Translations under genes and position numbers: made by a program
Notes under the pieces: model-generated
Database searches by the model: none
What the model was told of the DNA's origin: nothing
What the model saw: the letters and a program-made list of their open reading frames with translations, nothing else
Origin: Streptomyces sp. NBC_00690
GTDB taxonomy: Bacteria > Actinomycetota > Actinomycetes > Streptomycetales > Streptomycetaceae
Length of the DNA stretch: 64,000 nucleotides
NCBI RefSeq assembly: GCF_036226685.1
Contig: NZ_CP109009.1
Location: 6,599,501-6,663,500 of the forward strand
Reading direction: 5' to 3'
Shown: positions 1 to 64,000 of the stretch, piece after piece
Layout of the letters: the number at the start of each line of letters is the position of its first letter
How positions within the stretch are numbered: the first letter of the stretch is position 1

Positions 1-169
1 CCTCGGCGACGATCAGGCCCGCGCTCGCGCGCTGCGCGTAGTAGGTCGCCATCTCAGGGGTGGGGGTAGCGCCGGGGCCGTACGCGCGGCTGCGGGTCAT
101 GGGGGCCATCGCGATGCGGTTGGCCAGGCGCTTGCCGGCCAGGTCGATAGGGTCGAACGCGGTAGTCAT
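1..169 (-). CDS. Old yellow enzyme-type alkene reductase, 5' part only
   Basis: This is the amino-terminal 56 residues of a protein that runs off the left edge. The reading begins MTTAFDPIDLAGK, and the segment RIAMAPMTRSRA is the typical N-terminal FMN-binding strand of the old yellow enzyme (NADH:flavin oxidoreductase/NADPH alkene reductase) TIM-barrel family. Members reduce activated C=C bonds using FMN and NAD(P)H. The ATG at 167-169 has only a weak Shine-Dalgarno. It is divergent from the marR gene, with about 320 bases between them that hold two copies of a candidate MarR site, so control by that regulator is likely. Most of the protein, including catalytic residues, lies outside the window. 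Confidence 0.8.
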   Translation of the reverse strand, partial: MTTAFDPIDLAGKRLANRIAMAPMTRSRAYGPGATPTPEMATYYAQRASAGLIVAE

Positions 170-305
170 GTCATCGCTTTCGTGGGAAGTTGGTGCCGTC
201 CAGAGCAGACGGTGGGCCGTTGGCAGCGGGCGTTGAACGGCGGTACAACGCGTGTGAGTGCTCCGCCGGGAGGCTCCGCGAGGGCGGCACGCCGACTCAA
301 CCAAC

Positions 306-330
306 ATAACTTGGCCGGGCAGGTAAATAT
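306..330 (+). promoter_or_regulatory. Candidate MarR operator, copy 1
   Basis: The 3' 11 bases are CAGGTAAATAT (320-330). The whole 25-base window matches the copy at 12486-12510 at 19 of 25 positions and the reverse complement of 448-472 at 17 of 25. It lies in the 170-488 intergenic region between the divergent old-yellow-enzyme and marR genes. No other feature is seen in that interval. Assignment to MarR is inferred from position. Confidence 0.5.
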
Positions 331-447
331 CGCGATTCTGTGTTGAGTGGCGCCCTGATGGCCAATACGGCTGGAAAGCGGGGGCTCATCTGCCCGCGTG
401 GCTGCCCTCTTTCGGTGCAGTTTGCCGAGTTGATGTAGTGGTGTGGG

Positions 448-472
448 ATATTTACCTGTCCGAGCGGTAAAT
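448..472 (-). promoter_or_regulatory. Candidate MarR operator, copy 2 (dyad)
   Basis: ATTTACC (450-456) and GGTAAAT (466-472) form a perfect 7-bp inverted repeat with a 9-base spacer, and the left arm extends to the shared ATATTTACCTG. The right arm covers the first possible marR start at 471, which favours the second ATG at 489 as the real start. A repressor bound here would block marR transcription or initiation, as is common for MarR autoregulation. Confidence 0.6.
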
Positions 473-488
473 GAAAGGTTCTTCGATC

Positions 489-1010
489 ATGACGGGGTCG
501 ACATCTCGGGCCGAGGGCCAGGCGCCCGAGCCGGCGGGGGGCGGTGCCGAGACGGTGTCGCTGCCTGAGTCCGCGCTCGGGGGGCCGATCAGCCATGCGA
601 TCTTCCGGGTGGCGCGGCTGCATCGCATGATCGCCGGACAACTCCTGCGCCGGGTCGGACTCCATCCGGGCCAGGAGCTGGTGATGATGCATCTGTGGGA
701 ACGGGGACCGCAGCGTCAGATCGACCTGATCCGTCTGCTGGACTCCGACGCAGCCACCATGACCCGCACCGTGCGGCGCCTGGAACAGGCCGGTTTCATC
801 CGACGCCGCCCCTCGGAAACCGACAAACGGGCAGTCATCGTGGAATCGACGGCGGCCAGCCGTGCGCTACAGCGGGAGGTCGAGCAGGTCTGGGCCGAAC
901 TCGAAAAGATCACCGCGGGTGATTTCACGGCGGAGCAGGAGACGGCGGCCCTGGCCACGATGGAAGCGCTGGAGCGGCACCTCAGCCTCTGGTCGTCGGC
1001 TGAGCGCTGA
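489..1010 (+). CDS. MarR-family transcriptional regulator
   Basis: A winged-helix regulator of about 173 residues. The central part runs through helix-rich dimerisation sequence (HAIFRVARLHRMIAGQLL), then the recognition region LIRLLDSDAATMTRTVRRLE and the wing GFIRRRPSETDKRAVIVE, the standard MarR layout. Family members usually repress nearby genes and are released by phenolic or aromatic ligands. An in-frame ATG at 471 would add six residues but lies inside the inverted repeat. The ATG at 489 has AAAGG about 11 bases upstream, so it is preferred. Neighbours are a divergent old yellow enzyme and, downstream on the other strand, an LLM oxidoreductase. A third copy of its candidate site precedes the SDR operon near 12.5 kb. 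Confidence 0.85.
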   Translation: MTGSTSRAEGQAPEPAGGGAETVSLPESALGGPISHAIFRVARLHRMIAGQLLRRVGLHPGQELVMMHLWERGPQRQIDLIRLLDSDAATMTRTVRRLEQAGFIRRRPSETDKRAVIVESTAASRALQREVEQVWAELEKITAGDFTAEQETAALATMEALERHLSLWSSAER

Positions 1011-1258
1011 TGGACACGGCCGGCACTGCTCGCCAGGCGCCGGGGTCCGTCACCGTACGGCGGTCTCCCGGGGCCGTTCCGTCACGAGCGGGATGCGACG
1101 GGGGAGCCTGCGATGAACCGGGTCCGAGGTGATCGGGTAGGCGCTGATTTCCTACTGGTCCGCGGCAGGGTGCCCCTCGGCCGAGGGCCATCAGCTCCGT
1201 ACCGGCTGGCAGGGATCGATCCCAGGCCGGCGGAGGCTGCCCGGACAGGTGATGCGGC

Positions 1259-2161
1259 TCAGGTGGACGCGGCTCGGTAGCGGGCGACTTCCTCGCGGAC
1301 GGCGGGGACGACTTCGGCGGCCCAGCGCTGATGCTGGCGCTCATCGTCGGACTCGGCGCCGAAGATGAAGGTGTCCATGCCGTAGTCCACGATCAGGGCC
1401 ATGATCTGTTCGACCCACATCTGGGGCGGTCCCACCAGGAACCCGCCGGTCTGGCCGTCCGTGATGGCGCCGAAGACGTTGTAGAGGCGGCGGATGTCCC
1501 GCGGATCCCGGCCCGCCGCGGCGGCTCCGTCGTCGATGCGGCGTTGCATGTCCGGCAGTTTCGGGGGCGGTACATAGCTGACGGAGGGACACCAGCCGTC
1601 CGCCTTGCGGCCCAGCACATCGAGCAGACGCGGCCCCATCACGCCGAGCCAGATGCCCATGTCGTGCGCGGGGCGGGGCCCGGGGTGCGCACCGGTGAGT
1701 TGGTAGTGCTCGCCGTCGTAGCGCACCGCGCGCTCACCGGACCACATGAGGCGGATGACGTCGATGGCCTCATCCAGTGCGCCCGCGGCCTCGCCGGGTG
1801 TCCGGGCGGGCCCGCCCATGGCTGCCATCGCCTCCCAGAAGGCGCCTGCTCCGAGCCCCAGTTCGAACCGGCCGCCGGAGAGGATGTCGAGGCTGGCCGC
1901 GGATTTCGCCATGACCGATGGGAGTCGCAGGGGGAGGTTGGCGACGTCCGGGAACACTCGTACGCGCTCGGTGCGGGCGAGCAGTACGGCCATCAGCGCC
2001 CAGGTGTCCACGAAACGGCTCTGGTACGGATGGTCCTGGACGCCCACCAGGTCCAGACCCTCCCGGTCGGCGAGCTGGGCGAGGGCGATCACGTGTTCGG
2101 TCCGCGCGGCGTCGGGGGTGGGGAAGATCCCGAACTCCACTGGACGTCCATAGTCCGACAT
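1259..2161 (-). CDS. LLM-class flavin-dependent oxidoreductase
   Basis: A luciferase-like TIM-barrel protein of about 300 residues. It begins MSDYGRPVEFGIFPTPDA and contains LADREGLDLVGVQDHPYQ (substrate and flavin-site region), FPDVANLPLRLPSVMAKSAASLD and GGRFELGLGAGAFW, the usual F420/FMN LLM signature. It could use FMNH2 or F420H2, which cannot be told from the sequence. The open frame extends 39 codons upstream to 2278, but that extension lacks family similarity and would run up against the divergent gene at 2296. The ATG at 2161, or the in-frame one at 2173, fits the family N-terminus. It faces the marR gene tail-to-tail across 248 bases with no recognised feature. Confidence 0.8.
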   Translation of the reverse strand: MSDYGRPVEFGIFPTPDAARTEHVIALAQLADREGLDLVGVQDHPYQSRFVDTWALMAVLLARTERVRVFPDVANLPLRLPSVMAKSAASLDILSGGRFELGLGAGAFWEAMAAMGGPARTPGEAAGALDEAIDVIRLMWSGERAVRYDGEHYQLTGAHPGPRPAHDMGIWLGVMGPRLLDVLGRKADGWCPSVSYVPPPKLPDMQRRIDDGAAAAGRDPRDIRRLYNVFGAITDGQTGGFLVGPPQMWVEQIMALIVDYGMDTFIFGAESDDERQHQRWAAEVVPAVREEVARYRAAST

Positions 2162-2295
2162 GGTCCACAACATAACCCCGAGCGACTTGCCCCGCACGCG
2201 GACGGTATGCGCCGGCGCGCGGACACCGGAGCGGCGCCATACCCTGCCGACATAAGCCGCAAAATGCCCCATCATCATGAAGAGAGGCCCTGGTC

Positions 2296-2643
2296 ATGAG
2301 CCATGTCGTGGAGATCACGAGAGTTGCCGTCAAACCCGGGGAGGAAGACGCCCTGCTGGCCGACCGTCCGGCGATGGTGAAGGCGTTCGCCCGCGACCGT
2401 TCCGGCTTCCGGGGCGCGTACCTCGCCCGGCTCGACGGCGGCGACTGGCTGGACCTCGTCCTGTGGAACAGCCCCGAAGACGCCGACGCCTCCCATGAGA
2501 AGGGCCCCAACCTTCCCGAGATCGGCGCGTTCTTCAGTCATATCGCCGAACTGAAGAGCATGGAACACGCAACCGTCGTCCACGTCCCCGGCGTCGAGCA
2601 CCTCGAACCCGGCCAGGCCCCCGGCATCGGGTCCGACGACTGA
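2296..2643 (+). CDS. Small antibiotic-biosynthesis-monooxygenase-like (ABM) protein
   Basis: A 115-residue protein beginning MSHVVEITRVAVKPGEED, followed by FRGAYLARLDGGDWLDLVLWNSPEDAD. This alternation of beta strands and helices fits the dimeric alpha/beta-barrel (ABM) fold. Such proteins are cofactor-free monooxygenases, heme-binding proteins or small-ligand enzymes, and the exact activity is unknown here. GAGAGG lies upstream of the ATG at a good distance. It is divergent from the LLM oxidoreductase with a short shared promoter region. The last 20 residues are Pro/Gly-rich and probably disordered. Confidence 0.65.
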   Translation: MSHVVEITRVAVKPGEEDALLADRPAMVKAFARDRSGFRGAYLARLDGGDWLDLVLWNSPEDADASHEKGPNLPEIGAFFSHIAELKSMEHATVVHVPGVEHLEPGQAPGIGSDD

Positions 2644-2935
2644 AGTCGGGTAGGGAGCTGGACCCCGTGCCGCCCTGTGGCACGGCAGGCGATGAGGTGG
2701 TCGAGAAACATCAGCCCGTTGCTGCTTCCGCAGGGGCGACCCACCGCCGCACCGGCCAGCCACTCATGTCCGTCGAGGCAGCGGACACAGTGCGGGGCGA
2801 TGCTCACCGGTCGCCCCGCTCGGGACGAGAACACGCCGTACGGTCCGTATAGGTGGAGGCGTTCCGGCTGCGCTGGCTGACGCGCCCGGTCACGCAGTGC
2901 GTGGCATGGTCGCCCCACAGTTGAAATGGGCAGAC

Positions 2936-5353
2936 ATGACCCAAGACGAGCATTCCGAGAGCACGCCCGAGCGTCCTGGCCCGCCGTACGTCGCGGTCGT
3001 CACCGCCGATGAACGGGACATCGTCACGGGGTGGGACGAGGGCGCGCGACTGCTGCTCGGGCACCTGCCAGGCGAGGCCCTGGGACGGGCCGTTTCGGAT
3101 CTGTTGGGAGACCAGGTCGCCGATGCGGCCGAGGCCGGGCTCCGTGAGGGCAACTCCTGGAGTGGGACAGCTGAGCTGCTCCACCGCGACGGTACGGTCC
3201 TGAAGATCCTGGTGCGCGCCATGCGTGAGGTGAGCGGCCCGCAGAGAACCCATTGGCTGCTGACACCCGTAGGGAAGGAGCGTCGCCCCGGCGGGCTGCC
3301 TCACGAGGACCGCACGGTCGCCGAGTGGGCGTTCATCCAGTCTCCTTGCGTGGGGGTGGTCTTCGACAGTGATCTGTTGGCGGTGCGCGCCAATACCGGT
3401 CTGGAGAGCGCGGCAGCCCTCACCGAGGACCAGGTCCGAGGTCTGCGCCCCTACCAGGTGGTGTTGGCTCCCGGCGCGGTGGAGATCGAGCGTGCCATGC
3501 GAGAAGTCCTCGAATCGGGCGAGAGGCGGGACATCGAGACGTATGTGAGGGTGCCGGGTGAGAGCCGCGAGCACGCCTGGTCGATGTCGCTCGCACCGAT
3601 GAGAGATCCGGCGGGAGTAGTGCGCGGTGTCTGCCTGACCGCCCACGACAGGACCGAGCACCACCGGGCCCGCCAGCGACTGCTGCTGGTCAATGAGGCC
3701 GGCAATCGGATCGGCAGCACCCTCGACATCACCCGTACCGCGCAGGAACTGGCCGATGTGGCCGTGCCCGCGTTCGCCGACTATGCGGCCGTGGATCTGC
3801 TGGCCTTCATCCAGCACGGCGACGAACCGCAGTCCGACCCGCTGACCGGGCCGGTCACCCTGCACCAGGCCGCCTCCCGGGCCGCCGACACCATTCCGGA
3901 GGCCGTCACCGTCGCGAACGAGTACATCACCGGCGCCGGACCGTCGCCGATCACCGAGTGTCTGACCAGCGGCCGGACGGGAGTGTTCGGCACGGATGAC
4001 GCCGCGTACGCCCGCTGGAACGCCCAGAGCCCCGAGTGGGTCGCCCGGGTCCGTCCCATCGGAGCGCATTCGGTGATGGTTGTGCCGCTCCGTGCCCGCG
4101 GGGTCACCCTGGGGATCGCGATCTTCGCCCGGCGAGGGCAGCCCGAGCCCTTCGCCCCCGACGATGTCCTCCTCGCAGAGGAGATCACCGCCCGGGCGGC
4201 GGTGTGCATCGACAACGCCCGCCGTTATGCCCACGAACGCCGCACCGCCGTGACGCTCCAGCGCAGTCTGCTGCCGCGCTCACTACCCGACCAAGCGGCG
4301 CTTGAGGTCGCTGCCCGGTATCTGCCCGCAGGGGGACGGGCCGGGGTGGGCGGCGACTGGTTCGATGTGATCCCGCTCTCCGGGGCACGGGTGGCACTGG
4401 TGGCCGGTGATGTCGTCGGCCACGGCATCCAGGCCGCCGCCACCATGGGCCGCCTGCGCAGCGCAGTGCGCACACTGGCTGACATCGATCTGCCGCCCGA
4501 CGAACTGCTCACGCATTTCGACGATGTGGTGCTCCGGCTCGCCGCAGAGGTCGGCACGGAACGGGGCGTCGAACACGGGGATGTCGGTGCCACCTGCCTC
4601 TACGCCGTCTACGACCCGGTATCACTCCGCTGCTCCCTGGCCAGCGCCGGTCATCCCCCACCCGTCGTGGTCTATCCGGACGGCACCGCCGAGATCCTCG
4701 ACATGCCGGTCGGACCGCCTCTGGGCCTGGGCGGTCTGCCCTTCGAGACCGCCGAGGTCACCTTGCCGGAGGGGAGCATCCTCGCGCTGTACACCGACGG
4801 GCTGATCGAGGCTCGGGGCCGCGACCTCGATGTCGGACTCGACGCCCTGCGCCGGATGCTCACCCAGTCCGCTCGCTCGCTGGAGGACCTCTGTGACGGA
4901 GTCATCGCGGAGCTGCTGCCCACCTCGCCCGAGGACGACATGGTGCTGCTCGCCGCCCGCACCCGTTCCCTCGGCGAGCGTCAGGTGGCCACCTGGGAGC
5001 TGGAGGCCGACCCGGCCATGGTCGCACGGGCCCGGGCGGAGGTCTCGGACCTGCTGTCCGCCTGGGGCCTGGAGGAGTTGGGCTTCACTGCCGAGCTGGT
5101 GGTCAGCGAGCTAGTCACCAACGCGATCCGTTACGGGAACCCGCCGATCCAGCTTCGACTGATCCGTGACCGCCAGCTGATCTGTGAAGTGTCGGACGCC
5201 AGCAACACCTCTCCCCATCTGCGGCGCGCCCGGGTCTACGACGAAGGCGGCCGGGGGCTGCTGCTCGTCGCTCAGCTCACCCAGCGCTGGGGCACCCGCT
5301 ACACCTCTGACGGCAAGACCATCTGGGCCGACATTTCCCTGGACACCGCCTGA
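2936..5353 (+). CDS. PAS-GAF-PP2C-HATPase signalling phosphatase (RsbU/SpoIIE type)
   Basis: A large cytosolic regulator of about 805 residues. The N-terminal third has two PAS-like segments (roughly 15-110 and 125-240). A GAF domain follows (about 270-430). A SpoIIE/PP2C phosphatase domain then starts near VGGDWFDV (around 470) and contains GDVVGHGIQAA and LYTDGLIEAR. The C-terminus is an RsbW-like ATPase, with N-box ELVVSELVTNAIRYGN (around 724) and G-box DEGGRGLLL. Such fusions control anti-anti-sigma/anti-sigma switches in Streptomyces. No sigma factor or anti-sigma antagonist lies nearby. A GTG at 2897 would add 13 residues; neither start has a strong Shine-Dalgarno. The 292 bases upstream hold nothing recognisable. 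Confidence 0.85.
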   Translation: MTQDEHSESTPERPGPPYVAVVTADERDIVTGWDEGARLLLGHLPGEALGRAVSDLLGDQVADAAEAGLREGNSWSGTAELLHRDGTVLKILVRAMREVSGPQRTHWLLTPVGKERRPGGLPHEDRTVAEWAFIQSPCVGVVFDSDLLAVRANTGLESAAALTEDQVRGLRPYQVVLAPGAVEIERAMREVLESGERRDIETYVRVPGESREHAWSMSLAPMRDPAGVVRGVCLTAHDRTEHHRARQRLLLVNEAGNRIGSTLDITRTAQELADVAVPAFADYAAVDLLAFIQHGDEPQSDPLTGPVTLHQAASRAADTIPEAVTVANEYITGAGPSPITECLTSGRTGVFGTDDAAYARWNAQSPEWVARVRPIGAHSVMVVPLRARGVTLGIAIFARRGQPEPFAPDDVLLAEEITARAAVCIDNARRYAHERRTAVTLQRSLLPRSLPDQAALEVAARYLPAGGRAGVGGDWFDVIPLSGARVALVAGDVVGHGIQAAATMGRLRSAVRTLADIDLPPDELLTHFDDVVLRLAAEVGTERGVEHGDVGATCLYAVYDPVSLRCSLASAGHPPPVVVYPDGTAEILDMPVGPPLGLGGLPFETAEVTLPEGSILALYTDGLIEARGRDLDVGLDALRRMLTQSARSLEDLCDGVIAELLPTSPEDDMVLLAARTRSLGERQVATWELEADPAMVARARAEVSDLLSAWGLEELGFTAELVVSELVTNAIRYGNPPIQLRLIRDRQLICEVSDASNTSPHLRRARVYDEGGRGLLLVAQLTQRWGTRYTSDGKTIWADISLDTA

Positions 5354-5470
5354 CCACAACACCTGGCTGCCGCTTTTCCCGGGCGAGCTGTGGGTCGCCG
5401 CCCTGTCCGGTTGGTCGGCCGGATACGGCCGTGCGGATTCCGCTGCTGGGTGTCGCCAGCGTGAGGTGCT

Positions 5471-5983
5471 TCAGACGCGCGCTGTGGCAGCCCCGGTTTC
5501 CGCGTGCTCCTCGGTGATCGGGCCGCAGGTCAGGAAGGTTCGGTCGTGGTAGACCAGCGGTGGCCGGCGGTTGTATTCCACGTGCTCGACGAGGCCGAGG
5601 ACGATCACATGGTCGCCGCCGTCCAGGTAGCTCTCCGCGGTGCAGACCAGCCAGCCGGCGGTGTCCGGCAGCCGGGGGACGCCTTGGTCAGAGGTCCAGG
5701 AGAGGTCCGCGAACTTGTCGGGCCCCTTGCGGGCGAACCTGGTGGCTATGGCCTGCTGGTCGCTCGCCAGCAGGTTGACTCCGAAGTGGTTCGTCGCCCG
5801 CAGCATGGCGAGCAGGTCCGAGCCGCGATCCAGTGCGATGGAGACCATCGGGGGGTCGAGGGACAGCGAGCTGAAGGCGCTGATGGTGGTGCCGTGGGCC
5901 CGGTCGTCCGCGGTGGCGGTCACGACCACGACAGGGGCCGCGACCCAGGACATCGCCGTTCGGAACTCAGCTGAGTCGATCAT
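5471..5983 (-). CDS. Flavin reductase (HpaC/DIM6-type)
   Basis: A 170-residue flavin reductase domain protein. MSWVAAPVVVVTATADD, HGTTISAFSSLSLDPPMVSIALD and HFGVNLLASDQQ are the conserved FMN-binding segments of the two-component monooxygenase reductases. It would supply reduced FMN or FAD to a separate oxygenase. The obvious partner is the LLM monooxygenase at 9158. The start ATG (5981-5983) is fixed by GGAGGAG immediately upstream, although the frame stays open to 6280. It is divergent from the GntR gene, and the shared intergenic region holds two copies of a CTGTCGACAG palindrome, so co-regulation is likely. Confidence 0.9.
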   Translation of the reverse strand: MIDSAEFRTAMSWVAAPVVVVTATADDRAHGTTISAFSSLSLDPPMVSIALDRGSDLLAMLRATNHFGVNLLASDQQAIATRFARKGPDKFADLSWTSDQGVPRLPDTAGWLVCTAESYLDGGDHVIVLGLVEHVEYNRRPPLVYHDRTFLTCGPITEEHAETGAATARV

Positions 5984-6040
5984 GGGGACTCCTCCTGCAT
6001 CAGGACGCACACCGTCGAGGGAAACAGCGGTCGCGCCGAT

Positions 6041-6054
6041 TTCTGTCGACAGAA
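6041..6054. promoter_or_regulatory. Candidate GntR operator 1
   Basis: A perfect 14-bp palindrome, TTCTGTCGACAGAA, in the divergent promoter between the flavin reductase and gntR. The GT-N2-AC core is typical of FCD-subfamily GntR sites. A second copy lies at 6130-6143. Confidence 0.6.
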
Positions 6055-6129
6055 TGAGCTGGAGGGCGGTGTTAACGCAAGGGCAATCTGTGCAAAATCT
6101 GCCGATGGTTTCCTCTTGACGGTTTGGGC

Positions 6130-6143
6130 TTCTGTCGACAGTC
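6130..6143. promoter_or_regulatory. Candidate GntR operator 2
   Basis: TTCTGTCGACAGTC repeats 12 of the 14 bases of the palindrome at 6041-6054, with the inner 10-bp palindrome CTGTCGACAG intact. It lies 89 bases from copy 1 and 34 bases before the gntR start, where it could block transcription of the gntR operon. Confidence 0.6.
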
Positions 6144-6176
6144 TTCGGTTTAGACGTTGTCGTCCAATCGATCGGG

Positions 6177-6929
6177 GTGCCGGATTCCATGGCTGACCGA
6201 GTAGTGCAGTCAGCGATCGTCGAGGCGGGGCCGGTGAGCGGCAAGGCCGCTGTGGAACTGGTCCACGATCTGCTGCGCAAGCAGATCCTGGAGGGCCAGC
6301 TCGCACCTGGAGTGGTGGTGTCGCAGGCTCAGTTGGCGCGTGATCTCGGAGTCAGCAGGTCTCCCGTGCGGGAGGCGTGCCGGCTGCTGGAAAGCGAGGG
6401 TCTGGTCGACGCCCGGCACAACCACCGGGTTCAGGTGGCCGACTTCTCGCTGGAGGACCTGGAGGAGATCTACGCCTCCCGGTTGGTCCTGGAGACACTG
6501 GCCGTCAGCCTGAAGCTGCCGAGGCTCTCACGAGACGACCTCACCGCAATGGACGAGGCGCTCGGAGGCATGCGGGTCAGCGCCGCCGAACGGGACTACG
6601 ACCGATTCACGGTCCCGCACACCCGGTTCCACACCTTCCTGGTCACCGACTTCGGCTACCGGATGTCCCGGCAGATCGGACAGTTGATCGACCACGCCCA
6701 ACGCTACCGGCGGGTCTACACCACCCAGACACCGATGGCGTGGGACGTGGTTCTGCGGCAGGACGCCCGGATTCTCGAAGCGATCCGCACCGGCGACTTC
6801 ACCGCGGCCACCGAGGAACTGGCCCGACACCTGGCCTCGACGGCACTGGCCATGATCGCCCTGATCGACCCGTCATACGACCCCCTGCTGGTGCGAGCCG
6901 CACTGAAGCAGGTGTGCAGAGATACATGA
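6177..6929 (+). CDS. GntR-family regulator, FCD (FadR) subgroup
   Basis: A repressor of about 250 residues. The N-terminal winged helix is seen as LVHDLLRKQILEGQLAPG, QLARDLGVSRSPVREACRLLESEGLV and HRVQVADFSLEDLEEIYASRL. An all-helical FCD ligand domain follows, with conserved His residues in TRFHTFLV and LARHLAST that bind a metal in this subgroup. Regulators of this type respond to organic acids or acyl ligands. The gene heads a run of four genes to 10255 and is divergent from the flavin reductase. An in-frame ATG at 6189, with GGGG about 10 bases upstream, is an equally good start. Confidence 0.88.
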   Translation: MPDSMADRVVQSAIVEAGPVSGKAAVELVHDLLRKQILEGQLAPGVVVSQAQLARDLGVSRSPVREACRLLESEGLVDARHNHRVQVADFSLEDLEEIYASRLVLETLAVSLKLPRLSRDDLTAMDEALGGMRVSAAERDYDRFTVPHTRFHTFLVTDFGYRMSRQIGQLIDHAQRYRRVYTTQTPMAWDVVLRQDARILEAIRTGDFTAATEELARHLASTALAMIALIDPSYDPLLVRAALKQVCRDT

Positions 6930-6941
6930 GAGGTGCAGCGA

Positions 6942-7373
6942 ATGGACAGCACAGTCACTTACGACCGCCCGACCGTCTCCTATGAGACGGCGAGCCGGCT
7001 GGTGGCGGCCGGGGTACGCGCCGCCGAACGACTCGGTGTGCGGGCGAGCATCGTCGTTACGGACACCGCCGGTGAACCGGTCGCGACCGCGCGTACCGAC
7101 AATGCGGGGATGCTCAGCCTGACCGTGGCCTCGGACAAGGCATGGACAGCGGCCAACGCGGGCGCCCCCACCGAAGGCGTCCACGCGTTCGTCGCCTCCG
7201 ACCCCGCCGCCCTACTTAGCATGCCGTCGGTGCCCCGGTTCACCCTCGTAGCCGGCGGCATCCCGCTGATCAGCGACGGCCGGCCGGTCGGAGCGATCGG
7301 TGTCAGCGGAGGTAGCAGCGCCCTGGACGCGCAGATCGCCCAGGAGGCGCTCACCGAGATCGGCGGGCTGTAA
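6942..7373 (+). CDS. GlcG/HbpS family heme-binding-like protein
   Basis: A 143-residue protein with VSYETASRLVAAGVRAAERLG, IVVTDTAGEPVATARTDNAG, SDKAWTAANAGAPTE and a C-terminal GGIPLISDGRPVGAIGVSGG. These are the hallmarks of the GlcG/HbpS (DUF336) family. Members bind heme or small ligands and occur often in catabolic operons without a settled role. No signal peptide is visible, so it acts in the cytosol. The ATG at 6942 is preceded by GAGAGG. An in-frame GTG at 6933 is less likely. It starts 12 bases after gntR and ends 4 bases before the hydrolase, so the three are probably translated from one message. Confidence 0.85.
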   Translation: MDSTVTYDRPTVSYETASRLVAAGVRAAERLGVRASIVVTDTAGEPVATARTDNAGMLSLTVASDKAWTAANAGAPTEGVHAFVASDPAALLSMPSVPRFTLVAGGIPLISDGRPVGAIGVSGGSSALDAQIAQEALTEIGGL

Positions 7374-7377
7374 GACC

Positions 7378-9120
7378 ATGTACGGCACAACCTGGCGAAC
7401 ATCGCCCCGCGAGTTCGGCGTCATCGTCGAACGACATGTGCGCATCCCGGTCGCGGACGGCGTCGAGTTGGAAGCGGACATCTACCGCCCCGACGCCGAG
7501 GGCACTTTCCCCGCCGTTCTGGGCATCCACGCCTACGACAGCGCGATGCAGTCCATCCCCTCCCGTCCGCAGGCCATGACCGGCCCGAATGCCTCGGCCG
7601 AGGCGGGAGATCCCTACTTCTACGCTCGCCGCGGCTATGTCCATGCGATCGTCAACGCCCGGGGTACGGGTGCGTCCGGTGGTTCGTACTCCCACTACGG
7701 TCCGCAGGACGTCGACGACGGTGTCGCGGTCATCGAGTGGCTGGCCCGGCAGGAGTGGTGCACCGGCGGTGTCGGAATGTTCGGCGTCTCCTACTTCTCC
7801 GTCGTGGCGAAGCAGATAGCCGCGCGCAACCCCCCGGCCCTCAAAGCGGTGTTCGCGCCCTTCGGTTACACCGACTTCTACCGGGACAAGTTCTACCACG
7901 GTGGAATTCTCGCCCGTACCTTCCTCACCTCATGGAGTCGGCACCTGGCCGGAGTGCGGGTGACCGGCTGGAGCAGGACCAACCTGGGCGAGGAGGAGTA
8001 CGAACGGCGACTGACCGAGCTGCGGCAGGACGCGGACATCACGGCGGTCCCCGTACTCGCCGCGGCTCTCGCCGAGCCGGAGTCCGGGCCCAACCCGCTG
8101 ATCGTCGACGTCCTGATGAACCCACTGGACGGCCCCTACTGGCACGAACGCAATCCCGACCTCGAAGCCATCGAGGTGCCGATCGTGCTGGGCGCCTGTT
8201 GGGGCATGTACGGACTGCACCTGCCCGGTGAGTTCCGTGCCTGGGACCGCGTCAGTGCACCGAAGAAGCTCATCGTGGGGCCGCCCATCTATCTGGACCG
8301 GCCGGTCTACCAGTACGCCGAGCAGTCCTTGCGCTGGTTCGACCACTGGCTCAAGGACAACGACACCGGCTATCTGGACGAACCCCCCGTCCAACTCTTC
8401 CTCCCCGGTGGCGACGGCTCCTGGCTGGACTCCGAAACCTGGCCGCTGCCCGAGACCCGCTGGCACTCGTTCTTCCTGCACGCCGACGGCCTGCTCTCCG
8501 AGCATGAATTCTGGCCGTACGAGGGAGCCACCAGCTACCAGGACAACCTCTTCAACGAACGCGGCGGCATCGCTTTCACCACACCGCCCCTCGTCGAGCG
8601 GACCGAAGTGGTCGGACCGGCCACCTTGACCCTCTACGCGGCCACCACCGACGACGAACTTCTCCTCTTCGTCAGCCTCTGGGTGGTCGACCCCGATGAC
8701 TCTCGTCGACCGCTGACCCGGGGCTGGCTGCGCGGCAGCCTCCGCGAGGTCGACGAAGCAGCCTCCACCCCCTGGCTGCGCGAACACACCTACACGGCGA
8801 GTAAACCCATCATCCCGGGCGAGGTGCACCGCTACGAAGTGACCCTCGCACCCACCGCGTACGCCTTCACCCCCGGCCAGCGCATCCAGGTACAGGTCAG
8901 TTCCTCCGATACCGAGGAGGAGGGCACCTTCCTGGACCTGATCGCACAAGGCCATCTGCTCCGCCAGGAACCCTCGTGGGTCAGTGTGCTCCATGACTCC
9001 GACCACCCCTCGGAGTTGGCCCTTCCCATCGTCAACGGCAACCGCATCGGCACCTATCTCTCCGGGGGCGTCCCAACGCCCTCTCCCGCCGGGAAAGCGT
9101 CCGGCCGGGACGGTTGGTGA
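7378..9120 (+). CDS. CocE/NonD-family (S15-type) hydrolase
   Basis: A 580-residue serine hydrolase. The N-terminal alpha/beta-hydrolase domain shows the oxyanion-region tyrosine in IHAYDSAM, the RGTGASGGSYSHYGPQD loop, and the nucleophile in MFGVSYFSV (Ser138). The C-terminal 200 residues form the jelly-roll domain of X-Pro dipeptidyl-peptidase and cocaine-esterase proteins (VVGPATLTLYAATTDDELLLFVSL). Members hydrolyse esters, amides or lactam-like bonds of small molecules. In this operon it could open an ester or lactone made by the LLM monooxygenase. There is no signal peptide. It starts 4 bases after the GlcG gene stop. Confidence 0.85.
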   Translation: MYGTTWRTSPREFGVIVERHVRIPVADGVELEADIYRPDAEGTFPAVLGIHAYDSAMQSIPSRPQAMTGPNASAEAGDPYFYARRGYVHAIVNARGTGASGGSYSHYGPQDVDDGVAVIEWLARQEWCTGGVGMFGVSYFSVVAKQIAARNPPALKAVFAPFGYTDFYRDKFYHGGILARTFLTSWSRHLAGVRVTGWSRTNLGEEEYERRLTELRQDADITAVPVLAAALAEPESGPNPLIVDVLMNPLDGPYWHERNPDLEAIEVPIVLGACWGMYGLHLPGEFRAWDRVSAPKKLIVGPPIYLDRPVYQYAEQSLRWFDHWLKDNDTGYLDEPPVQLFLPGGDGSWLDSETWPLPETRWHSFFLHADGLLSEHEFWPYEGATSYQDNLFNERGGIAFTTPPLVERTEVVGPATLTLYAATTDDELLLFVSLWVVDPDDSRRPLTRGWLRGSLREVDEAASTPWLREHTYTASKPIIPGEVHRYEVTLAPTAYAFTPGQRIQVQVSSSDTEEEGTFLDLIAQGHLLRQEPSWVSVLHDSDHPSELALPIVNGNRIGTYLSGGVPTPSPAGKASGRDGW

Positions 9121-9157
9121 CCGACGGTCCAGCAGTACCCACCCTCAAGGAGTAACC

Positions 9158-10255
9158 ATGATCACGCCGTGGCTCTTCGACATCTTCAACTACCCGTGGT
9201 CCACCGACGCCCGCAAGTTCGACACCGAGGGCTGTCAGGACCTGTACGACTGGCACTTCGACTCCTGGGTCCTCGCTGAGGAAGCCGGCTTCGAAGGCAT
9301 CTTCTTCAGCGAGCACCACTACACCCCTTACAGCGTTTCCCCCTCGCCGAACCTGCTCGTCGCCGCCCTCGCCAAGCGCACCAGCAGAATGCGGCTCGGT
9401 GTGATGGCCAACATCGTCCCGATGCACAACCCTCGCCGGCTGGCGGAGGAGTTCGCGATGCTGGACTACCTCACCAACGGTCGCCTCGAAGTCGGCCTCG
9501 GCAGAGGCATCGACGAACGGGAGTACGCCCGTGAGGGCATCCCGATGGAGGAGACCCGACCCCGCTTCGAAGAGGGCCTCAAACTCATCGAGAAGATGAC
9601 GGCCGACGCGGTCTTCACCCACTCCGGCAAGTACGCCGACTTCCAGCAGACCTCGATGTGGCCCCAGGCCCTGCCCGGCCGGTCCGCGCCGTGGATCACC
9701 GCGACCAGCCCGGCAACCGTCGCCTGGTGCGCCGAGAACGGCTACCGGATCTCCACCGCCTTCCAGCCCACCACCAAGCTGCGCCAGGCCCACGACACCT
9801 ACCGGGCCGCTGCGAAGAAGGCCGGAAACCCCTCCGGCTCCGACACGGTCATGGCACTGCGCAATGTCTTCGTCGCCGACACCGACGAGGAAGCACGCGC
9901 CATCGCCGAACCGGCGCTCAACCACATGTTCGGCCTGTTCAAGGAATCGGTCGTCTTCAGCGACCTGGACAACATCCCCGAGGGCTACTCCTCCGAGTTC
10001 TACGAGTCCTTCTTCCGCCCCTTCGCGGGATCGGGTCCTGTCGACTGGCAGACCCTCGTCGACCTCGGAATCTTCATCGTCGGCTCACCCTCCACCGTCC
10101 GTGAATCCCTGATCAAGCAGGCTCACGAACTCGGCACCTCGAACATCCTGATGTGGGGATCGTTCGGAACGCTCACCAAGGAGCAGACCCTCCACTCCTA
10201 CAACCTCCTCGGCCAGGAAGTCATCCCCGCCCTGCGCGACGAGACCGTGGCCTGA
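9158..10255 (+). CDS. LLM-class monooxygenase (luciferase-like)
   Basis: A 365-residue luciferase-like monooxygenase. EEAGFEGIFFSEHHYTPY carries the double-His active-site segment typical of bacterial luciferase-type enzymes. It is followed by MRLGVMANIVPMHNPRRLAE and NGRLEVGLGRGIDEREY. The length and these motifs resemble FMNH2-dependent type II Baeyer-Villiger and related monooxygenases that need a separate flavin reductase, here probably the one at 5471. Substrate is unknown. AAGGAG sits 7 bases before the ATG. It is the last gene of the GntR operon and is followed by a 363-base gene-free stretch with repeats. Confidence 0.85.
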   Translation: MITPWLFDIFNYPWSTDARKFDTEGCQDLYDWHFDSWVLAEEAGFEGIFFSEHHYTPYSVSPSPNLLVAALAKRTSRMRLGVMANIVPMHNPRRLAEEFAMLDYLTNGRLEVGLGRGIDEREYAREGIPMEETRPRFEEGLKLIEKMTADAVFTHSGKYADFQQTSMWPQALPGRSAPWITATSPATVAWCAENGYRISTAFQPTTKLRQAHDTYRAAAKKAGNPSGSDTVMALRNVFVADTDEEARAIAEPALNHMFGLFKESVVFSDLDNIPEGYSSEFYESFFRPFAGSGPVDWQTLVDLGIFIVGSPSTVRESLIKQAHELGTSNILMWGSFGTLTKEQTLHSYNLLGQEVIPALRDETVA

Positions 10256-10284
10256 CCACACAACGCAACACGCAACAACACGCT

Positions 10285-10324
10285 GCACAACAGCACAACA
10301 GCACAACAGCACAACAGCACAACG
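10285..10324 (+). repeat. Tandem 8-bp repeat, five copies
   Basis: Five consecutive copies of GCACAACA (the last ends in G) lie just after the LLM gene. They are part of a longer AC/AA-rich, G-poor tract from about 10256 to 10332. The rest of the gene-free interval 10256-10618 has one hairpin and no recognisable gene. Confidence 0.8.
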
Positions 10325-10555
10325 ACCCCAACGCGCCCTGAGGCCCACGGCCTCACTCGCGTGAGAAGTCCAGTCCCGAGTGTTCGCCCCCGCGCACCAC
10401 AGACTCCGCGGGGAGCACATCGAGCGCGCCTCAGCGGCTCGCCCAACGGCGCTCTTGGCCGTGGCCGACCACTCGGCATCGCAACCGATCACGTCATCGG
10501 ACGGACCATCGGACTTCCCGTTTCCTCGCCCCAGCCCGCGCAGCCATCCAGCTGA

Positions 10556-10583
10556 CCGCGCAGCCCGCTGCCTTGCTGCGCGG
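10556..10583 (+). terminator. GC-rich hairpin upstream of FAH gene
   Basis: CCGCGCAG (10556-10563) pairs perfectly with CTGCGCGG (10576-10583) across a 12-base loop. It lies 36 bases before the FAH start, so it could be the terminator of the preceding operon or part of the leader of the next. No T-run follows. Confidence 0.4.
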
Positions 10584-10618
10584 GCCGGGGCCCGTACTCC
10601 CTCTTTGAGGAGCCACTC

Positions 10619-11461
10619 ATGCGCATCGCCAACCTCTCCGGTCGGCTCGTCCTGATCGCCTACGGCCGGGCGGTCGACGTCGAGAAGGCCAGCGACGGCC
10701 TCTTCCCCTCCGAGCCGCAAGCCATCTACGAACGGTGGGAGGACTTCCGCGCGTGGGCCGCCACCGCGGATCTGCCCCCTGGCGAACCTTTCCAGCCCAC
10801 CGACCTCGGCTCGCCGGCGCCCGCCCCCCGGCAGACCCTGGCCATCGGTCTGAACTACCGCAGCCACGCCGCCGAGGCAGGCTTCGCCGCGCCGGAGGGC
10901 CTGCCGCCGGTCTTCACCAAGTACGCCACCAGCATCACCGGCCCGGTCACCACGGTCGCCCTCCCACCCGGAGGCCACACCGACTGGGAGGTCGAACTCG
11001 TCGTCGTCATCGGCTCCCGCGCCGAAGACGTCTCACCGGCAGCGGCCTGGGGCCATGTCGCGGGACTGACGGTCGGCCAGGACATCTCCGAACGCATCAC
11101 CCAGATGACCGGCCAGGTGCCGCAGTTCAGCCTCGGCAAGTCCTACCCCGGCTTCGGCCCCGTCGGACCCTGGCTCGTCACCCCCGACGAGTTCGACGAC
11201 CCCGACGACCTCCAACTGCGCTGCACGATCAACGGTGAAGAAGTCCAGCACGGATACACCCGCGACATGCTCCTGTCCGTGTCCGACCTGATCGCCACCC
11301 TCTCCGCGATCCTGCCCCTGGAACCCGGCGACATCATCTTCACCGGCACACCCGCGGGCGTCGGCCTCGGCCGCAACCCCCAGCGCTGGCTCGCCCCAGG
11401 AGACGAACTCGTCAGCACCATCGACGGCATCGGTGAACTCCGCCAGACCTTCACCAGCTAG
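10619..11461 (+). CDS. Fumarylacetoacetate hydrolase (FAH) family protein 1
   Basis: A 280-residue FAH-fold enzyme. The core is LAIGLNYRSHAAE, PPVFTKYATSITGP, DWEVELVVVIGS (acidic metal ligands), GLTVGQDISER and the C-terminal GDIIFTGTPAGVG. The family includes hydrolases, isomerases and decarboxylases acting on ring-cleavage products of aromatic pathways. It lies 42 bases before an extradiol-type dioxygenase, so it probably acts on that enzyme's product. GAGGAG precedes the ATG. It shares the family with the protein at 16023 but the two are clearly divergent in sequence, suggesting different substrates. Confidence 0.88.
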   Translation: MRIANLSGRLVLIAYGRAVDVEKASDGLFPSEPQAIYERWEDFRAWAATADLPPGEPFQPTDLGSPAPAPRQTLAIGLNYRSHAAEAGFAAPEGLPPVFTKYATSITGPVTTVALPPGGHTDWEVELVVVIGSRAEDVSPAAAWGHVAGLTVGQDISERITQMTGQVPQFSLGKSYPGFGPVGPWLVTPDEFDDPDDLQLRCTINGEEVQHGYTRDMLLSVSDLIATLSAILPLEPGDIIFTGTPAGVGLGRNPQRWLAPGDELVSTIDGIGELRQTFTS

Positions 11462-11503
11462 CCCTCTTCGCCTCCCTCACAACGCACTGCCCAGGAGCTC
11501 CCT

Positions 11504-12430
11504 ATGGCACTGCACCGCCTGACCTCCGTCACCATGGGGGTCCCCAACGTCGCCGATACTGCCGCCTACTACACCGAGTTCGGCCTCACCCCCGACACCG
11601 ACGGTTGGTTCACCACCCGCGACGCCGGCCGCCAGCTCCGCATCGTGCCCGCCGTGACCCGCCGTCTCGTCGAGATCCGCATCGGAGCCGACACCCCCGA
11701 CGACCTCGCCGTCGCCGCCGCACGGCTGCGGCGCATGGACATCGCCTGTCAGCTCTCCACCAGCACCCTGATCGCGTACGACAACGCCACCGGCGTACGA
11801 GCCGTGCTGGAAGTGACACCACGCCTGCACCAGGCACCCGTACCGCCCACCCCGTACAACGGCCCAGGCCGCACCGAACGCACCGGGGCCCGCGCCCCCG
11901 GACTCGTACACACCGACAGGGTCCGGCCCCGCAAACTCGGCCACGCTGTCATCGGCACCACCGACCTCGAAACCACCACCAACTTCTTCCATGACGGTCT
12001 CGGCTTCAAAGCCTCCGACTACATCAAGGGCCACGGCGCCTTCCTCCGGTGCTCCTCCGACCACCACAACATCCTGGTCCTCGCCGCCCCGGTCAGCTAT
12101 CTCCACCACACCTCCTGGCAGGTCGACGACATCGACGACATCGGGCGGGGCGCGGCCACCATGCTCGAAGGCCACCCCGAGCGGCATATCTGGGGTCTGG
12201 GACGGCATCACGCGGGCTCCAACTTCTTCTGGTACCTCAAGGACCCGGCGGGCAACTTCAGCGAGTACTACTCGGACATGGACTCCATCGTCGAGGACGA
12301 GCTGTGGACCCCCGAAGTCCTCGAAGGCGCCAAAGGGCTCTTCAACTGGGGGCCCCCACCCCCACCCTCCTTCCTCGCACCCGACGACCTTGCCGCCCTC
12401 ATGACCGGCGCCCACAGCCCGAGCAACTGA
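11504..12430 (+). CDS. Two-domain extradiol ring-cleavage dioxygenase (VOC)
   Basis: A 308-residue type I extradiol dioxygenase. The N-terminal VOC module (1-125) is catalytically empty. The C-terminal one carries the predicted Fe(II) ligands His147 (KLGHAVIG), His201 or His202 (SYLHHTSWQV) and Glu254 (NFSEYYSD). The adjacent GRHHAGSNFFWYLKDP matches the signature of 2,3-dihydroxybiphenyl/homoprotocatechuate dioxygenases. It should cleave a catechol-type ring in the meta position using O2. AGGAG precedes the ATG. It is paired with the FAH gene immediately upstream, and the two look like one operon. Confidence 0.88.
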   Translation: MALHRLTSVTMGVPNVADTAAYYTEFGLTPDTDGWFTTRDAGRQLRIVPAVTRRLVEIRIGADTPDDLAVAAARLRRMDIACQLSTSTLIAYDNATGVRAVLEVTPRLHQAPVPPTPYNGPGRTERTGARAPGLVHTDRVRPRKLGHAVIGTTDLETTTNFFHDGLGFKASDYIKGHGAFLRCSSDHHNILVLAAPVSYLHHTSWQVDDIDDIGRGAATMLEGHPERHIWGLGRHHAGSNFFWYLKDPAGNFSEYYSDMDSIVEDELWTPEVLEGAKGLFNWGPPPPPSFLAPDDLAALMTGAHSPSN

Positions 12431-12485
12431 GGGAACCGCGCGCACCCGCCGCATCGACAGCTCCAAGCGACATGGCCTTGGGGCG

Positions 12486-12510
12486 ATTAATTGTGCGAAC
12501 AGGTAAATAT
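12486..12510 (+). promoter_or_regulatory. Candidate MarR operator, copy 3
   Basis: It ends in CAGGTAAATAT (12500-12510), identical to the cores at 320-330 and 448-458. The full 25 bases match each of the marR-linked copies at 19 of 25 positions. It lies in the 454-base gap 12431-12884 between the extradiol dioxygenase and the SDR gene. A weak GC hairpin followed by TTTTT (about 12560-12588) lies just downstream; no gene is convincing in the gap. It suggests that MarR also controls the SDR operon. Confidence 0.5.
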
Positions 12511-12884
12511 GGGGATCGTCACCGCCGAATACCGGCATGTCTGCCCGGAACTCATGATGCGCGGGCCTCAAGGGGCCGCCCTTTTTCTTGATCGTCCAAC
12601 GGCTGGCCGCCGTATCCGCAGGAAGAGAGCGATATCGCCATCGCTTGCCCGTAGTCACCGCCCGGTCCTGCGCGGTCACCTTCCGGCGCTGCCTGAACAT
12701 CAAGGGAATTTTCCAGTTCGGACAGGGATTATGGTCGATATGGAACGAGGCGGAGGCGTATGGGCGGTGTGGCGGCCACGGAGTGTCACTCGGGCCCGCG
12801 CGGCCCGGCGCCGGCCGGATGGAACGCGGTAGGCGCTGATCCCCTCCCTCATCGATCTTCCACAGAACACAGGAGCACAGAACC

Positions 12885-13646
12885 ATGGACATCAAGAACC
12901 GAGTGGTCATCGTGACCGGCGGGGGCAGCGGAATCGGTGCGGAGACCTCGCGGCTGCTCGCCGAGCGGGGCGCGAAGATCGTCGTCACGGACATCAGCGA
13001 GACGGGTGAGGAGATCACCAAGAGCATCCGCCAGGCGGGTGGAGAAGCCACCTTCATCCGGGCGGACATCAGTGTGGCCGAAGAGGCCGAGGCCCTGGTG
13101 GCCAAGACTCTTGAGCACTACGGCAGGCTTGACGGCGCTTTCAACAACGCCGGTGTCGAGCAGGCCGCCACCCCCCTCCACGAGCTCACCCCCGCGCAGT
13201 GGGACCGGGCCATCCGCGTCGATCTGACCGGGGTCTTCTACTCCCTGAAGTACCAGATCGCTGCCATGCTGGAGTCCGGTACCCGCGGCTCGATCGTCAA
13301 CACCGCCTCCTCGCTCGGCCAGGTCGCCATACCCAACGCCAGCGAGTACGTCGCCGCCAAGCACGGTGTCATCGGCCTCACCCGAGCCGCCGCAGCGGAC
13401 TACGGCCAGCACGGCATCCGTATCAACGCCGTACTGCCCGGCATTGTGCAGACTCCCCTGATCGCCCGGCTCTCCGAAGACCCCACGTTCTCCGGAATGT
13501 TCGACGCCCTGCGCCAGCGGCACCTACTCGGCCGATTCGCCAAGGCCAACGAGATCGGCGAAGCCGTCCACTGGCTCCTGTCCGACAGTTCGGAGTTCGT
13601 CACCGGCGCGGCCATACCCGTCGACGGTGGGTACCTCGCCGTCTGA
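12885..13646 (+). CDS. Short-chain dehydrogenase/reductase
   Basis: A 253-residue classical SDR. The nucleotide site is TGGGSGIG (11-18), with Asp36 suggesting NAD(H) preference. NNAG is at 87-90, and catalytic Ser142/143, Tyr155 and Lys159 (SEYVAAK) are present. The C-terminal GAAIPVDGGY is the usual SDR tail. It oxidises or reduces an alcohol/ketone, and its place in the cluster suggests a cyclic alcohol or side-chain carbonyl of the degraded compound. AGGAG lies upstream of the ATG. It starts a probable two-gene unit with the alpha/beta hydrolase, 217 bases downstream. Confidence 0.92.
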   Translation: MDIKNRVVIVTGGGSGIGAETSRLLAERGAKIVVTDISETGEEITKSIRQAGGEATFIRADISVAEEAEALVAKTLEHYGRLDGAFNNAGVEQAATPLHELTPAQWDRAIRVDLTGVFYSLKYQIAAMLESGTRGSIVNTASSLGQVAIPNASEYVAAKHGVIGLTRAAAADYGQHGIRINAVLPGIVQTPLIARLSEDPTFSGMFDALRQRHLLGRFAKANEIGEAVHWLLSDSSEFVTGAAIPVDGGYLAV

Positions 13647-13863
13647 CCACCGGTACGGGCCGTCCATCCGTAGGCACCTCACCTCACTGCACCGGAACAC
13701 GGCCGAGTCGGACGGCCCACCAGCAGCTTCGACGCAACAGGGGGGCCAACTCCGGCCTGCGTGGGTTCAGGTCGCCACGCACGGCCCCTTCCGCCCTGCG
13801 GGCGACCTGTTCACAACACCGCTCGGCGCAACTGGCGAATCTCAGCTTCGGAAAGGTTGTCAC

Positions 13864-14778
13864 ATGGTAAGCAAAAGCGCGCAGGCCCTCTTGGACCTCG
13901 CAGTCGACGCAGCGCCGCTGGACACGCAGTCGGTGGAGCAGAACCGTGCCGGCGCAGCTCAGATAGTAGGGCTGACCGGGGAAGCGACACCCGTCCACGA
14001 GGTGTTCGACACCCACGTGGCCGGCGTGCCCGTGCGCGTCTACCGGCCGACGGAGAATCCCAGCTCTCCCGTGGTCGCCTTCTTCCACGGAGGCGGCTGG
14101 GTGGTCGGTGATCTGGACCTCGCCGACACCACGGCCCGCGATCTGGCCGTGTTCTCCCAGGCGGTTGTGGTCTCGGTCGACTACCGGCTCGCCCCGGAAC
14201 ATCCGTTCCCGGCCGCTTTCGATGACGCAGTCGGCGTGACGCGCGCGCTGCTCGATGGGACTTCCGGCCTCGACATCGATCCGGAGCGGGTGGCTGTCGC
14301 GGGTGACAGCGCAGGCGGGAATCTGGCCGCCGTCACCGCACTCGCCCTGCGGCAGCACCCCCGGGCACTGCGTCACCAGGCCCTCATCTACCCCGTCACG
14401 CAAGCTTCCGTCGGTGCCACCGAGAGTTACCGGAAGTACGGAGAAGGTTTCCTCCTGCAAGCACGGGACATGCAATGGTCCTTCGACCAGTACGCCCCCG
14501 GCGCGGATCCCACCGACCCCCGGCTGGCACCACTGGCAGTACCGGATCTCCGTGGCGCCCCGGCCACCACCATGATCCTCGCCGAGTACGACCCCCTGCA
14601 CGACGAGGGAGCCGACTACGCCCAACGGCTGCGCGAGGCCGGAGTCCCCGTTGACGTTCACGAGTTTCCCGGTCAGATCCACATCTTTGTCTACTACGCG
14701 GGCCTGATCCCCGAAGCCGTCGAGGCCCGCCGGAAGGTCGGACAGGCCCTCGGCGCCGCACTGGGCACCCTCGCGTGA
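13864..14778 (+). CDS. Alpha/beta hydrolase, hormone-sensitive lipase family
   Basis: A 304-residue esterase. The oxyanion motif HGGGW is at 75-79, the nucleophile lies in GDSAGGN (Ser149), the acid in LAEYDPLHDEG, and the catalytic His in PGQIHIFVYYAG. These are the landmarks of the HSL-type (alpha/beta hydrolase fold-3) esterases. It cleaves small carboxyl esters. The start ATG at 13864 is supported by GGAAAGG, while the frame stays open far upstream without family similarity. It converges with the LysR gene across 224 bases with no clear feature. Confidence 0.9.
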   Translation: MVSKSAQALLDLAVDAAPLDTQSVEQNRAGAAQIVGLTGEATPVHEVFDTHVAGVPVRVYRPTENPSSPVVAFFHGGGWVVGDLDLADTTARDLAVFSQAVVVSVDYRLAPEHPFPAAFDDAVGVTRALLDGTSGLDIDPERVAVAGDSAGGNLAAVTALALRQHPRALRHQALIYPVTQASVGATESYRKYGEGFLLQARDMQWSFDQYAPGADPTDPRLAPLAVPDLRGAPATTMILAEYDPLHDEGADYAQRLREAGVPVDVHEFPGQIHIFVYYAGLIPEAVEARRKVGQALGAALGTLA

Positions 14779-15002
14779 CCACTGGCCCGTCAGCCGTCGC
14801 CCCGTAGACCTCCACCGGACCGGACCCTTGGGGTCAGTGCCCACCGGTTCTCTCAGGCTGGGAAGGTCGCGAGGGGACGCGTTCCGAAAGGGGCGGTGGA
14901 GCGGGCGGGCGCTGACGTCGTGTGGTGCGTCAGTCGGATGTGTACCTCTTCCGTGGCCACGGCGGGGGAGCGGATGGCGGCCGGTAGGTGGGACAGTCGC
15001 GG

Positions 15003-15941
15003 TCAGGCCCGGTCGCGGTCAGGTAGCCACCAGTCCTCGGCCGGGGCTGTCAGCCAGTCGTTCTCGGTCGCGATCTGGTGGATGGTGGCGAGGGCGTGCC
15101 TGAGTGTGGCCGTGGCGCGTTCCGAGCGCCAGATCACCGAATAGGGGAACAGGGGGATGGGCGCCACCACCGGTCTGACCACGAGCGAGTCGGGTACGAG
15201 TGCCTCCAGCGGCCCGAACGTGGGTGCTTGGTAGTTCAGAACAGCGGTGTTGGCCGCCTGCCTGCCGTGGCCGTGCAGCCGCCAACCGATCTCCAGGCCG
15301 AAGCTCGCGGCCAACTCCTCGTTCCAGTCCCGCCACTCCGCGGCCTCCACCGGCGTGTGCAGGAGGAGCGGGTAGGCGGCCAGTGCCTCCATGGCCACCT
15401 TCGGATGCGCGGCGAGCGGATGGCCGGCAGGCAGGACGACTCCCAGGGGTGCCCAGCGCACCAGTTGGTGGCTCAGCGTGGCAGGCAGCGGCTCGGCCGT
15501 CCCGTGGACCCGGCCGAACGCCAGGTCCACCTGACCTCCGGTGACCGCTGAAACGGTGGCCGAGAGCCCCTGGCCCTGGACGAACTCCAGTGTCACGTCG
15601 GGCATGCGCGGACGCATCTCCTGGACGAGGGTCCCGGTGGTGAGGCCCTCCGTGATCACGTCCAGCCGGAGGAAGGCGGAATTCCGCTGTATTTCAGCCA
15701 CGAGGTCGTCAGCCTGGGCGAGCAGCTCCCGACCCCGGCGCACGAAGAGTTCTCCCTTGGCAGTGAGGGCGACATGACGCTTGTCGCGGACGAACAGTGT
15801 GACGCCCAGCCGGGTCTCCAGACTGTTGATCTGTGCGGAGAGTGTTTGTTGGGCAATGTGGAGTCGGTCGGCGGCACGGGCGAAGTGCAGCTCTTCGGCG
15901 AGGACGACGGCGTAGCGCACCAGTCGTAGGTCCAGGTTCAC
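15003..15941 (-). CDS. LysR-family transcriptional regulator
   Basis: A 312-residue LysR regulator. The N-terminal helix-turn-helix is seen as LVRYAVVLAEELHFARAADRLHIAQQTLSAQINSLE and LGVTLFVRDKRHVALT. A periplasmic-binding-protein-like effector domain follows (about 90-300). Such proteins usually activate a divergent catabolic operon in response to a pathway intermediate. The start is GTG at 15941, with no Shine-Dalgarno visible, so it may be leaderless. A 21-bp dyad sits 7 bases upstream. The divergent gene is the second FAH hydrolase, heading the operon that ends with hydroxyquinol dioxygenase. Confidence 0.9.
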   Translation of the reverse strand: MNLDLRLVRYAVVLAEELHFARAADRLHIAQQTLSAQINSLETRLGVTLFVRDKRHVALTAKGELFVRRGRELLAQADDLVAEIQRNSAFLRLDVITEGLTTGTLVQEMRPRMPDVTLEFVQGQGLSATVSAVTGGQVDLAFGRVHGTAEPLPATLSHQLVRWAPLGVVLPAGHPLAAHPKVAMEALAAYPLLLHTPVEAAEWRDWNEELAASFGLEIGWRLHGHGRQAANTAVLNYQAPTFGPLEALVPDSLVVRPVVAPIPLFPYSVIWRSERATATLRHALATIHQIATENDWLTAPAEDWWLPDRDRA

Positions 15942-15947
15942 AGGGTG

Positions 15948-15968
15948 TTAACAGTAAATGGCTGTTAA
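15948..15968. promoter_or_regulatory. Candidate LysR operator dyad
   Basis: TTAACAG (15948-15954) and CTGTTAA (15962-15968) form a perfect 7-bp inverted repeat with a 7-base spacer. They contain a T-N11-A type LysR box and lie in the 81-base divergent promoter between lysR (start 15941) and the FAH gene (start 16023). Confidence 0.65.
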
Positions 15969-16022
15969 TCGTCGTTCAAGAGTGTTGGACCGGGTTTCGG
16001 CGTCAGCAGTCAAATAGGCCCC

Positions 16023-16958
16023 ATGGCAGCCGACGAAGAGGTTCTTTCCTCACCCACGTGGTCTCTGGTCACCGCTCGAACCCCGGAGCGGGGCAGTTTC
16101 TGCGCCGCTCTTCACGAGGGTGAGCTGTGGGAAGTACCCGCTTTGCAAGGCTATGCGGGCCTGTTCGAAGCGCTTCAGGACTGGGAGACGATCGCCCCGG
16201 CCCTGCGTACATACAACCCCACGAGTGTAGCCCGCGTTGTCGGTGCGCAGGTCCTGGCTCCCGTCCGCTACCCGCGGACCGTCCTGGGCTCGGGCTCCAA
16301 CTACCGCGATCACTTGCTTGAAATGACCGGCAACGACATGGACCGGGTCCCACCGTTCTTCTTCCTCAAGCCCCCCTCCACGACCGTGATCGGCCCGGGC
16401 GACCCCATTGTGATCTCTCCGGACGAGGATCAGCAGGTGGACTGGGAAGCCGAACTCGGTGTGGTCATCGGCCGGGGCGGTCGCGACATTCCCATCGGGC
16501 AGGCGGTAGATCACATCGCCGGCTACACCATTGTCAACGACATCTCCGCCCGCGGCCCGCACCGCAGGACGGACGCCATCGCCGATCCCTTCGTCTGGGA
16601 CTGGTTGGCCTCCAAAGGCCAGGACACCTTCTGCCCCACCGGTCCCGGGGTCACTCCCACGTGGATGGTTCCGGACCCACACGACCTGCCCATCACCCTG
16701 ACGGTCAACGGCCGCCCTGAGCAGACCAGCAGCACCAAGGAAATGATCCTGGAGGTGGCGGAGCTGGTGGCCGCGGCCAGCACCTTCGTCACACTCCAGC
16801 CCGGCGACCTCCTGTCCACCGGCACACCAGCGGGCGTCGGTCTGCCCAAGGGCAGGTTCCTGCGGCCGGGCGACATCGTGGAGATCACCATCGGCCACCT
16901 CGGACGACTCACCACTCCCGTCACCGCCCGCGACACCACTCCAGGAGGCACCTCATGA
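16023..16958 (+). CDS. Fumarylacetoacetate hydrolase (FAH) family protein 2
   Basis: A 311-residue FAH-fold enzyme. LGSGSNYRDHLLE, PPFFFLKPPSTTVIGPGD, DWEAELGVVIGRGG, GYTIVNDISARG and LLSTGTPAGVGLP are the ordered family motifs, with acidic metal ligands in the DWEAELG strand. It may hydrolyse or isomerise a ring-cleavage product, or act as a decarboxylase. It is the first gene after the LysR dyad and its stop overlaps the ferredoxin start by 4 bases, so at least three genes are translationally coupled. It has a longer N-terminal region (about 80 residues) than FAH protein 1. Confidence 0.88.
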   Translation: MAADEEVLSSPTWSLVTARTPERGSFCAALHEGELWEVPALQGYAGLFEALQDWETIAPALRTYNPTSVARVVGAQVLAPVRYPRTVLGSGSNYRDHLLEMTGNDMDRVPPFFFLKPPSTTVIGPGDPIVISPDEDQQVDWEAELGVVIGRGGRDIPIGQAVDHIAGYTIVNDISARGPHRRTDAIADPFVWDWLASKGQDTFCPTGPGVTPTWMVPDPHDLPITLTVNGRPEQTSSTKEMILEVAELVAAASTFVTLQPGDLLSTGTPAGVGLPKGRFLRPGDIVEITIGHLGRLTTPVTARDTTPGGTS

Positions 16959-17149
16959 ACCTGACCGTCGACCGCGCACTCTGCCAGGTCACGGGGCTGT
17001 GCGCGGGGCTTGCCCCCGACGCCCTGGAGATGGACGAGAAGGGTGACCTCGTCATCCTCGCCGAGAAGCCGACGGCCGACCTGCTCGTCGAGATCCGCCA
17101 AGCCGTGCGGAGCTGCCCGGTGCAGGCCCTGTCACTCACCGAGGGCTGA
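16955..17149 (+). CDS. [3Fe-4S] ferredoxin
   Basis: A 64-residue ferredoxin of the Streptomyces P450-partner type. Cysteines at 10, 16 and 54 (C-x5-C ... CP) are the three cluster ligands, and the fourth position is absent, as expected for a [3Fe-4S] cluster. It passes single electrons from the reductase encoded next to it to an oxygenase. Its ATG overlaps the FAH stop (ATGA). No P450 or Rieske oxygenase is in this operon; the nearest P450 is at 25584. Confidence 0.92.
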   Translation: MNLTVDRALCQVTGLCAGLAPDALEMDEKGDLVILAEKPTADLLVEIRQAVRSCPVQALSLTEG

Positions 17150-17152
17150 ACC

Positions 17153-18364
17153 ATGGTCCGGGATCGCGTTCGCCATGTCACGATCGTCGGAGCCTCCGCC
17201 GCCGGGCTTGCCGCAGCACACGGACTACGACAGCACGGCTTCGACGGGCCGGTCACCGTCTTCGGCGATGAACCGGAGGCCGCCTACCAACGACCTGCCC
17301 TGTCCAAACGCTTCCTGACCTCCGCCGACCTCGCCGCGGACAGCATCCGCATGCACACCGGCCTGGAGGACGTCCGCCTTGAACTGGGCGTACGGGCAAC
17401 CGGCCTCGACCTCGACGCACGGCGGCTACACCTGCGCGCCAGCGATGGAGACCGTACTCACGTCCACAGGGTCGACGCACTGGTGATCGCCACCGGGGCC
17501 GCCGCCCGCAGGCTACCGATACGGACTCCACCCGGTGTACATGTGCTGCGTACGCTCGCCGATGCCGCCGCCTTGCGCGCCGACCTGGTGGGACTTCCAC
17601 GGGTAGCCATCGTGGGGGCCGGATTCGTGGGCAGCGAGGTCGCGTCCTCCTGCCGCGCGCTCGGCCTCGATGTCACCCTGATCGAGGCCGGCCCCGCCCC
17701 CATGGCGCGGGTGCTGGGCCCCGGAGTGGGCACGATGCTGGCCGCCCTGCACCGTGATCACGGCACGCGGCTGCGGCTGGGTGCGGGGGTCGCCGGCTTC
17801 ACCGGCCGAGACCGGGTCACCGGAGTACAGCTGGCGAGCGGCGAGGTCGTGCCGGCCGATGTCGTGGTGGTCGGTGTGGGTGCCCGGCCCGCAACCGACT
17901 GGCTGGAGAACAGCGGGCTGCCACTGGACGACGGCGTGGTGTGCGGAGCGGACCTCTCGGTCGCCGATCGCATCGTCGCCGCCGGGGACGTGGCCCGCTG
18001 GCCGCACCACCGCGACGGCGCCCTGGTCCGGGTCGAGCACTGGGACAACGCCCTGCGCCAGGCGAACACCGCAGCCGCCACCCTGCTCGCCCTCGACGAT
18101 CGACCCGCAACGGTGTTCAGCGACACCACGATGTTCTGGTCCGACCAGTACGACTGCAAGCTCCAACTGGTCGGTCACCCCTATCCCGACGATCTGGTGA
18201 CCGTGGTCGAGGGCGACTTGGCGCAGCGCCGCGGAGTCGTCGTATACAGCCGAGCTGGCCAGATGACGGCCGCGCTCCTGGTCAGCAGCCCCCACCGGCT
18301 ACGCGACTACCGGCGGGCCGTCGCGTCGGGGGACCCCGTCCCCCTGCCCGCTGCCACACCCTGA
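17153..18364 (+). CDS. NAD(P)H-ferredoxin reductase, FAD-dependent
   Basis: A 403-residue pyridine nucleotide-disulfide-type oxidoreductase. It has an N-terminal FAD motif in VTIVGASAAGLAAAHGL, the YQRPALSK loop typical of oxygenase-coupled reductases, a second NAD-binding motif VAIVGAGFVGSEVA, and ADRIVAAGDVA near the C-terminal FAD site. It should reduce the ferredoxin encoded 4 bases upstream and so power a P450 or ring hydroxylase. Close relatives are putidaredoxin-reductase and phenylpropionate-dioxygenase reductase proteins. It is likely co-transcribed with FAH, ferredoxin and the VOC gene that follows. Confidence 0.9.
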   Translation: MVRDRVRHVTIVGASAAGLAAAHGLRQHGFDGPVTVFGDEPEAAYQRPALSKRFLTSADLAADSIRMHTGLEDVRLELGVRATGLDLDARRLHLRASDGDRTHVHRVDALVIATGAAARRLPIRTPPGVHVLRTLADAAALRADLVGLPRVAIVGAGFVGSEVASSCRALGLDVTLIEAGPAPMARVLGPGVGTMLAALHRDHGTRLRLGAGVAGFTGRDRVTGVQLASGEVVPADVVVVGVGARPATDWLENSGLPLDDGVVCGADLSVADRIVAAGDVARWPHHRDGALVRVEHWDNALRQANTAAATLLALDDRPATVFSDTTMFWSDQYDCKLQLVGHPYPDDLVTVVEGDLAQRRGVVVYSRAGQMTAALLVSSPHRLRDYRRAVASGDPVPLPAATP

Positions 18365-18429
18365 CGCAGCAACCCCCTGTCCCTTCCCTGTCGAACCGTC
18401 TTCTGAATCGCCTCAAGGAGTGACACATC

Positions 18430-18969
18430 ATGCCCGGTATCACCCATCGGTCCACCAAGACGCCCCTGCTGAAGACGAAGTTCCTGTCGCACGGCACGCT
18501 TGAGTGCCGGGACATCTCCGCCTCCCGCCGCTTCTACGAAGAGGTGCTCGGCCTCGAAGTGGTGCAGCAGGCGCCCATGGCGTTGCTCGTCCGCCTGGGC
18601 AGTGACCACTGCTACGCAGCCGTCGAGACCCCCGGCGAAGGGGAGATGCCGCTGATGAACCACAACGGCCTCGATGTGTCCAGCGACGAGGAAGTGCGGC
18701 AGGCCCACGAAATGCTGCACGAGGTCAAGGACGAGTACGGGATCAGGCAGATCACCAAGCCCGTACGCCAACACGGCACCTATGCCTTCTTCCTCCAGGA
18801 CCTGGACGGCAACTGGTGGGAGATCTGCCACCTGCCACAAGGCGGCTACGCCTTCCGCTATGAGAACTCCGAGGTGGACCTGACCGGTCGGGACGACCTG
18901 TCGCCCGAAGAGATTCGCTCCCGCTACACACGGCCCGAGGACTACCTGTCTCCTTCGACGGCCGTCTAG
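18430..18969 (+). CDS. Single-domain VOC dioxygenase-like protein
   Basis: A 179-residue vicinal-oxygen-chelate protein. The predicted metal triad is His21 (FLSHGTLEC), His78 (LMNHNGLDV) and Glu131 (DGNWWEICH), the arrangement of extradiol dioxygenases and glyoxalases. Its small size and single module differ from the two-domain enzyme at 11504. It could be a second ring-cleaving dioxygenase or a non-oxidative VOC enzyme. AAGGAG is just upstream of the ATG. The last 35 residues (RDDLSPEEIRSRYTRPEDY) are hydrophilic and not part of the VOC fold. Confidence 0.8.
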   Translation: MPGITHRSTKTPLLKTKFLSHGTLECRDISASRRFYEEVLGLEVVQQAPMALLVRLGSDHCYAAVETPGEGEMPLMNHNGLDVSSDEEVRQAHEMLHEVKDEYGIRQITKPVRQHGTYAFFLQDLDGNWWEICHLPQGGYAFRYENSEVDLTGRDDLSPEEIRSRYTRPEDYLSPSTAV

Positions 18970-19092
18970 GGTCGCTCGGCGCGCAGACGGTCACGGCCGC
19001 CGAACCCGCTGCCGTGGCCGTCCTCGCGCCCAACATCCTCGCCCCGTGGTCCTTGACCCTCTCCCCCCGCCTCTACCCCCGTAGGAGAGCGC

Positions 19093-20067
19093 ATGAAGCT
19101 GATCGGCCTCGAAGAACACTTCGTCACCCCCGCACTCGTCGGCCATGGCACGTCGACCTCCTCCATAGCCCAGCCCAAAGCCTGGGCCGAAGCCTCACGT
19201 CGACTGCTCGACCTGACGGAGGAGCGCTTGGAGGCGATGGACACGGCAGGGCTCGCCATGCAGGTGCTGTCGCTGAACTCCCCCGGCATCCAGGCCGAGA
19301 CCGACCCGGCCGCCGCCGTACGGCAGGCCGCCACCGTCAATGACCACCTCGCCGGAGTCATCTCCGAACACCCCGACCGATTCTCCGGATTCGCCGCACT
19401 GCCCCTCCAGGACCCCAAGAAGGCCGCCGACGAACTGGAGCGCGCGGTCACCCAACTCGGCTTGCGCGGTGCCCTGGTCAACGCTCACACCAACGGGACC
19501 TACCTGGACGACCCCACCCTGCGGGTGGTGTGGGAGCGCGCCGAGGCCCTCGACGTACCGCTCTACCTCCACCCGGCCAACGGGGTAGACCTGGCCCATG
19601 TCTTCTCCGGCCACCCTGAGCTGGTGGGACCGATGTGGAGTTGGGGCATTGACACCGCCACCCACGTACTGCGTCTGATCTTCGGCGGTGTGTTCGACGA
19701 CTTCCCCAAGGCGAAACTGCTCCTGGGCCATATGGGGGAGGGCCTGCCGTTCACCCTCTGGCGGATGGACTCCCGGTGGAACTTCCACGCCCACCACGGC
19801 ATCGAGCTCAAGCGCGGCAAGCCGTCGGAGTACGTCAGGGAGAACCTCTACATCACCACCAGCGGAGTGTGTTCCGCTCCACCACTTCTCGCCGCGATGC
19901 TGTCCATCGGCGCCGATCACATCCTCTTCGGTACGGACTACCCGTTCGAAGAGATCGACACCGCCACTCAGTTCCTGCGCGACGCGCCGATCAGCGAAGC
20001 CGACCGGGCGAAGATCGGTCACCGCAACGCCCAACGCCTCCTCGGCCTTGCACCTGCCACGGAATGA
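19093..20067 (+). CDS. Amidohydrolase-type decarboxylase (gamma-resorcylate decarboxylase-like)
   Basis: A 324-residue ACMSD/amidohydrolase-2 family protein. Expected metal ligands are Glu7 and His9 (GLEEHF), His160 (LYLHPANG) and Asp282 (LFGTDYPFE), with His213 in LLGHMGEGLPF. This spacing and length match gamma-resorcylate (2,6-dihydroxybenzoate) decarboxylases, which use Zn or Mn to release CO2 non-oxidatively and form resorcinol. The neighbouring maleylacetate reductase and hydroxyquinol dioxygenase support a resorcinol-type pathway. A related substrate (2,4-dihydroxy- or other hydroxybenzoate) cannot be excluded. A GTAGGAG site precedes the ATG. Confidence 0.85.
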   Translation: MKLIGLEEHFVTPALVGHGTSTSSIAQPKAWAEASRRLLDLTEERLEAMDTAGLAMQVLSLNSPGIQAETDPAAAVRQAATVNDHLAGVISEHPDRFSGFAALPLQDPKKAADELERAVTQLGLRGALVNAHTNGTYLDDPTLRVVWERAEALDVPLYLHPANGVDLAHVFSGHPELVGPMWSWGIDTATHVLRLIFGGVFDDFPKAKLLLGHMGEGLPFTLWRMDSRWNFHAHHGIELKRGKPSEYVRENLYITTSGVCSAPPLLAAMLSIGADHILFGTDYPFEEIDTATQFLRDAPISEADRAKIGHRNAQRLLGLAPATE

Positions 20068-20107
20068 TGGCGCCACGGAGATCCATGACACAGCAGGAAG
20101 TTGGACC

Positions 20108-21205
20108 ATGAAGACCAACCCGCCGGCCGCTGCGGTCGTGTACGAGTCGTGGGGACAGCGGGTTCTCTTCGGCTCCGGCACCGCCCGGCACGACGTAGCG
20201 GCTGAGATCGCCAGGCTCGGCGCGCACCGCGTCCTGCTCATCGCTGCTGAGGGCAAGCGGGCGGTGGCCGAGGAGATCTGCCAGGACATCCCGGTCGCGG
20301 CCGTCTTCGGCGACGTCAGACCGCATGTCCCGGCCGACGTGGCCGCCGCGGTGAGCGCTGCTGCCCAGGAGCACGATGCGGACCTGTTGCTCAGCGTCGG
20401 GGGAGGGTCGACGACCGGTGCCGCCAAGGCGGCGGCGCTCACGACGGGACTGCCGATCCTCGCGGTCCCCACAACCTACGCCGGGTCCGAGGCGACACCC
20501 GTCTGGGGCATCACCGAGGACGGCCGCAAGCGCACCGGGATCGACCCGAAGGTCCTGCCGCGTGTGGTCGTCTACGACGCGTCGCTCATGCTCACCCTCC
20601 CCACCCGTCTGTCGGTGACATCAGGGCTCAACGCGCTGGCGCATTGTGTCGATTCCTGGTGGGCTCCACAGCACAATCCGATGAGCTCCGCACTCGCCGC
20701 AGAGGGCGTGCGCGCACTGGCGGCCTCCCTCCCACGCATCGCGGCCGACGGCCAGGACATTGAGGCCCGGCGGGACATCCTCTTCGGTACCTATCTCGGG
20801 GCCGTCGCGTTCGCCGGAGCAGGCTCGGGGCTACACCACAAGATCTGTCATGTTCTCGGCGGTGCCTATGACCTGGAGCATTCCGCCACCCACGCGGTGA
20901 TCCTCCCGCACGTCGCAGGATTCAATCTGCCCGCCGCACCTGACGCCGCTCGCCGTCTCGGAGCGGCTCTCGGGGACCCGGAGGCCCCCTTCAGCGCCCT
21001 GCTCGACCTCTACGCACGGCTCGACGCGCCCCGTTCGCTCCAGGCACTGGGGCTCTCGGATAAGGACGTCGAGCACGCCGCCGACCTGGTGATGGGTCAC
21101 ATTCCACCGTCCAACCCACGTTCCGTCACCCGTGACGACTTGCTCGCTCTCCTCGGGCGCGCGTGCCGCGGCGAAGCAGGGCTGCTGGTACCGCTCCCCG
21201 GCTGA
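20108..21205 (+). CDS. Maleylacetate reductase
   Basis: A 365-residue iron-containing alcohol dehydrogenase family protein. The NAD(P) site is SVGGGSTTGAAKA (96-108), then VPTTYAGSEATPVWGIT. The metal-site region GLNALAHCVDSWW and GLHHKICHVLGG are as in maleylacetate reductases. It reduces maleylacetate to 3-oxoadipate, the step after hydroxyquinol cleavage. The start ATG (20108) has AGGAAG upstream; the frame is open to 19688 but overlaps the decarboxylase. It sits between the decarboxylase and hydroxyquinol dioxygenase genes, matching the gene content of known gamma-resorcylate clusters. Confidence 0.9.
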   Translation: MKTNPPAAAVVYESWGQRVLFGSGTARHDVAAEIARLGAHRVLLIAAEGKRAVAEEICQDIPVAAVFGDVRPHVPADVAAAVSAAAQEHDADLLLSVGGGSTTGAAKAAALTTGLPILAVPTTYAGSEATPVWGITEDGRKRTGIDPKVLPRVVVYDASLMLTLPTRLSVTSGLNALAHCVDSWWAPQHNPMSSALAAEGVRALAASLPRIAADGQDIEARRDILFGTYLGAVAFAGAGSGLHHKICHVLGGAYDLEHSATHAVILPHVAGFNLPAAPDAARRLGAALGDPEAPFSALLDLYARLDAPRSLQALGLSDKDVEHAADLVMGHIPPSNPRSVTRDDLLALLGRACRGEAGLLVPLPG

Positions 21206-21229
21206 GATACCTGAATCGAAGGGATCGTC

Positions 21230-22162
21230 ATGGCACACGAACACACGGCAGAGGGCACAGACCCTGACCCCGGCACGCTCGACGCTCACCGGGAGCAGGT
21301 CGTGACCGACGCCGTAGTGGCCAGTTTCACCACGGCCAAGGATGAGCGACTGCGTGAGGTGATGCAGGCGCTTGTGCGACACACCCACGCGTTCATCAGG
21401 GAGGTTCGGCTCTCTGAGGACGAGTGGAACCAGGCGATCGCGTTCCTGACGGCGGTCGGGCACACGACGACCGACACGCGTCAGGAGTTCGTACTCCTGT
21501 CGGACGTGCTCGGCATCTCCATGCTCACCGTCGCGGTGAACGACGCAACAGCTGCACCAGGCGTCATCAAGGCCACCGAGGCGACCGTCTTCGGCCCCTT
21601 TTTCGTCGAGAACTCACCGAGGATCGAGCCCGGTGGGGACATCGCCCACGGCGCCACCGGCGAACCATCCTTGATCAGCGGAACCGTGTCCGACACAGCC
21701 GGAAACTTGATCGCCGGCGCCAGGATCGAGGTCTGGGAGGCCGACTCGGACGGCATGTACGACGTCCAGTACGACAACGATCGGCTCACCGGTCGAGCCC
21801 ACCTGTACAGCGACGCCGATGGTCGCTACCAGTTCTGGGGGCTCACTCCCACGCCGTACCCGATTCCCGACGACGGACCCGTCGGCCAACTGCTGGATGC
21901 CGCCGGACGTTCACCCATGCGCGCATCCCATCTGCACTTCATGGTGACCGCACCCGGCTTCCGCCGACTGGTCACCCATATCTTCGTCGCCGGCGATGCG
22001 TATCTCGGCACGGACTCCGTCTTCGGTGTGAAGGAGTCACTCATCTACGACTTCGAACGCCACGAACCCGGTACACCCACCCCGGACGGCCGTGTGATTC
22101 CCGGAACCTGGACATCAACGGTCTTCGACATCGTCCTGTCGGCCGAAGAGCACTCACCCTGA
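21230..22162 (+). CDS. Hydroxyquinol 1,2-dioxygenase (intradiol)
   Basis: A 310-residue intradiol dioxygenase. The non-heme Fe(III) ligands are Tyr177 (SDGMYDVQY), Tyr210 ([12 protein letters not shown]), His234 and His236 ([13 protein letters not shown]). The N-terminal helical dimerisation domain (about 20-110) and the IPDDGPVG motif separate it from protocatechuate enzymes and point to hydroxyquinol rather than catechol. It cleaves 1,2,4-trihydroxybenzene to maleylacetate, the substrate of the reductase encoded just upstream. GAAGGGA precedes the ATG. Two hairpins follow the stop. Confidence 0.92.
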
Positions 22163-22215
22163 CGTTCACGGGCCACTCCTGACCTCGCCGACCCAGCGAG
22201 GCGCGCCGGCCGTAC

Positions 22216-22241
22216 CCCCATGGCCCGCTCGCACCATGGGG
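22216..22241. terminator. Hairpin after hydroxyquinol dioxygenase
   Basis: CCCCATGG (22216-22223) pairs with CCATGGGG (22234-22241) around a 10-base loop, 53 bases after the stop of the dioxygenase. No T-run follows, as is common in Streptomyces. Confidence 0.5.
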
Positions 22242-22313
22242 CGTCGCGGATCTACGGGAACCCGCTGATCACTCCGGTGTGGCTGGCGAGCGCCCCACCG
22301 AAACGATGGTGAT

Positions 22314-22345
22314 GGCGGGTTGCCCCGACACGTCCGCAACCCGCC
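22314..22345. terminator. Strong hairpin between dioxygenase and MFS gene
   Basis: GGCGGGTTGC (22314-22323) and GCAACCCGCC (22336-22345) form a perfect 10-bp stem with a 12-base loop. With the hairpin at 22216 it probably ends the LysR operon, so the MFS gene likely has its own promoter in 22346-22801. Confidence 0.6.
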
Positions 22346-22582
22346 AACACCAACTCGGCACACCCTCCGTGGGCCCGAGCAACCGTCAAGCAGCTAGATC
22401 ATCATCGGCCATGTGCCCCAGCGGGCAACGGCCGATTGCGCCACCCCTCTGCTGCCGCCCCGACGAGCGAAACCTCAGATAGCGCGCCGCTCGCCCGGAT
22501 TCCCGCCTCGACCCACTCCTCCGGCCTCGCACCGTCGACGCAGACAATCAGGCCCCGCGGGCGCGGGATTCGGCGACCCGGA

Positions 22583-22801
22583 TGCCCGGAGTCGTACGAC
22601 GCGTTCGCCGCCCAAGTGCTGGGCCGCATCCCCCGATGGCCCGAGTTCGACCTGCCCTCAGCCCCTGGGGCGGATCGATCGTGCTCGGTCGAACCCTCGG
22701 CGCTGCGTGCCGAGATCAGTCAGGGCCTACTCGCCCTCGTCCTCGAACACCTGCAATCGCCGCGCGCTTCCCCCGCGCGCCTCTCCGTGAGGAGTACCAA
22801 C
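22583..22801 (+). pseudogene. Possible regulator remnant fused in frame to the MFS gene
   Basis: This 73-codon stretch is open and in frame with the MFS gene and has the high third-position GC of a real gene, unlike the sequence just before it. It reads YDAFAAQVLGRIPRWPEF, a gap, then ALRAEISQGLLALVLEHLQS. That pattern resembles the N-terminal sensory domain of PucR/CdaR-type regulators (a VL-x2-IP-x-aromatic motif followed by amphipathic helices). No start codon with a ribosome site is seen and the rest of such a regulator is absent. It may be a decayed fragment or chance. Confidence 0.3.
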
Positions 22802-24079
22802 ATGAGCTCCATCTCCAGCGGACCCAGACCCGGGGTCCGCCCCGGCCCTGCGGTCACCCTCGGGCTCGTCATCCTGTGCATCGAGGGATACGACCTCTTC
22901 ATCCTGGGCGCGGTCGGCCCCTCCCTCCTGGCCCACCCCGACTGGGACGTCACCAAGTCGACCCTGGGACTGCTGGGCAGCCTCACCGCACTGGGGATGC
23001 CCCTGGGGTCCATCGTCGCCGGCTGGGCCGGCGACCTCTACGGCCGTCGGCTCCCTATGGTCCTCAGCCTGGCCTGGCTGTCCCTGAGCATGCTCCTGAG
23101 CGCCATAGCCGATGACCTCACACTCTTCGCCGCGACACGATTCCTCACCGGCATGGGCGTCGGAGCCCTGATACCCCTCGTCACCGCCTACGTCAGCGAA
23201 GCAGCCACACCCAGTCGCCATTCCCTCCAAGTAGGCGTGGCCACCACTGGACTGGCCATCGGCGGCATCATCACCGCGGTCGTCGGACGCTCCCTGCTGC
23301 CGGAATGGGACTTCCGCACCCTCTTCCTGTTCGGCGTCATCCCCCTGGTGCTCATCCCCGTGGTGTGGCGGATGGTCCCCGGATCGATCGACGATCAGAC
23401 CTCACACGCGACCAGCACAGCCGAGCCGGAGCCGGCCCCTGAGCGGACCACCTCCGCGAACCGGCTCGGCGAACTGCTGACGCCTCGGTACCGCCGGCTG
23501 ACTCTCCTGGCCTGGGCCTCGACGTTCGTCGGGCTCGTCATCGTCTACGGCGCCAGCACCTGGCTGCCGGCCCTGATGGTCGAGGCGGGATACGACCTCC
23601 GCTCGTCGCTGGAGTTCGCCATCGCCTTCAACGCCGGTGCCGTCATCGGCACCATAGGCGCCGCCCTGATAGCCGACCGTGGCTTCCTTAAGCTCGCCAC
23701 CATGGCGAGCTTCCTCCTGGCCGGCGTAGCCATGATCGTCCTCAGCACACCGCAGGCCCGGCCCCTGCTGCTCCTCGCCTCCGCCGTCGCCGGTTTCGGC
23801 GCACTCGGTTCCCAGACCCTCATCAACATCTTCGTCGCCCGCTCCCACCCGGCACACCTGCGCGGCACAGCACTGGGCTTCAGCCTCGGCGTAGGCCGTG
23901 TCGGCGCCATCGTCGGCCCGAGCTATCTGGCCGCCGTCACCGTCCTGATCAGCTCCCCGAAGGCCGGCTTCTACGCCTTCGTCGTCCCGGCGATCCTGGG
24001 CGCGGCACTCATCGGACTACTGCACTCGGCCCCTCGTGAAGCCACCAAACCGCAGCCCGGGGCCGACATCACTCCTTGA
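22802..24079 (+). CDS. MFS transporter, aromatic acid:H+ symporter (AAHS) type
   Basis: A 425-residue integral membrane protein with about 12 hydrophobic segments. IEGYDLFILGAVGPSLL in TM1 and GWAGDLYGRRLPMV in the TM2-3 loop are the conserved AAHS motifs; the loop holds the acidic and arginine residues of MFS motif A. The central cytoplasmic loop (SIDDQTSHATSTAEPEP) splits the two halves. It likely imports the aromatic acid degraded by the cluster, for example a hydroxybenzoate. GAGGAG upstream fixes the ATG at 22802. It is the last gene of the catabolic region and is followed by a strong terminator. Confidence 0.88.
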   Translation: MSSISSGPRPGVRPGPAVTLGLVILCIEGYDLFILGAVGPSLLAHPDWDVTKSTLGLLGSLTALGMPLGSIVAGWAGDLYGRRLPMVLSLAWLSLSMLLSAIADDLTLFAATRFLTGMGVGALIPLVTAYVSEAATPSRHSLQVGVATTGLAIGGIITAVVGRSLLPEWDFRTLFLFGVIPLVLIPVVWRMVPGSIDDQTSHATSTAEPEPAPERTTSANRLGELLTPRYRRLTLLAWASTFVGLVIVYGASTWLPALMVEAGYDLRSSLEFAIAFNAGAVIGTIGAALIADRGFLKLATMASFLLAGVAMIVLSTPQARPLLLLASAVAGFGALGSQTLINIFVARSHPAHLRGTALGFSLGVGRVGAIVGPSYLAAVTVLISSPKAGFYAFVVPAILGAALIGLLHSAPREATKPQPGADITP

Positions 24080-24114
24080 CGCAAGTCGGTACGGTCTCCA
24101 CTTCCGGTACGGCG

Positions 24115-24141
24115 GGGCGCGCGCTTTGGGGGCGCGCGCCC
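24115..24141 (+). terminator. Strong terminator after MFS gene
   Basis: GGGCGCGCGC (24115-24124) pairs with GCGCGCGCCC (24132-24141) over a 7-base loop TTTGGGG, 36 bases after the MFS stop. It marks the right end of the catabolic region. The remaining bases to 24335 show no gene. Confidence 0.75.
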
Positions 24142-24335
24142 GGGCGTTCCGGGTGGGGCTCGGAGGCGCTGAGCGGGGCTCCCCGCGTGAGAACGCACGG
24201 GCGAGAAGTCCAAGTGTGGGGTCCGAGTGGTGACATCACGTGGTGTTCCCGGTGGCGCAGCGGACCGGGAACACCACGGTCGCCGGTCCGGTCCGGGAGG
24301 CGTCCCGGCCGCGGGTTCTCGTCCGTGGGTCCGGC

Positions 24336-24884
24336 TCAGCCAACTTCGCCCCCGTGCGGATCGAAGAAAGGCCGGGGAACCAAGTCCGCGACACCGAGAC
24401 CTCCGAATTCGGGGTCCAGGATTGCCCGGCCCATGAATTCGGAAGCCGACATCTCGTATCGGTTCCATTCCCCTGCCGCCGCCTCGGGCGACATGGCCAG
24501 GGTGGGCCAGTCGTCCGGAGATCCGGAATCGGCGATCCAGAAGAGTTGGTGGGCCGACTCACTCGCCCCCCAGGGAATCAGGCCCCCGCGCCGGGGCCGA
24601 TAGATGGCGTACGGCGCGTACCGCGATTGCCCTTCTTCTTCGCTGCCCGGTTCAGGCGCGTACCGCACTTGAGTTCGCCACATGCTGAGGAAGTCGCTGG
24701 ACGCACCATCGCCTACCGAAAGAGCGAAGTACGCACCAGAGAAGACGCCCGCGCCAAAGGCTTCACACAGTCGCTTGTAGTCGTCCGGCAGTCGGATCTC
24801 CAGCACGTCTTCAAGGGATGCCCACGGCAACATGAGCCGTTGGTCCTCCCAGCCGGTCGCTTCCAGCAGTCGTTCCGTCCACAC
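24336..24884 (-). CDS. SUKH (SMI1/KNR4) family protein
   Basis: A 182-residue protein. WASLEDVLEIRLPDDYKRLCEAFGAGVFSGAY is the conserved opening of SMI1/KNR4 (SUKH) domains. Further on are LIPWGASESAHQLFWIADSG and DDWPTLAMSPEAAAGEWNRYEMSASEFM. SUKH proteins are often immunity proteins against polymorphic nuclease toxins, but many orphan members have other roles. No toxin gene is adjacent. The start is GTG at 24884 with GGAG upstream. It is isolated, with noncoding sequence on both sides. Confidence 0.8.
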   Translation of the reverse strand: MWTERLLEATGWEDQRLMLPWASLEDVLEIRLPDDYKRLCEAFGAGVFSGAYFALSVGDGASSDFLSMWRTQVRYAPEPGSEEEGQSRYAPYAIYRPRRGGLIPWGASESAHQLFWIADSGSPDDWPTLAMSPEAAAGEWNRYEMSASEFMGRAILDPEFGGLGVADLVPRPFFDPHGGEVG

Positions 24885-24984
24885 ATCGATCTCCGTTCCA
24901 CAGAGTCAACAGCCGAGACGTGTGAGCAGCCCGGTAGCCGCCCACCGCTGTCTCTTCTCAGTGATTCAGGATCTCTTCACCTAG

Positions 24985-25026
24985 CGCCAACGCCAACGCC
25001 AACGCCAACGCCAACGCCAACGCCAA
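24985..25026 (+). repeat. Hexamer tandem repeat, seven copies
   Basis: Seven perfect copies of CGCCAA lie directly next to the degenerate methyltransferase 3'-end repeat. This is a slippage-prone microsatellite. It is inside the gene-poor interval 24885-25583. Confidence 0.9.
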
Positions 25027-25113
25027 CACCGCACATCACGAGCACCCGCAGAACCCCAACTCAGGCGTCCTTCTTCAGCGGTCCAGTCGCCACGCACTCC
25101 AACGCGGTGCGTC
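25027..25113 (-). repeat. Direct repeat A: degenerate copy of the RNA methyltransferase 3' end
   Basis: These 87 bases match 26911-26999 in the same orientation. The 34 noncoding bases before the stop complement agree at 29 positions and share CACCGCACATCAC exactly. In the coding part the first 17 bases are identical, and on the minus strand it ends ECVATGPLKKDA where the intact gene ends ECVAILEPVKKDA. It looks like an old duplication or an attachment-site-like scar. Confidence 0.7.
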
Positions 25114-25399
25114 GAAGCAGGGGCTGCTCAACACGGAAGGCGGCGTGGCGGCCGGTGCAGCAGTAGCCGAGAGATCGGGTTCCGGCGGTCCACACCGGCA
25201 TTTCGGTGTCGCCGACTTCCCTGGCGAGGTGTTCGACCTCGGTGCAGTACGCGCTGACAGCTGCCGTGTAGCTCTGTCGGCCAGACACACCGCCGTCCCC
25301 GGAGACGGCTCCCCGCACAACGTCTCCGTGAGCCGCGCCGCCCACCGGTGGACGTGCAAACGTTCGAGCAATCCTGAAATCGGCCCAGAAACCAGACAA
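25061..25399 (-). pseudogene. Unrecognised small frame ending in the methyltransferase-like tail
   Basis: The 3' 65 codons (up to about 25265) have strong coding-like GC3 and read HLAREVGDTEMPVWTAG and GYCCTGRHAAF before the methyltransferase-like tail LECVATGPLKKDA. I do not recognise a family. No good start is visible: the longest frame begins with TTG at 25399 without a ribosome site. It may be a chimaeric remnant made when the methyltransferase end was duplicated, or a small real gene. Confidence 0.3.
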
Positions 25400-25583
25400 G
25401 AGGCTGATTTACCTCTTTGCGATCCTGCGCGGTCGCAGCACAATCCCCGATACCGATTCCCCGTCGCTGCCGCGAAGTTCATCCATGGCCGCGAGTTCAT
25501 CCATCCACGCACCGGCGCGACCCGGCGCCCGGGAAGCCGCCGCTCCCGCCGACGGGCCGCCCCCGCGTGACCGGAGGTGTCCC

Positions 25584-26822
25584 ATGACCACCAGCCACGA
25601 GGTTGCCATCCCGGTCCTCGACAGCGATGGAGGTGACCGGCTGTACGAGCAGATCGAGGAACTCCGTGCCACTGGGCCCGCCGTGCGGGTCCGGCTGCCC
25701 CAAAACGTCATCGCGTGGTCCATCACGCGCGGCGATGTCATCAAGCGGCTGGTCACCCATCCCGATGTCACCAGGAACGCCCGTGACGCCTGGACCGGCT
25801 ACCAGCCGGGCGCCGTCCCCTGGCTCTCCCCCTGGGTCGACGTCCGCTCCATGGCCACCTCTGAGGGGGCCGAGCACACCCGGTTACGGAGGCTGATCGG
25901 CCCCGCCTTCACATCGCGGCGCATGCAGTCTCTGCGGCCCTCGATCGAGTCCACCGTCACCGACCTCCTGGACGGTCTGGAGGCTCTGGAGGACGGCGCG
26001 GCAGTGGATCTGCGGGCGCACTTCGCGCACGGTGTGCCGACCCGTGTGATCTGCGATCTCTTCGGCGTTCCCGAGGACCAGCGCCCCGCCATGCTCTCCG
26101 CCGTCGACGCGATCCTGGCCACCGATGTCCCCCAGGAGGAGTCGGCACGGATCACGAACGAGTTGATCACCGCCATGCACCGTCTCGTGGAGGCGAAGCG
26201 GCGGGAGCCCGGCGATGACATGACCAGCCTGCTGCTCACCGCACATGAGGGGGACCGGCTCACCGAGACGGAGCTGATATCCACCCTGGTCCTGATGATC
26301 GGCGCCGGGAGCCAGACCACGATCGCGCTGATCGGGAACGCCGTCCGGGCGCTCCTCACCCACCGTCAGCAGTTGAACGCGACCCTGGCCGAGCCCGCCC
26401 GCTGGGCCGATGTCATCGAGGAGACCCTGCGGCTCCATCCGCCGGTCGTCCACCTTCCCCTGCGGTTCGCGATCCGTGACATCGACCTCGGCGAGGGCGT
26501 CACCATAGCGGCCGGGGAGGCCATTCTCATCGGGTTCGGGGCGCACGGCCGGGACCCGTCGCTCCACGATGCCGCGCACGGCTTCCAGATCGACCGCGCG
26601 GACAGGGACCATATGGCCTTCGGGCACGGCATCCACTACTGCCTCGGTGCCCCGCTCGCCCGGCTGGAGGCCGCCATCGCGCTGCCCGCCCTCTTCGACC
26701 GGTTCCCGGACATCGCGCTCGCGGACGAGGGCAACGCTCCGGACCCGCAGCCGTCGTTCATCGGCAACGACGTCCTCGCCCTGCCCGTTCTACTGCGGGC
26801 CACCGGCCGCGCGGCGCGGTGA
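25584..26822 (+). CDS. Cytochrome P450
   Basis: A 412-residue soluble bacterial P450. The I-helix is LMIGAGSQTT (238-246), with Ser-Gln where Gly/His/Phe-Glu is usual before the Thr pair. The ExxR motif is EETLR (Glu280, Arg283), and the heme loop FGHGIHYCLGAPLAR carries the Cys353 thiolate. EHTRLRRL is the C-helix signature. It hydroxylates or oxidises an unknown substrate and needs ferredoxin and reductase, which are not adjacent; the closest pair is at 16955-18364. GGAGG precedes the ATG. It stands alone between direct repeats and ends with its own terminator. Confidence 0.93.
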   Translation: MTTSHEVAIPVLDSDGGDRLYEQIEELRATGPAVRVRLPQNVIAWSITRGDVIKRLVTHPDVTRNARDAWTGYQPGAVPWLSPWVDVRSMATSEGAEHTRLRRLIGPAFTSRRMQSLRPSIESTVTDLLDGLEALEDGAAVDLRAHFAHGVPTRVICDLFGVPEDQRPAMLSAVDAILATDVPQEESARITNELITAMHRLVEAKRREPGDDMTSLLLTAHEGDRLTETELISTLVLMIGAGSQTTIALIGNAVRALLTHRQQLNATLAEPARWADVIEETLRLHPPVVHLPLRFAIRDIDLGEGVTIAAGEAILIGFGAHGRDPSLHDAAHGFQIDRADRDHMAFGHGIHYCLGAPLARLEAAIALPALFDRFPDIALADEGNAPDPQPSFIGNDVLALPVLLRATGRAAR

Positions 26823-26843
26823 GCCGGCCGTTCCAGTGAACGC

Positions 26844-26873
26844 GAACCGCCCATCCAACCATGCGGGCGGTTC
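26844..26873. terminator. Terminator between P450 and RNA methyltransferase
   Basis: GAACCGCCC (26844-26852) and GGGCGGTTC (26865-26873) form a perfect 9-bp stem with a 12-base loop, 22 bases after the P450 stop. It may serve both converging genes. Confidence 0.65.
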
Positions 26874-26910
26874 ACCCGGTCATGTGTGCGGCAGTCGATG
26901 ACGCAACGCC

Positions 26911-26999
26911 CACCGCACATCACACGCACCCGAAAAACCCCAGCTCAGGCGTCCTTCTTCACCGGCTCCAGAATCGCCACGCATTCCACGTGGTGCGTC
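26911..26999 (-). repeat. Direct repeat B: intact 3' end of the RNA methyltransferase gene
   Basis: This is the counterpart of 25027-25113: the last 55 bases of the methyltransferase gene plus 34 downstream bases. The two copies are 1884 bases apart and bracket the P450 gene. Confidence 0.7.
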
Positions 27000-28273
27000 A
27001 TCGGGAAGAGATCGAACGCCCTCAGCGTCCGCGGCTTGTACCCCGCCTCGCTGAAGTACTTCAGGTCCCGGGCCAGGGCCGCCGGGTCGCAGGCCACATA
27101 GGCGATCCGGCGGGCGCCCAGGGCGGCCAGGCTGCGGACCGTCTGCTTGCCGGCGCCCGCGCGGGGCGGGTCCAGGACGATCAGGTCGGCTTCGGTGATG
27201 CCCGTGCGGGGGAGCACCTGGTCGACCTTGCCCTGTTCGATGCGGACGCGGTCCAGGTCGCGGAGGTTGTGTCGGGCGTCCTCGACCGCGCGCTTGGAGG
27301 ACTCGATGCCCAGCACCGCGCCGCGTTCGCCGAGGCGCTCCGCGATCGCGCCGGCGAACAGGCCGACCCCGCAGTACAGATCCAGTGCCGTTTCGCCCTT
27401 GCGGGGCATCAGGCCCTGCATCACGGCCTTCACCAGGACGTCGGCCGCCTGCGGGTGGACCTGCCAGAAGCCGCCCGCGCCGACGCGGTAGGTGCGGCCG
27501 TCCGCGCGTTCCCGGACGAAGGCGCGGCCGTGGACCCGGTGCACCCCGCCGTCGCGTTCGTCGACCCGCAGCACCGATACGGGCTTGTCCAGCTCGACCA
27601 GGGGGAGACGGCCGCCGGGTGCCGGGGTGAGGATGACCTGGCGGTCGTGGGAACCGGTCGCGGCGATCGCCTCGACCGACTCCATCTGCGGCCAGCTGCG
27701 CTTCTCGATACCCAGTTCCGTGACCCCGGGGGCGGCGATCGCACAGTGGTCGATCGGCTCCACGTCGTGGGAGCGGTGGCGACGCAATCCGGCGCGGCCT
27801 TCCGCGTCCACGGCGTACTGCACTCGGGTGCGCCAGGCGGGGACCTCGCCCGGGGGGAGCTTGTCGCCCGGGGCGGGAGCCACGGTGCCGTCCCAGCCGG
27901 CTTCCTCGGGGGTCAGGCCCGCGAGCCTCAGCAACTGCTCCGCGATCACCTCGCCCTTGAACCGTCGCTGGGCACCCGGCTTCGCGTGCTGCCAGTCGCA
28001 GCCGCCGCACTTGCCGGGCCCTGAGAACGGGCAGGGCGCCTCCACCCGGTCCTTGGCGGCCTCGATGATCCGGACCGCGTCGGCCCGCAGGAAACGCGAG
28101 TCCTCCTCGCCCTCGGTGACCTTCGCGATCACCCGTTCGCCCGGCAGCGTGTGCCGGACGAACAGCACCCGGCCGTCCTCGGTGCGGGCGATGCAGTGGC
28201 CGCCGTGGGCCACGGGACCGATCTCGACCTCGTACTCGTCCCCGACCAGCGAAGAATCGGATGCGTTCTGCAT
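26945..28273 (-). CDS. TrmA/RlmC/RlmD-family SAM-dependent RNA uridine methyltransferase
   Basis: A 442-residue enzyme of the m5U RNA methyltransferase family. An N-terminal TRAM domain (about 10-70) is followed by the iron-sulfur cysteines in CPFSGPGKCGGCDWQH. The SAM site is ALDLYCGVGLFAGAIA. LIVLDPPRAGAGKQT and YVACDPAALARDL hold the catalytic Asp/Pro/Pro and nucleophilic Cys. It methylates uridine C5 in rRNA or tRNA; which site cannot be told. Its place beside an APC permease and two TrkA genes matches Rv2689c in M. tuberculosis. Its 3' end is duplicated at 25027-25113. Confidence 0.9.
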   Translation of the reverse strand: MQNASDSSLVGDEYEVEIGPVAHGGHCIARTEDGRVLFVRHTLPGERVIAKVTEGEEDSRFLRADAVRIIEAAKDRVEAPCPFSGPGKCGGCDWQHAKPGAQRRFKGEVIAEQLLRLAGLTPEEAGWDGTVAPAPGDKLPPGEVPAWRTRVQYAVDAEGRAGLRRHRSHDVEPIDHCAIAAPGVTELGIEKRSWPQMESVEAIAATGSHDRQVILTPAPGGRLPLVELDKPVSVLRVDERDGGVHRVHGRAFVRERADGRTYRVGAGGFWQVHPQAADVLVKAVMQGLMPRKGETALDLYCGVGLFAGAIAERLGERGAVLGIESSKRAVEDARHNLRDLDRVRIEQGKVDQVLPRTGITEADLIVLDPPRAGAGKQTVRSLAALGARRIAYVACDPAALARDLKYFSEAGYKPRTLRAFDLFPMTHHVECVAILEPVKKDA

Positions 28274-28403
28274 GGTGGGGTGACTCCAGAGTTCGATGTG
28301 GTGCGAGGTGCGGACCGGCCCGGCCGGTGCGCGGAGGGGCGTGTGGCCCTGCGAAGGGCGGGGCAGCCCACCAGTCTACGCCGGTGAGCCGTGGCGTTCT
28401 GCC

Positions 28404-30461
28404 TCACTCGTCTTCGTGGTGGGGGGCGGGTGCCTTCGGGCGCTCGTCCACGATGCCCCGACGCACGGCGCCCGGCGCGCTCCACTCCTGCCGCTTGCGC
28501 GCCCGCTTGCGGGCCGCCTCCGACGACACCAGCTGGAACGGCACCGACGTCACCATCACCCCGGGGGTGAAGAGCAGCCGCCCCTTGAGCCGCAGGGCGC
28601 TCTGGTTGTGCAGGAGGTGTTCGTACCAGTGGCCCACCACGTACTCCGGGATGACCACGCTGACCACGTCCCGCGGGCTCTCCCGCCGCAGCCCCTTGAC
28701 GTATTCGATCACCGGGCGGGTGATCTCCCGGTAGGGGGAGTCGAGGATCTTCAGCGGCACATTGATGTTGCGGCGCTCCCACTCCGCCAGGAGGGCCCGG
28801 GTCTCGGTCGTGTCCACGTTGATGCTGACGGCCTCCAGCTTGTCGACGCGCATCAGCTTGGCGTAGGCCAGAGCCCGCAGGGTGGGCTTGTGGACCTTCG
28901 ACACGAGCACGATGGCGTGCACCCGCGACGGTCGCACGCTGTCATCGCTCGGCTCGTCGGATGCCGCGAGCTCGGCCGAAACGCGGTCGTAGTGCCGCCG
29001 GACCGCGCTCATCACCGCGTAGAAGATCACCATGCCGAGGAGCGCCACCCAGGCGCCGTGGGTGAACTTGGTCGCGAGCACCACGACGAGGACCAGACCG
29101 GTGAAGAAGGCCCCGAAGCCGTTGATGGCCCGGGAGCGGATCATATGGCGGCGCTTGGCCGGATTGCGTTCGGTGCGCAGATGGCGGTTCCAGTGTCGGA
29201 CCATGCCGATCTGGCTGAGCGTGAAGGACACGAAGACACCGACGATGTACAGCTGGATCAGCCGGGTGGAGTCGGCGCCGTAGATGACGACGAGCATCGC
29301 CGCGGCGCCCGCGAGCATCACGATGCCGTTGGAGAACGCGAGCCGGTCGCCGCGGGTGTGCAGTTGGCGGGGGAGGTAGCGGTCCTGCGCCAGTATCGAG
29401 CCGAGCAGCGGGAAGCCGTTGTACGCGGTGTTCGCGGCCAGGAACAGCACGAGGGCGGTTGCCGCCGCCAGCAGGACGAAGAAGAAGGTGCCGTCACCGA
29501 AGACGGCGGCGGCGACCTGGGAGATCACCGGATCCTGTACGAAGCCGTCCCCGACCGGCGCGCCGTTGCGCAGCAGATCCACGGCCGGGTTCTCGGCCAT
29601 CTTGACGTCCGTGGCCATTGCCAACCCGATGATCCCGCAGAACATGGTGACCGCCAGGGCGCCCATCAGCGCGAGCGTGCTGGCGGCGTTGCGCGACTTC
29701 GGCTTTCGGAAGGCCGGTACGCCGTTGCTGATGGCCTCGACACCGGTGAGCGCCGCACAGCCGGAGGAGAAGGCCCTCAGCAGCAGGAAGACCAGAGCGA
29801 ATCCGGCCAACCCCTCATCCTCGGCCTTGATCTCCAGACCCGCGGTCGGTGCACGCATGGTGTCGTCGAGGACCAGCCCCTTGTACGCCCCCCACGCGAT
29901 CATGATGAAGACGCCGGTGACGAAGACGTACGTCGGAATCGCGAAGAGCTTTCCGGACTCCCGCACGCCGCGCAGGTTCATGACTGTCAGCAGCCCGATG
30001 ACGATCACGGCGCACAGGACCTTGTTCTCCACCACGAACGGGATCGCGGAGCCGAGGTTCTCCACGCCCGAGGAGATGGAGACCGCGACCGTGAGGACGT
30101 AGTCGACGAGCAGCGCACTGGCCACCGTCAATCCGGCCCTGCGCCCGAGGTTCGTGGTGGCCACCTCGTAGTCGCCGCCGCCGCTGGGGTAGGCGTGCAC
30201 GTTCTGTCGGTAGGACGCGACCACCGTGAACATCAGCACCACGACCGCGAGGGCGATCCAGGGGCTGAAGTGGTAGGCGGAGAAACCTGCGACCGAGAGC
30301 ACCAGGAGCACCTCACCAGGTGCATAGGCCACCGATGACAGCGGGTCGGAGGCGAAGACCGGGAGCGCGATGCGCTTGGGAAGGAGCGTTTCCCCGAGGC
30401 GGTCGCTCCGCAGCGCCCTGCCAATCAGAATCCGCTTGGGCAGGTCGGTCAGTTTGGACAC
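28404..30461 (-). CDS. APC-superfamily permease, probable KimA-like K+ importer
   Basis: A permease of 685 residues with about 12 membrane segments and a cytoplasmic C-terminal domain of some 200 residues. FASDPLSSVAYAPGE near the N-terminus is typical of the KUP/KimA branch of APC transporters. The tail VHAIVLVSKVHKPTLRALAYAK resembles a universal-stress-like regulatory domain, and in KimA the C-terminal domain binds c-di-AMP. The two divergent TrkA genes support potassium uptake, but amino acid transport remains possible. GTG at 30461 is the likely start; a longer frame opens at 30536. It corresponds to Rv2690c. Confidence 0.75.
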   Translation of the reverse strand: MSKLTDLPKRILIGRALRSDRLGETLLPKRIALPVFASDPLSSVAYAPGEVLLVLSVAGFSAYHFSPWIALAVVVLMFTVVASYRQNVHAYPSGGGDYEVATTNLGRRAGLTVASALLVDYVLTVAVSISSGVENLGSAIPFVVENKVLCAVIVIGLLTVMNLRGVRESGKLFAIPTYVFVTGVFIMIAWGAYKGLVLDDTMRAPTAGLEIKAEDEGLAGFALVFLLLRAFSSGCAALTGVEAISNGVPAFRKPKSRNAASTLALMGALAVTMFCGIIGLAMATDVKMAENPAVDLLRNGAPVGDGFVQDPVISQVAAAVFGDGTFFFVLLAAATALVLFLAANTAYNGFPLLGSILAQDRYLPRQLHTRGDRLAFSNGIVMLAGAAAMLVVIYGADSTRLIQLYIVGVFVSFTLSQIGMVRHWNRHLRTERNPAKRRHMIRSRAINGFGAFFTGLVLVVVLATKFTHGAWVALLGMVIFYAVMSAVRRHYDRVSAELAASDEPSDDSVRPSRVHAIVLVSKVHKPTLRALAYAKLMRVDKLEAVSINVDTTETRALLAEWERRNINVPLKILDSPYREITRPVIEYVKGLRRESPRDVVSVVIPEYVVGHWYEHLLHNQSALRLKGRLLFTPGVMVTSVPFQLVSSEAARKRARKRQEWSAPGAVRRGIVDERPKAPAPHHEDE

Positions 30462-30675
30462 GGAGAGGATCGTAAGCGTTCGATATGGGCCAGGCCCACC
30501 CACCACCCCAGTCCCCCCACGGAATGCATCCTTCACCCCGGATACCTGGTGTCCCAGGGCTTACGGTGCGTGTGTAGCTTGAGCCAAGGTCTGAGACCCT
30601 TTAAGCCACAGCACTGCTTCAACCGTTAAATACTGAGCAAAGAACGCCACTGAGGTGGCAGCCGGAAGGACGGTC

Positions 30676-31344
30676 GTGCACATCGTCATCATGGGGTGCG
30701 GGCGGGTGGGAGCCGCTCTTGCCCAAACCCTGGAGAAGCAGGGGCACACGGTCGCCGTCATCGACCGGGACCCCACGGCCTTCCGCCGTCTCGGCTCCGG
30801 ATTCGGTGGCCGGCGCGTCACCGGAGTCGGGTTCGACCAGGACACCCTGCGCGAAGCGGGGATCGAGGACGCGGGAGCCTTCGCCGCCGTCAGCAGTGGC
30901 GACAACTCCAACATCATCGCCGCCCGGGTGGCGCGCGAGATGTTCGGCATCGACCATGTCGCCGCCCGTATCTACGACCCGCGCCGGGCCGAGGTGTACC
31001 AGCGCCTCGGCATTCCCACCGTCGCCACGGTCCGTTGGACCGCCGACCAGATGCTGCGCCGACTCCTGCCGTCCGGCGCCGAGCCCCTGTGGCGTGACCC
31101 CAGCGGCGGGGTGCAACTCGCCGAGGTCCACACCGCACCCTCCTGGATCGGACAGAAGGTCAGCCGGCTCCAGGACGAGACGGGCGTGCGGGTGGCCTTT
31201 CTCACCCGGCTGGGGGAGGCGGTCCTGCCGACCTCGCAGACGGTGATCCAGGAAGGCGACCTCGTCCACGTCATGATGCGCACGGACGAGATCGAGAAGG
31301 TCGAGGCGGCCTTCGCCGAAGGCCCCGAGGAGGGCGAACACTGA
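30676..31344 (+). CDS. TrkA-family potassium uptake regulator (CeoB-like)
   Basis: A 222-residue RCK protein. HIVIMGCGRVGAALAQTLEKQGHTV is the Rossmann NAD site, and IDRDP gives the acidic residue after strand 2. RKT-type TrkA-C sequence (VQLAEVHTAPSWIGQKVSRLQ) forms the C-terminal domain. Such subunits sit on the cytoplasmic side of K+ transporters and gate them with NAD(H) or ATP. The start is GTG at 30676 with GGAAGGA upstream. It is divergent from the KimA-like permease and its stop overlaps the ATG of the second TrkA protein by one base. Confidence 0.9.
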   Translation: MHIVIMGCGRVGAALAQTLEKQGHTVAVIDRDPTAFRRLGSGFGGRRVTGVGFDQDTLREAGIEDAGAFAAVSSGDNSNIIAARVAREMFGIDHVAARIYDPRRAEVYQRLGIPTVATVRWTADQMLRRLLPSGAEPLWRDPSGGVQLAEVHTAPSWIGQKVSRLQDETGVRVAFLTRLGEAVLPTSQTVIQEGDLVHVMMRTDEIEKVEAAFAEGPEEGEH

Positions 31345-32012
31345 TGCGGGTCGCTATCGCGGGCGCAGGTGCGGTGGGGCGTTCCATCGCCGGGGAGTTG
31401 CTGGAGAACGGCCACGAGGTGCTGCTCGTCGACAAGGCACCCACGGCGATCTCCGTGGAGCGGGTGCCGCAGGCGGAATGGCTGCTGGCCGACGCGTGCG
31501 AGATCACCTCGCTCGACGAGGCCGCGCTCCAGCGGTGCAACGTCGTGATCGCGGCCACCGGCGACGACAAGGTCAATCTGGTCGTGTCGCTGTTGGCGAA
31601 GACGGAGTACGCCGTCCCCCGGGTGGTCGCCCGGGTCAACAACCCCAAGAACGAGTGGCTGTTCAACGAGTCCTGGGGCGTGGACGTGGCCGTTTCGACG
31701 CCACGGCTGATGTCGGCACTGGTGGAGGAGGCGGTGAGCGTCGGTGATCTCGTACGGCTGCTGCGCTTCAGCCACGGTGACGCCAACCTGGTGGAGTTGA
31801 CCCTGCCGCCCGAGTCGGCTGTGGCGGGAACCCAGGTCGGCGATGTGGACTGGCCCGAGGACACCTCGCTGGTGACGATCATCCGTGGCTCACGGGTGCT
31901 CACCCCCAGCCCGGAAGAGACCCTCGAAGCCGGCGACGAACTGTTGTTCGTGGCCGCGCAGGCGCGTGAGGAGCAGTTGGAGGACCTACTCCAGGTCCGC
32001 CGCGAAATGTAG
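31344..32012 (+). CDS. TrkA-family potassium uptake regulator (CeoC-like)
   Basis: A 222-residue RCK protein, paralogous to the gene just upstream. VAIAGAGAVGRSIAGELLENGHEVLLVDK is the Rossmann nucleotide site, and LVELTLPPESAVAGTQVGDV and TSLVTIIRGSRVLTPSPEETLEAGDELLFVA form the TrkA-C domain. It likely forms a hetero-oligomer with the first TrkA subunit on a K+ channel or permease. TGATG overlap with the upstream stop shows translational coupling. A bidirectional terminator follows. Confidence 0.9.
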   Translation: MRVAIAGAGAVGRSIAGELLENGHEVLLVDKAPTAISVERVPQAEWLLADACEITSLDEAALQRCNVVIAATGDDKVNLVVSLLAKTEYAVPRVVARVNNPKNEWLFNESWGVDVAVSTPRLMSALVEEAVSVGDLVRLLRFSHGDANLVELTLPPESAVAGTQVGDVDWPEDTSLVTIIRGSRVLTPSPEETLEAGDELLFVAAQAREEQLEDLLQVRREM

Positions 32013-32021
32013 TCGCTGAAT

Positions 32022-32063
32022 CGGTGATGGTTTGCCTTTCTTACGGAAGGCGAACCATCACCG
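32022..32063. terminator. Bidirectional terminator between trkA and ABC operon
   Basis: Left arm 32022-32038 (CGGTGATGGTTTGCCTT) and right arm 32047-32063 form a 17-bp stem with one G-T wobble and an 8-base loop. It lies between converging genes. Confidence 0.85.
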
Positions 32064-32113
32064 TCTACGTGGGGTGGGCGATCGCGCCCAGGGCACTTCG
32101 ATCCCCGCCTACG

Positions 32114-33130
32114 TCACTCCTCCCGAGGACCGTCCGGCCAGATCTGGATGTGGTCCGGCTCCAGCTCCAGCAGCACCCGGTCCCGCATGCCCAATGCCTG
32201 TGTGTACTCCGCGGGGAGCTGGAGCCGGCCGGCCCGGTCCAACATGGCGTACTCCCTGGCCACCACCGATTCCTCGCCGGTCGCCCCGTCCACCTCGGTG
32301 TGCCGCAGGATCTCGGTGGAGGTCCGCCCGTCGCGGATGGCCACCGTCCGCTTGACCTCGCTGGCGACGGCCTGGTCATGGGTGACGATCACGATCGTCG
32401 TCCCCAACTCCTCGTTGGCCGTGCGGAACGCGGCGAAGATCTGCTCCGCGGTCTGGGAGTCCAGCTCGCCCGTGGGCTCGTCCGCCAGCAGGACCGATGG
32501 TTCGTTCGCCAAGGCCACCGCGATCGCCACCCGCTGTTGCTGTCCACCCGACATCTGCTGGGGGCGCCGATCGCGACAGTCGGCGACGTCGAGCAACGCG
32601 AGCAGTGCCTCGGCCCGCTCGGCCTTCTTCTTCGTACGACCCCGCAGCTGCATCGGCAGGACCACGTTCTGCACCGCCGTCAGATACGGCAGCAGATTGC
32701 GGGCCGTCTGCTGCCAGACGAAGCCCACCACCTCGCGCCGGTAGCGCAGCCGCTCCTTGGCGCTCATCCCGAGCAGATCGCTGCCGGCGACCTTCGCCGC
32801 CCCCGCGGTCGGCTCGTCGAGCCCCGCGAGGATGTTCATCAGGGTCGACTTGCCGCTTCCCGACGCACCGACCAGGGCCATCAGTTCGCCCTCGCGCACC
32901 AGCAGGTCAAGGCCCTGGAGGGCCTGCACCTCAACCCCGTCGGTGGCGAAGACCCGCACCAGACGGTCGCAGGCGATCAGCGCGTCATGGCCGAACCCGG
33001 GGCTCTCGCGCCGGGCCGTCGCTCGACGCTCCAACTCCTGTAGCGCAGAAGCAGCAGAAGCAGCAGAAGCAGCAGAAGCAGCAGAAGCAGCAGCAGAAGC
33101 AGCGGATGCAGGGGAAGCAGCTTCGGTCAT
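32114..33130 (-). CDS. ABC transporter ATPase with N-terminal Ala/Ser repeat and AbrB-like C-terminus
   Basis: A 338-residue MacB/LolD-type ATPase. Walker A GASGSGKST is at 88-96, followed by FVWQQTARNLLPYLT (Q-loop), MSGGQQQRVA (signature) and VLLADEPTGELD (Walker B). Two features are odd. Residues 4-30 are an Ala/Ser run encoded by 9-bp DNA repeats. The last 45 residues (AMLDRAGRLQLPAEYTQALGM) read like a SpoVT/AbrB-type swapped-hairpin domain fused to the ATPase. The start ATG overlaps the upstream permease stop (ATGA) with GGGAG before it. It energises the two large permeases encoded upstream. Confidence 0.88.
   Translation of the reverse strand: MTEAASPASAASAAASAASAASAASAASALQELERRATARRESPGFGHDALIACDRLVRVFATDGVEVQALQGLDLLVREGELMALVGASGSGKSTLMNILAGLDEPTAGAAKVAGSDLLGMSAKERLRYRREVVGFVWQQTARNLLPYLTAVQNVVLPMQLRGRTKKKAERAEALLALLDVADCRDRRPQQMSGGQQQRVAIAVALANEPSVLLADEPTGELDSQTAEQIFAAFRTANEELGTTIVIVTHDQAVASEVKRTVAIRDGRTSTEILRHTEVDGATGEESVVAREYAMLDRAGRLQLPAEYTQALGMRDRVLLELEPDHIQIWPDGPREE
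33045..33101 (-). repeat. 9-bp coding microsatellite in ABC ATPase
   Basis: Five perfect GCAGAAGCA units (33045-33089) plus one 12-base variant (33090-33101). On the coding strand they give an Ala-Ala-Ser repeat. Copy-number change by slippage would keep the frame. Confidence 0.9.
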
Positions 33131-35832
33131 CGTGTGTCTCCCACCCTGAGTTCGGTCGTCGTCGTACGCCGGGTCGCCATCCATGCCTGCACCGCACACA
33201 CGCCGACCGCGATCACCACCACGGCGAACGCGGGCAGCAGCAGGCTCGTCGGGTCGGGGGCCAGTCGCACCGCGCCCAAGGTGGCGAACCCGCTCTGCGA
33301 GCCCAGCGAGAGGCGCCCGAGGTCGATACCGGGGGCCAGTAGTTGGATGGCACCCCAGCCCACCAGAGCGCCACCGGACGCGGCCAGGAGGGTCTGCGGC
33401 AGGCTCTCCAGCACCAACAGGCGTCTGCTCTGCCCCCGGGTCAGCCCCATGGTGCGCAGCCGGGCGAGCAGGGCGGTGCGTTCGGGCGCCGCCTGGAGCA
33501 GCGACAGCAGCAGGGCAAGTACGGCGTACCCCGCTCCGGTTGCGGCAGCCACCACGTAGATCCGTTCGGCCCCGCTCTGTACGGGTGACTCGGTCAGGTC
33601 CGCCCGCGCTTCGGAACGCAGCGCGACGACCGGATCGCCGCCGGCTGCCCGTGCCGCGGACCTCAGTCCGGTCGGCGAGATGTCCTGGCCCGTCAGCAGC
33701 AGCGCCGTCGTAGCCCGGTTCGGCACCCGTGAGGCGTCGACGAGGACGAAGTCGCCCACGGGCACGGCCGGCGTCGTCTCCAGCACTCCGACGGCCCGGA
33801 CCGTGAACATCGCCCCGGCCGGTCCGATCAGGGCCTCGGTGTCCCCGAGGCGCTCGGCGACCGCGGGCGTCACCAGGGCCGGCACCGCATCCGATCCGCC
33901 GCGCAGCCGGCCCGCGCCGAACTCCCCCAACTGCGTGGCCTGCGCCAGTCGGGCATAGGCGTCCGGCTCGACGGCCACCAGCGTCACATTGCGCGTCCCG
34001 GTGTCCCGGAGGTCCAACTCGGCCTCCAGGAAGATCGGCACGACCTCCCGGACGCCCGGAACCTTCCGCACCTGCTGGGCCAGCGAGTCCGGCAGGCCGT
34101 CCAGCGCGGCGATCCGGGCATCGGCGCCCACCGTGACCAGAGCGGCCCGATCGCGCGCCCCGTCCACACCGGAGACCACCGAGCCCCCGAAGGCGGCCGT
34201 CGTCAGTGCCACCAGCAGAGCCAGCAGCGGCAGGACCGTGGTCGCCGGGGACCGGCCGGCGCGGGCCAGTGAGAGGAATCCGACCACCCCGCGCCGACGG
34301 GCCATCGGCATCGTCAGCAGCCGCAGGGGAAGCGGATAGAGCCGGACGAGGACGAGTGCCGCCACCACGGCCACCAGCACCGGTGCGGCGCTGACCAGTT
34401 CGTCCGCCGCGCCAGGCTCGGTGCCCCGGCGGCGCAGCGCGACGACCGCGCCCACCGCCAACGTCAACAGGGTCACCTCGGCCACCACCCGGCGGCGTGA
34501 GGGCCTGTGGTGGGTCACGTCGTCCCGTCCGCCGTCGAGCCGCGCCCTACGGTGCGCGAAGACAGCCCGCGCGGGCAGCGCGGTGCAGGCAACGAGGGCG
34601 ACGAGGCCCGAAGCCAGCAGAGAGGGCAGCAACGCTCCGTGCGGGACGGCCACCAGCGCCAGGGCACATCCGCCCGCGGCTGCGGGCAGCGCCACCACCG
34701 CGGTCTCCCGCAGCAGCCTGCCGAAGAGACCGGGCAGCGAGCCACCACGAGCCCGTACGAGGGCGAGTTCCCGATTCCGTCGGGCGACGGCCAGCCCGCC
34801 GGCCATCAGGAGGACGACGAAGGCGACGCTGCCGGCACCGAACGCCGCGACCGCGACCACCGGCCCGATGGCGGCCCGGATGTCGTCGAATCCCAGCAGG
34901 AGTTCGTCCAGGGACGTTCCGGCGTCCAACTCGGGCGAGACGGAATCGCGCAGTGCGGTACGGAGGGGACCGCTCTCGGCGCTGGCGACGGAATCCCTCA
35001 GCTCCGACAGGTCGGCGATGTCCAGCCCCGAGGGGTCCGGGGCGATCCGCCAGTAGGGCTCGGGCGCGTTCGGCAGGGCCAACAGCGCCTCGGCCGAACC
35101 GGGGTCGAGCAGGAGCGCGCCGTGCCAGTAGGGCACGGGCACGGGCTGTCCGACATAGAGGAGGGTCGGGGTGCGCAGCACGGGTTCGGTGGACCAGTAG
35201 CCCAGTTGGGGGCTGCGGGGCGTGACGATTCCGGTCACCCGGACCGTTACGGGACCGGCGTGGACGGTCGCACCCACCGTGATCCGCAGGGTCGCCGCGG
35301 TGGCCGCGGTGACCGCGCCCTCCACCGTGCCCGAGCCCTTTCCCGCCCTCGGGAGCCGCCCCTTCAGCAGTGTCGAGTGATCGCCGAGCCCGGCCTGCGT
35401 ACTGAAGGTGAAGGCGGGACGGCCGCCGTCGAGTTCCGGCAGCCAGGCATCGCCGGCCCGCTCCGGCTCCACGCTCCGCACTCCGTACGCCGACTGGTCG
35501 ACATCGGCGCGCAGCGGCCCGGGGAGGGCGGACAGGATCGCCCGGTACGCCTTCGTCAGCCGTTCCGGCCGCAGCCGGTAGGCCGCATCGGCCTCCGGAT
35601 CGTCGGAGGTATCGGTGAACTCTTCGGCCGGGCCCTCGGTGAACTGGATGACGCTGCGGTCCGGCGACGCCGCGCTGATCTCCTGGCGCAGCCCGTCGCT
35701 CTCGTACCCGTCCACCGCGCGGGGAAAGGCCGCGGCGAGGAACGAGGTGACCAGGACGAGCACCAACAGCGCGACGGCCGCACCGGGCGAGGTGCGCAAC
35801 CGGGTACGGACCCACGGGGCGACGGCCCTCAC
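33127..35832 (-). CDS. FtsX-like ABC transporter permease 1
   Basis: A 901-residue membrane protein of the MacB/FtsX type. There is one TM near the N-terminus (AAVALLVLVLVTSFLAAAFP) and then a large extracytoplasmic domain (about 40-320). A block of four TMs follows (AVAAFGAGSVAFVVLLMAGG, then several Ala/Leu-rich segments), a second external domain, and C-terminal TMs (LLLPAFAVVVIAVGVCAVQAWM). Such permeases transmit ATP-driven motion to the outside or export small molecules or lipoproteins. GAGGAGG six bases before GTG 35832 fixes the start, although the frame is open to 35991. It is coupled to the ATPase gene. Confidence 0.85.
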   Translation of the reverse strand: MRAVAPWVRTRLRTSPGAAVALLVLVLVTSFLAAAFPRAVDGYESDGLRQEISAASPDRSVIQFTEGPAEEFTDTSDDPEADAAYRLRPERLTKAYRAILSALPGPLRADVDQSAYGVRSVEPERAGDAWLPELDGGRPAFTFSTQAGLGDHSTLLKGRLPRAGKGSGTVEGAVTAATAATLRITVGATVHAGPVTVRVTGIVTPRSPQLGYWSTEPVLRTPTLLYVGQPVPVPYWHGALLLDPGSAEALLALPNAPEPYWRIAPDPSGLDIADLSELRDSVASAESGPLRTALRDSVSPELDAGTSLDELLLGFDDIRAAIGPVVAVAAFGAGSVAFVVLLMAGGLAVARRNRELALVRARGGSLPGLFGRLLRETAVVALPAAAGGCALALVAVPHGALLPSLLASGLVALVACTALPARAVFAHRRARLDGGRDDVTHHRPSRRRVVAEVTLLTLAVGAVVALRRRGTEPGAADELVSAAPVLVAVVAALVLVRLYPLPLRLLTMPMARRRGVVGFLSLARAGRSPATTVLPLLALLVALTTAAFGGSVVSGVDGARDRAALVTVGADARIAALDGLPDSLAQQVRKVPGVREVVPIFLEAELDLRDTGTRNVTLVAVEPDAYARLAQATQLGEFGAGRLRGGSDAVPALVTPAVAERLGDTEALIGPAGAMFTVRAVGVLETTPAVPVGDFVLVDASRVPNRATTALLLTGQDISPTGLRSAARAAGGDPVVALRSEARADLTESPVQSGAERIYVVAAATGAGYAVLALLLSLLQAAPERTALLARLRTMGLTRGQSRRLLVLESLPQTLLAASGGALVGWGAIQLLAPGIDLGRLSLGSQSGFATLGAVRLAPDPTSLLLPAFAVVVIAVGVCAVQAWMATRRTTTTELRVGDTR

Positions 35833-36094
35833 TCCATGCCTCCTCGGGCGGATGAACCGATGAACGCCACGAGCGGGCGGTGCGACGGGGTTGGAGCGCA
35901 GTTCGCCGCCCCCGAACCGAGTCGGCTCCACGACTCCCCAGCGGGGTGCGATCTGCTCCGGGTCCTCGACCCGGAGCAGACCGTCGTGCAACCGACGGAC
36001 GGTCGTACGGACTGATCGGCCGGCCGTTCTCGCCTGCGTATCGGCGGCATCCGATGCATCGGAGCCCCCGGATCACTGCTCACGCACGACACTG

Positions 36095-39000
36095 TCATTC
36101 GCCTCCTTGCGTGCGCAGCACCACGGTCGACTCACCGCGCCGCAGCGACAGTGCCACCACGATGGCGACGGGCGCGGCGGCCACGGCTGCCAGGAGCAAC
36201 CACACCCGGTCGGCCGGCAGTTCCACGATCACCGAAGGAATCGGCTGGGTGGCCTGACCCGTCAGGACGATCAGCGGAACGACCGCACGGGTCAGCGCCG
36301 CTCCCAGCGCGGTCCCGATCACCAGCGCGATGCCGAGGAGGAGGGACTGTTCCAGGGCCAGCAGTCTGGCCAACTGACGTCGCGGCGCACCCAGCGCCCG
36401 GAGGACGGCGAACTCACGGGAGCGCTCACGCACCGCGCCCGCCGCGGCCACCGCGAAGCCGACAGCGGCGAGTGCGGCGGCGGCGAGGGTCGCCGCCAGG
36501 AGCGCCGACTGGGGGCCCGCGCCGAGCGGATCGTCATGCAGGGCAGCGGCCACCTCGTCCCGCACCTGGACCTGACTCGGTTCCAGATCCGCGCGTTCGC
36601 GCACCTGTGCGGCGACCTCGGCCGCCTGTCCCGGCCGAGGGAACAACCACCACTCGGAAGGAGGCATCGCGGCGTCGGGACGGGTGGCCAGCGCCCGGTT
36701 GACGGCGCGCAGATCGATCAACATCGCGCCCCCGTCCGCCTTGGCGGCCGATGCGGCGTCCGTGCCCCCGTCCGTGCTCACGGCGACCTTGTCCTGCCCG
36801 GTCGTCGGTATGGCACCCAGCACCCCGGCGAGCCGCACCTTGACCTGGCCGCCGGCCAACGGCAGTTCGATCGTCGCGCCGATCTTGGCGCCGCTGGCCC
36901 GGAGGAAGCCCTCGGTCACCAGGGCGGGAACCACCTCCGGCGCCTCCCGTTTGACGGTGATCCGCAAGGTGGCCGTCATATCCGAGCCCCAGGGGTCGTA
37001 GGCCGAGATCTTCCCCGTGTGATACCGGATGTCGAGCGGTTGCCGAGACGTCGAACGCACCGAGGTGACGGCGGGTGCGGCCTCCGCGTCGTTCGCCGGG
37101 TCGACCTCGACGCTGGGGATCGCACGGACCGACCACACGGGCCCCGACGGCAGGGCGACGAGACGGGACACACCATCCGCGGTGACCGCGTGGAACGCGC
37201 CGAACGTCAACCGCTTGGGGACGATCCGGGTCAGCGCCCCGGGTTCGAAGACCTCGATGTCGGTCAGCGCCAAGGGCGCGGCCGGCTTCCCTGACGGAGC
37301 CCCCGCCGCCTTGGCGAGGTCGAGGGACACCCGGTGCGCCTTGCCGTCGGCCGGTGGAGCGGTGAGCGGCAGGCGGTACGACACTCCGTAGCGGTCCTCC
37401 ACGGTGAAGGTGAGGGCCGGCTCCTCGTGCTGCTCCTCGGGCCCGCCCTTCGACGGCCGGTGCAGCGTCAGATCGAACTCCAACCGGGCGATGTCCTCGG
37501 GCAGTTCCACCCCTGGTCGGGCGTCCTCGTGCGGCTTGAGTATCTCCAGCAGCCGCCACGCGCCGCCTTCCGCCAGATCGCTGCGGAGCTGGATCCCATC
37601 GGTCGCGGCGACCGTGTCGAGCGCCAGCACCGTGGCCCGCCGCCCACCGGAGAGGCTGACCTCCGTACGGGTCCCGGGAGCCACCGCGGGAGAGCCGGGC
37701 AGTTCGTCGTACTGGCCGCCCTGGCCCATGGGGGGAGCGCTGCCGCCGCTGAGCACCCGGATCGGAGCGCCCGTGCGGAAGTCCGCCTGATCGTCCTGCG
37801 AGCGGTCCCACGACGCGCCCTGTCCGATCGCCAGCATCCCCATGGCGACCGAGAGCACCAGCAGCAGGACGGGGCCCGCACCGCGCATGGGGCGACGGCT
37901 GAACTGCCAGCCGGCCAGCGAGGCGGTCAGCCCCTTCCCGCGTGCGGCGCGGCGCTCGGCGAGCCGTGCGGCCGGCGGCAGCAGCCGCAGGGTTAGCACC
38001 GTACCGGCGAGCAGCGCCAGCGCCGGGGCCACCACGAGCAGCGGATCGATGCCGAGTCGGCCGTCGCGGTCGCCGCTGAGCGCGCCGCTGCCGAGAGTCC
38101 GCCGGTCCAACTGCCAGTAGGCGACCGCGGCGACCGCGAGCAGGGCGACATCGGCACCGGCCCGCAGGGGGCCCGGCAGCGTCCTGGCCCTGCCGCGGGC
38201 GGCTCGGGCGGCGCTGAGGGCGGGGATCGTCACCGCTGTCGCACAGGCCAGCGCGACCGCGGCGCCGATGAGCCACAGCTGTGGTGTCGGTCCGGTGTCG
38301 CCCAGTTCGTCCCGGAGCCCGATCCTGGCCAGCAGACCGTGACCGGCGAGCAGCCGGGTCAGCGGGCCGGCGAGCAACGGAGCACAGACGGCGGCCGGCA
38401 GGGCCAGCAGCAGTGCTTCCAGGGCGGCGAGGGCGGCGAGCCTGCGTCGGGAGGCCCCGCGTGCCACCAGTACCCGGGTCTCGCTGTCCCGTTCCTGGCC
38501 CAGCAGTCGGGCGACGAGCAGCAGGGTGTATCCGGCGAGCAGGACCAGTTGCAGGGAGACCAGCAGCAGTGTCGCGCGGGACACCAGGAGCGCTCGTTCC
38601 AACTGGTCGAGCACGCTCGGCAGCGAGGTACGGGCGACGACGCCGGTCGTCAGCGCGGGTTGGGCGGACAGCAGTTGCTGACTCTTCCCCGCGGCGCTGC
38701 GCAGATCGTCGATCCGCTCCGCGCCCAATCCGCCGAAGTCGGCCGTGGCGATCCAGGCCAGCCCACCGGGGCGGATACCGCCCGCAGCGAAGCCGTTGGG
38801 GTCGACGAGCAGCGGACCGTACGTGGTGAAGACGTCCTTCTTGACCCCCCGGCCGTTCAGTTCGTCGAGCTGCCAGTAGGAGGCGCTGCGGTCCAGCGGC
38901 CGATAGGTGCCGGTGACCTTGATCCGTACGGGTGGGCCACCCATCCGGTCGGTGACCGTGAGGACCCGTGGCCCCGGAGCAAGCTTGAGCTGCTTGGCCG

Positions 39001-39460
39001 CGGCCTCGGGCAGCGCGACCGGAATCACCTTGCCGGTACCCGGCGCCGGCCAGGCCCCCGCGGACAGACGGACGTGCGAGCGGTCGACGGCGGCGAAGAG
39101 GGTGAGGTCCGGTTCGCCCTTGCGTGCGGCGGGTGACTGGAGCGCCCGGGGCAGGGCGTACGGACCCGATCGTTCGAACGTGCGCAGGGTGACGGGGAGG
39201 CCGTCGAAGGCGAGTCGGGCGCCGCGTTGGGCGTCCCGCGCTGCCGCCACCCGGTCCAACTCGGAGTTCTCGGTGGTGATGACCAGGGCCGCAGCGGATG
39301 CGTCCCTGGTCTGTAGGGCGTGCCGCAGTCCGGCGTCCGACACGGATCCCGCGAAGGCGGCCAATGCGGCGAGTACCGAGGTCGTGAGCAGGATGGCGAG
39401 GAGCGCCGCCGCCAGGAGCAGTCGATGCCCCCGGGCGCGCAGGAACAGAAACCCCGCCAC
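36095..39460 (-). CDS. FtsX-like ABC transporter permease 2
   Basis: A 1121-residue permease of the same architecture as the one downstream but longer. The N-terminal TM is LLLAAALLAILLTTSVLAALAAF, followed by a large external domain, a four-TM block, and a second external domain of over 350 residues containing beta-rich sequence. The C-terminal FtsX core has ERSREFAVLRALGAPRRQLARLL, the conserved cytoplasmic coupling segment. The start is GTG 39460 with AGGGGGA upstream. It heads the three-gene operon; 262 bases separate it from permease 1. Substrate unknown. Confidence 0.85.
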   Translation of the reverse strand: MAGFLFLRARGHRLLLAAALLAILLTTSVLAALAAFAGSVSDAGLRHALQTRDASAAALVITTENSELDRVAAARDAQRGARLAFDGLPVTLRTFERSGPYALPRALQSPAARKGEPDLTLFAAVDRSHVRLSAGAWPAPGTGKVIPVALPEAAAKQLKLAPGPRVLTVTDRMGGPPVRIKVTGTYRPLDRSASYWQLDELNGRGVKKDVFTTYGPLLVDPNGFAAGGIRPGGLAWIATADFGGLGAERIDDLRSAAGKSQQLLSAQPALTTGVVARTSLPSVLDQLERALLVSRATLLLVSLQLVLLAGYTLLLVARLLGQERDSETRVLVARGASRRRLAALAALEALLLALPAAVCAPLLAGPLTRLLAGHGLLARIGLRDELGDTGPTPQLWLIGAAVALACATAVTIPALSAARAARGRARTLPGPLRAGADVALLAVAAVAYWQLDRRTLGSGALSGDRDGRLGIDPLLVVAPALALLAGTVLTLRLLPPAARLAERRAARGKGLTASLAGWQFSRRPMRGAGPVLLLVLSVAMGMLAIGQGASWDRSQDDQADFRTGAPIRVLSGGSAPPMGQGGQYDELPGSPAVAPGTRTEVSLSGGRRATVLALDTVAATDGIQLRSDLAEGGAWRLLEILKPHEDARPGVELPEDIARLEFDLTLHRPSKGGPEEQHEEPALTFTVEDRYGVSYRLPLTAPPADGKAHRVSLDLAKAAGAPSGKPAAPLALTDIEVFEPGALTRIVPKRLTFGAFHAVTADGVSRLVALPSGPVWSVRAIPSVEVDPANDAEAAPAVTSVRSTSRQPLDIRYHTGKISAYDPWGSDMTATLRITVKREAPEVVPALVTEGFLRASGAKIGATIELPLAGGQVKVRLAGVLGAIPTTGQDKVAVSTDGGTDAASAAKADGGAMLIDLRAVNRALATRPDAAMPPSEWWLFPRPGQAAEVAAQVRERADLEPSQVQVRDEVAAALHDDPLGAGPQSALLAATLAAAALAAVGFAVAAAGAVRERSREFAVLRALGAPRRQLARLLALEQSLLLGIALVIGTALGAALTRAVVPLIVLTGQATQPIPSVIVELPADRVWLLLAAVAAAPVAIVVALSLRRGESTVVLRTQGGE

Positions 39461-39518
39461 GACAATCCCCCTGCTGCGCCAGTCCTCACCCGGTGAGACC
39501 GGTAAAGGTGTATGCCCC

Positions 39519-39551
39519 CTGAAAGCCTTTTCTGCTTTCGGATGCTTTCAG
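39519..39551. promoter_or_regulatory. Inverted repeat upstream of ABC permease operon
   Basis: CTGAAAGC (39519-39526) and GCTTTCAG (39544-39551) are perfect 8-bp arms with 17 bases between, and a third GCTTTC lies at 39534-39539. It sits 59-91 bases before the permease start, a fitting place for an operator. The interval 39461-39795 otherwise holds only the terminator at 39756. Confidence 0.4.
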
Positions 39552-39755
39552 AAGGTGCGTTTGAAGTGGCGATTGTTGCGTAGGAATTGATGAGATCGTG
39601 ATCGGAGGGGAACGGATCGGCCAACGAAACCGGCTGATGAGCGGCTTGCGGATCGGCGCCGCGCAAGCCCTTTCGGCCATGGCCGCACAAGTCCCGCCAG
39701 CCGCACAAGCCCCGGCAGCCGCTGCGATCCTTCCGAGCGGTGCGGCGAACGACGA

Positions 39756-39784
39756 GGTGCCCGATCCCTCAGGGACCGGGCACC
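39756..39784. terminator. Terminator after DUF3159 gene
   Basis: GGTGCCCG (39756-39763) pairs with CGGGCACC (39777-39784), and after one mismatch TCCC pairs with GGGA. It lies 12 bases past the DUF3159 stop on the minus strand. Confidence 0.7.
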
Positions 39785-39795
39785 TGATGTGCGTC

Positions 39796-40533
39796 CTACA
39801 GTTCGGGCCGCTGAGCAGCCGCCGCCTTGCGCTCCTTCTCGGCGCGCTCCTGCTCCTCCATCTCGGCGAAGACATCGATCGGCGGGGGAGCCTTCGCCAG
39901 GAACAGCCAGGTCAGATAGACGGCCAGCAGCAGTGGCGGGATCTTCAGCGCCACCAGGACCCAGCCCAGTTGGGTGGTGTCCGCCCACCAGTAGAGCGGG
40001 AAGAGGATCGCGCACTTGGCGAGGAAGATCAGACCCCAGGCCCAACTGGCCTTGGCATAAGCCTTCTTGCGACCGGGGTTGCGAGTCCGCCAGGAGAGGT
40101 TCTCCTTGAAGATGGGCCCCAGGATCAATCCCACCAGCGGCACACCGCACAAGGTGGTGATGATGTAGGCGAGCGCGGTGCCCAGCGTGTACAGCATTCC
40201 GGGCAGATAGAAGTCCTTGGCATTGCCCGTCATCATGGCGAAGACGACGCCGAAGGCCACCCCGAAGACACCGCTGAACGCGTGCTTCACGGTGTCCTTG
40301 CGCACCAGGCGGACCCCCACCAACAACAGGGAGACCGTCAGCGCCGCGATGGCGGAGACATGAAGATCTCTGTTGATCGTGTAGATCGTGACGAACAACA
40401 GTCCGGGCAGAACGGTCTCCACCATGCCCCGAACGCCACCGAACGCCTCGGAGAGCGCCGCCTCCGTGACTGCTTTGGAGTCGTCGTCCTGCTGCGGGTC
40501 GTTCGTGGTGGTCGGCTTGTCGAGAGACGTCAC
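39796..40533 (-). CDS. DUF3159 integral membrane protein
   Basis: A 245-residue membrane protein with five or six hydrophobic segments (VLPGLLFVTIYTI, LHVSAIAALTVSLLLVGVRLV, HAFSGVFGVAFGVVFAMM and others). The N-terminal 35 residues are acidic and Gln-rich, and the C-terminal 30 are a charged Glu/Arg-rich tail. EAFGGVRGMVETVLPG is the conserved DUF3159 opening. Function unknown. It corresponds in position to Rv2693c. Its start lies 3 bases after the stop of the OB-fold gene, so the two are one transcription unit. Confidence 0.85.
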   Translation of the reverse strand: MTSLDKPTTTNDPQQDDDSKAVTEAALSEAFGGVRGMVETVLPGLLFVTIYTINRDLHVSAIAALTVSLLLVGVRLVRKDTVKHAFSGVFGVAFGVVFAMMTGNAKDFYLPGMLYTLGTALAYIITTLCGVPLVGLILGPIFKENLSWRTRNPGRKKAYAKASWAWGLIFLAKCAILFPLYWWADTTQLGWVLVALKIPPLLLAVYLTWLFLAKAPPPIDVFAEMEEQERAEKERKAAAAQRPEL

Positions 40534-40536
40534 CGG

Positions 40537-40965
40537 CTACTCCTGTCCGAGTGGTCGGAGTTCGTATTTGGGATTGAACAGCACACGGCGGCCGTGGCTC
40601 ATCGAGATCCTGCCGGACGCTATGAGCCTGCGGCCGGGCTCGATGCCGACGATCGCGCGGCGACCGAGCCAGACGACGTCCAGAGGAGCGCTGCCGTCGA
40701 AGAGCTCCGCCTCCAGGGCGGGCACCCCCGCACGTGGCCTGAAGGTGACCGTGCGCAACGTACCAGTGACCCTGACGATCTGCCGGTCACCGCACTCGGC
40801 TATGCGAACGCACCCCGACGCCTGGGCATCCTCCCGCAGCTCCTCGGACTCCAGGTCCTGCTGTGAGCTGGAAAGTCGGTCGAGCATGCGGCGAAAGCGA
40901 CCTGTCGGCCTTGCGGCTCTGTCGTCCTTCGCTGAACCACTCTCCGAGCGGGGTGTTGCACTCAT
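40537..40965 (-). CDS. OB-fold nucleic-acid-binding domain protein
   Basis: A 142-residue protein. After a hydrophilic N-terminus (GRFRRMLDRLSSSQQDLESEEL) comes CGDRQIVRVTGTLRTVTFRP, AELFDGSAPLDVVWLGRR and GRRLIASGRISMSHGRRVLFNP, a five-strand OB fold of the tRNA-anticodon/RecG type. It may bind RNA or single-stranded DNA. It matches Rv2694c in position. The ATG at 40965 lacks a clear Shine-Dalgarno. The frame remains open upstream without similarity. Confidence 0.8.
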   Translation of the reverse strand: MSATPRSESGSAKDDRAARPTGRFRRMLDRLSSSQQDLESEELREDAQASGCVRIAECGDRQIVRVTGTLRTVTFRPRAGVPALEAELFDGSAPLDVVWLGRRAIVGIEPGRRLIASGRISMSHGRRVLFNPKYELRPLGQE

Positions 40966-41159
40966 GGAGCAAGCGTACCGGCCACTGCCGACACCTTCCC
41001 GGGACCCCGACCGGACGGTATGGACGGTACGGACCCGTTCCCTGCGGAAGAAGGGCGCCAAGGACGCCACCCACGGCTGTACGGCTGTGCCCGGCCGCCC
41101 CGGTGACGCCCCCGGGCCCACCCGAAAGCCCGACGTGGCCCCGAGCGCACGCGACCCGC

Positions 41160-41849
41160 TCAGAATCGCTCGAACCGGTATCCCATGCCCGGCTCGGTGA
41201 CGAAGTGGCGCGGATGCGAGGGGTCGGCCTCCAGCTTGCGCCGCAGCTGCGCCATGTAGACGCGCAGGTAGTTGGTCTCGGTCCCGTACGAAGGCCCCCA
41301 CACCTCCTGCAACAGCTGCTTCTGGCTGACCAGCCGGCCGGTGTTGCGCACCAGGACCTCCAGCAGATGCCACTCGGTCGGGGTCAGTCGGACATCGCGT
41401 CCGTCCCGGTGGACCTTCTTGGCCGCCAGGTCGACCGTGAACCCCTCGGTCTCCACGACCACCACGTCATCGTCCCCACCGCCGACCGGCTCCGCCCGCC
41501 GCACCGCCGCCCGCAGCCGTGCCAGTAGCTCGTCCATGCCGAAGGGCTTGGTCACATAGTCGTCGGCGCCCGCGTCGAGCGCCTCGACCTTCTCGTCCGA
41601 GGTCTGCCGGGCGGAGAGCACCAGGATCGGTACGCGCGTCCACCCCCGCAGGCCGCGGATCACCTCGACACCGTCCATGTCGGGCAGGCCCAGGTCGAGC
41701 ACGACCACGTCCGGGTGGCGCGCGGCGGCCAGCTCCAGGGCGGTGGCACCGTCCGGTGCGGCATCCACCTCGTACTTGCGGGCCTTGAGGTTGATCACGA
41801 GCGCTCGAACGATCTGCGGCTCGTCGTCGACTACCAGCACCCTGGTCAT
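41160..41849 (-). CDS. kdpE: KdpE-type response regulator
   Basis: A 229-residue OmpR-family regulator. The receiver phosphoacceptor is Asp52 (VVVLDLGLPDMDG), with Asp8/Asp9 (LVVDDE), the Thr/Ser switch LVLSARQ and Lys in YVTKPF. The winged helix (about 130-229) ends YLRVYMAQLRRKLEADP and TEPGMGYRFERF, closely resembling KdpE. It is phosphorylated by the KdpD kinase encoded 113 bases upstream in the same direction. The start at ATG 41849 is supported by AGGCAGG. No kdpFABC pump genes are in the window. Confidence 0.88.
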   Translation of the reverse strand: MTRVLVVDDEPQIVRALVINLKARKYEVDAAPDGATALELAAARHPDVVVLDLGLPDMDGVEVIRGLRGWTRVPILVLSARQTSDEKVEALDAGADDYVTKPFGMDELLARLRAAVRRAEPVGGGDDDVVVVETEGFTVDLAAKKVHRDGRDVRLTPTEWHLLEVLVRNTGRLVSQKQLLQEVWGPSYGTETNYLRVYMAQLRRKLEADPSHPRHFVTEPGMGYRFERF

Positions 41850-41962
41850 GGCGGGCCTGCCTTTCTGCATCGTCGACTGAGCGACTGTCGTCCCGTCGGG
41901 GGCCGGGTGTCGTGCAGGCACGGCCCCGGCCGTTGCTTCCACCGTGCGTCCGCTCGGAGCGG

Positions 41963-44506
41963 TCATGAGGTGACCTGGGCGGGCAGGTCGCCGCTCACCG
42001 GTTCCAGCCCGGGTGCGGCCTTCACTGTGAGGACCATGGTCATGCCACCGCCGGGTGTGTCCTCCGCGGTCAGGGTGCCGCCCATCGCCTCGGTGAACCC
42101 CCGGGCGACGGCGAGGCCGAGACCCACCCCGGCGCCGCGCGGAGCGTCCCCGTACCGCTGGAACGGTTCGAAGATCCGCTCCTTCTCCTCGTCCGGAACC
42201 CCCGGGCCACGATCGGCCACCCGTACCTCCACCCTGTCGCCCAGTGCGCTCGCGGCCACCGTGACGGCCGTGTCGAGGGGGCTGTACTTGACCGCGTTCT
42301 CCACGATGTTGGCGACGGCACGCTCCAGGAGCCCCCGGTCGACGGCCACCATCGGCAGCGACTCCGGAATGTCCAGCTCTACGCTCTCCACCGGCACCGA
42401 CACCAAAGCCATCGGCACCACCTCGTCCAGATCGGTCACCCGGATCAGCGGGGTCACCGTGCCGGTCTGGAGCCGGGACATGTCCAGCAGATTGCCGACG
42501 AGGTGGTCCAACCGGTCGGCGCCGTCCTCGATACCGGCCAACAACTCCGCCTCGTCGTCGTCGGACCAGGCCACGTCGTCCGACCGCAGCGAGGTCACGG
42601 CCGCCTTGATGGCTGCCAGGGGGGTGCGCAGATCATGGCTGACCGCGGCGAGCAGCGCCGTGCGGATGCGGTTGCCCTCCGCGAGCGCCCGCGCCTCCTC
42701 CGCCTCGTCGACCAGCCGCTCCCGGTCGAGGACGACCGCGGCCTGGGCGGCGAAGGCGGCCAGGACCCGACGGTCCTCGGCGGGCAGCACCCGGCCCGAG
42801 AGCGCGAGTGCCATGTGGTCGCCCACCGGCATGTCCACATCGGCGTCCTCCGGGCGCACGACACAGCGGGGCCCCACACTGCCGGCGATCGTCCATGGAT
42901 CGATGTCCCCTGCACGCTCCAGCAGCGCGACCGACTCCATGCCGAACGTCTCCCTGACCCGTTGGAGCAGGGCGTCCAAGGTGGTCTCGCCGCGCAGCAC
43001 GCTGCCGGCGAGGAAGGAGAGGATCTCCGATTCGGCGCGCAGCCTGGCCGCCTGATGGGTGCGGCGGGCCGCCAGATCGACCACCGAAGCCACCGCGACC
43101 GCCACCGCGAAGAAGATCACGATGGCCACGATGTTCTTGGGGTCGTAGACGGTCAGGGTGCGCACCGGGGGAGTGAAGTAAAAGTTCAGCAACAGGGAAC
43201 CCACCGCAGCGGAGGCGAGGGCGGGCAACAGACCGCCGAGAAGCGCCGAGAGCACGGTCAGGAAAAGGAAGAGCAGCACGTCGTTGGCGAGCCCCAGCGA
43301 GTCGCCCAGGGCCGTGAGCAGCAGTGACAACAGGATCGGGGCGACCACTCCCACCAGCCAGCCCGCGATGATTCTGGTACGGCCCAGCCGTGCCCCACGG
43401 GCCACCGGCAATCCGCGCCCCTTGCCCGCCTCGTCATGGGTGACGATGTGGACGTCGAGGTCGGGCCCCGAGTCGCGGGCGACGGTGGCGCCGACGCCCG
43501 GGCCGAAGATGTACTGCCATGCCTTGCGGCGGCTGGACCCGAGGACGATCTGGGTGCCGTTGACGCCCCGGGCGAACTCCAGCAGGGAGACCGGAATGTC
43601 GTCGCCTATGACGTGGTGGAACGTTCCGCCGAGGTCTTCGACCAGGGTCCGCTGCACCGCCAGTTCCTTGGGCGATGCCGAGGTCAGACCGTCACTGCGG
43701 GCGATGTAGACCGCCAGGATCTCGCTGCCCGAGCCCTTGGCCGCCATCCGGGCCGCCCGACGGATCAGGGTGCGACCCTCCGGCCCGCCGGTGAGCCCCA
43801 CCACGATGCGCTCCCGGGCCTGCCAGGTGGAGCGGATGTTGTGTTCGCCGCGGTACTGCTGGAGGTACTCGTCGACCCGGTCCGCCACCCAGAGGAGGGC
43901 CAGCTCCCGCAGGGCCGTCAGATTGCCGGGGCGGAAGTAGTTGGACAGGGCCGCATCGACCTTGTCCGAGGTGTAGATGTTGCCGTGCGCCATCCGCCGC
44001 CTGAGCGCCTGGGGCGTCATGTCCACCAGCTCGATCTGCTCCGCCCGGCGCACCACCTCGTCGGGCACGGTCTCCCGCTGGCGCACCCCGGTTATCGACT
44101 CGACGACATCGCCGAGCGACTCGAAGTGCTGGATGTTCACCGTCGTGATGACATCGATGCCCGCGACCAGCAGCTCCTGGACGTCCTGCCAGCGCTTGGC
44201 GTGACGGGATCCGGGCACATTGGTGTGCGCCAACTCGTCCACCAGGGCCACCGCCGGCGACCGCTCCAGTACGGCGTCGACGTCCATCTCGGTGAAGACG
44301 GATCCCCGGTACTCGATCTGCCGGCGCTGGACCTGCTCCAGCCCGTGCAGCATGACCTCGGTACGGGGGCGGTCGTGGTGCTCCACGAAGGCCACCACGC
44401 AGTCCGTGCCGCGCTCGACCCGGCGATGGGCCTCGGACAGCATGGCGTAGGTCTTGCCGACGCCGGGTGCCGCGCCGAGATAGATCCTGAGCTTGCCGCG
44501 TGCCAT
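41963..44506 (-). CDS. kdpD: KdpD-type osmosensitive K+ sensor histidine kinase
   Basis: An 847-residue kinase with the full KdpD layout. The N-terminal KdpD domain begins KLRIYLGAAPGVGKTYAML (Walker-like site 10-19) and has LVDELAHTNVPGSRH. A universal-stress-like domain follows (RIVVGLTGGPEGRTLIRRAAR), then four closely spaced membrane helices (about 390-490), a GAF-like segment, HisKA with SHDLRTPLAAIKAAV, and HATPase_c ending GVGLGLAVARGFTEAMGG. It senses K+ limitation or turgor. The nearby KimA-like permease and TrkA genes give a potassium context, but its usual kdpFABC targets are not present here. Confidence 0.92.
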   Translation of the reverse strand: MARGKLRIYLGAAPGVGKTYAMLSEAHRRVERGTDCVVAFVEHHDRPRTEVMLHGLEQVQRRQIEYRGSVFTEMDVDAVLERSPAVALVDELAHTNVPGSRHAKRWQDVQELLVAGIDVITTVNIQHFESLGDVVESITGVRQRETVPDEVVRRAEQIELVDMTPQALRRRMAHGNIYTSDKVDAALSNYFRPGNLTALRELALLWVADRVDEYLQQYRGEHNIRSTWQARERIVVGLTGGPEGRTLIRRAARMAAKGSGSEILAVYIARSDGLTSASPKELAVQRTLVEDLGGTFHHVIGDDIPVSLLEFARGVNGTQIVLGSSRRKAWQYIFGPGVGATVARDSGPDLDVHIVTHDEAGKGRGLPVARGARLGRTRIIAGWLVGVVAPILLSLLLTALGDSLGLANDVLLFLFLTVLSALLGGLLPALASAAVGSLLLNFYFTPPVRTLTVYDPKNIVAIVIFFAVAVAVASVVDLAARRTHQAARLRAESEILSFLAGSVLRGETTLDALLQRVRETFGMESVALLERAGDIDPWTIAGSVGPRCVVRPEDADVDMPVGDHMALALSGRVLPAEDRRVLAAFAAQAAVVLDRERLVDEAEEARALAEGNRIRTALLAAVSHDLRTPLAAIKAAVTSLRSDDVAWSDDDEAELLAGIEDGADRLDHLVGNLLDMSRLQTGTVTPLIRVTDLDEVVPMALVSVPVESVELDIPESLPMVAVDRGLLERAVANIVENAVKYSPLDTAVTVAASALGDRVEVRVADRGPGVPDEEKERIFEPFQRYGDAPRGAGVGLGLAVARGFTEAMGGTLTAEDTPGGGMTMVLTVKAAPGLEPVSGDLPAQVTS

Positions 44507-44693
44507 GGCCTCATTGTCTTTCAGAAACAGCTGGGTGCGCTGTCATGACCATACGGCGGTGGAATCGGGCATTTCGGGCCAGGGGGGTGCCTGAGCGGCG
44601 GATTTGACGTGATTCTGATGCGGTGGGGACGCTTCGCCGCATCCGGTGGTCGACGGTTCGTGCGAATCCCATGCGTGCCCCCGTCACACCAGG

Positions 44694-45425
44694 TCAGCCC
44701 TCGGTGATCTCGCCGTCACTGAGTTCGATCACTCGGTCCGCCAACCCCAACAACTGCGCGTCATGGGTGGCCACCAGGGCGGTCAAACCCTCGCCCCGCA
44801 CCACCGCCCGCAGCAGTTCCATCACGGCGAGCCCCGTGTCCGCGTCCAACTGGCCGGTCGGCTCGTCGGCGATCAGCAGGGCGGGCCGATTGGCCAGCGC
44901 GCGGGCGATGGCCACGCGCTGCTGCTGCCCGCCGGAGAGTTCCCCGGGGCGTTGGGCGGCGTGGTCCGCGAGGCCCACCAGCGAGAGCAACAGCTGAACC
45001 CGGTCCTCCCGCTCGCGCTGGCGCGTCTTGCGCATCCGCATCGGCACGCCCACGTTCTCGGCGGCCGACAGGATCGGGATCAGTCCGAACGCCTGGAACA
45101 CGAACCCGATGCGATCACGACGCAGCTCCAGAAGCTGCTTCTCGCCCAGTCCCGCCAGTTCGATCCCGTCAACGACGATGCGTCCCTCGTCGGGGGAGTC
45201 GAGGCCGCCGACCAGATTGAGCAGGGTCGTCTTGCCCGAACCCGATCTGCCCTTGAGCGCCACCAACTCCCCTCGACCTATCTCGAAGGAGACACCCCGC
45301 AGCGCGTGGACGGCCGCGGCGCCGGATCCGTACGAACGGTGCAGGCCCTCCACCCGCACCATCGGACCCTGTGCCGATTCGTCGGCCAGTGCCGTGCTGC
45401 CGCGGGCTCCTGTGCTCTCGGTCAT
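44694..45425 (-). CDS. ABC transporter ATP-binding protein (LolD/MacB type)
   Basis: A 243-residue ATPase. RGELVALKGRSGSGKTTLLNLVGG is the Walker A region, followed by IGFVFQAFGLIPILSAAENV (Q-loop), ELSGGQQQRVAIARAL (signature) and ALLIADEPTGQLD (Walker B); the H-loop is LVATHDAQLL. It belongs to the group that drives FtsX-type permeases, yet no permease is adjacent. It could join the permeases at 33.1-39.5 kb or one elsewhere. The start is ATG 45425; the frame extends to 45518 without similarity. A 15-bp terminator separates it from DUF3710. Confidence 0.88.
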   Translation of the reverse strand: MTESTGARGSTALADESAQGPMVRVEGLHRSYGSGAAAVHALRGVSFEIGRGELVALKGRSGSGKTTLLNLVGGLDSPDEGRIVVDGIELAGLGEKQLLELRRDRIGFVFQAFGLIPILSAAENVGVPMRMRKTRQREREDRVQLLLSLVGLADHAAQRPGELSGGQQQRVAIARALANRPALLIADEPTGQLDADTGLAVMELLRAVVRGEGLTALVATHDAQLLGLADRVIELSDGEITEG

Positions 45426-45482
45426 GAAGCGCGCCCTTCGTACGGGAGTTCCGGTTCGATCTCGGAACAGTACGAGAAAATG

Positions 45483-45521
45483 CCGGTGGGTCGCACTCCC
45501 CAGGGAAGTGCGACCCACCGG
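45483..45521. terminator. 15-bp perfect stem terminator after DUF3710 gene
   Basis: Arms 45483-45497 (CCGGTGGGTCGCACT) and 45507-45521 are perfectly complementary with a 9-base loop. It lies 22 bases past the DUF3710 stop on the minus strand. Confidence 0.85.
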
Positions 45522-45542
45522 TCCGAGCTGTTCAGGAGCGCG

Positions 45543-46334
45543 TCAGCGCACCTCGGTGATCTCCGGGCCGCGCTGGAGCTGCCCCATGCCACCGGAGAAG
45601 CGCGAGCCCTCCTGCTCCTCCTGCTGGACACCCTCGGGCACCATCTGTGCGTCGTCGGGCAGCTTCAAGACGATCGGGTCGCGCGGCGCCATGGGACCTT
45701 CGCCGCGGACGACGACCGTGTCCTTGAAGATCTGCTCCAGCAGACCGGCCGCCTCCGGCTGTACGGCGCCCTGGCCGGAGATCACACCCCGCAGGAACCA
45801 CCGCGGACCGTCGACCCCGATGAAGCGCACCAACTGCACCCCACCGGTGCCGTCGGGCAGCTGCACGGGCACCTGGGCCCGCAGCTCCCAGCCCAGCGGA
45901 CCTTCGACCTCGTCGATGATGCCGCCCTGCTGGGTGATGCCGGAGGCGATCTCCTCGCGGACCTCGCCCCAGATGCCTTCCTTCTTCGGCGCTGCGAACG
46001 CCTGGAGCTGTACGGCGCTGTCGCGCAGCACGACCGTCGCTGCGACGATCGCATCGCCGGCGACCTCGACCCGCAGTTCCATGCCCTCGACCCCGGGCAC
46101 GAACAGCCCACCGAGATCGACACGGCCCTCATCGGCCTTGGAGACCTCGGAGAGGTCCCAGGGGCCGTCCGGCCGTGGCGCGGGCGGCAGGTTCACCCGG
46201 CGGCCCTTGCCCGGGGCGTCCTCAGTGCCATCAGCATCGTCAGCGTTCTCCGAGTCGAGCTCGGCGACCTGCTCGGCCTCGGCCGCTGCGTCCGCGTCCC
46301 CCGCGGAACCACTCTTCTTGCGACGTCCGAACAC
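45543..46334 (-). CDS. DUF3710 family protein
   Basis: A 263-residue actinobacterial protein. It opens with a basic patch (FGRRKKSG), followed by an acidic Ala/Glu/Asp-rich linker (18-60). The conserved domain contains GPWDLSEV, VDLGGLFVPGVEGMELRVEV, QLQAFAAPK and WFLRGVISGQGA. Function unknown; it corresponds to Rv2696c. The start is GTG 46334, with GGAAGGA seven bases upstream lying inside the end of dut. The dut stop is one base away, so the two are translationally coupled. Confidence 0.85.
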   Translation of the reverse strand: MFGRRKKSGSAGDADAAAEAEQVAELDSENADDADGTEDAPGKGRRVNLPPAPRPDGPWDLSEVSKADEGRVDLGGLFVPGVEGMELRVEVAGDAIVAATVVLRDSAVQLQAFAAPKKEGIWGEVREEIASGITQQGGIIDEVEGPLGWELRAQVPVQLPDGTGGVQLVRFIGVDGPRWFLRGVISGQGAVQPEAAGLLEQIFKDTVVVRGEGPMAPRDPIVLKLPDDAQMVPEGVQQEEQEGSRFSGGMGQLQRGPEITEVR

Positions 46335-46335
46335 G

Positions 46336-46866
46336 TCACTGTCCTTCCCGGTCGGATACGACGGAAGCGTATCGATTCCCACCCGTTGAGCCGTCCACAG
46401 CGGCATGACCGCCGGTGGACCCGAAGCCCCCCTCGGCCCGTGCCGAGCCGGGAAGCTCCGCCACCTCGTGGAAGCGCACCTTCTCGACCTGCTGGACAAC
46501 CAGTTGGGCAATCCGGTCAAATCGCTCGAACCGCACCGTCTCGTGCGGGTCGAGATTGACCACGATCACCTTGATCTCCCCACGGTACCCGGCATCAATC
46601 GTCCCCGGGGCATTCACGAGTGCTACGCCGCAGCGGGCCGCCAGTCCGGAGCGCGGATGGACGAAGGCGGCGTACCCGTCGGGAAGCGCGATGGCGACCC
46701 CGGTCGGCAGCACAACGCGCTCACCGGGAGCGAGCTCGGCGCTCTCACAGGTGACGAGATCCGCACCCGCGTCCCCGGGGTGCGCGTACGAGGGCAGCGG
46801 CACCTCCGGGTCCACTCGACGGATCAGCAGGTCCACGGGGCTGTTGTGGTCGGACGTGCGGGACAT
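46336..46866 (-). CDS. dut: dUTP diphosphatase
   Basis: A 176-residue trimeric dUTPase. The five motifs are in order: HPGDAGADL, PRSGLAARCG, NAPGTIDAGYRGEIKV (catalytic Asp and uracil-binding Tyr), RIAQLVVQ and the C-terminal P-loop-like GGFGSTGGH. It hydrolyses dUTP to dUMP and PPi, keeping uracil out of DNA. It matches Rv2697c dut in context. Its start abuts the stop of the thioesterase gene. The C-terminal 20 residues beyond motif 5 are a Streptomyces-type extension. Confidence 0.95.
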   Translation of the reverse strand: MSRTSDHNSPVDLLIRRVDPEVPLPSYAHPGDAGADLVTCESAELAPGERVVLPTGVAIALPDGYAAFVHPRSGLAARCGVALVNAPGTIDAGYRGEIKVIVVNLDPHETVRFERFDRIAQLVVQQVEKVRFHEVAELPGSARAEGGFGSTGGHAAVDGSTGGNRYASVVSDREGQ

Positions 46867-47474
46867 CAGGGATTCACCTCGAAAGCGCGTACGCGTCGGA
46901 TCTGGTCGGGGTCGGACATGGCGGCCTGGATCTCCGCCGACCGGCCGTTGTCGATGAAGTGGTCGACCTTGACCTCGATGAAGAGGGCCTTGGCGCGTAC
47001 GGCGACGGGTCCGTCCGGGCCGCCGATACGGCCCACGGCACTGGAGTAGATCTTCCGACCGGCGACCGCTGTGACCTCCGCCTGGAGGAAGAGTTGGGTG
47101 TCCACCGGCACGGGCCGCACAAAGTCCGTCTCCAGCCGACCGGTGACGGCGATCGTCCGCAACAGCCAGTTCAGCGACCCGAGCGTCTCGTCCAGTGCGG
47201 ATGTCAGGACCCCGCCGTGTGCCAGTCCCGGTGCCCCTTGGTGCGCCGGCCGTACGGTGAACTCGGCGGTGATGCTCACACCGTCACCCGCCCGCGCTTG
47301 CAGATGCAGACCGTGCGGCTGGGCCTCTCCACAACCGAAGCAGTGGTCGTAGTGCGAGCCGAGCAGCTCACCGGGGGCGGGGGCGTCGGGGTGCCGCACC
47401 GGAGGTATGGCGTCGGCCGGGGGGACCATGGCCGGATGGCTGGGACTCGACCCCCGGGAATTCTCAGTGCTCAC
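46866..47474 (-). CDS. PaaI-type hotdog-fold thioesterase
   Basis: A protein of about 202 residues with a hotdog domain. HYDHCFGCGEAQPHGL is the N-terminal conserved segment, then GAPGLAHGGVLTSALDETLGSLNWLL (the central helix with the catalytic Asp/Glu) and RPVPVDTQLFLQAEVTAVAGRKIYSSA. It likely hydrolyses acyl-CoA thioesters. The probable start is GTG 47474. It is divergent from the DUF3093 gene with about 58 bases between them, and its stop overlaps the dut start by one base. Confidence 0.82.
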   Translation of the reverse strand: MSTENSRGSSPSHPAMVPPADAIPPVRHPDAPAPGELLGSHYDHCFGCGEAQPHGLHLQARAGDGVSITAEFTVRPAHQGAPGLAHGGVLTSALDETLGSLNWLLRTIAVTGRLETDFVRPVPVDTQLFLQAEVTAVAGRKIYSSAVGRIGGPDGPVAVRAKALFIEVKVDHFIDNGRSAEIQAAMSDPDQIRRVRAFEVNP

Positions 47475-47532
47475 AGGCGCAGACCTTACCCGCGTGGCCG
47501 GCCCGCAGCCGCACCGTGCCAAGCTAGTCGGC

Positions 47533-47997
47533 ATGCAGCCCTCCGCCCCTGGCGCCACGGCCGTGCGCTACGAAGAACGTCTGACCGCTCCGCCCACCTG
47601 GTGGGCCCTGACCCTGCTGGCCGGCATCTCGGGCGGTCTGGTCACACTCCCCCTCGGTGTCCTTCCCATGCTCGGCGGTCTGGCCGGCGGTGCACTGCTG
47701 ACCGCGGTCCTGGTGAGCTCCTACGGATCCGCTCGGATCCGGGTGGTCACCGGGTCGCTGATCGTGGGGGACGCCCGCATTCCGCTGAGTGCGCTGGGGG
47801 AGCCGGAAGTCCTGGACGCCCAGGAAGCGGTCGCCTGGCGCTCCTACAAGGCGGATCCGCGGGCCTTCATGCTGCTGCGCAGCTACATCCCCACGGCCCT
47901 GCGGATCGAGATCACCGATCCGGCCGACCCGACGCCGTACGTCTATCTCTCGACCCGTGATCCACAGGGGCTGGCCGACGCCCTTCGCGGCGCCTGA
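47533..47997 (+). CDS. DUF3093 membrane protein
   Basis: A 154-residue protein with two adjacent hydrophobic segments (WWALTLLAGISGGLVTLPLGVL and LGGLAGGALLTAVLVSS). A soluble beta-rich C-terminal part follows (RIRVVTGSLIVGDARIPLSALGEPEVLD and YVYLSTRDPQGLADAL), the DUF3093 pattern. It corresponds to Rv2698. Function unknown; it probably sits in the cytoplasmic membrane with the C-terminus in the cytosol. The ATG at 47533 is preferred over upstream in-frame starts, which would overlap the divergent thioesterase. Confidence 0.85.
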   Translation: MQPSAPGATAVRYEERLTAPPTWWALTLLAGISGGLVTLPLGVLPMLGGLAGGALLTAVLVSSYGSARIRVVTGSLIVGDARIPLSALGEPEVLDAQEAVAWRSYKADPRAFMLLRSYIPTALRIEITDPADPTPYVYLSTRDPQGLADALRGA

Positions 47998-48004
47998 CCG
48001 AACC

Positions 48005-48033
48005 GGTCCGGGCCGCTCTCGGGGCCGCGGACC
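48005..48033. terminator. Hairpin between converging DUF3093 and 48098 genes
   Basis: GGTCCG (48005-48010) pairs with CGGACC (48028-48033), and inner GGCC pairs with GGCC beside one bulged base. It lies just after the DUF3093 stop. Confidence 0.5.
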
Positions 48034-48097
48034 GCCCGGTCGTGCCGGGCGTCGATCTCGATGCCGGCTCCTTGCCCTCGCCGTCCGGCGGAGTGGC

Positions 48098-49042
48098 TCA
48101 GCCCTCCAACTCGTAGGGCTTCTTCAGGTGTTCCAGGGGCTGCGCGGGCTGCTCCAGCGGCGGTAGCGACGGCAGTGCGTCCCACGGGACCTGCCGCGTA
48201 CGGAGATCCTTGCGGATCCGGTCCGCGAGGTGCCGGGTGTCCCGGCGGTTCATCACGGCACCGACCGCCGCGCCCACCATGAACGGAATCAGGTTGGGGA
48301 GGTTGCGGATCATCCGCTTCATGATCTGTTGGCGCAGCTCGCGTTTGAGCCCGCCGCTCATGGCGGCGTTCTTGTACGTCGACGGTTTGGTCACGTCGAC
48401 GCCGCGCTCGTCCGACCAGGCGGCCAGATAGGCGCTGCTGCGTTCTTTGAGATTGCCCGGGGGCCTCAGGCCATAGACCTCGTGTAGTTCGGCGATCAGC
48501 TTGAGCTCGATCGCGGCAACGCCGGTGATCTCTGCCGCCAGCTCAGCGGGCATTGCGGGCGGTACGGGCAGCATCGCGGCAGCGCCCACACCCGCGCCCA
48601 CCGTCGCCGTGGCGTTGGACGCGCCCGCGACCAGCTTGTCAGCAAGCTGTTCGGGACCCAGTCCGGGGAATTGCCCTCGCAGGGTCGCGAGGTCACGCAC
48701 CGGCACGCGCGGTGCGTTCTCGATGATCCGGTCGGCGATGTAGCCCACGGCCGCCTTGGCGCCCTCGCTGCTTCTCCGCACGCCGTTGCGCACGGAGGCC
48801 AGCCGCCCCGGCCGACTCGACCCGTGGGGCCGGTCAGCCGTGTCGCGCGGGAGTGCTTCGAGCGAGGCTGAAGTGTCTCGCCCGCCTTCTCCCGCACCGT
48901 AGGGCAGGAGGGCGGACGAGTCCGTGTCGGAGGGCGTACTGCCCTCGTCCGGTCCCGTACCGCCCGGGTACGCCTCTGCGGGCGCCTCCGACGGCTTCTG
49001 ACGTCGGAAGCGTCGCTTCCTGGACGGTGTCTCGCCTGCCAC
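48098..49042 (-). CDS. Conserved actinobacterial protein with hydrophobic Gly/Ala core
   Basis: A 314-residue protein of unknown function. The N-terminal 80 residues are charged and disordered (RKRRFRRQ, then acidic Gly/Ser-rich). The rest contains AAVGYIADRIIENAPRVPVRDL, a Gly/Ala-rich hydrophobic run (VGAGVGAAAMLPVPPAMPAEL), KLIAELHEVYGLRPPG and a second hydrophobic piece LIPFMVGAAVGAVMNRRDTR. The two glycine-zipper-like stretches suggest membrane association, as in EcsC-like proteins. GTG 49042 is the likely start, with GAGG overlapping the DUF4193 stop upstream. Confidence 0.75.
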   Translation of the reverse strand: MAGETPSRKRRFRRQKPSEAPAEAYPGGTGPDEGSTPSDTDSSALLPYGAGEGGRDTSASLEALPRDTADRPHGSSRPGRLASVRNGVRRSSEGAKAAVGYIADRIIENAPRVPVRDLATLRGQFPGLGPEQLADKLVAGASNATATVGAGVGAAAMLPVPPAMPAELAAEITGVAAIELKLIAELHEVYGLRPPGNLKERSSAYLAAWSDERGVDVTKPSTYKNAAMSGGLKRELRQQIMKRMIRNLPNLIPFMVGAAVGAVMNRRDTRHLADRIRKDLRTRQVPWDALPSLPPLEQPAQPLEHLKKPYELEG

Positions 49043-49055
49043 AGCCGACCGGACC

Positions 49056-49352
49056 TCAGTCGCAGTCGCGGCAGATCGGCTGGCCGTTCTTCTCACGGGC
49101 CAGCTGACTGCGGTGGTGTACGAGGAAGCAGCTCATGCAGGTGAACTCATCGGCCTGCTTGGGCAGCACCCGGACGGCCAGTTCCTCATTGGAAAGGTCC
49201 GCGCCGGGCAGCTCCATGCCCTCTGCTGCTTCGAACTCGTCGACGTCGACCGTAGATGTCGACTTGTCGTTCCGTCGTGCCTTCAGCTCTTCAAGGCTGT
49301 CGGAATCGACGTCGTCATCGGTCTTACGTGGGGTGTCGTAATCCGTTGCCAT
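49056..49352 (-). CDS. DUF4193 zinc-ribbon-like protein
   Basis: A 98-residue acidic protein found across actinobacteria. It opens MATDYDTPRKTDDD and ends with two cysteine pairs, CMSCFLVHHRSQLA and CRDCD, likely one metal site. RVLPKQADEFTCMSCFLV is the conserved DUF4193 core. It corresponds to Rv2699c. A strong GAGGGGGAG Shine-Dalgarno fixes ATG 49352. It is probably highly expressed. Function unknown; an RNA-polymerase- or ribosome-associated role has not been shown to my knowledge. Confidence 0.9.
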   Translation of the reverse strand: MATDYDTPRKTDDDVDSDSLEELKARRNDKSTSTVDVDEFEAAEGMELPGADLSNEELAVRVLPKQADEFTCMSCFLVHHRSQLAREKNGQPICRDCD

Positions 49353-49626
49353 GTCGCTCTCCCCCTCTGGGTGATTTCGGTGTCTCCAGCGCACGTAACG
49401 CGTGAGAGGCCGGACTTGTGCCCGACCTGAGGCGGAGATTTTGCCTCACATCAAGGTCTGTTACTCAATCGACACCCAACCGGATTCCCCGATGGTGATC
49501 AGGTTGGATGGCGAAGGGGACCGTACACGATCCAAATGTCGCAGCTCACGGGCGCCACCCCGTGTACTTCCCGTGATCTCGACCCCGGGAAACCCGGACT
49601 TTTCCCGGCTTTCTGGAGGGTCCCTT

Positions 49627-49667
49627 GATCACGGAGAGTAGATGGCCGGAAAGCCATCTCTGTGATC
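49627..49667. other. Two-tier hairpin in the DUF4193/cutS intergenic region
   Basis: AGATGGC (49640-49646) and GCCATCT (49653-49659) pair around CGGAAA, and the flanking GATCAC (49627-49632) and GTGATC (49662-49667) pair outside an internal loop. The whole gap 49353-49746 has no gene. The hairpin could end the cutS transcript (stop at 49747) or be a regulatory structure. Confidence 0.45.
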
Positions 49668-49746
49668 GATCCCACATGTGCAAGCCGGGAACGGGTCCTG
49701 AAAATTCCGCGTAAAGCGAACGAAGTCGTGCGACGCGAAACACGGT

Positions 49747-50985
49747 CTAGATAGGAAGTGTGACGCGCATCACGAGCCCTCCGCCCTCGCGAGGCTCCGC
49801 GATGATACGTCCCCCGTGGGCCCTGGCCACCGATCGGGCGATCGACAACCCCAGTCCCACCCCCTTGTCACTCCCCGTGCGCTCCTGTCGGAGCCGGCGG
49901 AATGGCTCCCACAGGTTGTCGATCTCGTATGCGGGGACCACGGGGCCCGTGTTCGACACGACGAGGATCGCCTGCCCCGCCGCGGTCTCGGTGGTCACCT
50001 CGACCCAACCGTCCTCCGGGATGTTGTACCGCACGGCGTTCTGCACCAGATTCAGTGCGATCCGCTCCAGCAGCACTCCATTGCCCTGGACCACGGCCTC
50101 GGCGTACTCGCCGCGGATCTCCACACCCTTGCTGTCGGCCTCCGACCGGGTCTGGTCGATCGCACGGGTGGCCACCTCGGCCAGGTCCACCGGCTTGCGT
50201 TCGAAGGTCTGGTTGTCACTGCGGGCGAGCAGCAGGAGTCCTTCCACCAGCTGTTCGCTGCGCTCGTTGGTGGCCAGCAGCGTCTTGCCGAGCTGCTGGA
50301 GCTCCATGGGTGCACCGGGGTCCGAGAGGTGGACCTCCAGCAGGGTGCGGTTGATCGCGAGCGGCGTACGCAGCTCGTGGGACGCGTTCGCGACGAACCG
50401 CTGCTGGGCGGTGAAGGCCCGCTGCAACCGGTCCAGCATCTCGTCGAAGGTGTCCGACAGCTCTTTGAGCTCGTCGTCCGGGCCGTCCAGCTCGATCCGG
50501 CGCGTCAGGTCCGATCCGGCGACCTGTCGGGCGGTACGGGTGATGCGCCCGAGCGGCGACAGCACCCGGCCCGCCATCGCGTAACCGAAGGCGAAGGCGA
50601 TGATGCTCAGGCCCAACAGGGCGAAGAGCGAACGGCGCAGCAGATCGTCCAGCGCCACCTCGCGTTGCCGGGCGAAGCACTCCTTGAGGACCGCGTTGGC
50701 CTGATCGGCCGAGAGGTCGTGCCGCAGTGCCGGGCAGGAGTTGGCGGTGAGCTCGATCGTGCTCTCGGGGAGCAGCTTGAACGGCAGCGCGTTCCCCGAG
50801 TGCAGTGCCTGGGCCGCCAGTAGATAGATGATCGACAGCAACAGCACGCCCGCGATCAGGAACATCCCGCCGTACAGCAGGGTCAGCCGTATCCGGATCG
50901 TCGGACGCAGCAACGGGCGGACCGGGTCACGAGGGTCCCAGGTCGGTTTCGGGGGCGCCGACGGATGCGGCGGGGTTGCGGCCAC
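49747..50985 (-). CDS. cutS: CutS-like sensor histidine kinase
   Basis: A 412-residue membrane kinase. TM1 is about 33-57, with an extracytoplasmic loop of some 60 residues holding Cys84 and Cys103, and TM2 about 119-139. A HAMP domain follows (140-195), then HisKA with phospho-His203 (NASHELRTPLA), and HATPase with NAVRYN and KGVGLGLSIARS. Length and the position beside suhB and hemH match CutS of S. lividans/S. coelicolor, originally linked to copper and actinorhodin control and later to secretion stress. GTG 50985 starts 6 bases after the regulator stop. Confidence 0.82.
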   Translation of the reverse strand: MAATPPHPSAPPKPTWDPRDPVRPLLRPTIRIRLTLLYGGMFLIAGVLLLSIIYLLAAQALHSGNALPFKLLPESTIELTANSCPALRHDLSADQANAVLKECFARQREVALDDLLRRSLFALLGLSIIAFAFGYAMAGRVLSPLGRITRTARQVAGSDLTRRIELDGPDDELKELSDTFDEMLDRLQRAFTAQQRFVANASHELRTPLAINRTLLEVHLSDPGAPMELQQLGKTLLATNERSEQLVEGLLLLARSDNQTFERKPVDLAEVATRAIDQTRSEADSKGVEIRGEYAEAVVQGNGVLLERIALNLVQNAVRYNIPEDGWVEVTTETAAGQAILVVSNTGPVVPAYEIDNLWEPFRRLRQERTGSDKGVGLGLSIARSVARAHGGRIIAEPREGGGLVMRVTLPI

Positions 50986-50991
50986 CGCAGC

Positions 50992-51645
50992 TCAGATCCG
51001 GTATCCCGAGCCGGGAACGGTGACGATCACCGGCGGCTCCCCGAGCTTGCGGCGCAACGTCATCACGGTCACCCGGACCACGTTCGTGAAGGGGTCGGTG
51101 TTCTCGTCCCACGCCTTCTCCAGCAGCTGCTCGGCCGAGACCACCGCACCCTCGCTGCGCATCAGGACCTCCAGGACGGCGAACTCCTTGGGTGCGAGTT
51201 GGATCTCGCGGCCGTCGCGGAAGATCTCGCGTCGGTTGGGGTCGAGCTTGATGCCCGCCCGCTCCAGCACGGGGGGCAGGGGCACCGTGGTGCGCCGGCC
51301 CAGCGCGCGCACCCGGGCGATCAGCTCGGTGAAGGCGAAGGGCTTGGGCAGGTAGTCGTCCGCGCCCAGCTCCAGCCCCTCCACCCGGTCGCTGACATCG
51401 CCTGAGGCCGTCAGCATCAGGACCCGGGTCGGCATGCCGAGCTCGACGATCTTGCGGCAGACGTCATCACCGTGGACCAGGGGGAGGTCGCGATCGAGGA
51501 CGACCACGTCGTAGTCGTTCACCTCGATGCGCTCCAGTGCCGCCGCACCGTCGTACACGACGTCCACGGCCATCGCCTCCCGGCGCAGTCCGGTGGCCAC
51601 CGCATCGGCGAGCAGCTGCTCGTCCTCGACGACGAGTACGCGCAC
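50992..51645 (-). CDS. cutR: CutR-like response regulator
   Basis: A 217-residue OmpR-family regulator. Phosphoacceptor Asp51 (VVLDRDLPLVHGDD), acidic pair in VVEDEQ, LMLTASG switch and YLPKPF lysine are present. The C-terminal winged helix has LAPKEFAVLEVLM, NVVRVTVMTLRRKLG and VPGSGYRI. The length of 217 residues equals that remembered for CutR. GTG 51645 is supported by GAGGAAGG. It is coupled to the kinase gene immediately downstream. A palindrome and a direct GTAA repeat about 80-105 bases upstream are candidate autoregulatory sites. Confidence 0.85.
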   Translation of the reverse strand: MRVLVVEDEQLLADAVATGLRREAMAVDVVYDGAAALERIEVNDYDVVVLDRDLPLVHGDDVCRKIVELGMPTRVLMLTASGDVSDRVEGLELGADDYLPKPFAFTELIARVRALGRRTTVPLPPVLERAGIKLDPNRREIFRDGREIQLAPKEFAVLEVLMRSEGAVVSAEQLLEKAWDENTDPFTNVVRVTVMTLRRKLGEPPVIVTVPGSGYRI

Positions 51646-51724
51646 GTCTCGTTTCCTTCCTCCGGGCCCGTCAGCCATGATCAGGGCAGCGTTTTGCACG
51701 TGCTGTGCGCCTCCATCCTGCCCG

Positions 51725-51750
51725 TTACGCGCGTAAACCGGCGGTAAGGC
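51725..51750. promoter_or_regulatory. Candidate CutR-binding region
   Basis: TTACGCGCGTAA (51725-51736) is a perfect 12-bp palindrome. GTAA at 51733 recurs 11 bases later at 51744, one helical turn apart as in OmpR-family direct repeats. It lies about 80 bases before the cutR start. No gene is visible in 51646-52010. Confidence 0.4.
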
Positions 51751-52010
51751 GAGAGCGCCCCCGTGCAGCCGGAGCGGGGCCCGGGGAATTGACCCGTTTC
51801 TCGGGCCAGTTGAGGTTTCCCCCGTGAGCGCTTGGGGGAGGACGCTTAGACATCCCGAGATCACGCCCTGCCAGTGGCGGCGACGTTGGACGTGGCAACG
51901 CCACAAACCCGGCCCTTCGGCCAAAGGTGATCAATCACCCCGCTCCCTGCTGCGGCAGGGGGACCCCGAGGCACACCCCCGTGCCACCGACCCACGACGA
52001 GGGGGCGCAC

Positions 52011-52178
52011 ATGGACGCATTTACCGCAGGACTGCTACAGCGCATCAAGGCCGCGGAGACGGACCTCACATTGGCCCGGGAGACGGGTGACGAGTTCCTG
52101 GCCGAGGTCGAGCAGGAGGAGCTGGAAGACCTCCACCGGTTGGCTGCCGAACACGGTGTGGAGGTACGTGCGGCCTAG
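52011..52178 (+). CDS. Small conserved helical protein (55 aa)
   Basis: A 55-residue hydrophilic protein opening MDAFTAGLLQRIKAAE and ending HRLAAEHGVEVRAA. It is almost wholly helical by composition, with alternating Glu/Leu heptad-like spacing (ETGDEFLAEVEQEELEDL), so a short coiled coil or helical hairpin is likely. GAGGGGG before the ATG at 52011 is a very strong ribosome site, and a 16-bp perfect terminator follows at once, so it is probably a monocistronic, well-expressed gene. I do not recognise a function. Confidence 0.75.
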   Translation: MDAFTAGLLQRIKAAETDLTLARETGDEFLAEVEQEELEDLHRLAAEHGVEVRAA

Positions 52179-52196
52179 TAGGCCGCACCCTGGCAC

Positions 52197-52235
52197 GCCA
52201 GGGACCCCCGTCTCGATTCGACGGGGGTCCCTGGC
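52197..52235. terminator. 16-bp perfect stem terminator after small gene
   Basis: GCCAGGGACCCCCGTC (52197-52212) and its exact complement at 52220-52235 enclose a 7-base loop TCGATTC. It lies 18 bases past the stop of the 55-aa gene. The following 190 bases to suhB are rich in GGGCCC and GTGCCAG repeats. Confidence 0.9.
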
Positions 52236-52425
52236 GTTCTGGCCGCCTCCTGGCCACAGGGCCGCGCCCGGGTACCCCCCGGGGGCCTGCGTGGCTCCTG
52301 GGGCCCGTGGTGGGCCCTGTGGGGCTGGCTGGGCCCGGCCGCTGCCGTCTGTGTCAGGTCCGTGCCAGGTTGGCGCCATGCCCGTGCCAGGCCGGTGTGA
52401 GGCTCGTGTCAGAAGAGCGCCGACC

Positions 52426-53235
52426 TCAGTCGTGCCAGGCGCCGAACTCCTCCAGCAGGCCCTGGAGCGGTTCGAAGACACCCGGGCTCGCCGCGACGGT
52501 GAGGTCGTACGACGGTCGCTGACCGGGTCGGCCGCCCGTGTGCGCCCCGGCTTCACGTGCGATGAGATCGCCCGCGGCGAGGTCCCACGGATGCAGTCCG
52601 CGCTCGTAGTAGCCGTCCAGCCGGCCGGCTGCGACATCGCAGAGATCCACCGCCGCCGAGCCGCTGCGTCGGATGTCCCTGAGCCGGGGCACTAGCTGGT
52701 GGGCGACGGCGGCTTGGTGGGTGCGGACGGACTCGACGTAGTTGAACCCGGTGGCCACCAGTGACTGTTCGAGCGGGGCCGCGGGGCGGCACCGCACCGC
52801 CTTGTCATTGATGTAGGCGCCCCCACCGAGCACCGCCCGGCAGGTCTCCCCGCGCATCGGCACCTCGACCACTCCGACGAGCGTCGCCCCATCCCGCTCG
52901 GCGGCGATGGAGACCGCCCAGGTCGGCAGCCCGTACAGATAGTTCACCGTGCCGTCGAGCGGGTCGATGACCCAGCGGACACCACTGGTGCCGGTGGTGG
53001 ACGCGCCTTCCTCGCCGAGGAAACCGTCATCGGGCCGGCGTTCCGACAGGAAGCCGGTGATGAGCTTCTCGGCGGCGATGTCCATCTCGGTCACCACATC
53101 GATGGGGCTCGATTTGGTCGCGGCCACCCCCAGATCGGCGGGGCGGCCGTCGCGCAGGAGTTCGCCCGCCCGTCCGGCGGCCTCCAGGGCGAGATCCAAC
53201 AGTTCGGACAGGAGGGGGTCGCTGGCGTCGGTCAC
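52426..53235 (-). CDS. suhB: Inositol monophosphatase family protein
   Basis: A 269-residue Mg2+/Li+-sensitive phosphatase. Metal-binding motifs are VVTEMDIAAE, FLGEEGAS, WVIDPLDGTVNYLYG and LHPWDLAAGDLIAREAG, in the standard order. It dephosphorylates inositol-1-phosphate or related sugar phosphates and may feed inositol into mycothiol and phosphatidylinositol synthesis. It corresponds to Rv2701c suhB. GTG 53235 starts after AAAGGAA. It is transcribed away from hemH with about 200 bases between. Confidence 0.92.
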   Translation of the reverse strand: MTDASDPLLSELLDLALEAAGRAGELLRDGRPADLGVAATKSSPIDVVTEMDIAAEKLITGFLSERRPDDGFLGEEGASTTGTSGVRWVIDPLDGTVNYLYGLPTWAVSIAAERDGATLVGVVEVPMRGETCRAVLGGGAYINDKAVRCRPAAPLEQSLVATGFNYVESVRTHQAAVAHQLVPRLRDIRRSGSAAVDLCDVAAGRLDGYYERGLHPWDLAAGDLIAREAGAHTGGRPGQRPSYDLTVAASPGVFEPLQGLLEEFGAWHD

Positions 53236-53437
53236 GGCGATTCCTTTACCCGGTGGGATGATCCTTCTAATCCTTGCGCGGTCCGATCGGACCCGGTCAG
53301 GCCGTCATTCGCGCTGAGGCACCGAGCGGTGAATCCCTTCGGCGGGGCGAGGAACGACCAGAGTCGATCGCTCCACAGCCGTGGCGCCGACGGGTGTCGG
53401 AGGGGCCTCGATCCGTCCGAAGAACCCCGTTCCGAGA

Positions 53438-54568
53438 TCAGCCCGTGCGCTCCTCCGCGCCCGCAGCCGCCGGCTTGGGGGCTCGCCCAGGGCAACAGCC
53501 GAGCGGGCACAGATCGTGCGACGGCCCCAGCGAGCCCAGTGCACAGGGCCGCACGTCCGCCGTACCCCGCTCACTGGCGGCCCGTTCCACGACCAACTCG
53601 CGCAGCGCCGCCGCGAAGCGGGGGTCCGCCCCGACCGTCGCCGACCGCCGGGCCGGGAGCCCCAACTCCGCCGCCTTGGCCATCGCCTCCGTGTCGAGGT
53701 CGTAGAGGACCTCCATGTGGTCGGAGACGAACCCGATGGGAACCATCACCACCGCGGGTGCCCCCGAACCGTGGAGTTCCTCCAGGTGATCGCAGATGTC
53801 CGGCTCCAGCCACGGAATGTGCGGTGGGCCGCTCCGCGACTGGAACACCAGCTGCCAGGGGTACTCGACGCCCGTCTCCTGATGTACGGCATCGGCGATC
53901 AGCCCGGCCACCTCCCGGTGCTGACGCAGATAGGCCCCACCGTCACCGTGCCCCTCCACGGGACCTGAGGTGTCGGCCGCCGTGACCGGGATCGAGTGGG
54001 TGGTGAAGGCGAGATGGGCTCCGGTGCGCACGTCCTCGGGGAGGTCGGCGAGCGACCTCAGCACCCCCTCGACCAGCGGGCGTACAAAGCCAGGGTGGTT
54101 GAAGTAGTGCCGAAGCTTGTCGACGCGTACCCCTGTCAACCCTTCCGCTTCCAGACTGGCCAGTGCCCCGGCAAGATCCTCTCGATACTGCCGGCACCCC
54201 GAGTACGAGGCATAGGCGCTGGTCACCACGACGGCGATACGGCGGTGACCCTCCTGGACCATTTCCCTCAGGGTGTCGGTCACATAGGGCGCCCAGTTCC
54301 GGTTTCCCCAGAAGACCGGCAGGTTCAGACCGTGGTCGACGAAGTCCTTGCGCAGGGCGTCCAGGAGGACGCGGTTCTGCTCATTGATCGGCGAGATGCC
54401 GCCGAACAGAAAGTAGTGCTCGCCCACCTCCTTGAGCCGCTCCTTGGGGATGCCCCGGCCGCGCGTCACGTTCTCCAGGAACGGGACGACGTCGTCCGGG
54501 CCCTCTGGTCCGCCGAAGGAGAGCAGCAGCAGGGCGTCGTAGGGGGAGGGGTCAAGCGCATCGGACAT
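53438..54568 (-). CDS. hemH: Ferrochelatase (coproporphyrin/protoporphyrin type) with Cys-rich tail
   Basis: A 376-residue ferrochelatase. [21 protein letters not shown] opens the family domain, with [27 protein letters not shown] (catalytic His) and [20 protein letters not shown], then [19 protein letters not shown] (acidic metal path). The C-terminal region [19 protein letters not shown] supplies the cysteines of the [2Fe-2S] cluster seen in actinobacterial enzymes. It inserts Fe2+ into a porphyrin; in actinobacteria the substrate is normally coproporphyrin III. ATG 54568 fits the family length. The last 20 residues are Ala/Pro-rich. Confidence 0.93.
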
Positions 54569-54878
54569 GACTCCGATCCTGCCACCCTTCCGCGCGCGAG
54601 AAAGACGTACCCCGCCGTACCCGGCCACTGCCGCCGATCACGTGCGGCTCTCGCCCAGCCGGCCCCGACGGCGAGGGAGGCATCGGCGTACGTCACACTC
54701 CCGGAGTGCACCGGCCGGGCTCATCGCCGGCAAGGAATCAAAGGATTTCAGGGGGCAAAAGCATCACCAAGTGACGAGTCGCCTGGATCGGATGAGATGT
54801 GCGCAGAATACGGATGTACGGGCCACATATCCGGGCGTAACCTGTCAGCGCCATCCTTACGCTTGACCGGAGCCTCAC

Positions 54879-56129
54879 TTGCCCAGTCCCTACCGCGCCA
54901 TCTTCGCCGCCCCTGGCAGCAAGTGGTTCTCCGCCGCCGGCTTCTTCGGCCGCATGCCCCTGTCCATGATGGGCATCGGCGTCGTCACCATGGTTTCCCA
55001 GCTCACCGGCCGCTACGGGCTGGCGGGGGCGCTCGCGGCCACCCTGGCGATGTCCGCCGCCGTCATCGGACCGCAGATCTCCCGCCTCGTCGACCGCCAC
55101 GGCCAGGCCCGGGTGCTGCGTCCGGCGACCCTGGTGGCGGTCGCGGCGGTCTCCGGGCTGCTGCTCTGCGCCCAGAACGGCGCCCCGGACTGGACCCTCT
55201 TCGTCTTCTCGGCGGGCGCAGGCTGTGTGCCGAGCGTCGGATCGATGATCCGGGCGCGCTGGGCGACCATCTACCGGCACTCCCCGCGCGAACTGCACAC
55301 CGCGTACACGTGGGAGTCGATCGTCGACGAACTGTGCTTCATCTTCGGTCCGATCGTCTCCATCGGACTGTCCACGGCATGGTTCCCGGCCGCGGGTCCG
55401 CTGTTGGCGACCGTCTTCCTCGTGGTCGGCGTCTTCTGGCTGACCGCCCAGCGGGCCACCGAGCCGGTGCCGCACCCCCGCGAAGAGCACACCAAGGCGT
55501 CCGCACTCCGCTCGCCCGGACTCCAGGTCCTCGTACTGGCCTTCGTGGCGACCGGAGCGATCTTCGGAGCGGTCGACGTGGTCACGGTCGCGTTCGCCGA
55601 CGAGGAGGGCCGCAAGTCGGCGGCGAGCCTGGTCCTCGCCGTCTACGCGCTCGGCTCCTGCCTCGCCGGGCTCGTCTTCGGGCTGCTCCACCTCAAGGGG
55701 TCGCCCGAACGTCGGTGGCTGGTGGGGGTCTGCGGCATGGCCGTGAGTATGATCCCCCTCCAAATGGTCGGGAACCTCACATCCCTGGCCGTTGCGCTCT
55801 TCATCGCAGGTCTGGCCGTCGCTCCGACCATGGTCACCACCATGGCCCTCGTCGAGGCGCACGTACCGCGCAGCAAGCTCACCGAGGGCATGACCTGGGT
55901 GAGCACCGGTCTCGCGGTCGGGATCGCCCTCGGCTCGTCGGGTGCGGGCTTGGCGGTGGACGCAGCGGGCGCGGAGGCGGCGTACGGGGTCGCGGGGGTC
56001 GCGGGGGCGGTCGGGATCGCCGTGGCGTTGCTGGGGTACCGCCGGCTGAAGAGGCCGGTCCCGACAGGGGAGGAGCAGCAAGACGATGAGCACGGCCAGC
56101 CGGAGAAGTGCGATACGACCACGGCGTAA
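54879..56129 (+). CDS. MFS transporter
   Basis: A 416-residue membrane protein with 11-12 hydrophobic segments. It starts with a TTG (SPYRAIFAAPGSKWFSAAGF) seven bases after GGAG. RLVDRHGQARVLRP is the cytoplasmic loop 2-3 and ESIVDELCFIFGPIVSI a conserved TM5 segment seen in Streptomyces set/efflux-like MFS proteins. Substrate unknown, export more likely. The C-terminus (GEEQQDDEHGQPEK) is charged. Its last 44 bases overlap the start of the oxidase gene. The 310 bases upstream (54569-54878) hold no recognised feature. Confidence 0.85.
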   Translation: MPSPYRAIFAAPGSKWFSAAGFFGRMPLSMMGIGVVTMVSQLTGRYGLAGALAATLAMSAAVIGPQISRLVDRHGQARVLRPATLVAVAAVSGLLLCAQNGAPDWTLFVFSAGAGCVPSVGSMIRARWATIYRHSPRELHTAYTWESIVDELCFIFGPIVSIGLSTAWFPAAGPLLATVFLVVGVFWLTAQRATEPVPHPREEHTKASALRSPGLQVLVLAFVATGAIFGAVDVVTVAFADEEGRKSAASLVLAVYALGSCLAGLVFGLLHLKGSPERRWLVGVCGMAVSMIPLQMVGNLTSLAVALFIAGLAVAPTMVTTMALVEAHVPRSKLTEGMTWVSTGLAVGIALGSSGAGLAVDAAGAEAAYGVAGVAGAVGIAVALLGYRRLKRPVPTGEEQQDDEHGQPEKCDTTTA

Positions 56130-57408
56130 CTGGGCGGGCACCGTGACGGTGCGTCCGACGCGCGAGGTGACCCCGGCATCGGCCGACGAAGTGGTCGACG
56201 CGGTGCGCCGGGCCGCCTCGGACGGTCTGCGGGTGAAGACCGCCGGTACGGGGCACTCCTTCACCGCCATCGCGGACACCGACGGGCTGCTGATCCGCCC
56301 CGACCTCCTCACCGGCATCCGGCACATCGACCGCGCCGCGATGACCGTCACGGTCGCCTCCGGTACGCCGCTGAAACGGCTGAACGTGGCCCTGGCCCGG
56401 GAGGGACTCTCCCTCGCCAACATGGGCGACATCATGGAGCAGACGATCGCCGGTGCCACCAGCACGGGCACCCACGGCACCGGCCGTGACTCCGCTTCGA
56501 TAGCCGCTCTGATCACGGCACTCGAACTGGTCACGGCGGACGGCACGGTGCTCCACTGCTCAGCGACCGAGCACCCCGAGGTCTTCGCGGTCGCCCGAGT
56601 CGGACTGGGGGCGCTCGGCGTCGTCACCGCCATCACCCTGGCCGTGGAACCCGTCTTCGTGCTGCGGGCGCGGGAGGAACCCATGTCCTTCGACCGGGTC
56701 ACCGCCGAATTCGACGCCCTCCACACCGAGAACGAACACTTCGAGTTCTACTGGTTCCCCCACACCGACAACTGCATCACCAAGCGCAACAACCGCAGCG
56801 CGGGCCCACCTGCTCCTCCCAGCGCCGTCAGCGGGTGGATCGACGACGAGTTGCTGTCGAACGGTCTGTTCCAGGTGGCCAACTCGATCGGCCGGACGGT
56901 GCCGGCGGTCATCCCGGCCCTCGCCAAACTCTCCAGCCGCGCCCTGTCCGCCCGCACCTATGCGGACATCCCCTACAAGGTCTTCACCTCGCCCCGTAGG
57001 GTCCGTTTTGTGGAGATGGAGTACGCGTTGCCGCGCGAGGCCGCCGTGGACGCGCTGCGCGAAGTCAGAGCGATGATCGAACGCTCACCTTTGAAGATCA
57101 GCTTTCCCGTCGAGGTCCGGACGGCTCCGGGCGACGACATCGCCCTCTCCACCGCGTCGGGCCGGGAGAGCGCCTACCTCGCGGTCCACCTGTACCGCGG
57201 CACGCCCCACCGGTCCTACTTCACCGCCGTGGAGCGGATCATGACCGCCCACGGCGGTCGGCCCCACTGGGGCAAGATCCACACGCGCGATGCGGAGTAC
57301 CTCGCCGGGGTCTACCCGCGGTTCGCCGAGTTCACCGCCGTACGCGACCGGCTCGACCCCGAGCGGATGTTCGGCAACGACCATCTGCGACGGGTGCTCG
57401 GACCCTGA
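56086..57408 (+). CDS. D-arabinono-1,4-lactone/L-gulonolactone oxidase-type FAD oxidoreductase
   Basis: A 440-residue flavoprotein. The FAD-binding PCMH domain shows RRNWAGTVTVRPTREVTPAS, KTAGTGHSFTAIADTDG (the His in this segment is the covalent flavin site in relatives) and ATSTGTHGTGRDSASIAA. The C-terminal ALO domain ends WGKIHTRDAEYLAGVYPRF and DRLDPERMFGNDHLRRVLG, diagnostic for sugar-lactone oxidases. It oxidises an aldonolactone or related polyol with O2. It overlaps the MFS gene by 44 bases, so the two are translationally coupled. No signal peptide is evident. Confidence 0.9.
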   Translation: MSTASRRSAIRPRRNWAGTVTVRPTREVTPASADEVVDAVRRAASDGLRVKTAGTGHSFTAIADTDGLLIRPDLLTGIRHIDRAAMTVTVASGTPLKRLNVALAREGLSLANMGDIMEQTIAGATSTGTHGTGRDSASIAALITALELVTADGTVLHCSATEHPEVFAVARVGLGALGVVTAITLAVEPVFVLRAREEPMSFDRVTAEFDALHTENEHFEFYWFPHTDNCITKRNNRSAGPPAPPSAVSGWIDDELLSNGLFQVANSIGRTVPAVIPALAKLSSRALSARTYADIPYKVFTSPRRVRFVEMEYALPREAAVDALREVRAMIERSPLKISFPVEVRTAPGDDIALSTASGRESAYLAVHLYRGTPHRSYFTAVERIMTAHGGRPHWGKIHTRDAEYLAGVYPRFAEFTAVRDRLDPERMFGNDHLRRVLGP

Positions 57409-57455
57409 GCGGAGGCGACGGCTCCCCGGTTCATCGACCGCGGCCCGGCCCGGGT

Positions 57456-58304
57456 TCATCGACCGGTGTCGGTACCGGCGGCGGGAGCGGAGGGCCCGGG
57501 TGCGGGCACCCTGCCTTCTGACGGGGGCGTGGGCGCCGGAGCCGGGCCGGAGGGCGGCGGCGATCCGTCGGGCACGTCGGTGCCGGGTGCGCCGTCGGGT
57601 GAGCCTTCCTCCTCGGTGCTCTCGTTCGGCTCCCCTTCGGGACGCTCCGGAGCCTTCGTCTCGTCGTCGTCCGGGCCGGGCGATGCGCCGCCCCCCGGCG
57701 CAGGGCTCTGCCGGGGCTCGTGCGGCTGGTCGTCGCGGGAGTCATCAGGCGTGGGCGACGGGAAGTCCGCCGGGCCGCGCCGCTCGGTGCTCCCGCCGAC
57801 CACCGAGCCGACGGTGGTGCCCTTACCGCCGCTGAGTTCGGAGCCTGAGGCCACCTCGTACGCGGTCACCCCGCCCATCGCCACCCCAAAGACGACGGCC
57901 GCGGCGATCAGGGGCCGCTTCCATCCCCGGACCCGGGATCCATGGGTGGTCGCGCTCGTGAACTCACCCGGCCGAGCGGACGTCCACCCCGTCCGGTCCG
58001 GTACGGGCTCCGAAGTCGCGGTGCGCCCGGGCGCCTTCCGGCTCATCGGGCGGGCTTGGACCGTCACTTCGCGCAACTGCTCGCCAGTACGGCTGAAGAA
58101 GTGCTGGAGGACCGAGCCGCCACAAGTGGCGACCACGCTCACCACCCCGGCGCCGATGATGGTGCCGTACACCCCGAGCCTGGAGGCGAGCACCGCCGCG
58201 GTGACCGCGGCGAGGGCGCTCCCCGCGACCTGGGGGACGCTCAGGTCCAGCCTCCGTTCGCGCCCTTGGGTTCGGCCTTCTTCGGTGTCCGGCTTCTGAT
58301 GCAT
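57456..58304 (-). CDS. Membrane protein with Pro/Gly/Glu-rich tail, unknown function
   Basis: A 282-residue protein. Residues 1-20 are hydrophilic (HQKPDTEEGRTQGRERR). A double hydrophobic segment follows (VAGSALAAVTAAVLASRLGVYGTIIGAGVVSVVATCGGS), and a third is at about 135-155 (PLIAAAVVFGVAMGGVTAYEV). The last 110 residues are a low-complexity Pro/Gly/Ser/Glu/Asp tail (PGGGASPGPDDDETKAPERP), probably extracellular. I do not recognise a family. ATG 58304 has GGGGCTGAGG upstream. It is divergent from sepH. Confidence 0.8.
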   Translation of the reverse strand: MHQKPDTEEGRTQGRERRLDLSVPQVAGSALAAVTAAVLASRLGVYGTIIGAGVVSVVATCGGSVLQHFFSRTGEQLREVTVQARPMSRKAPGRTATSEPVPDRTGWTSARPGEFTSATTHGSRVRGWKRPLIAAAVVFGVAMGGVTAYEVASGSELSGGKGTTVGSVVGGSTERRGPADFPSPTPDDSRDDQPHEPRQSPAPGGGASPGPDDDETKAPERPEGEPNESTEEEGSPDGAPGTDVPDGSPPPSGPAPAPTPPSEGRVPAPGPSAPAAGTDTGR

Positions 58305-58438
58305 CCTCAGCCCCTGCTTTCCCTTCTGTCGTTCTGCGTACCTCTGAGTGACAAATGGGAGGTGCGAATAGTTCCCTTTGGGAAGATTCTGTGAATCAAG
58401 ACACCTGTTGCCCGTGTACCGCCGGTGAGGTGGCGAAC

Positions 58439-58459
58439 GCGCCGCGAAGTTAGCGGCGC
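58439..58459. terminator. Hairpin in sepH upstream region
   Basis: GCGCCGC (58439-58445) pairs perfectly with GCGGCGC (58453-58459) over GAAGTTA. It lies midway in the 483-base divergent region 58305-58787, which otherwise holds promoters that I cannot place with confidence. Confidence 0.4.
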
Positions 58460-58787
58460 GGCAGACCACTCGGATGGCCCGAATGGAGTACTGTGGCGAA
58501 CCTTGGGCAGGGTCTCCCTTGCGGAGTCCTGATCTCAAGAAGGGGGCCGAAAGTGGCGCTCGATCCGGCGACGCCGCGATATCGCGTGGAAGTCTGCACG
58601 CAGCGTGACGAAGTGTGACGCTGAGTGGTTAACAGGTAACCGTGCCATAACGGCGATCCAGGGCCTGTGCCCGACACGCCGGGCAACTCGGCAAGGTTGT
58701 GGCAGGCTGCACCCGGGCAGGCCACACTCGACTAGCGGAAGCAGCGACGCACAGGTGACGTCGGCAGGCACCACCCGGGAGGTCCCC

Positions 58788-59834
58788 ATGCCCGAACTGC
58801 GTGTCGTGGCCGTCTCCAACGACGGCACACGACTGGTGCTCAAAGCTGCGGATAGCACGGAATACACGCTTCCGATCGATGAGCGGCTGCGCGCTGCGGT
58901 GCGCAACGATCGTGCCCGGCTGGGGCAGATCGAGATCGAGGTCGAGAGCCACCTGCGACCCCGAGACATTCAGGCGCGGATACGTGCAGGAGCCTCGGCC
59001 GAAGAGGTCGCCCAACTCGCCGGCATTCCGGTGGAGCGGGTGCGCCGCTTCGAGGGCCCCGTGCTCGCTGAGCGTGCGTTCATGGCCGAGCGCGCCCGAA
59101 AGACCGCCGTACGTCGTCCCGGTGAGAACTCAGGACCCCCGCTCGGCGAGGCGGTCCAGGAGCGACTCACCCTGCGCGGCGCGGAGAAGGACACCACCCT
59201 CTGGGACTCCTGGCGTCGTGATGACGGCACCTGGGAGGTGCTGCTCATCTATCGCGTGGCCGGTGAACCGCACTCGGCGAGTTGGACCTACGACCCGCCC
59301 AGGCGGTTGGTGCAGGCCGTCGACGACGAGGCACGGGCGTTGATCGGCGAGACCGACGACACCATCACCAGTACGCAGGAACCGAGTTTCCCCTTCGTTC
59401 CCCGGATCGCCCGACTGCCTCGCGACCGGCCGTTGGATCGCACCCTCGACCGCCCCGGCGGTCCTGGCGGCCCCGCGGTCGGGGCGGAAGAGGCCGGCAG
59501 CAGTGAGCGGGACTCGCTCACCAGCCTGCTGGAAGCGGTGCCCAGCTTCCGCGGCGACATGGTCGTACCCGAGCGTGTGGTGCAGTCGGAGACCGTTGAA
59601 GAGGTGGAGCAGGAGCCCGAAGCGGAGGAGCCCGTGGCGCCCGCTGCCTCGGCCGGCGCTGGCTCGGCCTATGCGGATGTGCTGATGCCGCGGTCGGTTG
59701 CCGGACATCGGGATCGACTGACGGGTACGACGGATCGTCAAGCGGAAGCGGACGGTGTGCGTCCAGGTCGACGTGCGGCGGTCCCCAGTTGGGACGAGAT
59801 CGTCTTCGGTACCCGTCGGAAGAAGCAGGACTAG
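58788..59834 (+). CDS. sepH: Septation protein SepH
   Basis: A 348-residue DUF3071 protein. The N-terminal domain (MPELRVVAVSNDGTRLVLK to about residue 100) includes the helix-turn-helix SAEEVAQLAGIPVERVRRFEGPVLAER that is conserved in SepH. A second conserved block (TLWDSWRRDDGTWEVLLIYR) follows, then a long acidic, Pro/Glu-rich linker. The C-terminal motif is PSWDEIVFGTRRKK. In Streptomyces SepH binds FtsZ and promotes its assembly at division septa. GGGAGG precedes ATG 58788. A short hairpin lies right after the stop. Confidence 0.92.
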   Translation: MPELRVVAVSNDGTRLVLKAADSTEYTLPIDERLRAAVRNDRARLGQIEIEVESHLRPRDIQARIRAGASAEEVAQLAGIPVERVRRFEGPVLAERAFMAERARKTAVRRPGENSGPPLGEAVQERLTLRGAEKDTTLWDSWRRDDGTWEVLLIYRVAGEPHSASWTYDPPRRLVQAVDDEARALIGETDDTITSTQEPSFPFVPRIARLPRDRPLDRTLDRPGGPGGPAVGAEEAGSSERDSLTSLLEAVPSFRGDMVVPERVVQSETVEEVEQEPEAEEPVAPAASAGAGSAYADVLMPRSVAGHRDRLTGTTDRQAEADGVRPGRRAAVPSWDEIVFGTRRKKQD

Positions 59835-59840
59835 CGCCGG

Positions 59841-59859
59841 ACCCCCCTTTCCCGGGGGT
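59841..59859. terminator. Short hairpin after sepH
   Basis: ACCCCC (59841-59846) pairs with GGGGGT (59854-59859) over a 7-base loop, 7 bases past the sepH stop. Convergent genes flank it. Confidence 0.5.
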
Positions 59860-60012
59860 GCATGAGCGATCGGTGAAAGACGACACGTCGCCCGGCGTCG
59901 TGGGCCCAGCGCCCATCGGCGCCGGGCTCACCCTCGTGGCGACGCCCCGCCCATCCAACGGCATTCGCCGCTTCGGGTGAATGGTGAACCCGGTCGGGCC
60001 CGGGAAGGCGGA

Positions 60013-60753
60013 TCAGGGAGCCGCCACCTGGATCAGGGCGTCGAAGATGCGCTGCTGGTTCGGGTCCTCGTGCGCCGTGTCCTCGGGATGCCACTGGACG
60101 GCCGTCAACCACTCCCGCGCACCGACCAGTTCCAGCGCCTCGGGCGTTCCGTCGGCGGCCCGGGCGGTGATGCGCAGTCCTTCACCGAGCCGGTCCACCC
60201 GTAGCCGGTGGTAGCAGGAGACCTCGGCCTTCTCGCCGCCGGTGATGCGCGCGATCCGCGAGCCCGGACGGAGCGTCACGGGGTGCACCAGGTCCCGGTG
60301 TTCCCGCTCGGGTCCCTCGAATCCCTGTCGAAGGGTCCCGCCGAGCACGGTGTTGACGATCTGTAGCCCGCGGCACACCGCGAGCAGCGGTCGACCCAGG
60401 CGTAGTGCCTGGCGGGCGACTTCGAGATCGAACCCGTCCTGTTCATCGTCCATCCCGGGTGCTCGCGTCGGCCGATCATGCTCCTTGAGCTCGTCGTGCT
60501 GCTCGTAGTGGTGTGGCGCGAGGTCGTCGCCGCCCGGGAGCACCACGGCGTCGAACCGTGCCAACCTGGCCGCCACATCCGCTGCGTAGGCGAACCCTCC
60601 TGGCGCGTACGGATGGATGGTGACCGGCTCACCGCCGGCCCGCCAGACGGCTTCCACCAGGGCCCGAGCGCTGACTTCGGCCCCGTACCGCACCGCGGAC
60701 GCGGAGACGGCGAAGCGGGCGGGGATGGCGATCAGCGGTCGGGGAAGGGTCAC
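60013..60753 (-). CDS. Gamma-glutamyl-gamma-aminobutyrate hydrolase (PuuD-like class I glutamine amidotransferase)
   Basis: A 246-residue peptidase C26-type protein. VVLPGGDDLAPHHY is the oxyanion strand, the nucleophile Cys is in LLAVCRGLQIVNTVLGGTL, and the catalytic His/Glu pair lies in LTAVQWHPEDTA. PuuD relatives cleave gamma-glutamyl amides such as gamma-Glu-GABA in polyamine use. The specific substrate is unknown and no polyamine genes are adjacent. GTG 60753 is the probable start; the ribosome site is weak. It converges with sepH. Confidence 0.85.
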   Translation of the reverse strand: MTLPRPLIAIPARFAVSASAVRYGAEVSARALVEAVWRAGGEPVTIHPYAPGGFAYAADVAARLARFDAVVLPGGDDLAPHHYEQHDELKEHDRPTRAPGMDDEQDGFDLEVARQALRLGRPLLAVCRGLQIVNTVLGGTLRQGFEGPEREHRDLVHPVTLRPGSRIARITGGEKAEVSCYHRLRVDRLGEGLRITARAADGTPEALELVGAREWLTAVQWHPEDTAHEDPNQQRIFDALIQVAAP

Positions 60754-61212
60754 GTCTGGTCCCGGTCGGCTAGAGGCGGCACGAGCCTGCTGGAAGGGGT
60801 CTCAGGGCGTCCTCGACAGGCGGACCGCAGGGCCCGGGTGAGGAGTTGCGCCGCCGGTGGGTGGGGGGAGGCATGGGGTGGTCGTGCCCTCCTGGTGACG
60901 GGCGGTCGGCAGGAGGGTGGTGCCGGCCAGATCGCGGCTCGATGACACCGGCGCTCGCTGCAACGCCCGACGGAACGGTTCGATTCCGAGGTGGCGCTGT
61001 GCCTTTGGGCCGTGCGTGGATCACCCGGCTCGTCTGCCGACCCGGATGGTGTCCGCCCCCGGCGCTTGTGAGGTGTCGCCCTTCATTCCGTGTGAGATCA
61101 AACGACAAGCGGATGGTAGGCGCGGGGGTCGGTCGACGGCAAGGGCGGCCGGTGGGGGGTGCAGCGGAGCACCCGCCGCTCAGAAGGTGCCCGTGGCTCC
61201 CCACGCAGACAC

Positions 61213-61245
61213 AAGGCCGCGGCACCCCCAGGGTGCCGCGGCCTT
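61213..61245. terminator. 15-bp perfect stem terminator in a gene-free stretch
   Basis: AAGGCCGCGGCACCC (61213-61227) and its complement 61231-61245 enclose CCA, followed by GGTGCTTTT on the plus strand. The interval 60754-61560 has no convincing gene on either strand. The terminator is 316 bases past the ParB-like gene stop. Confidence 0.8.
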
Positions 61246-61560
61246 GGTGCTTTTCGGAGCGGGAGGATTTGTACGGGCGGAGTCGATCACCGCGTACGGC
61301 ACCGGCTCGGTCGGCTCCGGATGAGGAGCGGGTCAGGGACTTCGGACGGAGGTGCCCAACTGCCGGAGAGGTACGGACGCGGGCCGCTCTCCCCGGAGTG
61401 GTCGGATGGTTCGGTTTCCCCCGATCCAGGTCCGGCTGCTGAACTGTCGGGCGCGGTGCCCGGGTTGCTCCCGTTGATGGTCGAGTCGGGGGAGGCGAGC
61501 AGACCGGCCCGCGGGGTACGACGGGCCTGCCGCCGCACCCCATGGGATGACCGTGCCGGC

Positions 61561-62445
61561 TCAGGCGCGCCGTTGGGTGATGAGCCGAGCGCCGCGGGAC
61601 TCCTTCTCGGCCTCCTGCCACAGCCTGCGCAACATGCGAGCCCGTTCCGCCGGGCGCATCCGTGAGATCGCGATCTCCGCACAGGCGACCCCGTCCCCCC
61701 ACGGCATCGTCATCGTCGCGCGCTGGTGCGGGATGGGTGTCGGAGCCGGATGGCTCGCAGAGGTGAGCGAGCGGGGTTCGCCGGACCTGGAGTCGGTGGC
61801 CGCGGCCCGAGCATCAGCCCGCTGCTTCTGCTGCTGCGGGGTGAGCCGGGACAGATTGCGCACATGGACGACCTTGCGACGTCCGGCGAGCAGATCGGCC
61901 TGGAGCTCCGGGCCGAGTTCCAGGACGGACAGCTTGGAGGAGATCGTCGACTGGGCGATGCCGAGCCGCTTGGCCGCCTTGCTCTGGGACCCGTAGAACT
62001 CCACCAACTTCTTGAGTGCGTGGGCCTGTTCCAGCGGATTCATGTCGTCCCGGTGGACGTTGGCGACGAAGGCCGCCTCCAGGAGCGACCGGTCGGTCGA
62101 TACGAGCGCGTCGTCGACACTGACCCGGACATGGGTGAGCCCCGCCCGACGGGCCGCCTCCAGGCGCCGATGACCGTCGATCACGATATACCGGGCGCTG
62201 GGGTCGAGTTCGACCGCACGGGTCGGACGCTCTCGTACATAGGCTTGGATGGAAGCGACCGTGATGGCGTTGACGAGACCGATCTCCCGCACGCTGGTGG
62301 TCAGCGACTCCAAATCCCTCAAGGCTTCGCGTGGATTATCGGGGTTCTGGCTGATGTGACTCAGCGGCAGTTCCGACGGATGGCTGACGGTGGCGTCGGA
62401 GGGGGTCTGCCCTGGGGCGGTCATGGTGAACATCTCGGAGGACAT
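61561..62445 (-). CDS. ParB/Spo0J-like partition-family DNA-binding protein
   Basis: A 294-residue protein with the ParB N-terminal nuclease-like domain: HISQNPDNPREALRDLESLTTSV, then YIVIDGHRRLEAARRAGLTHV. A KorB-type helix-turn-helix follows, KKLVEFYGSQSKAAKRLGIAQSTISSKLSVLELGPELQADLL. No ParA gene is adjacent and no parS-like centromere array is seen, so it is more likely an orphan regulator than the chromosome-partition ParB. ATG 62445 has GAAGGG upstream. It is divergent from the SARP gene, with palindromes between them. Confidence 0.85.
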   Translation of the reverse strand: MSSEMFTMTAPGQTPSDATVSHPSELPLSHISQNPDNPREALRDLESLTTSVREIGLVNAITVASIQAYVRERPTRAVELDPSARYIVIDGHRRLEAARRAGLTHVRVSVDDALVSTDRSLLEAAFVANVHRDDMNPLEQAHALKKLVEFYGSQSKAAKRLGIAQSTISSKLSVLELGPELQADLLAGRRKVVHVRNLSRLTPQQQKQRADARAAATDSRSGEPRSLTSASHPAPTPIPHQRATMTMPWGDGVACAEIAISRMRPAERARMLRRLWQEAEKESRGARLITQRRA

Positions 62446-62548
62446 ACTGATGGAACCCTTCTCTGGCCTGCCGCCCAAGCCCCCCGCGTTCAAGCCCGGG
62501 CACTTTGGCAAGATGACAGGGGTCACCAGCCACCGCCTGGCCATGACC

Positions 62549-62581
62549 TTGCCAATCGCTTGCCACATGGCAATCGATTGC
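62549..62581. promoter_or_regulatory. Overlapping palindromes upstream of SARP gene
   Basis: TTGCCA-CA-TGGCAA (62560-62573) and the perfect GCAATCGATTGC (62570-62581) overlap by four bases, and TTGCCAATCG (62549-62558) precedes them. They lie between the divergent ParB-like and SARP genes, 15-47 bases before the SARP start, and are candidate operators for either protein. Confidence 0.55.
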
Positions 62582-62595
62582 AGAAGATGCATGGC

Positions 62596-64000
62596 ATGAC
62601 AAACGGGGGAATGCACTTCCGCATCCTGGGAAGGATGGAGTGGCTTTCCCGGGACGTCGCTCTGCCGATCGGACGCCGTCGCGAAAGGCTGTTGCTCGGA
62701 CTGCTCTTGCTCGACATAGGAAGAGTCGTGCCGGCGCATCGGCTCGTCGATCTCCTGTGGGATGAGGAAGACCCTCCGTCCAGCGCACGCGGCAGTCTTC
62801 AGGTCCACGTCTCGCGACTGCGCGGTCGCTTCACGGCGGCGGGGGCCGAGCAGCACGGGTTCTTCCTGTCCCGGGGCAATGACGGATACCTCGTGGACGG
62901 GGACCCCGAAGCCGTCGATCTGCACCGCGTCCGCCGTCTGTGGCAGCGCGCCGAAAGGGAGCAGGACGTGCATGAGCGGCTGCGGCTGCTCAATCTGGCA
63001 CTCGACGACTGGGGTGGCCCGGTGCTCGCCGGTACCGCAGCGGAGGGGCTCGTGCGCCGGCTCGGCACCGGCGTGGACGCGTTATACCTCTCGGCGGTCA
63101 CCCAGCGGGCGGAGGCGCGGCTTGCCCTGGGCCACCGGGGGCTCCTGCTGGAGGAGTTGGCGCGGGCAACGGCGGAGTACCCGCACCACGAGCGGCTCGC
63201 CATGCTCCGCATGATCGCCCTCTACCGCGCCGACCACCGTGGCGAGGCGCTGAAGGTCTACCACGAGACCCGGGCCAGGCTCGCCCAGGACCTCGGTCTC
63301 GACCCGGGCGCCGATCTGAATCGCGTCCAGGGGATGATCCTGCGGGCGGATCCCGAACTGCTCGACGGACCGATACTGCCGGATGCCGTCCGTGCAGCCC
63401 AGCAGCGCTACGGACCTGCCCGCGGCAACCAAGGGCTCCCCGGTTCCGTACCCCGTGCCCGTACGGCCGGCGGTGTCGAAGGAGGTGCGGCCGGGCCGGC
63501 GCAGGTGCGGGACTCCGACAGGGGTTCGGCTTCCATATCCGCTTCTACTGTGGCCAAGGCTCTCAAAACCCACCATGACCGAGCACAGCATGTCGAAAAG
63601 GATGTAAGCCACCGACCCCAAACCAGCCATTCCGATCTGCGCGGTTCCTTGTCGTATCGGGTGGATGATCACTCCGATCCGGGGCCGGTGCCCACCCGCC
63701 CGGTTGCGGAATCCGTGCAACGCCGTTCCCGGACGGGCGCGTTCATCGGCCGGGCACACGAACTGGAGCGCCTGACCCAGCTCGCATCGCTGGCACGCGG
63801 CGGCTCCGGAGTCGTCATGATCGTGGGCCCCGCAGGCAGCGGAAAGACCGCGCTCGCCCTCCAATGGTGTCGCGGCAGCACCGATGCCTTCCCCGACGGT
63901 CAGCTCTTCCTGAACCTCCGCGGACACGGCGACGAGAGCCCAATGAATCCCAAGGAGGCGCTGTCCGGCCTGCTACGGGCCCTCGGGGTGCCCTACCAGA
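62596..64000 (+). CDS. AfsR/SARP-family transcriptional regulator, 3' end outside window
   Basis: The first 468 residues of a large regulator, still open at the right edge. The DNA-binding winged helix is about 5-95 (FRILGRMEWL, LLLGLLLLDIGRVVPAHRLVDLLW, SARGSLQVHVSRLRG). A bacterial transcriptional activator (BTAD) domain follows to about 245 (EELARATAEYPHHERLAMLRMIALYRADHRGEAL). After a 130-residue disordered linker comes an NB-ARC-type ATPase beginning FIGRAHELERL, with Walker A GPAGSGKT (about 411-418). AfsR-like proteins link signalling to antibiotic genes. ATG 62596 has AGAAG 8 bases upstream; in-frame ATGs at 62587 and 62611 are alternatives. Confidence 0.88.
   Translation, partial: MTNGGMHFRILGRMEWLSRDVALPIGRRRERLLLGLLLLDIGRVVPAHRLVDLLWDEEDPPSSARGSLQVHVSRLRGRFTAAGAEQHGFFLSRGNDGYLVDGDPEAVDLHRVRRLWQRAEREQDVHERLRLLNLALDDWGGPVLAGTAAEGLVRRLGTGVDALYLSAVTQRAEARLALGHRGLLLEELARATAEYPHHERLAMLRMIALYRADHRGEALKVYHETRARLAQDLGLDPGADLNRVQGMILRADPELLDGPILPDAVRAAQQRYGPARGNQGLPGSVPRARTAGGVEGGAAGPAQVRDSDRGSASISASTVAKALKTHHDRAQHVEKDVSHRPQTSHSDLRGSLSYRVDDHSDPGPVPTRPVAESVQRRSRTGAFIGRAHELERLTQLASLARGGSGVVMIVGPAGSGKTALALQWCRGSTDAFPDGQLFLNLRGHGDESPMNPKEALSGLLRALGVPYQ

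Follow-up and report, generated by a model that had tools for sequence, protein, structure and literature searches.

A putative aromatic-degradation gene cluster of a soil actinomycete, made up of distinct cassettes with two candidate switches

Gene content and organization of the cluster

Judged from the sequence, about eighteen genes of this soil actinomycete chromosome look fit for the breakdown of aromatic compounds. They occupy 18.6 kb (positions 5471-24079 of the window, that is, of the whole 64,000-nucleotide stretch analysed), lie mostly on one strand, and all their reading frames are open. The cluster consists of separate cassettes joined together under two different switches, an unusual combination of ordinary catabolic biology; one of them couples a small protein of ring-cleavage type to electron-transfer proteins of its own. 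Pfam, NCBIfam and solved-structure sequence matches confirm every enzyme family named in the first-pass annotation. The composite, aromatic-catabolic nature that it ascribed to the cluster is likewise upheld. Synteny separates three modules. An HbpS-like gene is added to its gene list, as is a P450 gene just outside the cluster.

Module A comprises a flavin reductase gene divergent from a GntR-HbpS-CocE-LLM run, plus the FAH1-extradiol dioxygenase pair. The features as far as module B, including an SDR and an HSL-family esterase gene, are:

5471-5983, minus strand: flavin reductase, HsaB/HpaC-like (PF01613, E 7.5e-39)
6041-6054, no strand: perfect 14-bp palindrome TTCTGTCGACAGAA, candidate GntR operator
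6130-6143, no strand: second copy of the palindrome with 2 mismatches; 12-bp direct copy at 6130-6141
6189-6929, plus strand: GntR regulator, FCD subfamily (PF00392, PF07729)
6942-7373, plus strand: HbpS/GlcG-like protein (PF03928, E 4.6e-30)
7378-9120, plus strand: CocE/NonD family hydrolase (PF02129, PF08530; TIGR00976 264.6 bits, above cut-off)
9158-10255, plus strand: luciferase-like (LLM) flavin monooxygenase (PF00296, E 4e-53)
10619-11461, plus strand: FAH1, fumarylacetoacetate-hydrolase family, HpcE-like (PF01557; top solved match 6v77, 314 bits)
11504-12430, plus strand: two-domain extradiol (VOC) dioxygenase (PF00903)
12885-13646, plus strand: SDR oxidoreductase (PF13561)
13864-14778, plus strand: HSL-family esterase (PF07859; LipP1 model 306.1 bits, 350 required)

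The LLM and flavin reductase families are both present, and their proximity suggests that they pair; residues E52-H53-H54 of the LLM protein do not vary among 33 aligned rows. Only 42 bp separate FAH1 from the extradiol dioxygenase gene that follows it, and the catalytic-type residues H147, H202 and E254 of the dioxygenase are the same in all 172 aligned rows. The SDR reached the cut-off of none of the 25 NCBIfam models listed. Simple repeats occur at 10285 and 24985. The conspicuous palindromes at 6041 and 6130 are located next to the GntR gene, in the interval that separates it from the flavin reductase gene. A MarR site had been proposed as a third regulatory input, which the gene content does not support: no MarR was found among the genes scanned in 5471-24079, and the sole MarR gene seen (471-1010) is on the far side of a SpoIIE-type gene.

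In module B, LysR is divergent from FAH2-ferredoxin-ferredoxin reductase-VOC2:

15003-15941, minus strand: LysR regulator (PF00126, PF03466)
15949-15967, no strand: LysR operator candidate TAACAG-N7-CTGTTA
16023-16958, plus strand: FAH2, fumarylacetoacetate-hydrolase family (PF01557, E 3.6e-62)
16955-17149, plus strand: small 3Fe-4S/4Fe-4S-type ferredoxin, matching solved ferredoxins; overlaps FAH2 by 4 bp
17153-18364, plus strand: ferredoxin reductase (PF07992, PF14759; top NCBIfam model HcaD, 244.8 of 450 bits)
18430-18969, plus strand: VOC2, single-domain VOC protein (PF00903)

Within the 1.945 Mb of sequence scanned (overlapping loci counted), the exact TAACAG-N7-CTGTTA dyad occurs only in this window and in locus L116, two observations against about 0.009 expected by base composition; between these two, the next base pair outward is altered on both arms. 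The ferredoxin has no NCBIfam match; besides solved ferredoxins, it also matches a P450 51 chain, over residues 474-532 of the latter. In VOC2, residues H21, H60, H78, H115 and E131 are invariant in 42 aligned rows, and H21, H78 and E131 may form a metal triad like that of single-domain extradiol dioxygenases. Its predicted fold (pLDDT 88.9) matches VOC structures, but these are scattered over dioxygenases, FosA and binding proteins.

Module C follows downstream of B:

19093-20067, plus strand: ortho-hydroxybenzoate (resorcylate-type) decarboxylase, amidohydrolase-2
20108-21205, plus strand: maleylacetate reductase (PF00465 and PF25137, matched within the larger ORF 19688-21205)
21230-22162, plus strand: hydroxyquinol 1,2-dioxygenase (PF00775, PF04444)
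22307-22352, no strand: terminator-like inverted repeat after the hydroxyquinol dioxygenase gene (17-nt arms, 94% complementary, 12-nt loop)
22802-24079, plus strand: MFS transporter, nearest model AAHS (PF07690; TIGR00895 243.7 bits, below the cut-off of 418.55)

The intergenic gaps from FAH2 to the hydroxyquinol dioxygenase range from -4 to 123 bp, the last two genes of this run being adjacent and 24 bp apart. The top solved matches of the decarboxylase are gamma-resorcylate decarboxylases (3s4t, 275.7 bits; 2dvt, 270.9 bits), followed by 5-carboxyvanillate decarboxylase (4icm, 220.1 bits). It aligns in the EEH, YLHP and TDxPFE blocks with the former and shares the HTN...DDP and TTSGV blocks with the latter. 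The hydroxyquinol 1,2-dioxygenase best matches the enzyme of the same name (1tmx, 397.4 bits); the second-best match scores 249.4 bits. None of the 35 FAD_binding_3 matches of the genome falls inside the window, and no HsaA/HpaB-type hydroxylase match was found among the cluster genes scanned. A second hydroxyquinol locus, with an FAD hydroxylase, lies at 0.768-0.772 Mb of the same genome.

Occurrence of the modules in other genomes

Modules A, B and C are found together nowhere else among the loci read. The comparison set consisted of 63 actinobacterial loci carrying an extradiol dioxygenase homologue. An FAH1 homologue is present in 58 of them and immediately precedes the dioxygenase (gap at most 115 bp) in 56. 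Neighbours no further than 3.5 kb from the dioxygenase include a hydroxylase cluster (of FAD_binding_3 or HsaA type, as assigned from one representative of each cluster) in 30 loci, a GntR cluster (assigned as GntR + FCD from a single representative) in 26, and a flavin reductase 43-53% identical to ours in eight. VOC2, HSL and HbpS-like homologues are found in none of the 63 loci, a CocE homologue once (31%) and an LLM homologue three times (23-26%).

Among 392 genomes of the genus, three carry VOC2, this genome counted. In one congener, G575, LysR is divergent from a colinear FAH2-ferredoxin-ferredoxin reductase-VOC2 operon (67, 73, 51, 74 and 76% identity, respectively). The LysR dyad is conserved there, where module B occurs without A or C; a transposase-type gene follows VOC2, and the 24 kb past VOC2 contain no homologue of the decarboxylase, the maleylacetate reductase or the hydroxyquinol dioxygenase. 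Genome G823 carries a truncated relative of module B, in which FAH2 is missing between LysR and the ferredoxin and the ferredoxin gene stays with VOC2. As regards module C, a maleylacetate reductase homologue adjoins a hydroxyquinol dioxygenase homologue in L048, L122, L126 and L127. Downstream of the conserved TrmA gene, the cluster is missing in all seven relatives read; the matches there are limited to SDR, a single weak GntR and partial ones of SpoIIE type.

Proposed function of the island

On balance, the region is probably a strain-specific catabolic island of three separately travelling modules under two independent regulators. The gene families, their order and spacing, the conservation of the LysR dyad and of the dioxygenase's catalytic-type residues, and the separate occurrence of the modules are observed; we infer the substrates of all the cluster enzymes, and GntR and LysR presumably act on the candidate sites that lie beside them. 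In module A, an inducer would release both TTCTGTCGACAGAA sites in the interval from the flavin reductase to GntR. The flavin reductase and the LLM protein would then work as a two-component oxygenase, the ester or amide formed would be hydrolysed by CocE (perhaps by HSL too), and a catechol-type ring would be opened by the extradiol dioxygenase and hydrolysed by FAH1. In module B, LysR bound at its dyad would turn on FAH2-ferredoxin-ferredoxin reductase-VOC2 for another round of oxygenation and hydrolysis. Module C is apparently read from the module B promoter, the two probably forming one transcript. An acid imported by the MFS protein, an ortho-hydroxybenzoate, would lose CO2 through the decarboxylase; the intradiol dioxygenase would open hydroxyquinol, and maleylacetate reductase would lead to 3-oxoadipate. 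Any hydroxylation of a resorcinol to hydroxyquinol may be supplied from elsewhere, for example by the FAD hydroxylase of the 0.768-0.772 Mb locus; alternatively, it may not be needed because a trihydroxybenzoate is decarboxylated. The island illustrates how assembly can draw on a common cassette (the FAH-extradiol pair), a rare one (LysR-FAH-ferredoxin-VOC2) and one closest to a rhizobial counterpart (the decarboxylase), and it offers two concrete candidate operator sites for testing.

Possible clients of the ferredoxin and its reductase

A serious but tentative possibility, compatible with the three-module arrangement, concerns the electron chain only: the ferredoxin and reductase would serve, as the missing hydroxylase, a P450 outside the cluster, with VOC2 as an accessory.

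25485-26822, plus strand: cytochrome P450, which the ferredoxin pair may serve (PF00067; signature FGHGIHYCLG)

The ferredoxin resembles P450 partners, including the P450 51 chain segment, and this P450 starts 6.5 kb past VOC2; G575 has a P450 signature some 10 kb beyond VOC2. However, the MFS and P450 genes are 1.4 kb apart, no P450 signature was found in the examined stretches of the VOC2-bearing genomes G823 and G432 (L118, L121; the G823 contig begins 3.7 kb before VOC2), and six relatives of VOC2 are instead fused to a ferredoxin.

Those six fusions, all metagenomic and found among the best 120 of 470 VOC2 relatives, suggest a single-domain VOC enzyme served by a ferredoxin. VOC2, ferredoxin and ferredoxin reductase might then be a dedicated three-part unit; we regard this rival to the P450 reading as unlikely. 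The 3Fe-4S-type ferredoxin would feed electrons to a single-domain VOC iron enzyme, re-reducing it after inactivation, as XylT does for catechol 2,3-dioxygenase, or supporting a reductant-dependent oxygenase. The ferredoxin reductase stays with VOC2 in G575 and G432; no convincing ferredoxin of this type was found in the stretch examined around VOC2 in G432, nor a reductase homologue in the 20 kb examined in G823. The ferredoxin and its reductase may instead share a third client, for example a P450. In the literature searched, no single-domain VOC enzyme is described as paired with a ferredoxin chain of its own; if the pairing is functional, the VOC superfamily would gain an electron-fed branch.

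One pathway or several

It is rather unlikely, though conceivable, that the cluster encodes one pathway for one larger molecule, as first proposed, in which the GntR-side enzymes open or cleave the substrate to release a resorcylate-type acid and the LysR side funnels it through hydroxyquinol. All genes do lie within 18.6 kb and mostly on one strand, and a CocE-family gene flanks the LysR operon in G575, at only 31% identity. Against this, the two regulators have different candidate operators, with no further match at up to 2 mismatches in the window beyond the sites beside their own genes, and the cluster lacks a ring hydroxylase of the usual types. On whether the halves always occur separately, the picture is mixed. 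They are apart in G575, in the 63 loci with two exceptions, and in the family sample: 13 other genomes carry an extradiol dioxygenase homologue of at least 54% identity, seven of these also have a decarboxylase homologue (E <= 1e-40), and in all seven the latter is on a different contig or at least 89 kb away. The exceptions are Pseudarthrobacter sp. H3Y2-7 (L048, 1 of 63), where maleylacetate reductase and hydroxyquinol dioxygenase genes come after the FAH1-dioxygenase pair, and, in part, L075, where homologues of the decarboxylase (39%) and of the MFS transporter (37%) are found close to FAH1-dioxygenase. In L041, a maleylacetate reductase homologue lies about 4 kb from the dioxygenase. Since A-like and C-like genes meet in L048 and, more weakly, in L075, a functional A-C link is possible. 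Streptomyces uncialis carries dioxygenase (85%) and VOC2 (95%) homologues, each on a contig of 8,813,451 bases, which makes a link between A and B possible in that genome.

It is very unlikely that unrelated or decaying catabolic genes accumulated by chance at a hot spot of the chromosome and lack any coordinated function: the stretches without an assigned gene (363, 454, 639 and 1405 bp), the simple repeats, the strain-specific location and the truncated relative in G823 would fit it, but every frame is open, the catalytic-type residues are invariant across relatives and the LysR dyad is retained amid changes on both arms.

Comparison with known systems

Actinobacterial FAH-extradiol meta-cleavage loci resemble the three-module island in having FAH1 directly upstream of the dioxygenase, with GntR and an HsaB-like flavin reductase nearby. 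In contrast, the HbpS-CocE-LLM run here replaces the FAD_binding_3/HsaA-type hydroxylase, a common though not strict feature of such loci that is absent from this cluster.

The gamma-resorcylate clusters gra (Rhizobium) and tsd (Rhodococcus jostii RHA1) contain a resorcylate decarboxylase, hydroxyquinol 1,2-dioxygenase, maleylacetate reductase, an MFS transporter and resorcinol hydroxylase, with an IclR regulator. The hydroxyquinol dioxygenase, the maleylacetate reductase and the MFS transporter have counterparts here, and the decarboxylase a putative one. The suggested resemblance stands for the hydroxyquinol dioxygenase/maleylacetate reductase pair; it fails for the resorcinol hydroxylase, which is absent from the cluster and the window. 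Furthermore, LysR takes the place of IclR, FAH2-ferredoxin-reductase-VOC2 precedes, and the decarboxylase shares blocks with 5-carboxyvanillate decarboxylase.

Baeyer-Villiger systems that combine an LLM protein with a flavin reductase (diketocamphane monooxygenase; the pdc LLM of Caenibius, PMC12239570) resemble our cluster in that combination and in having ester hydrolases nearby; for Caenibius, the study reported no nearby flavin reductase that could be assigned to the pdc LLM. Our LLM protein is closer to the alkanal monooxygenase alpha chain (103.8 bits) than to diketocamphane monooxygenase (70.1 bits), and ketone oxidation by it is putative.

The fde/ifc flavonoid and isoflavonoid clusters also have a VOC (glyoxalase-family) ring-cleavage dioxygenase (PMC11069340, PMC8552027), FdeC in the case of fde. 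According to PMC11069340, these pathways start with an FAD monooxygenase of the FdeE/IfcA type, a family with no member in the window, so that a flavonoid substrate of this type is not supported. Membership in the fde/ifc clusters was rejected, as the window contains no FAD hydroxylase.

The locus of Agrobacterium leguminum pTiCFBP4996 (L127) differs from ours in its two SDR genes around the decarboxylase and its ABC importers, and it has no VOC2, FAH2 or LysR match. Like our cluster, it combines maleylacetate reductase, hydroxyquinol dioxygenase and decarboxylase, likewise with no annotated hydroxylase among them, and its decarboxylase is 66% identical to the one described here.

Gene Content and Chromosomal Position

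The stretch from 5471 to 24079 is a genuine mosaic of familiar catabolic modules, intact and specific to this strain. Profile and sequence searches bore out the gene list of the first-pass annotation for this interval, with one addition, an HbpS-like gene. Solved relatives are clear for the decarboxylase, the hydroxyquinol dioxygenase and FAH1 (the first of two fumarylacetoacetate-hydrolase family proteins); the gene starts are our own choices. Several cluster genes have their nearest named relatives in Streptomyces. The genome comprises 9.17 Mb in two contigs, and its conserved chromosome starts to the right of the cluster with TrmA (26945-28273), found at 81-88% identity in all ten genomes searched. 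In the seven of these that were read within about 18 kb downstream of TrmA, no match was found for CocE, the luciferase-like monooxygenase (LLM), FAH1, the extradiol dioxygenase, the HSL esterase or LysR, for FAH2, ferredoxin, its reductase or the single-domain VOC protein (VOC2), or for the decarboxylase, the hydroxyquinol genes, the MFS transporter or the P450. Matches there are limited to the SDR (two of seven), one weak GntR and a partial left-hand SpoIIE-type gene (two of seven). The cluster together with the P450 is therefore strain-specific at this position. Perfect tandem repeats occur in two long gaps, at 10285-10323 (8-bp unit, 4.9 copies) and 24985-25027 (6-bp unit, 7.2 copies).

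Genes to the left of the cluster
471-1010, MarR-family gene
1259-2278, minus strand, second luciferase-like monooxygenase gene
2897-5353, large PAS-GAF-SpoIIE-HATPase gene, between the MarR/LLM pair and the cluster

A MarR site had been taken to suggest a third regulatory input. The only MarR gene seen lies at 471-1010; it is parted from the cluster by the SpoIIE-type gene and about 4.5 kb, and this reading was dropped because no link to the cluster was found.

The FAH1-Dioxygenase Pair and Its Neighbors

The pairing of FAH1 with the extradiol dioxygenase is old. Among 63 actinobacterial loci with a dioxygenase homologue, spanning Streptomyces, Amycolatopsis, Gordonia, Nocardia, Arthrobacter and others, a FAH1 homologue is present in 58 and lies directly upstream of the dioxygenase, with a gap of at most 115 bp, in 56. 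Retrieval used six exact peptides from a single protein and took flanks of up to 10 kb, several loci being truncated at contig ends; tblastn matches were retained at E ≤ 1e-8 when covering half of the query. A hydroxylase (FAD_binding_3 or HsaA-like) is found within 3.5 kb in 30 loci and a GntR-cluster gene in 26, both clusters being named from one tested representative apiece, and the HsaA-like hydroxylase is accompanied by a flavin reductase in eight. Residues H147, H202 and E254 of the dioxygenase, which we take to be the iron-ligand positions of its class, are present in all 172 aligned rows. A second copy (67% identical) is located at 7.37 Mb of the same genome, beside FAH1-like (61%) and FAD-hydroxylase genes; a conventional module is therefore also present separately.

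Relative to the 63 loci, the window retains the flavin reductase and an FCD-GntR gene, whereas HbpS-CocE-LLM stands where the hydroxylase would be. By tblastn, neither HbpS nor HSL is found in any of the 63, CocE occurs in one (31%) and LLM in three (23-26%). The best CocE matches, from Agrobacterium pAt1 (52%) and a compared genome, G146 (44%), both lie in other gene contexts. No LLM from Streptomyces uncialis stands among the 120 LLM relatives listed; as these were collapsed into clusters at 90%, this does not prove that the species lacks one. Streptomyces sp. NPDC007084 has an LLM homologue of 84% identity.

Two further loci deserve mention. On Agrobacterium pAt1 (walnut), the neighborhood of the 52% CocE homologue carries annotations for an HpaB-type hydroxylase, a flavin reductase and a VOC protein, as well as for 2-hydroxychromene-2-carboxylate isomerase and a member of the dihydrodipicolinate-synthase family; this set could belong to a naphthoquinone-type pathway. 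On a Streptomyces clavuligerus plasmid, a 72% dioxygenase homologue without FAH1 is surrounded by sugar-nucleotide, P450 and methyltransferase genes, a setting that may point to a biosynthetic role.

The LysR-Side Operon and VOC2

LysR is divergent from FAH2-ferredoxin-reductase-VOC2, whose internal gaps are -4, 3 and 65 bp. The same order is found on a 118-kb contig of genome G575, with identities of 67% (LysR), 73% (FAH2), 51% (ferredoxin), 74% (reductase) and 76% (VOC2); there a transposase-type gene follows VOC2, and the 24 kb beyond VOC2 hold no decarboxylase or hydroxyquinol homologue. Genome G823 retains just part of LysR, ferredoxin and VOC2. VOC2 is rare: within the genus, 392 genomes yielded three carriers (E ≤ 1e-30), and within the class, 394 genomes yielded two (E ≤ 1e-20), the window genome counted in each. 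In two overlapping genus samples (392 and 376 genomes) the only other carriers are G575 and G823 (77-78%), below the 95% identity of the VOC2 homologue of Streptomyces uncialis, which is probably the most informative relative. Genome G432, sole carrier among 35 genomes of its family, has a distant VOC2 (49%) together with ferredoxin reductase, two FAH, two-domain dioxygenase-type, aldolase and aldehyde dehydrogenase genes; judged from these genes, the surroundings are a meta-cleavage setting.

The association of VOC2 with ferredoxin is the most interesting lead. Six of the 120 VOC2 relatives listed (470 found), all metagenomic, have a ferredoxin of the small type encoded in the cluster fused at their C-terminus:

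VOC2-ferredoxin fusions: P0177, P0191, P0198, P0203, P0210, P0233

Residues H21, H60, H78, H115 and E131 of VOC2 are kept in 42 aligned rows, and the predicted model (pLDDT 88.9) has a VOC fold. Extradiol dioxygenases are among its fold and sequence neighbors, together with FosA, glyoxalase-like and drug-binding proteins; fold searches with the model reach the superfamily level only, with L-DOPA and homogentisate dioxygenases among many binding and resistance proteins. Two observations count against a strict VOC2-ferredoxin-reductase unit: no convincing ferredoxin of the small type was found in the stretch of G432 compared, and no reductase homologue in G823. The P450 at 25485 is a possible alternative client of the ferredoxin pair, as P450 signatures are present in the window and in G575, although they are absent from the compared stretches of G823 and G432.

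Decarboxylase and Hydroxyquinol Genes

Gamma-resorcylate decarboxylases are the closest relatives of the decarboxylase, yet it carries sequence blocks of 5-carboxyvanillate decarboxylase. Its next best match among 121 family genomes is 53% identical, and a 66% homologue lies on an Agrobacterium plasmid, in the order maleylacetate reductase-hydroxyquinol dioxygenase-SDR-decarboxylase-SDR; an annotated hydroxylase is likewise missing there. By contrast, the closest plasmid proteins of the hydroxyquinol dioxygenase are from Rhodococcus and other actinobacteria (60-67%). None of the genome's 35 FAD_binding_3 matches falls in the window. A second hydroxyquinol dioxygenase-maleylacetate reductase pair in the same genome (within 762000-781999) has a FAD hydroxylase beside it at 767.9-768.9 kb and, from its gene content, looks like a conventional resorcinol-type locus. 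Either hydroxylation is performed by an enzyme encoded elsewhere, such as that at 767.9-768.9 kb, or the acid is already trihydroxylated, or the role falls to LLM or the P450.

Candidate Operators

The divergent flavin reductase/GntR gap contains one perfect 14-bp palindrome plus another copy of it, natural candidate targets of GntR predicted from their position. At up to three mismatches, five matches were found against 1.35 expected, and five were reached in one of 100 shuffles; the two best are those at the flavin reductase/GntR pair, while 22134, 30202 and 48996 carry three mismatches. In the LysR-FAH2 gap, TAACAG-N7-CTGTTA occurs both in the window and in G575, its only two exact sites in the 1.945 Mb compared (about 0.009 expected from base composition). 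Immediately outside the dyad, the base pair is T..A in the window and G..C in G575; because it differs yet pairs on both arms, the dyad symmetry is retained. With up to three mismatches allowed, two N7 matches were found, the second at 24907 between MFS and P450; at least two occurred in 82 of 100 shuffles, and only the exact conserved sites were therefore used. An 8-base spacer (TTAACAG-N8-CTGTTAA) was rejected, with no match at up to two mismatches in 1.88 Mb and a single three-mismatch match in the window.

One Pathway or Separate Modules

That the GntR and LysR sides form one pathway, as first proposed, is one of two live options. Genes resembling both sides do adjoin: in Pseudarthrobacter locus L048, maleylacetate reductase (53%) and then hydroxyquinol dioxygenase (62%) come immediately after FAH1-dioxygenase. 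The gene at 7327-8937 of L048 is a putative HpaB-type hydroxylase, as read from its N-terminus. Locus L075 offers partial support, combining FAH1-dioxygenase with MFS (37%), SDR (34%) and decarboxylase (39%) homologues, and in a third locus, L041, a maleylacetate reductase homologue (56%) lies about 4 kb from the dioxygenase. On the other hand, the halves are under different regulators with different candidate operators, and they are apart in G575 and in family genomes. Besides the window genome, 13 family genomes (drafts included) have a dioxygenase homologue at 54% identity or more; seven of these carry a decarboxylase homologue as well (E ≤ 1e-40, 36-51% identical), which in every case lies on a separate contig or at a distance of 89 kb or more.

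Comparison with Known Systems

A flavonoid substrate, suggested earlier, is unsupported, and membership in the fde/ifc flavonoid clusters is rejected, since the FAD monooxygenase described in PMC11069340 is missing from the window. The kpi cluster for 4-hydroxypyridine does not match either; according to PMC7356986, the ring is cleaved there by an amidohydrolase-family protein. None of the titles and abstract openings found in a literature search describes the present combination, and it is this combination of modules, not a new kind of module, that is new.
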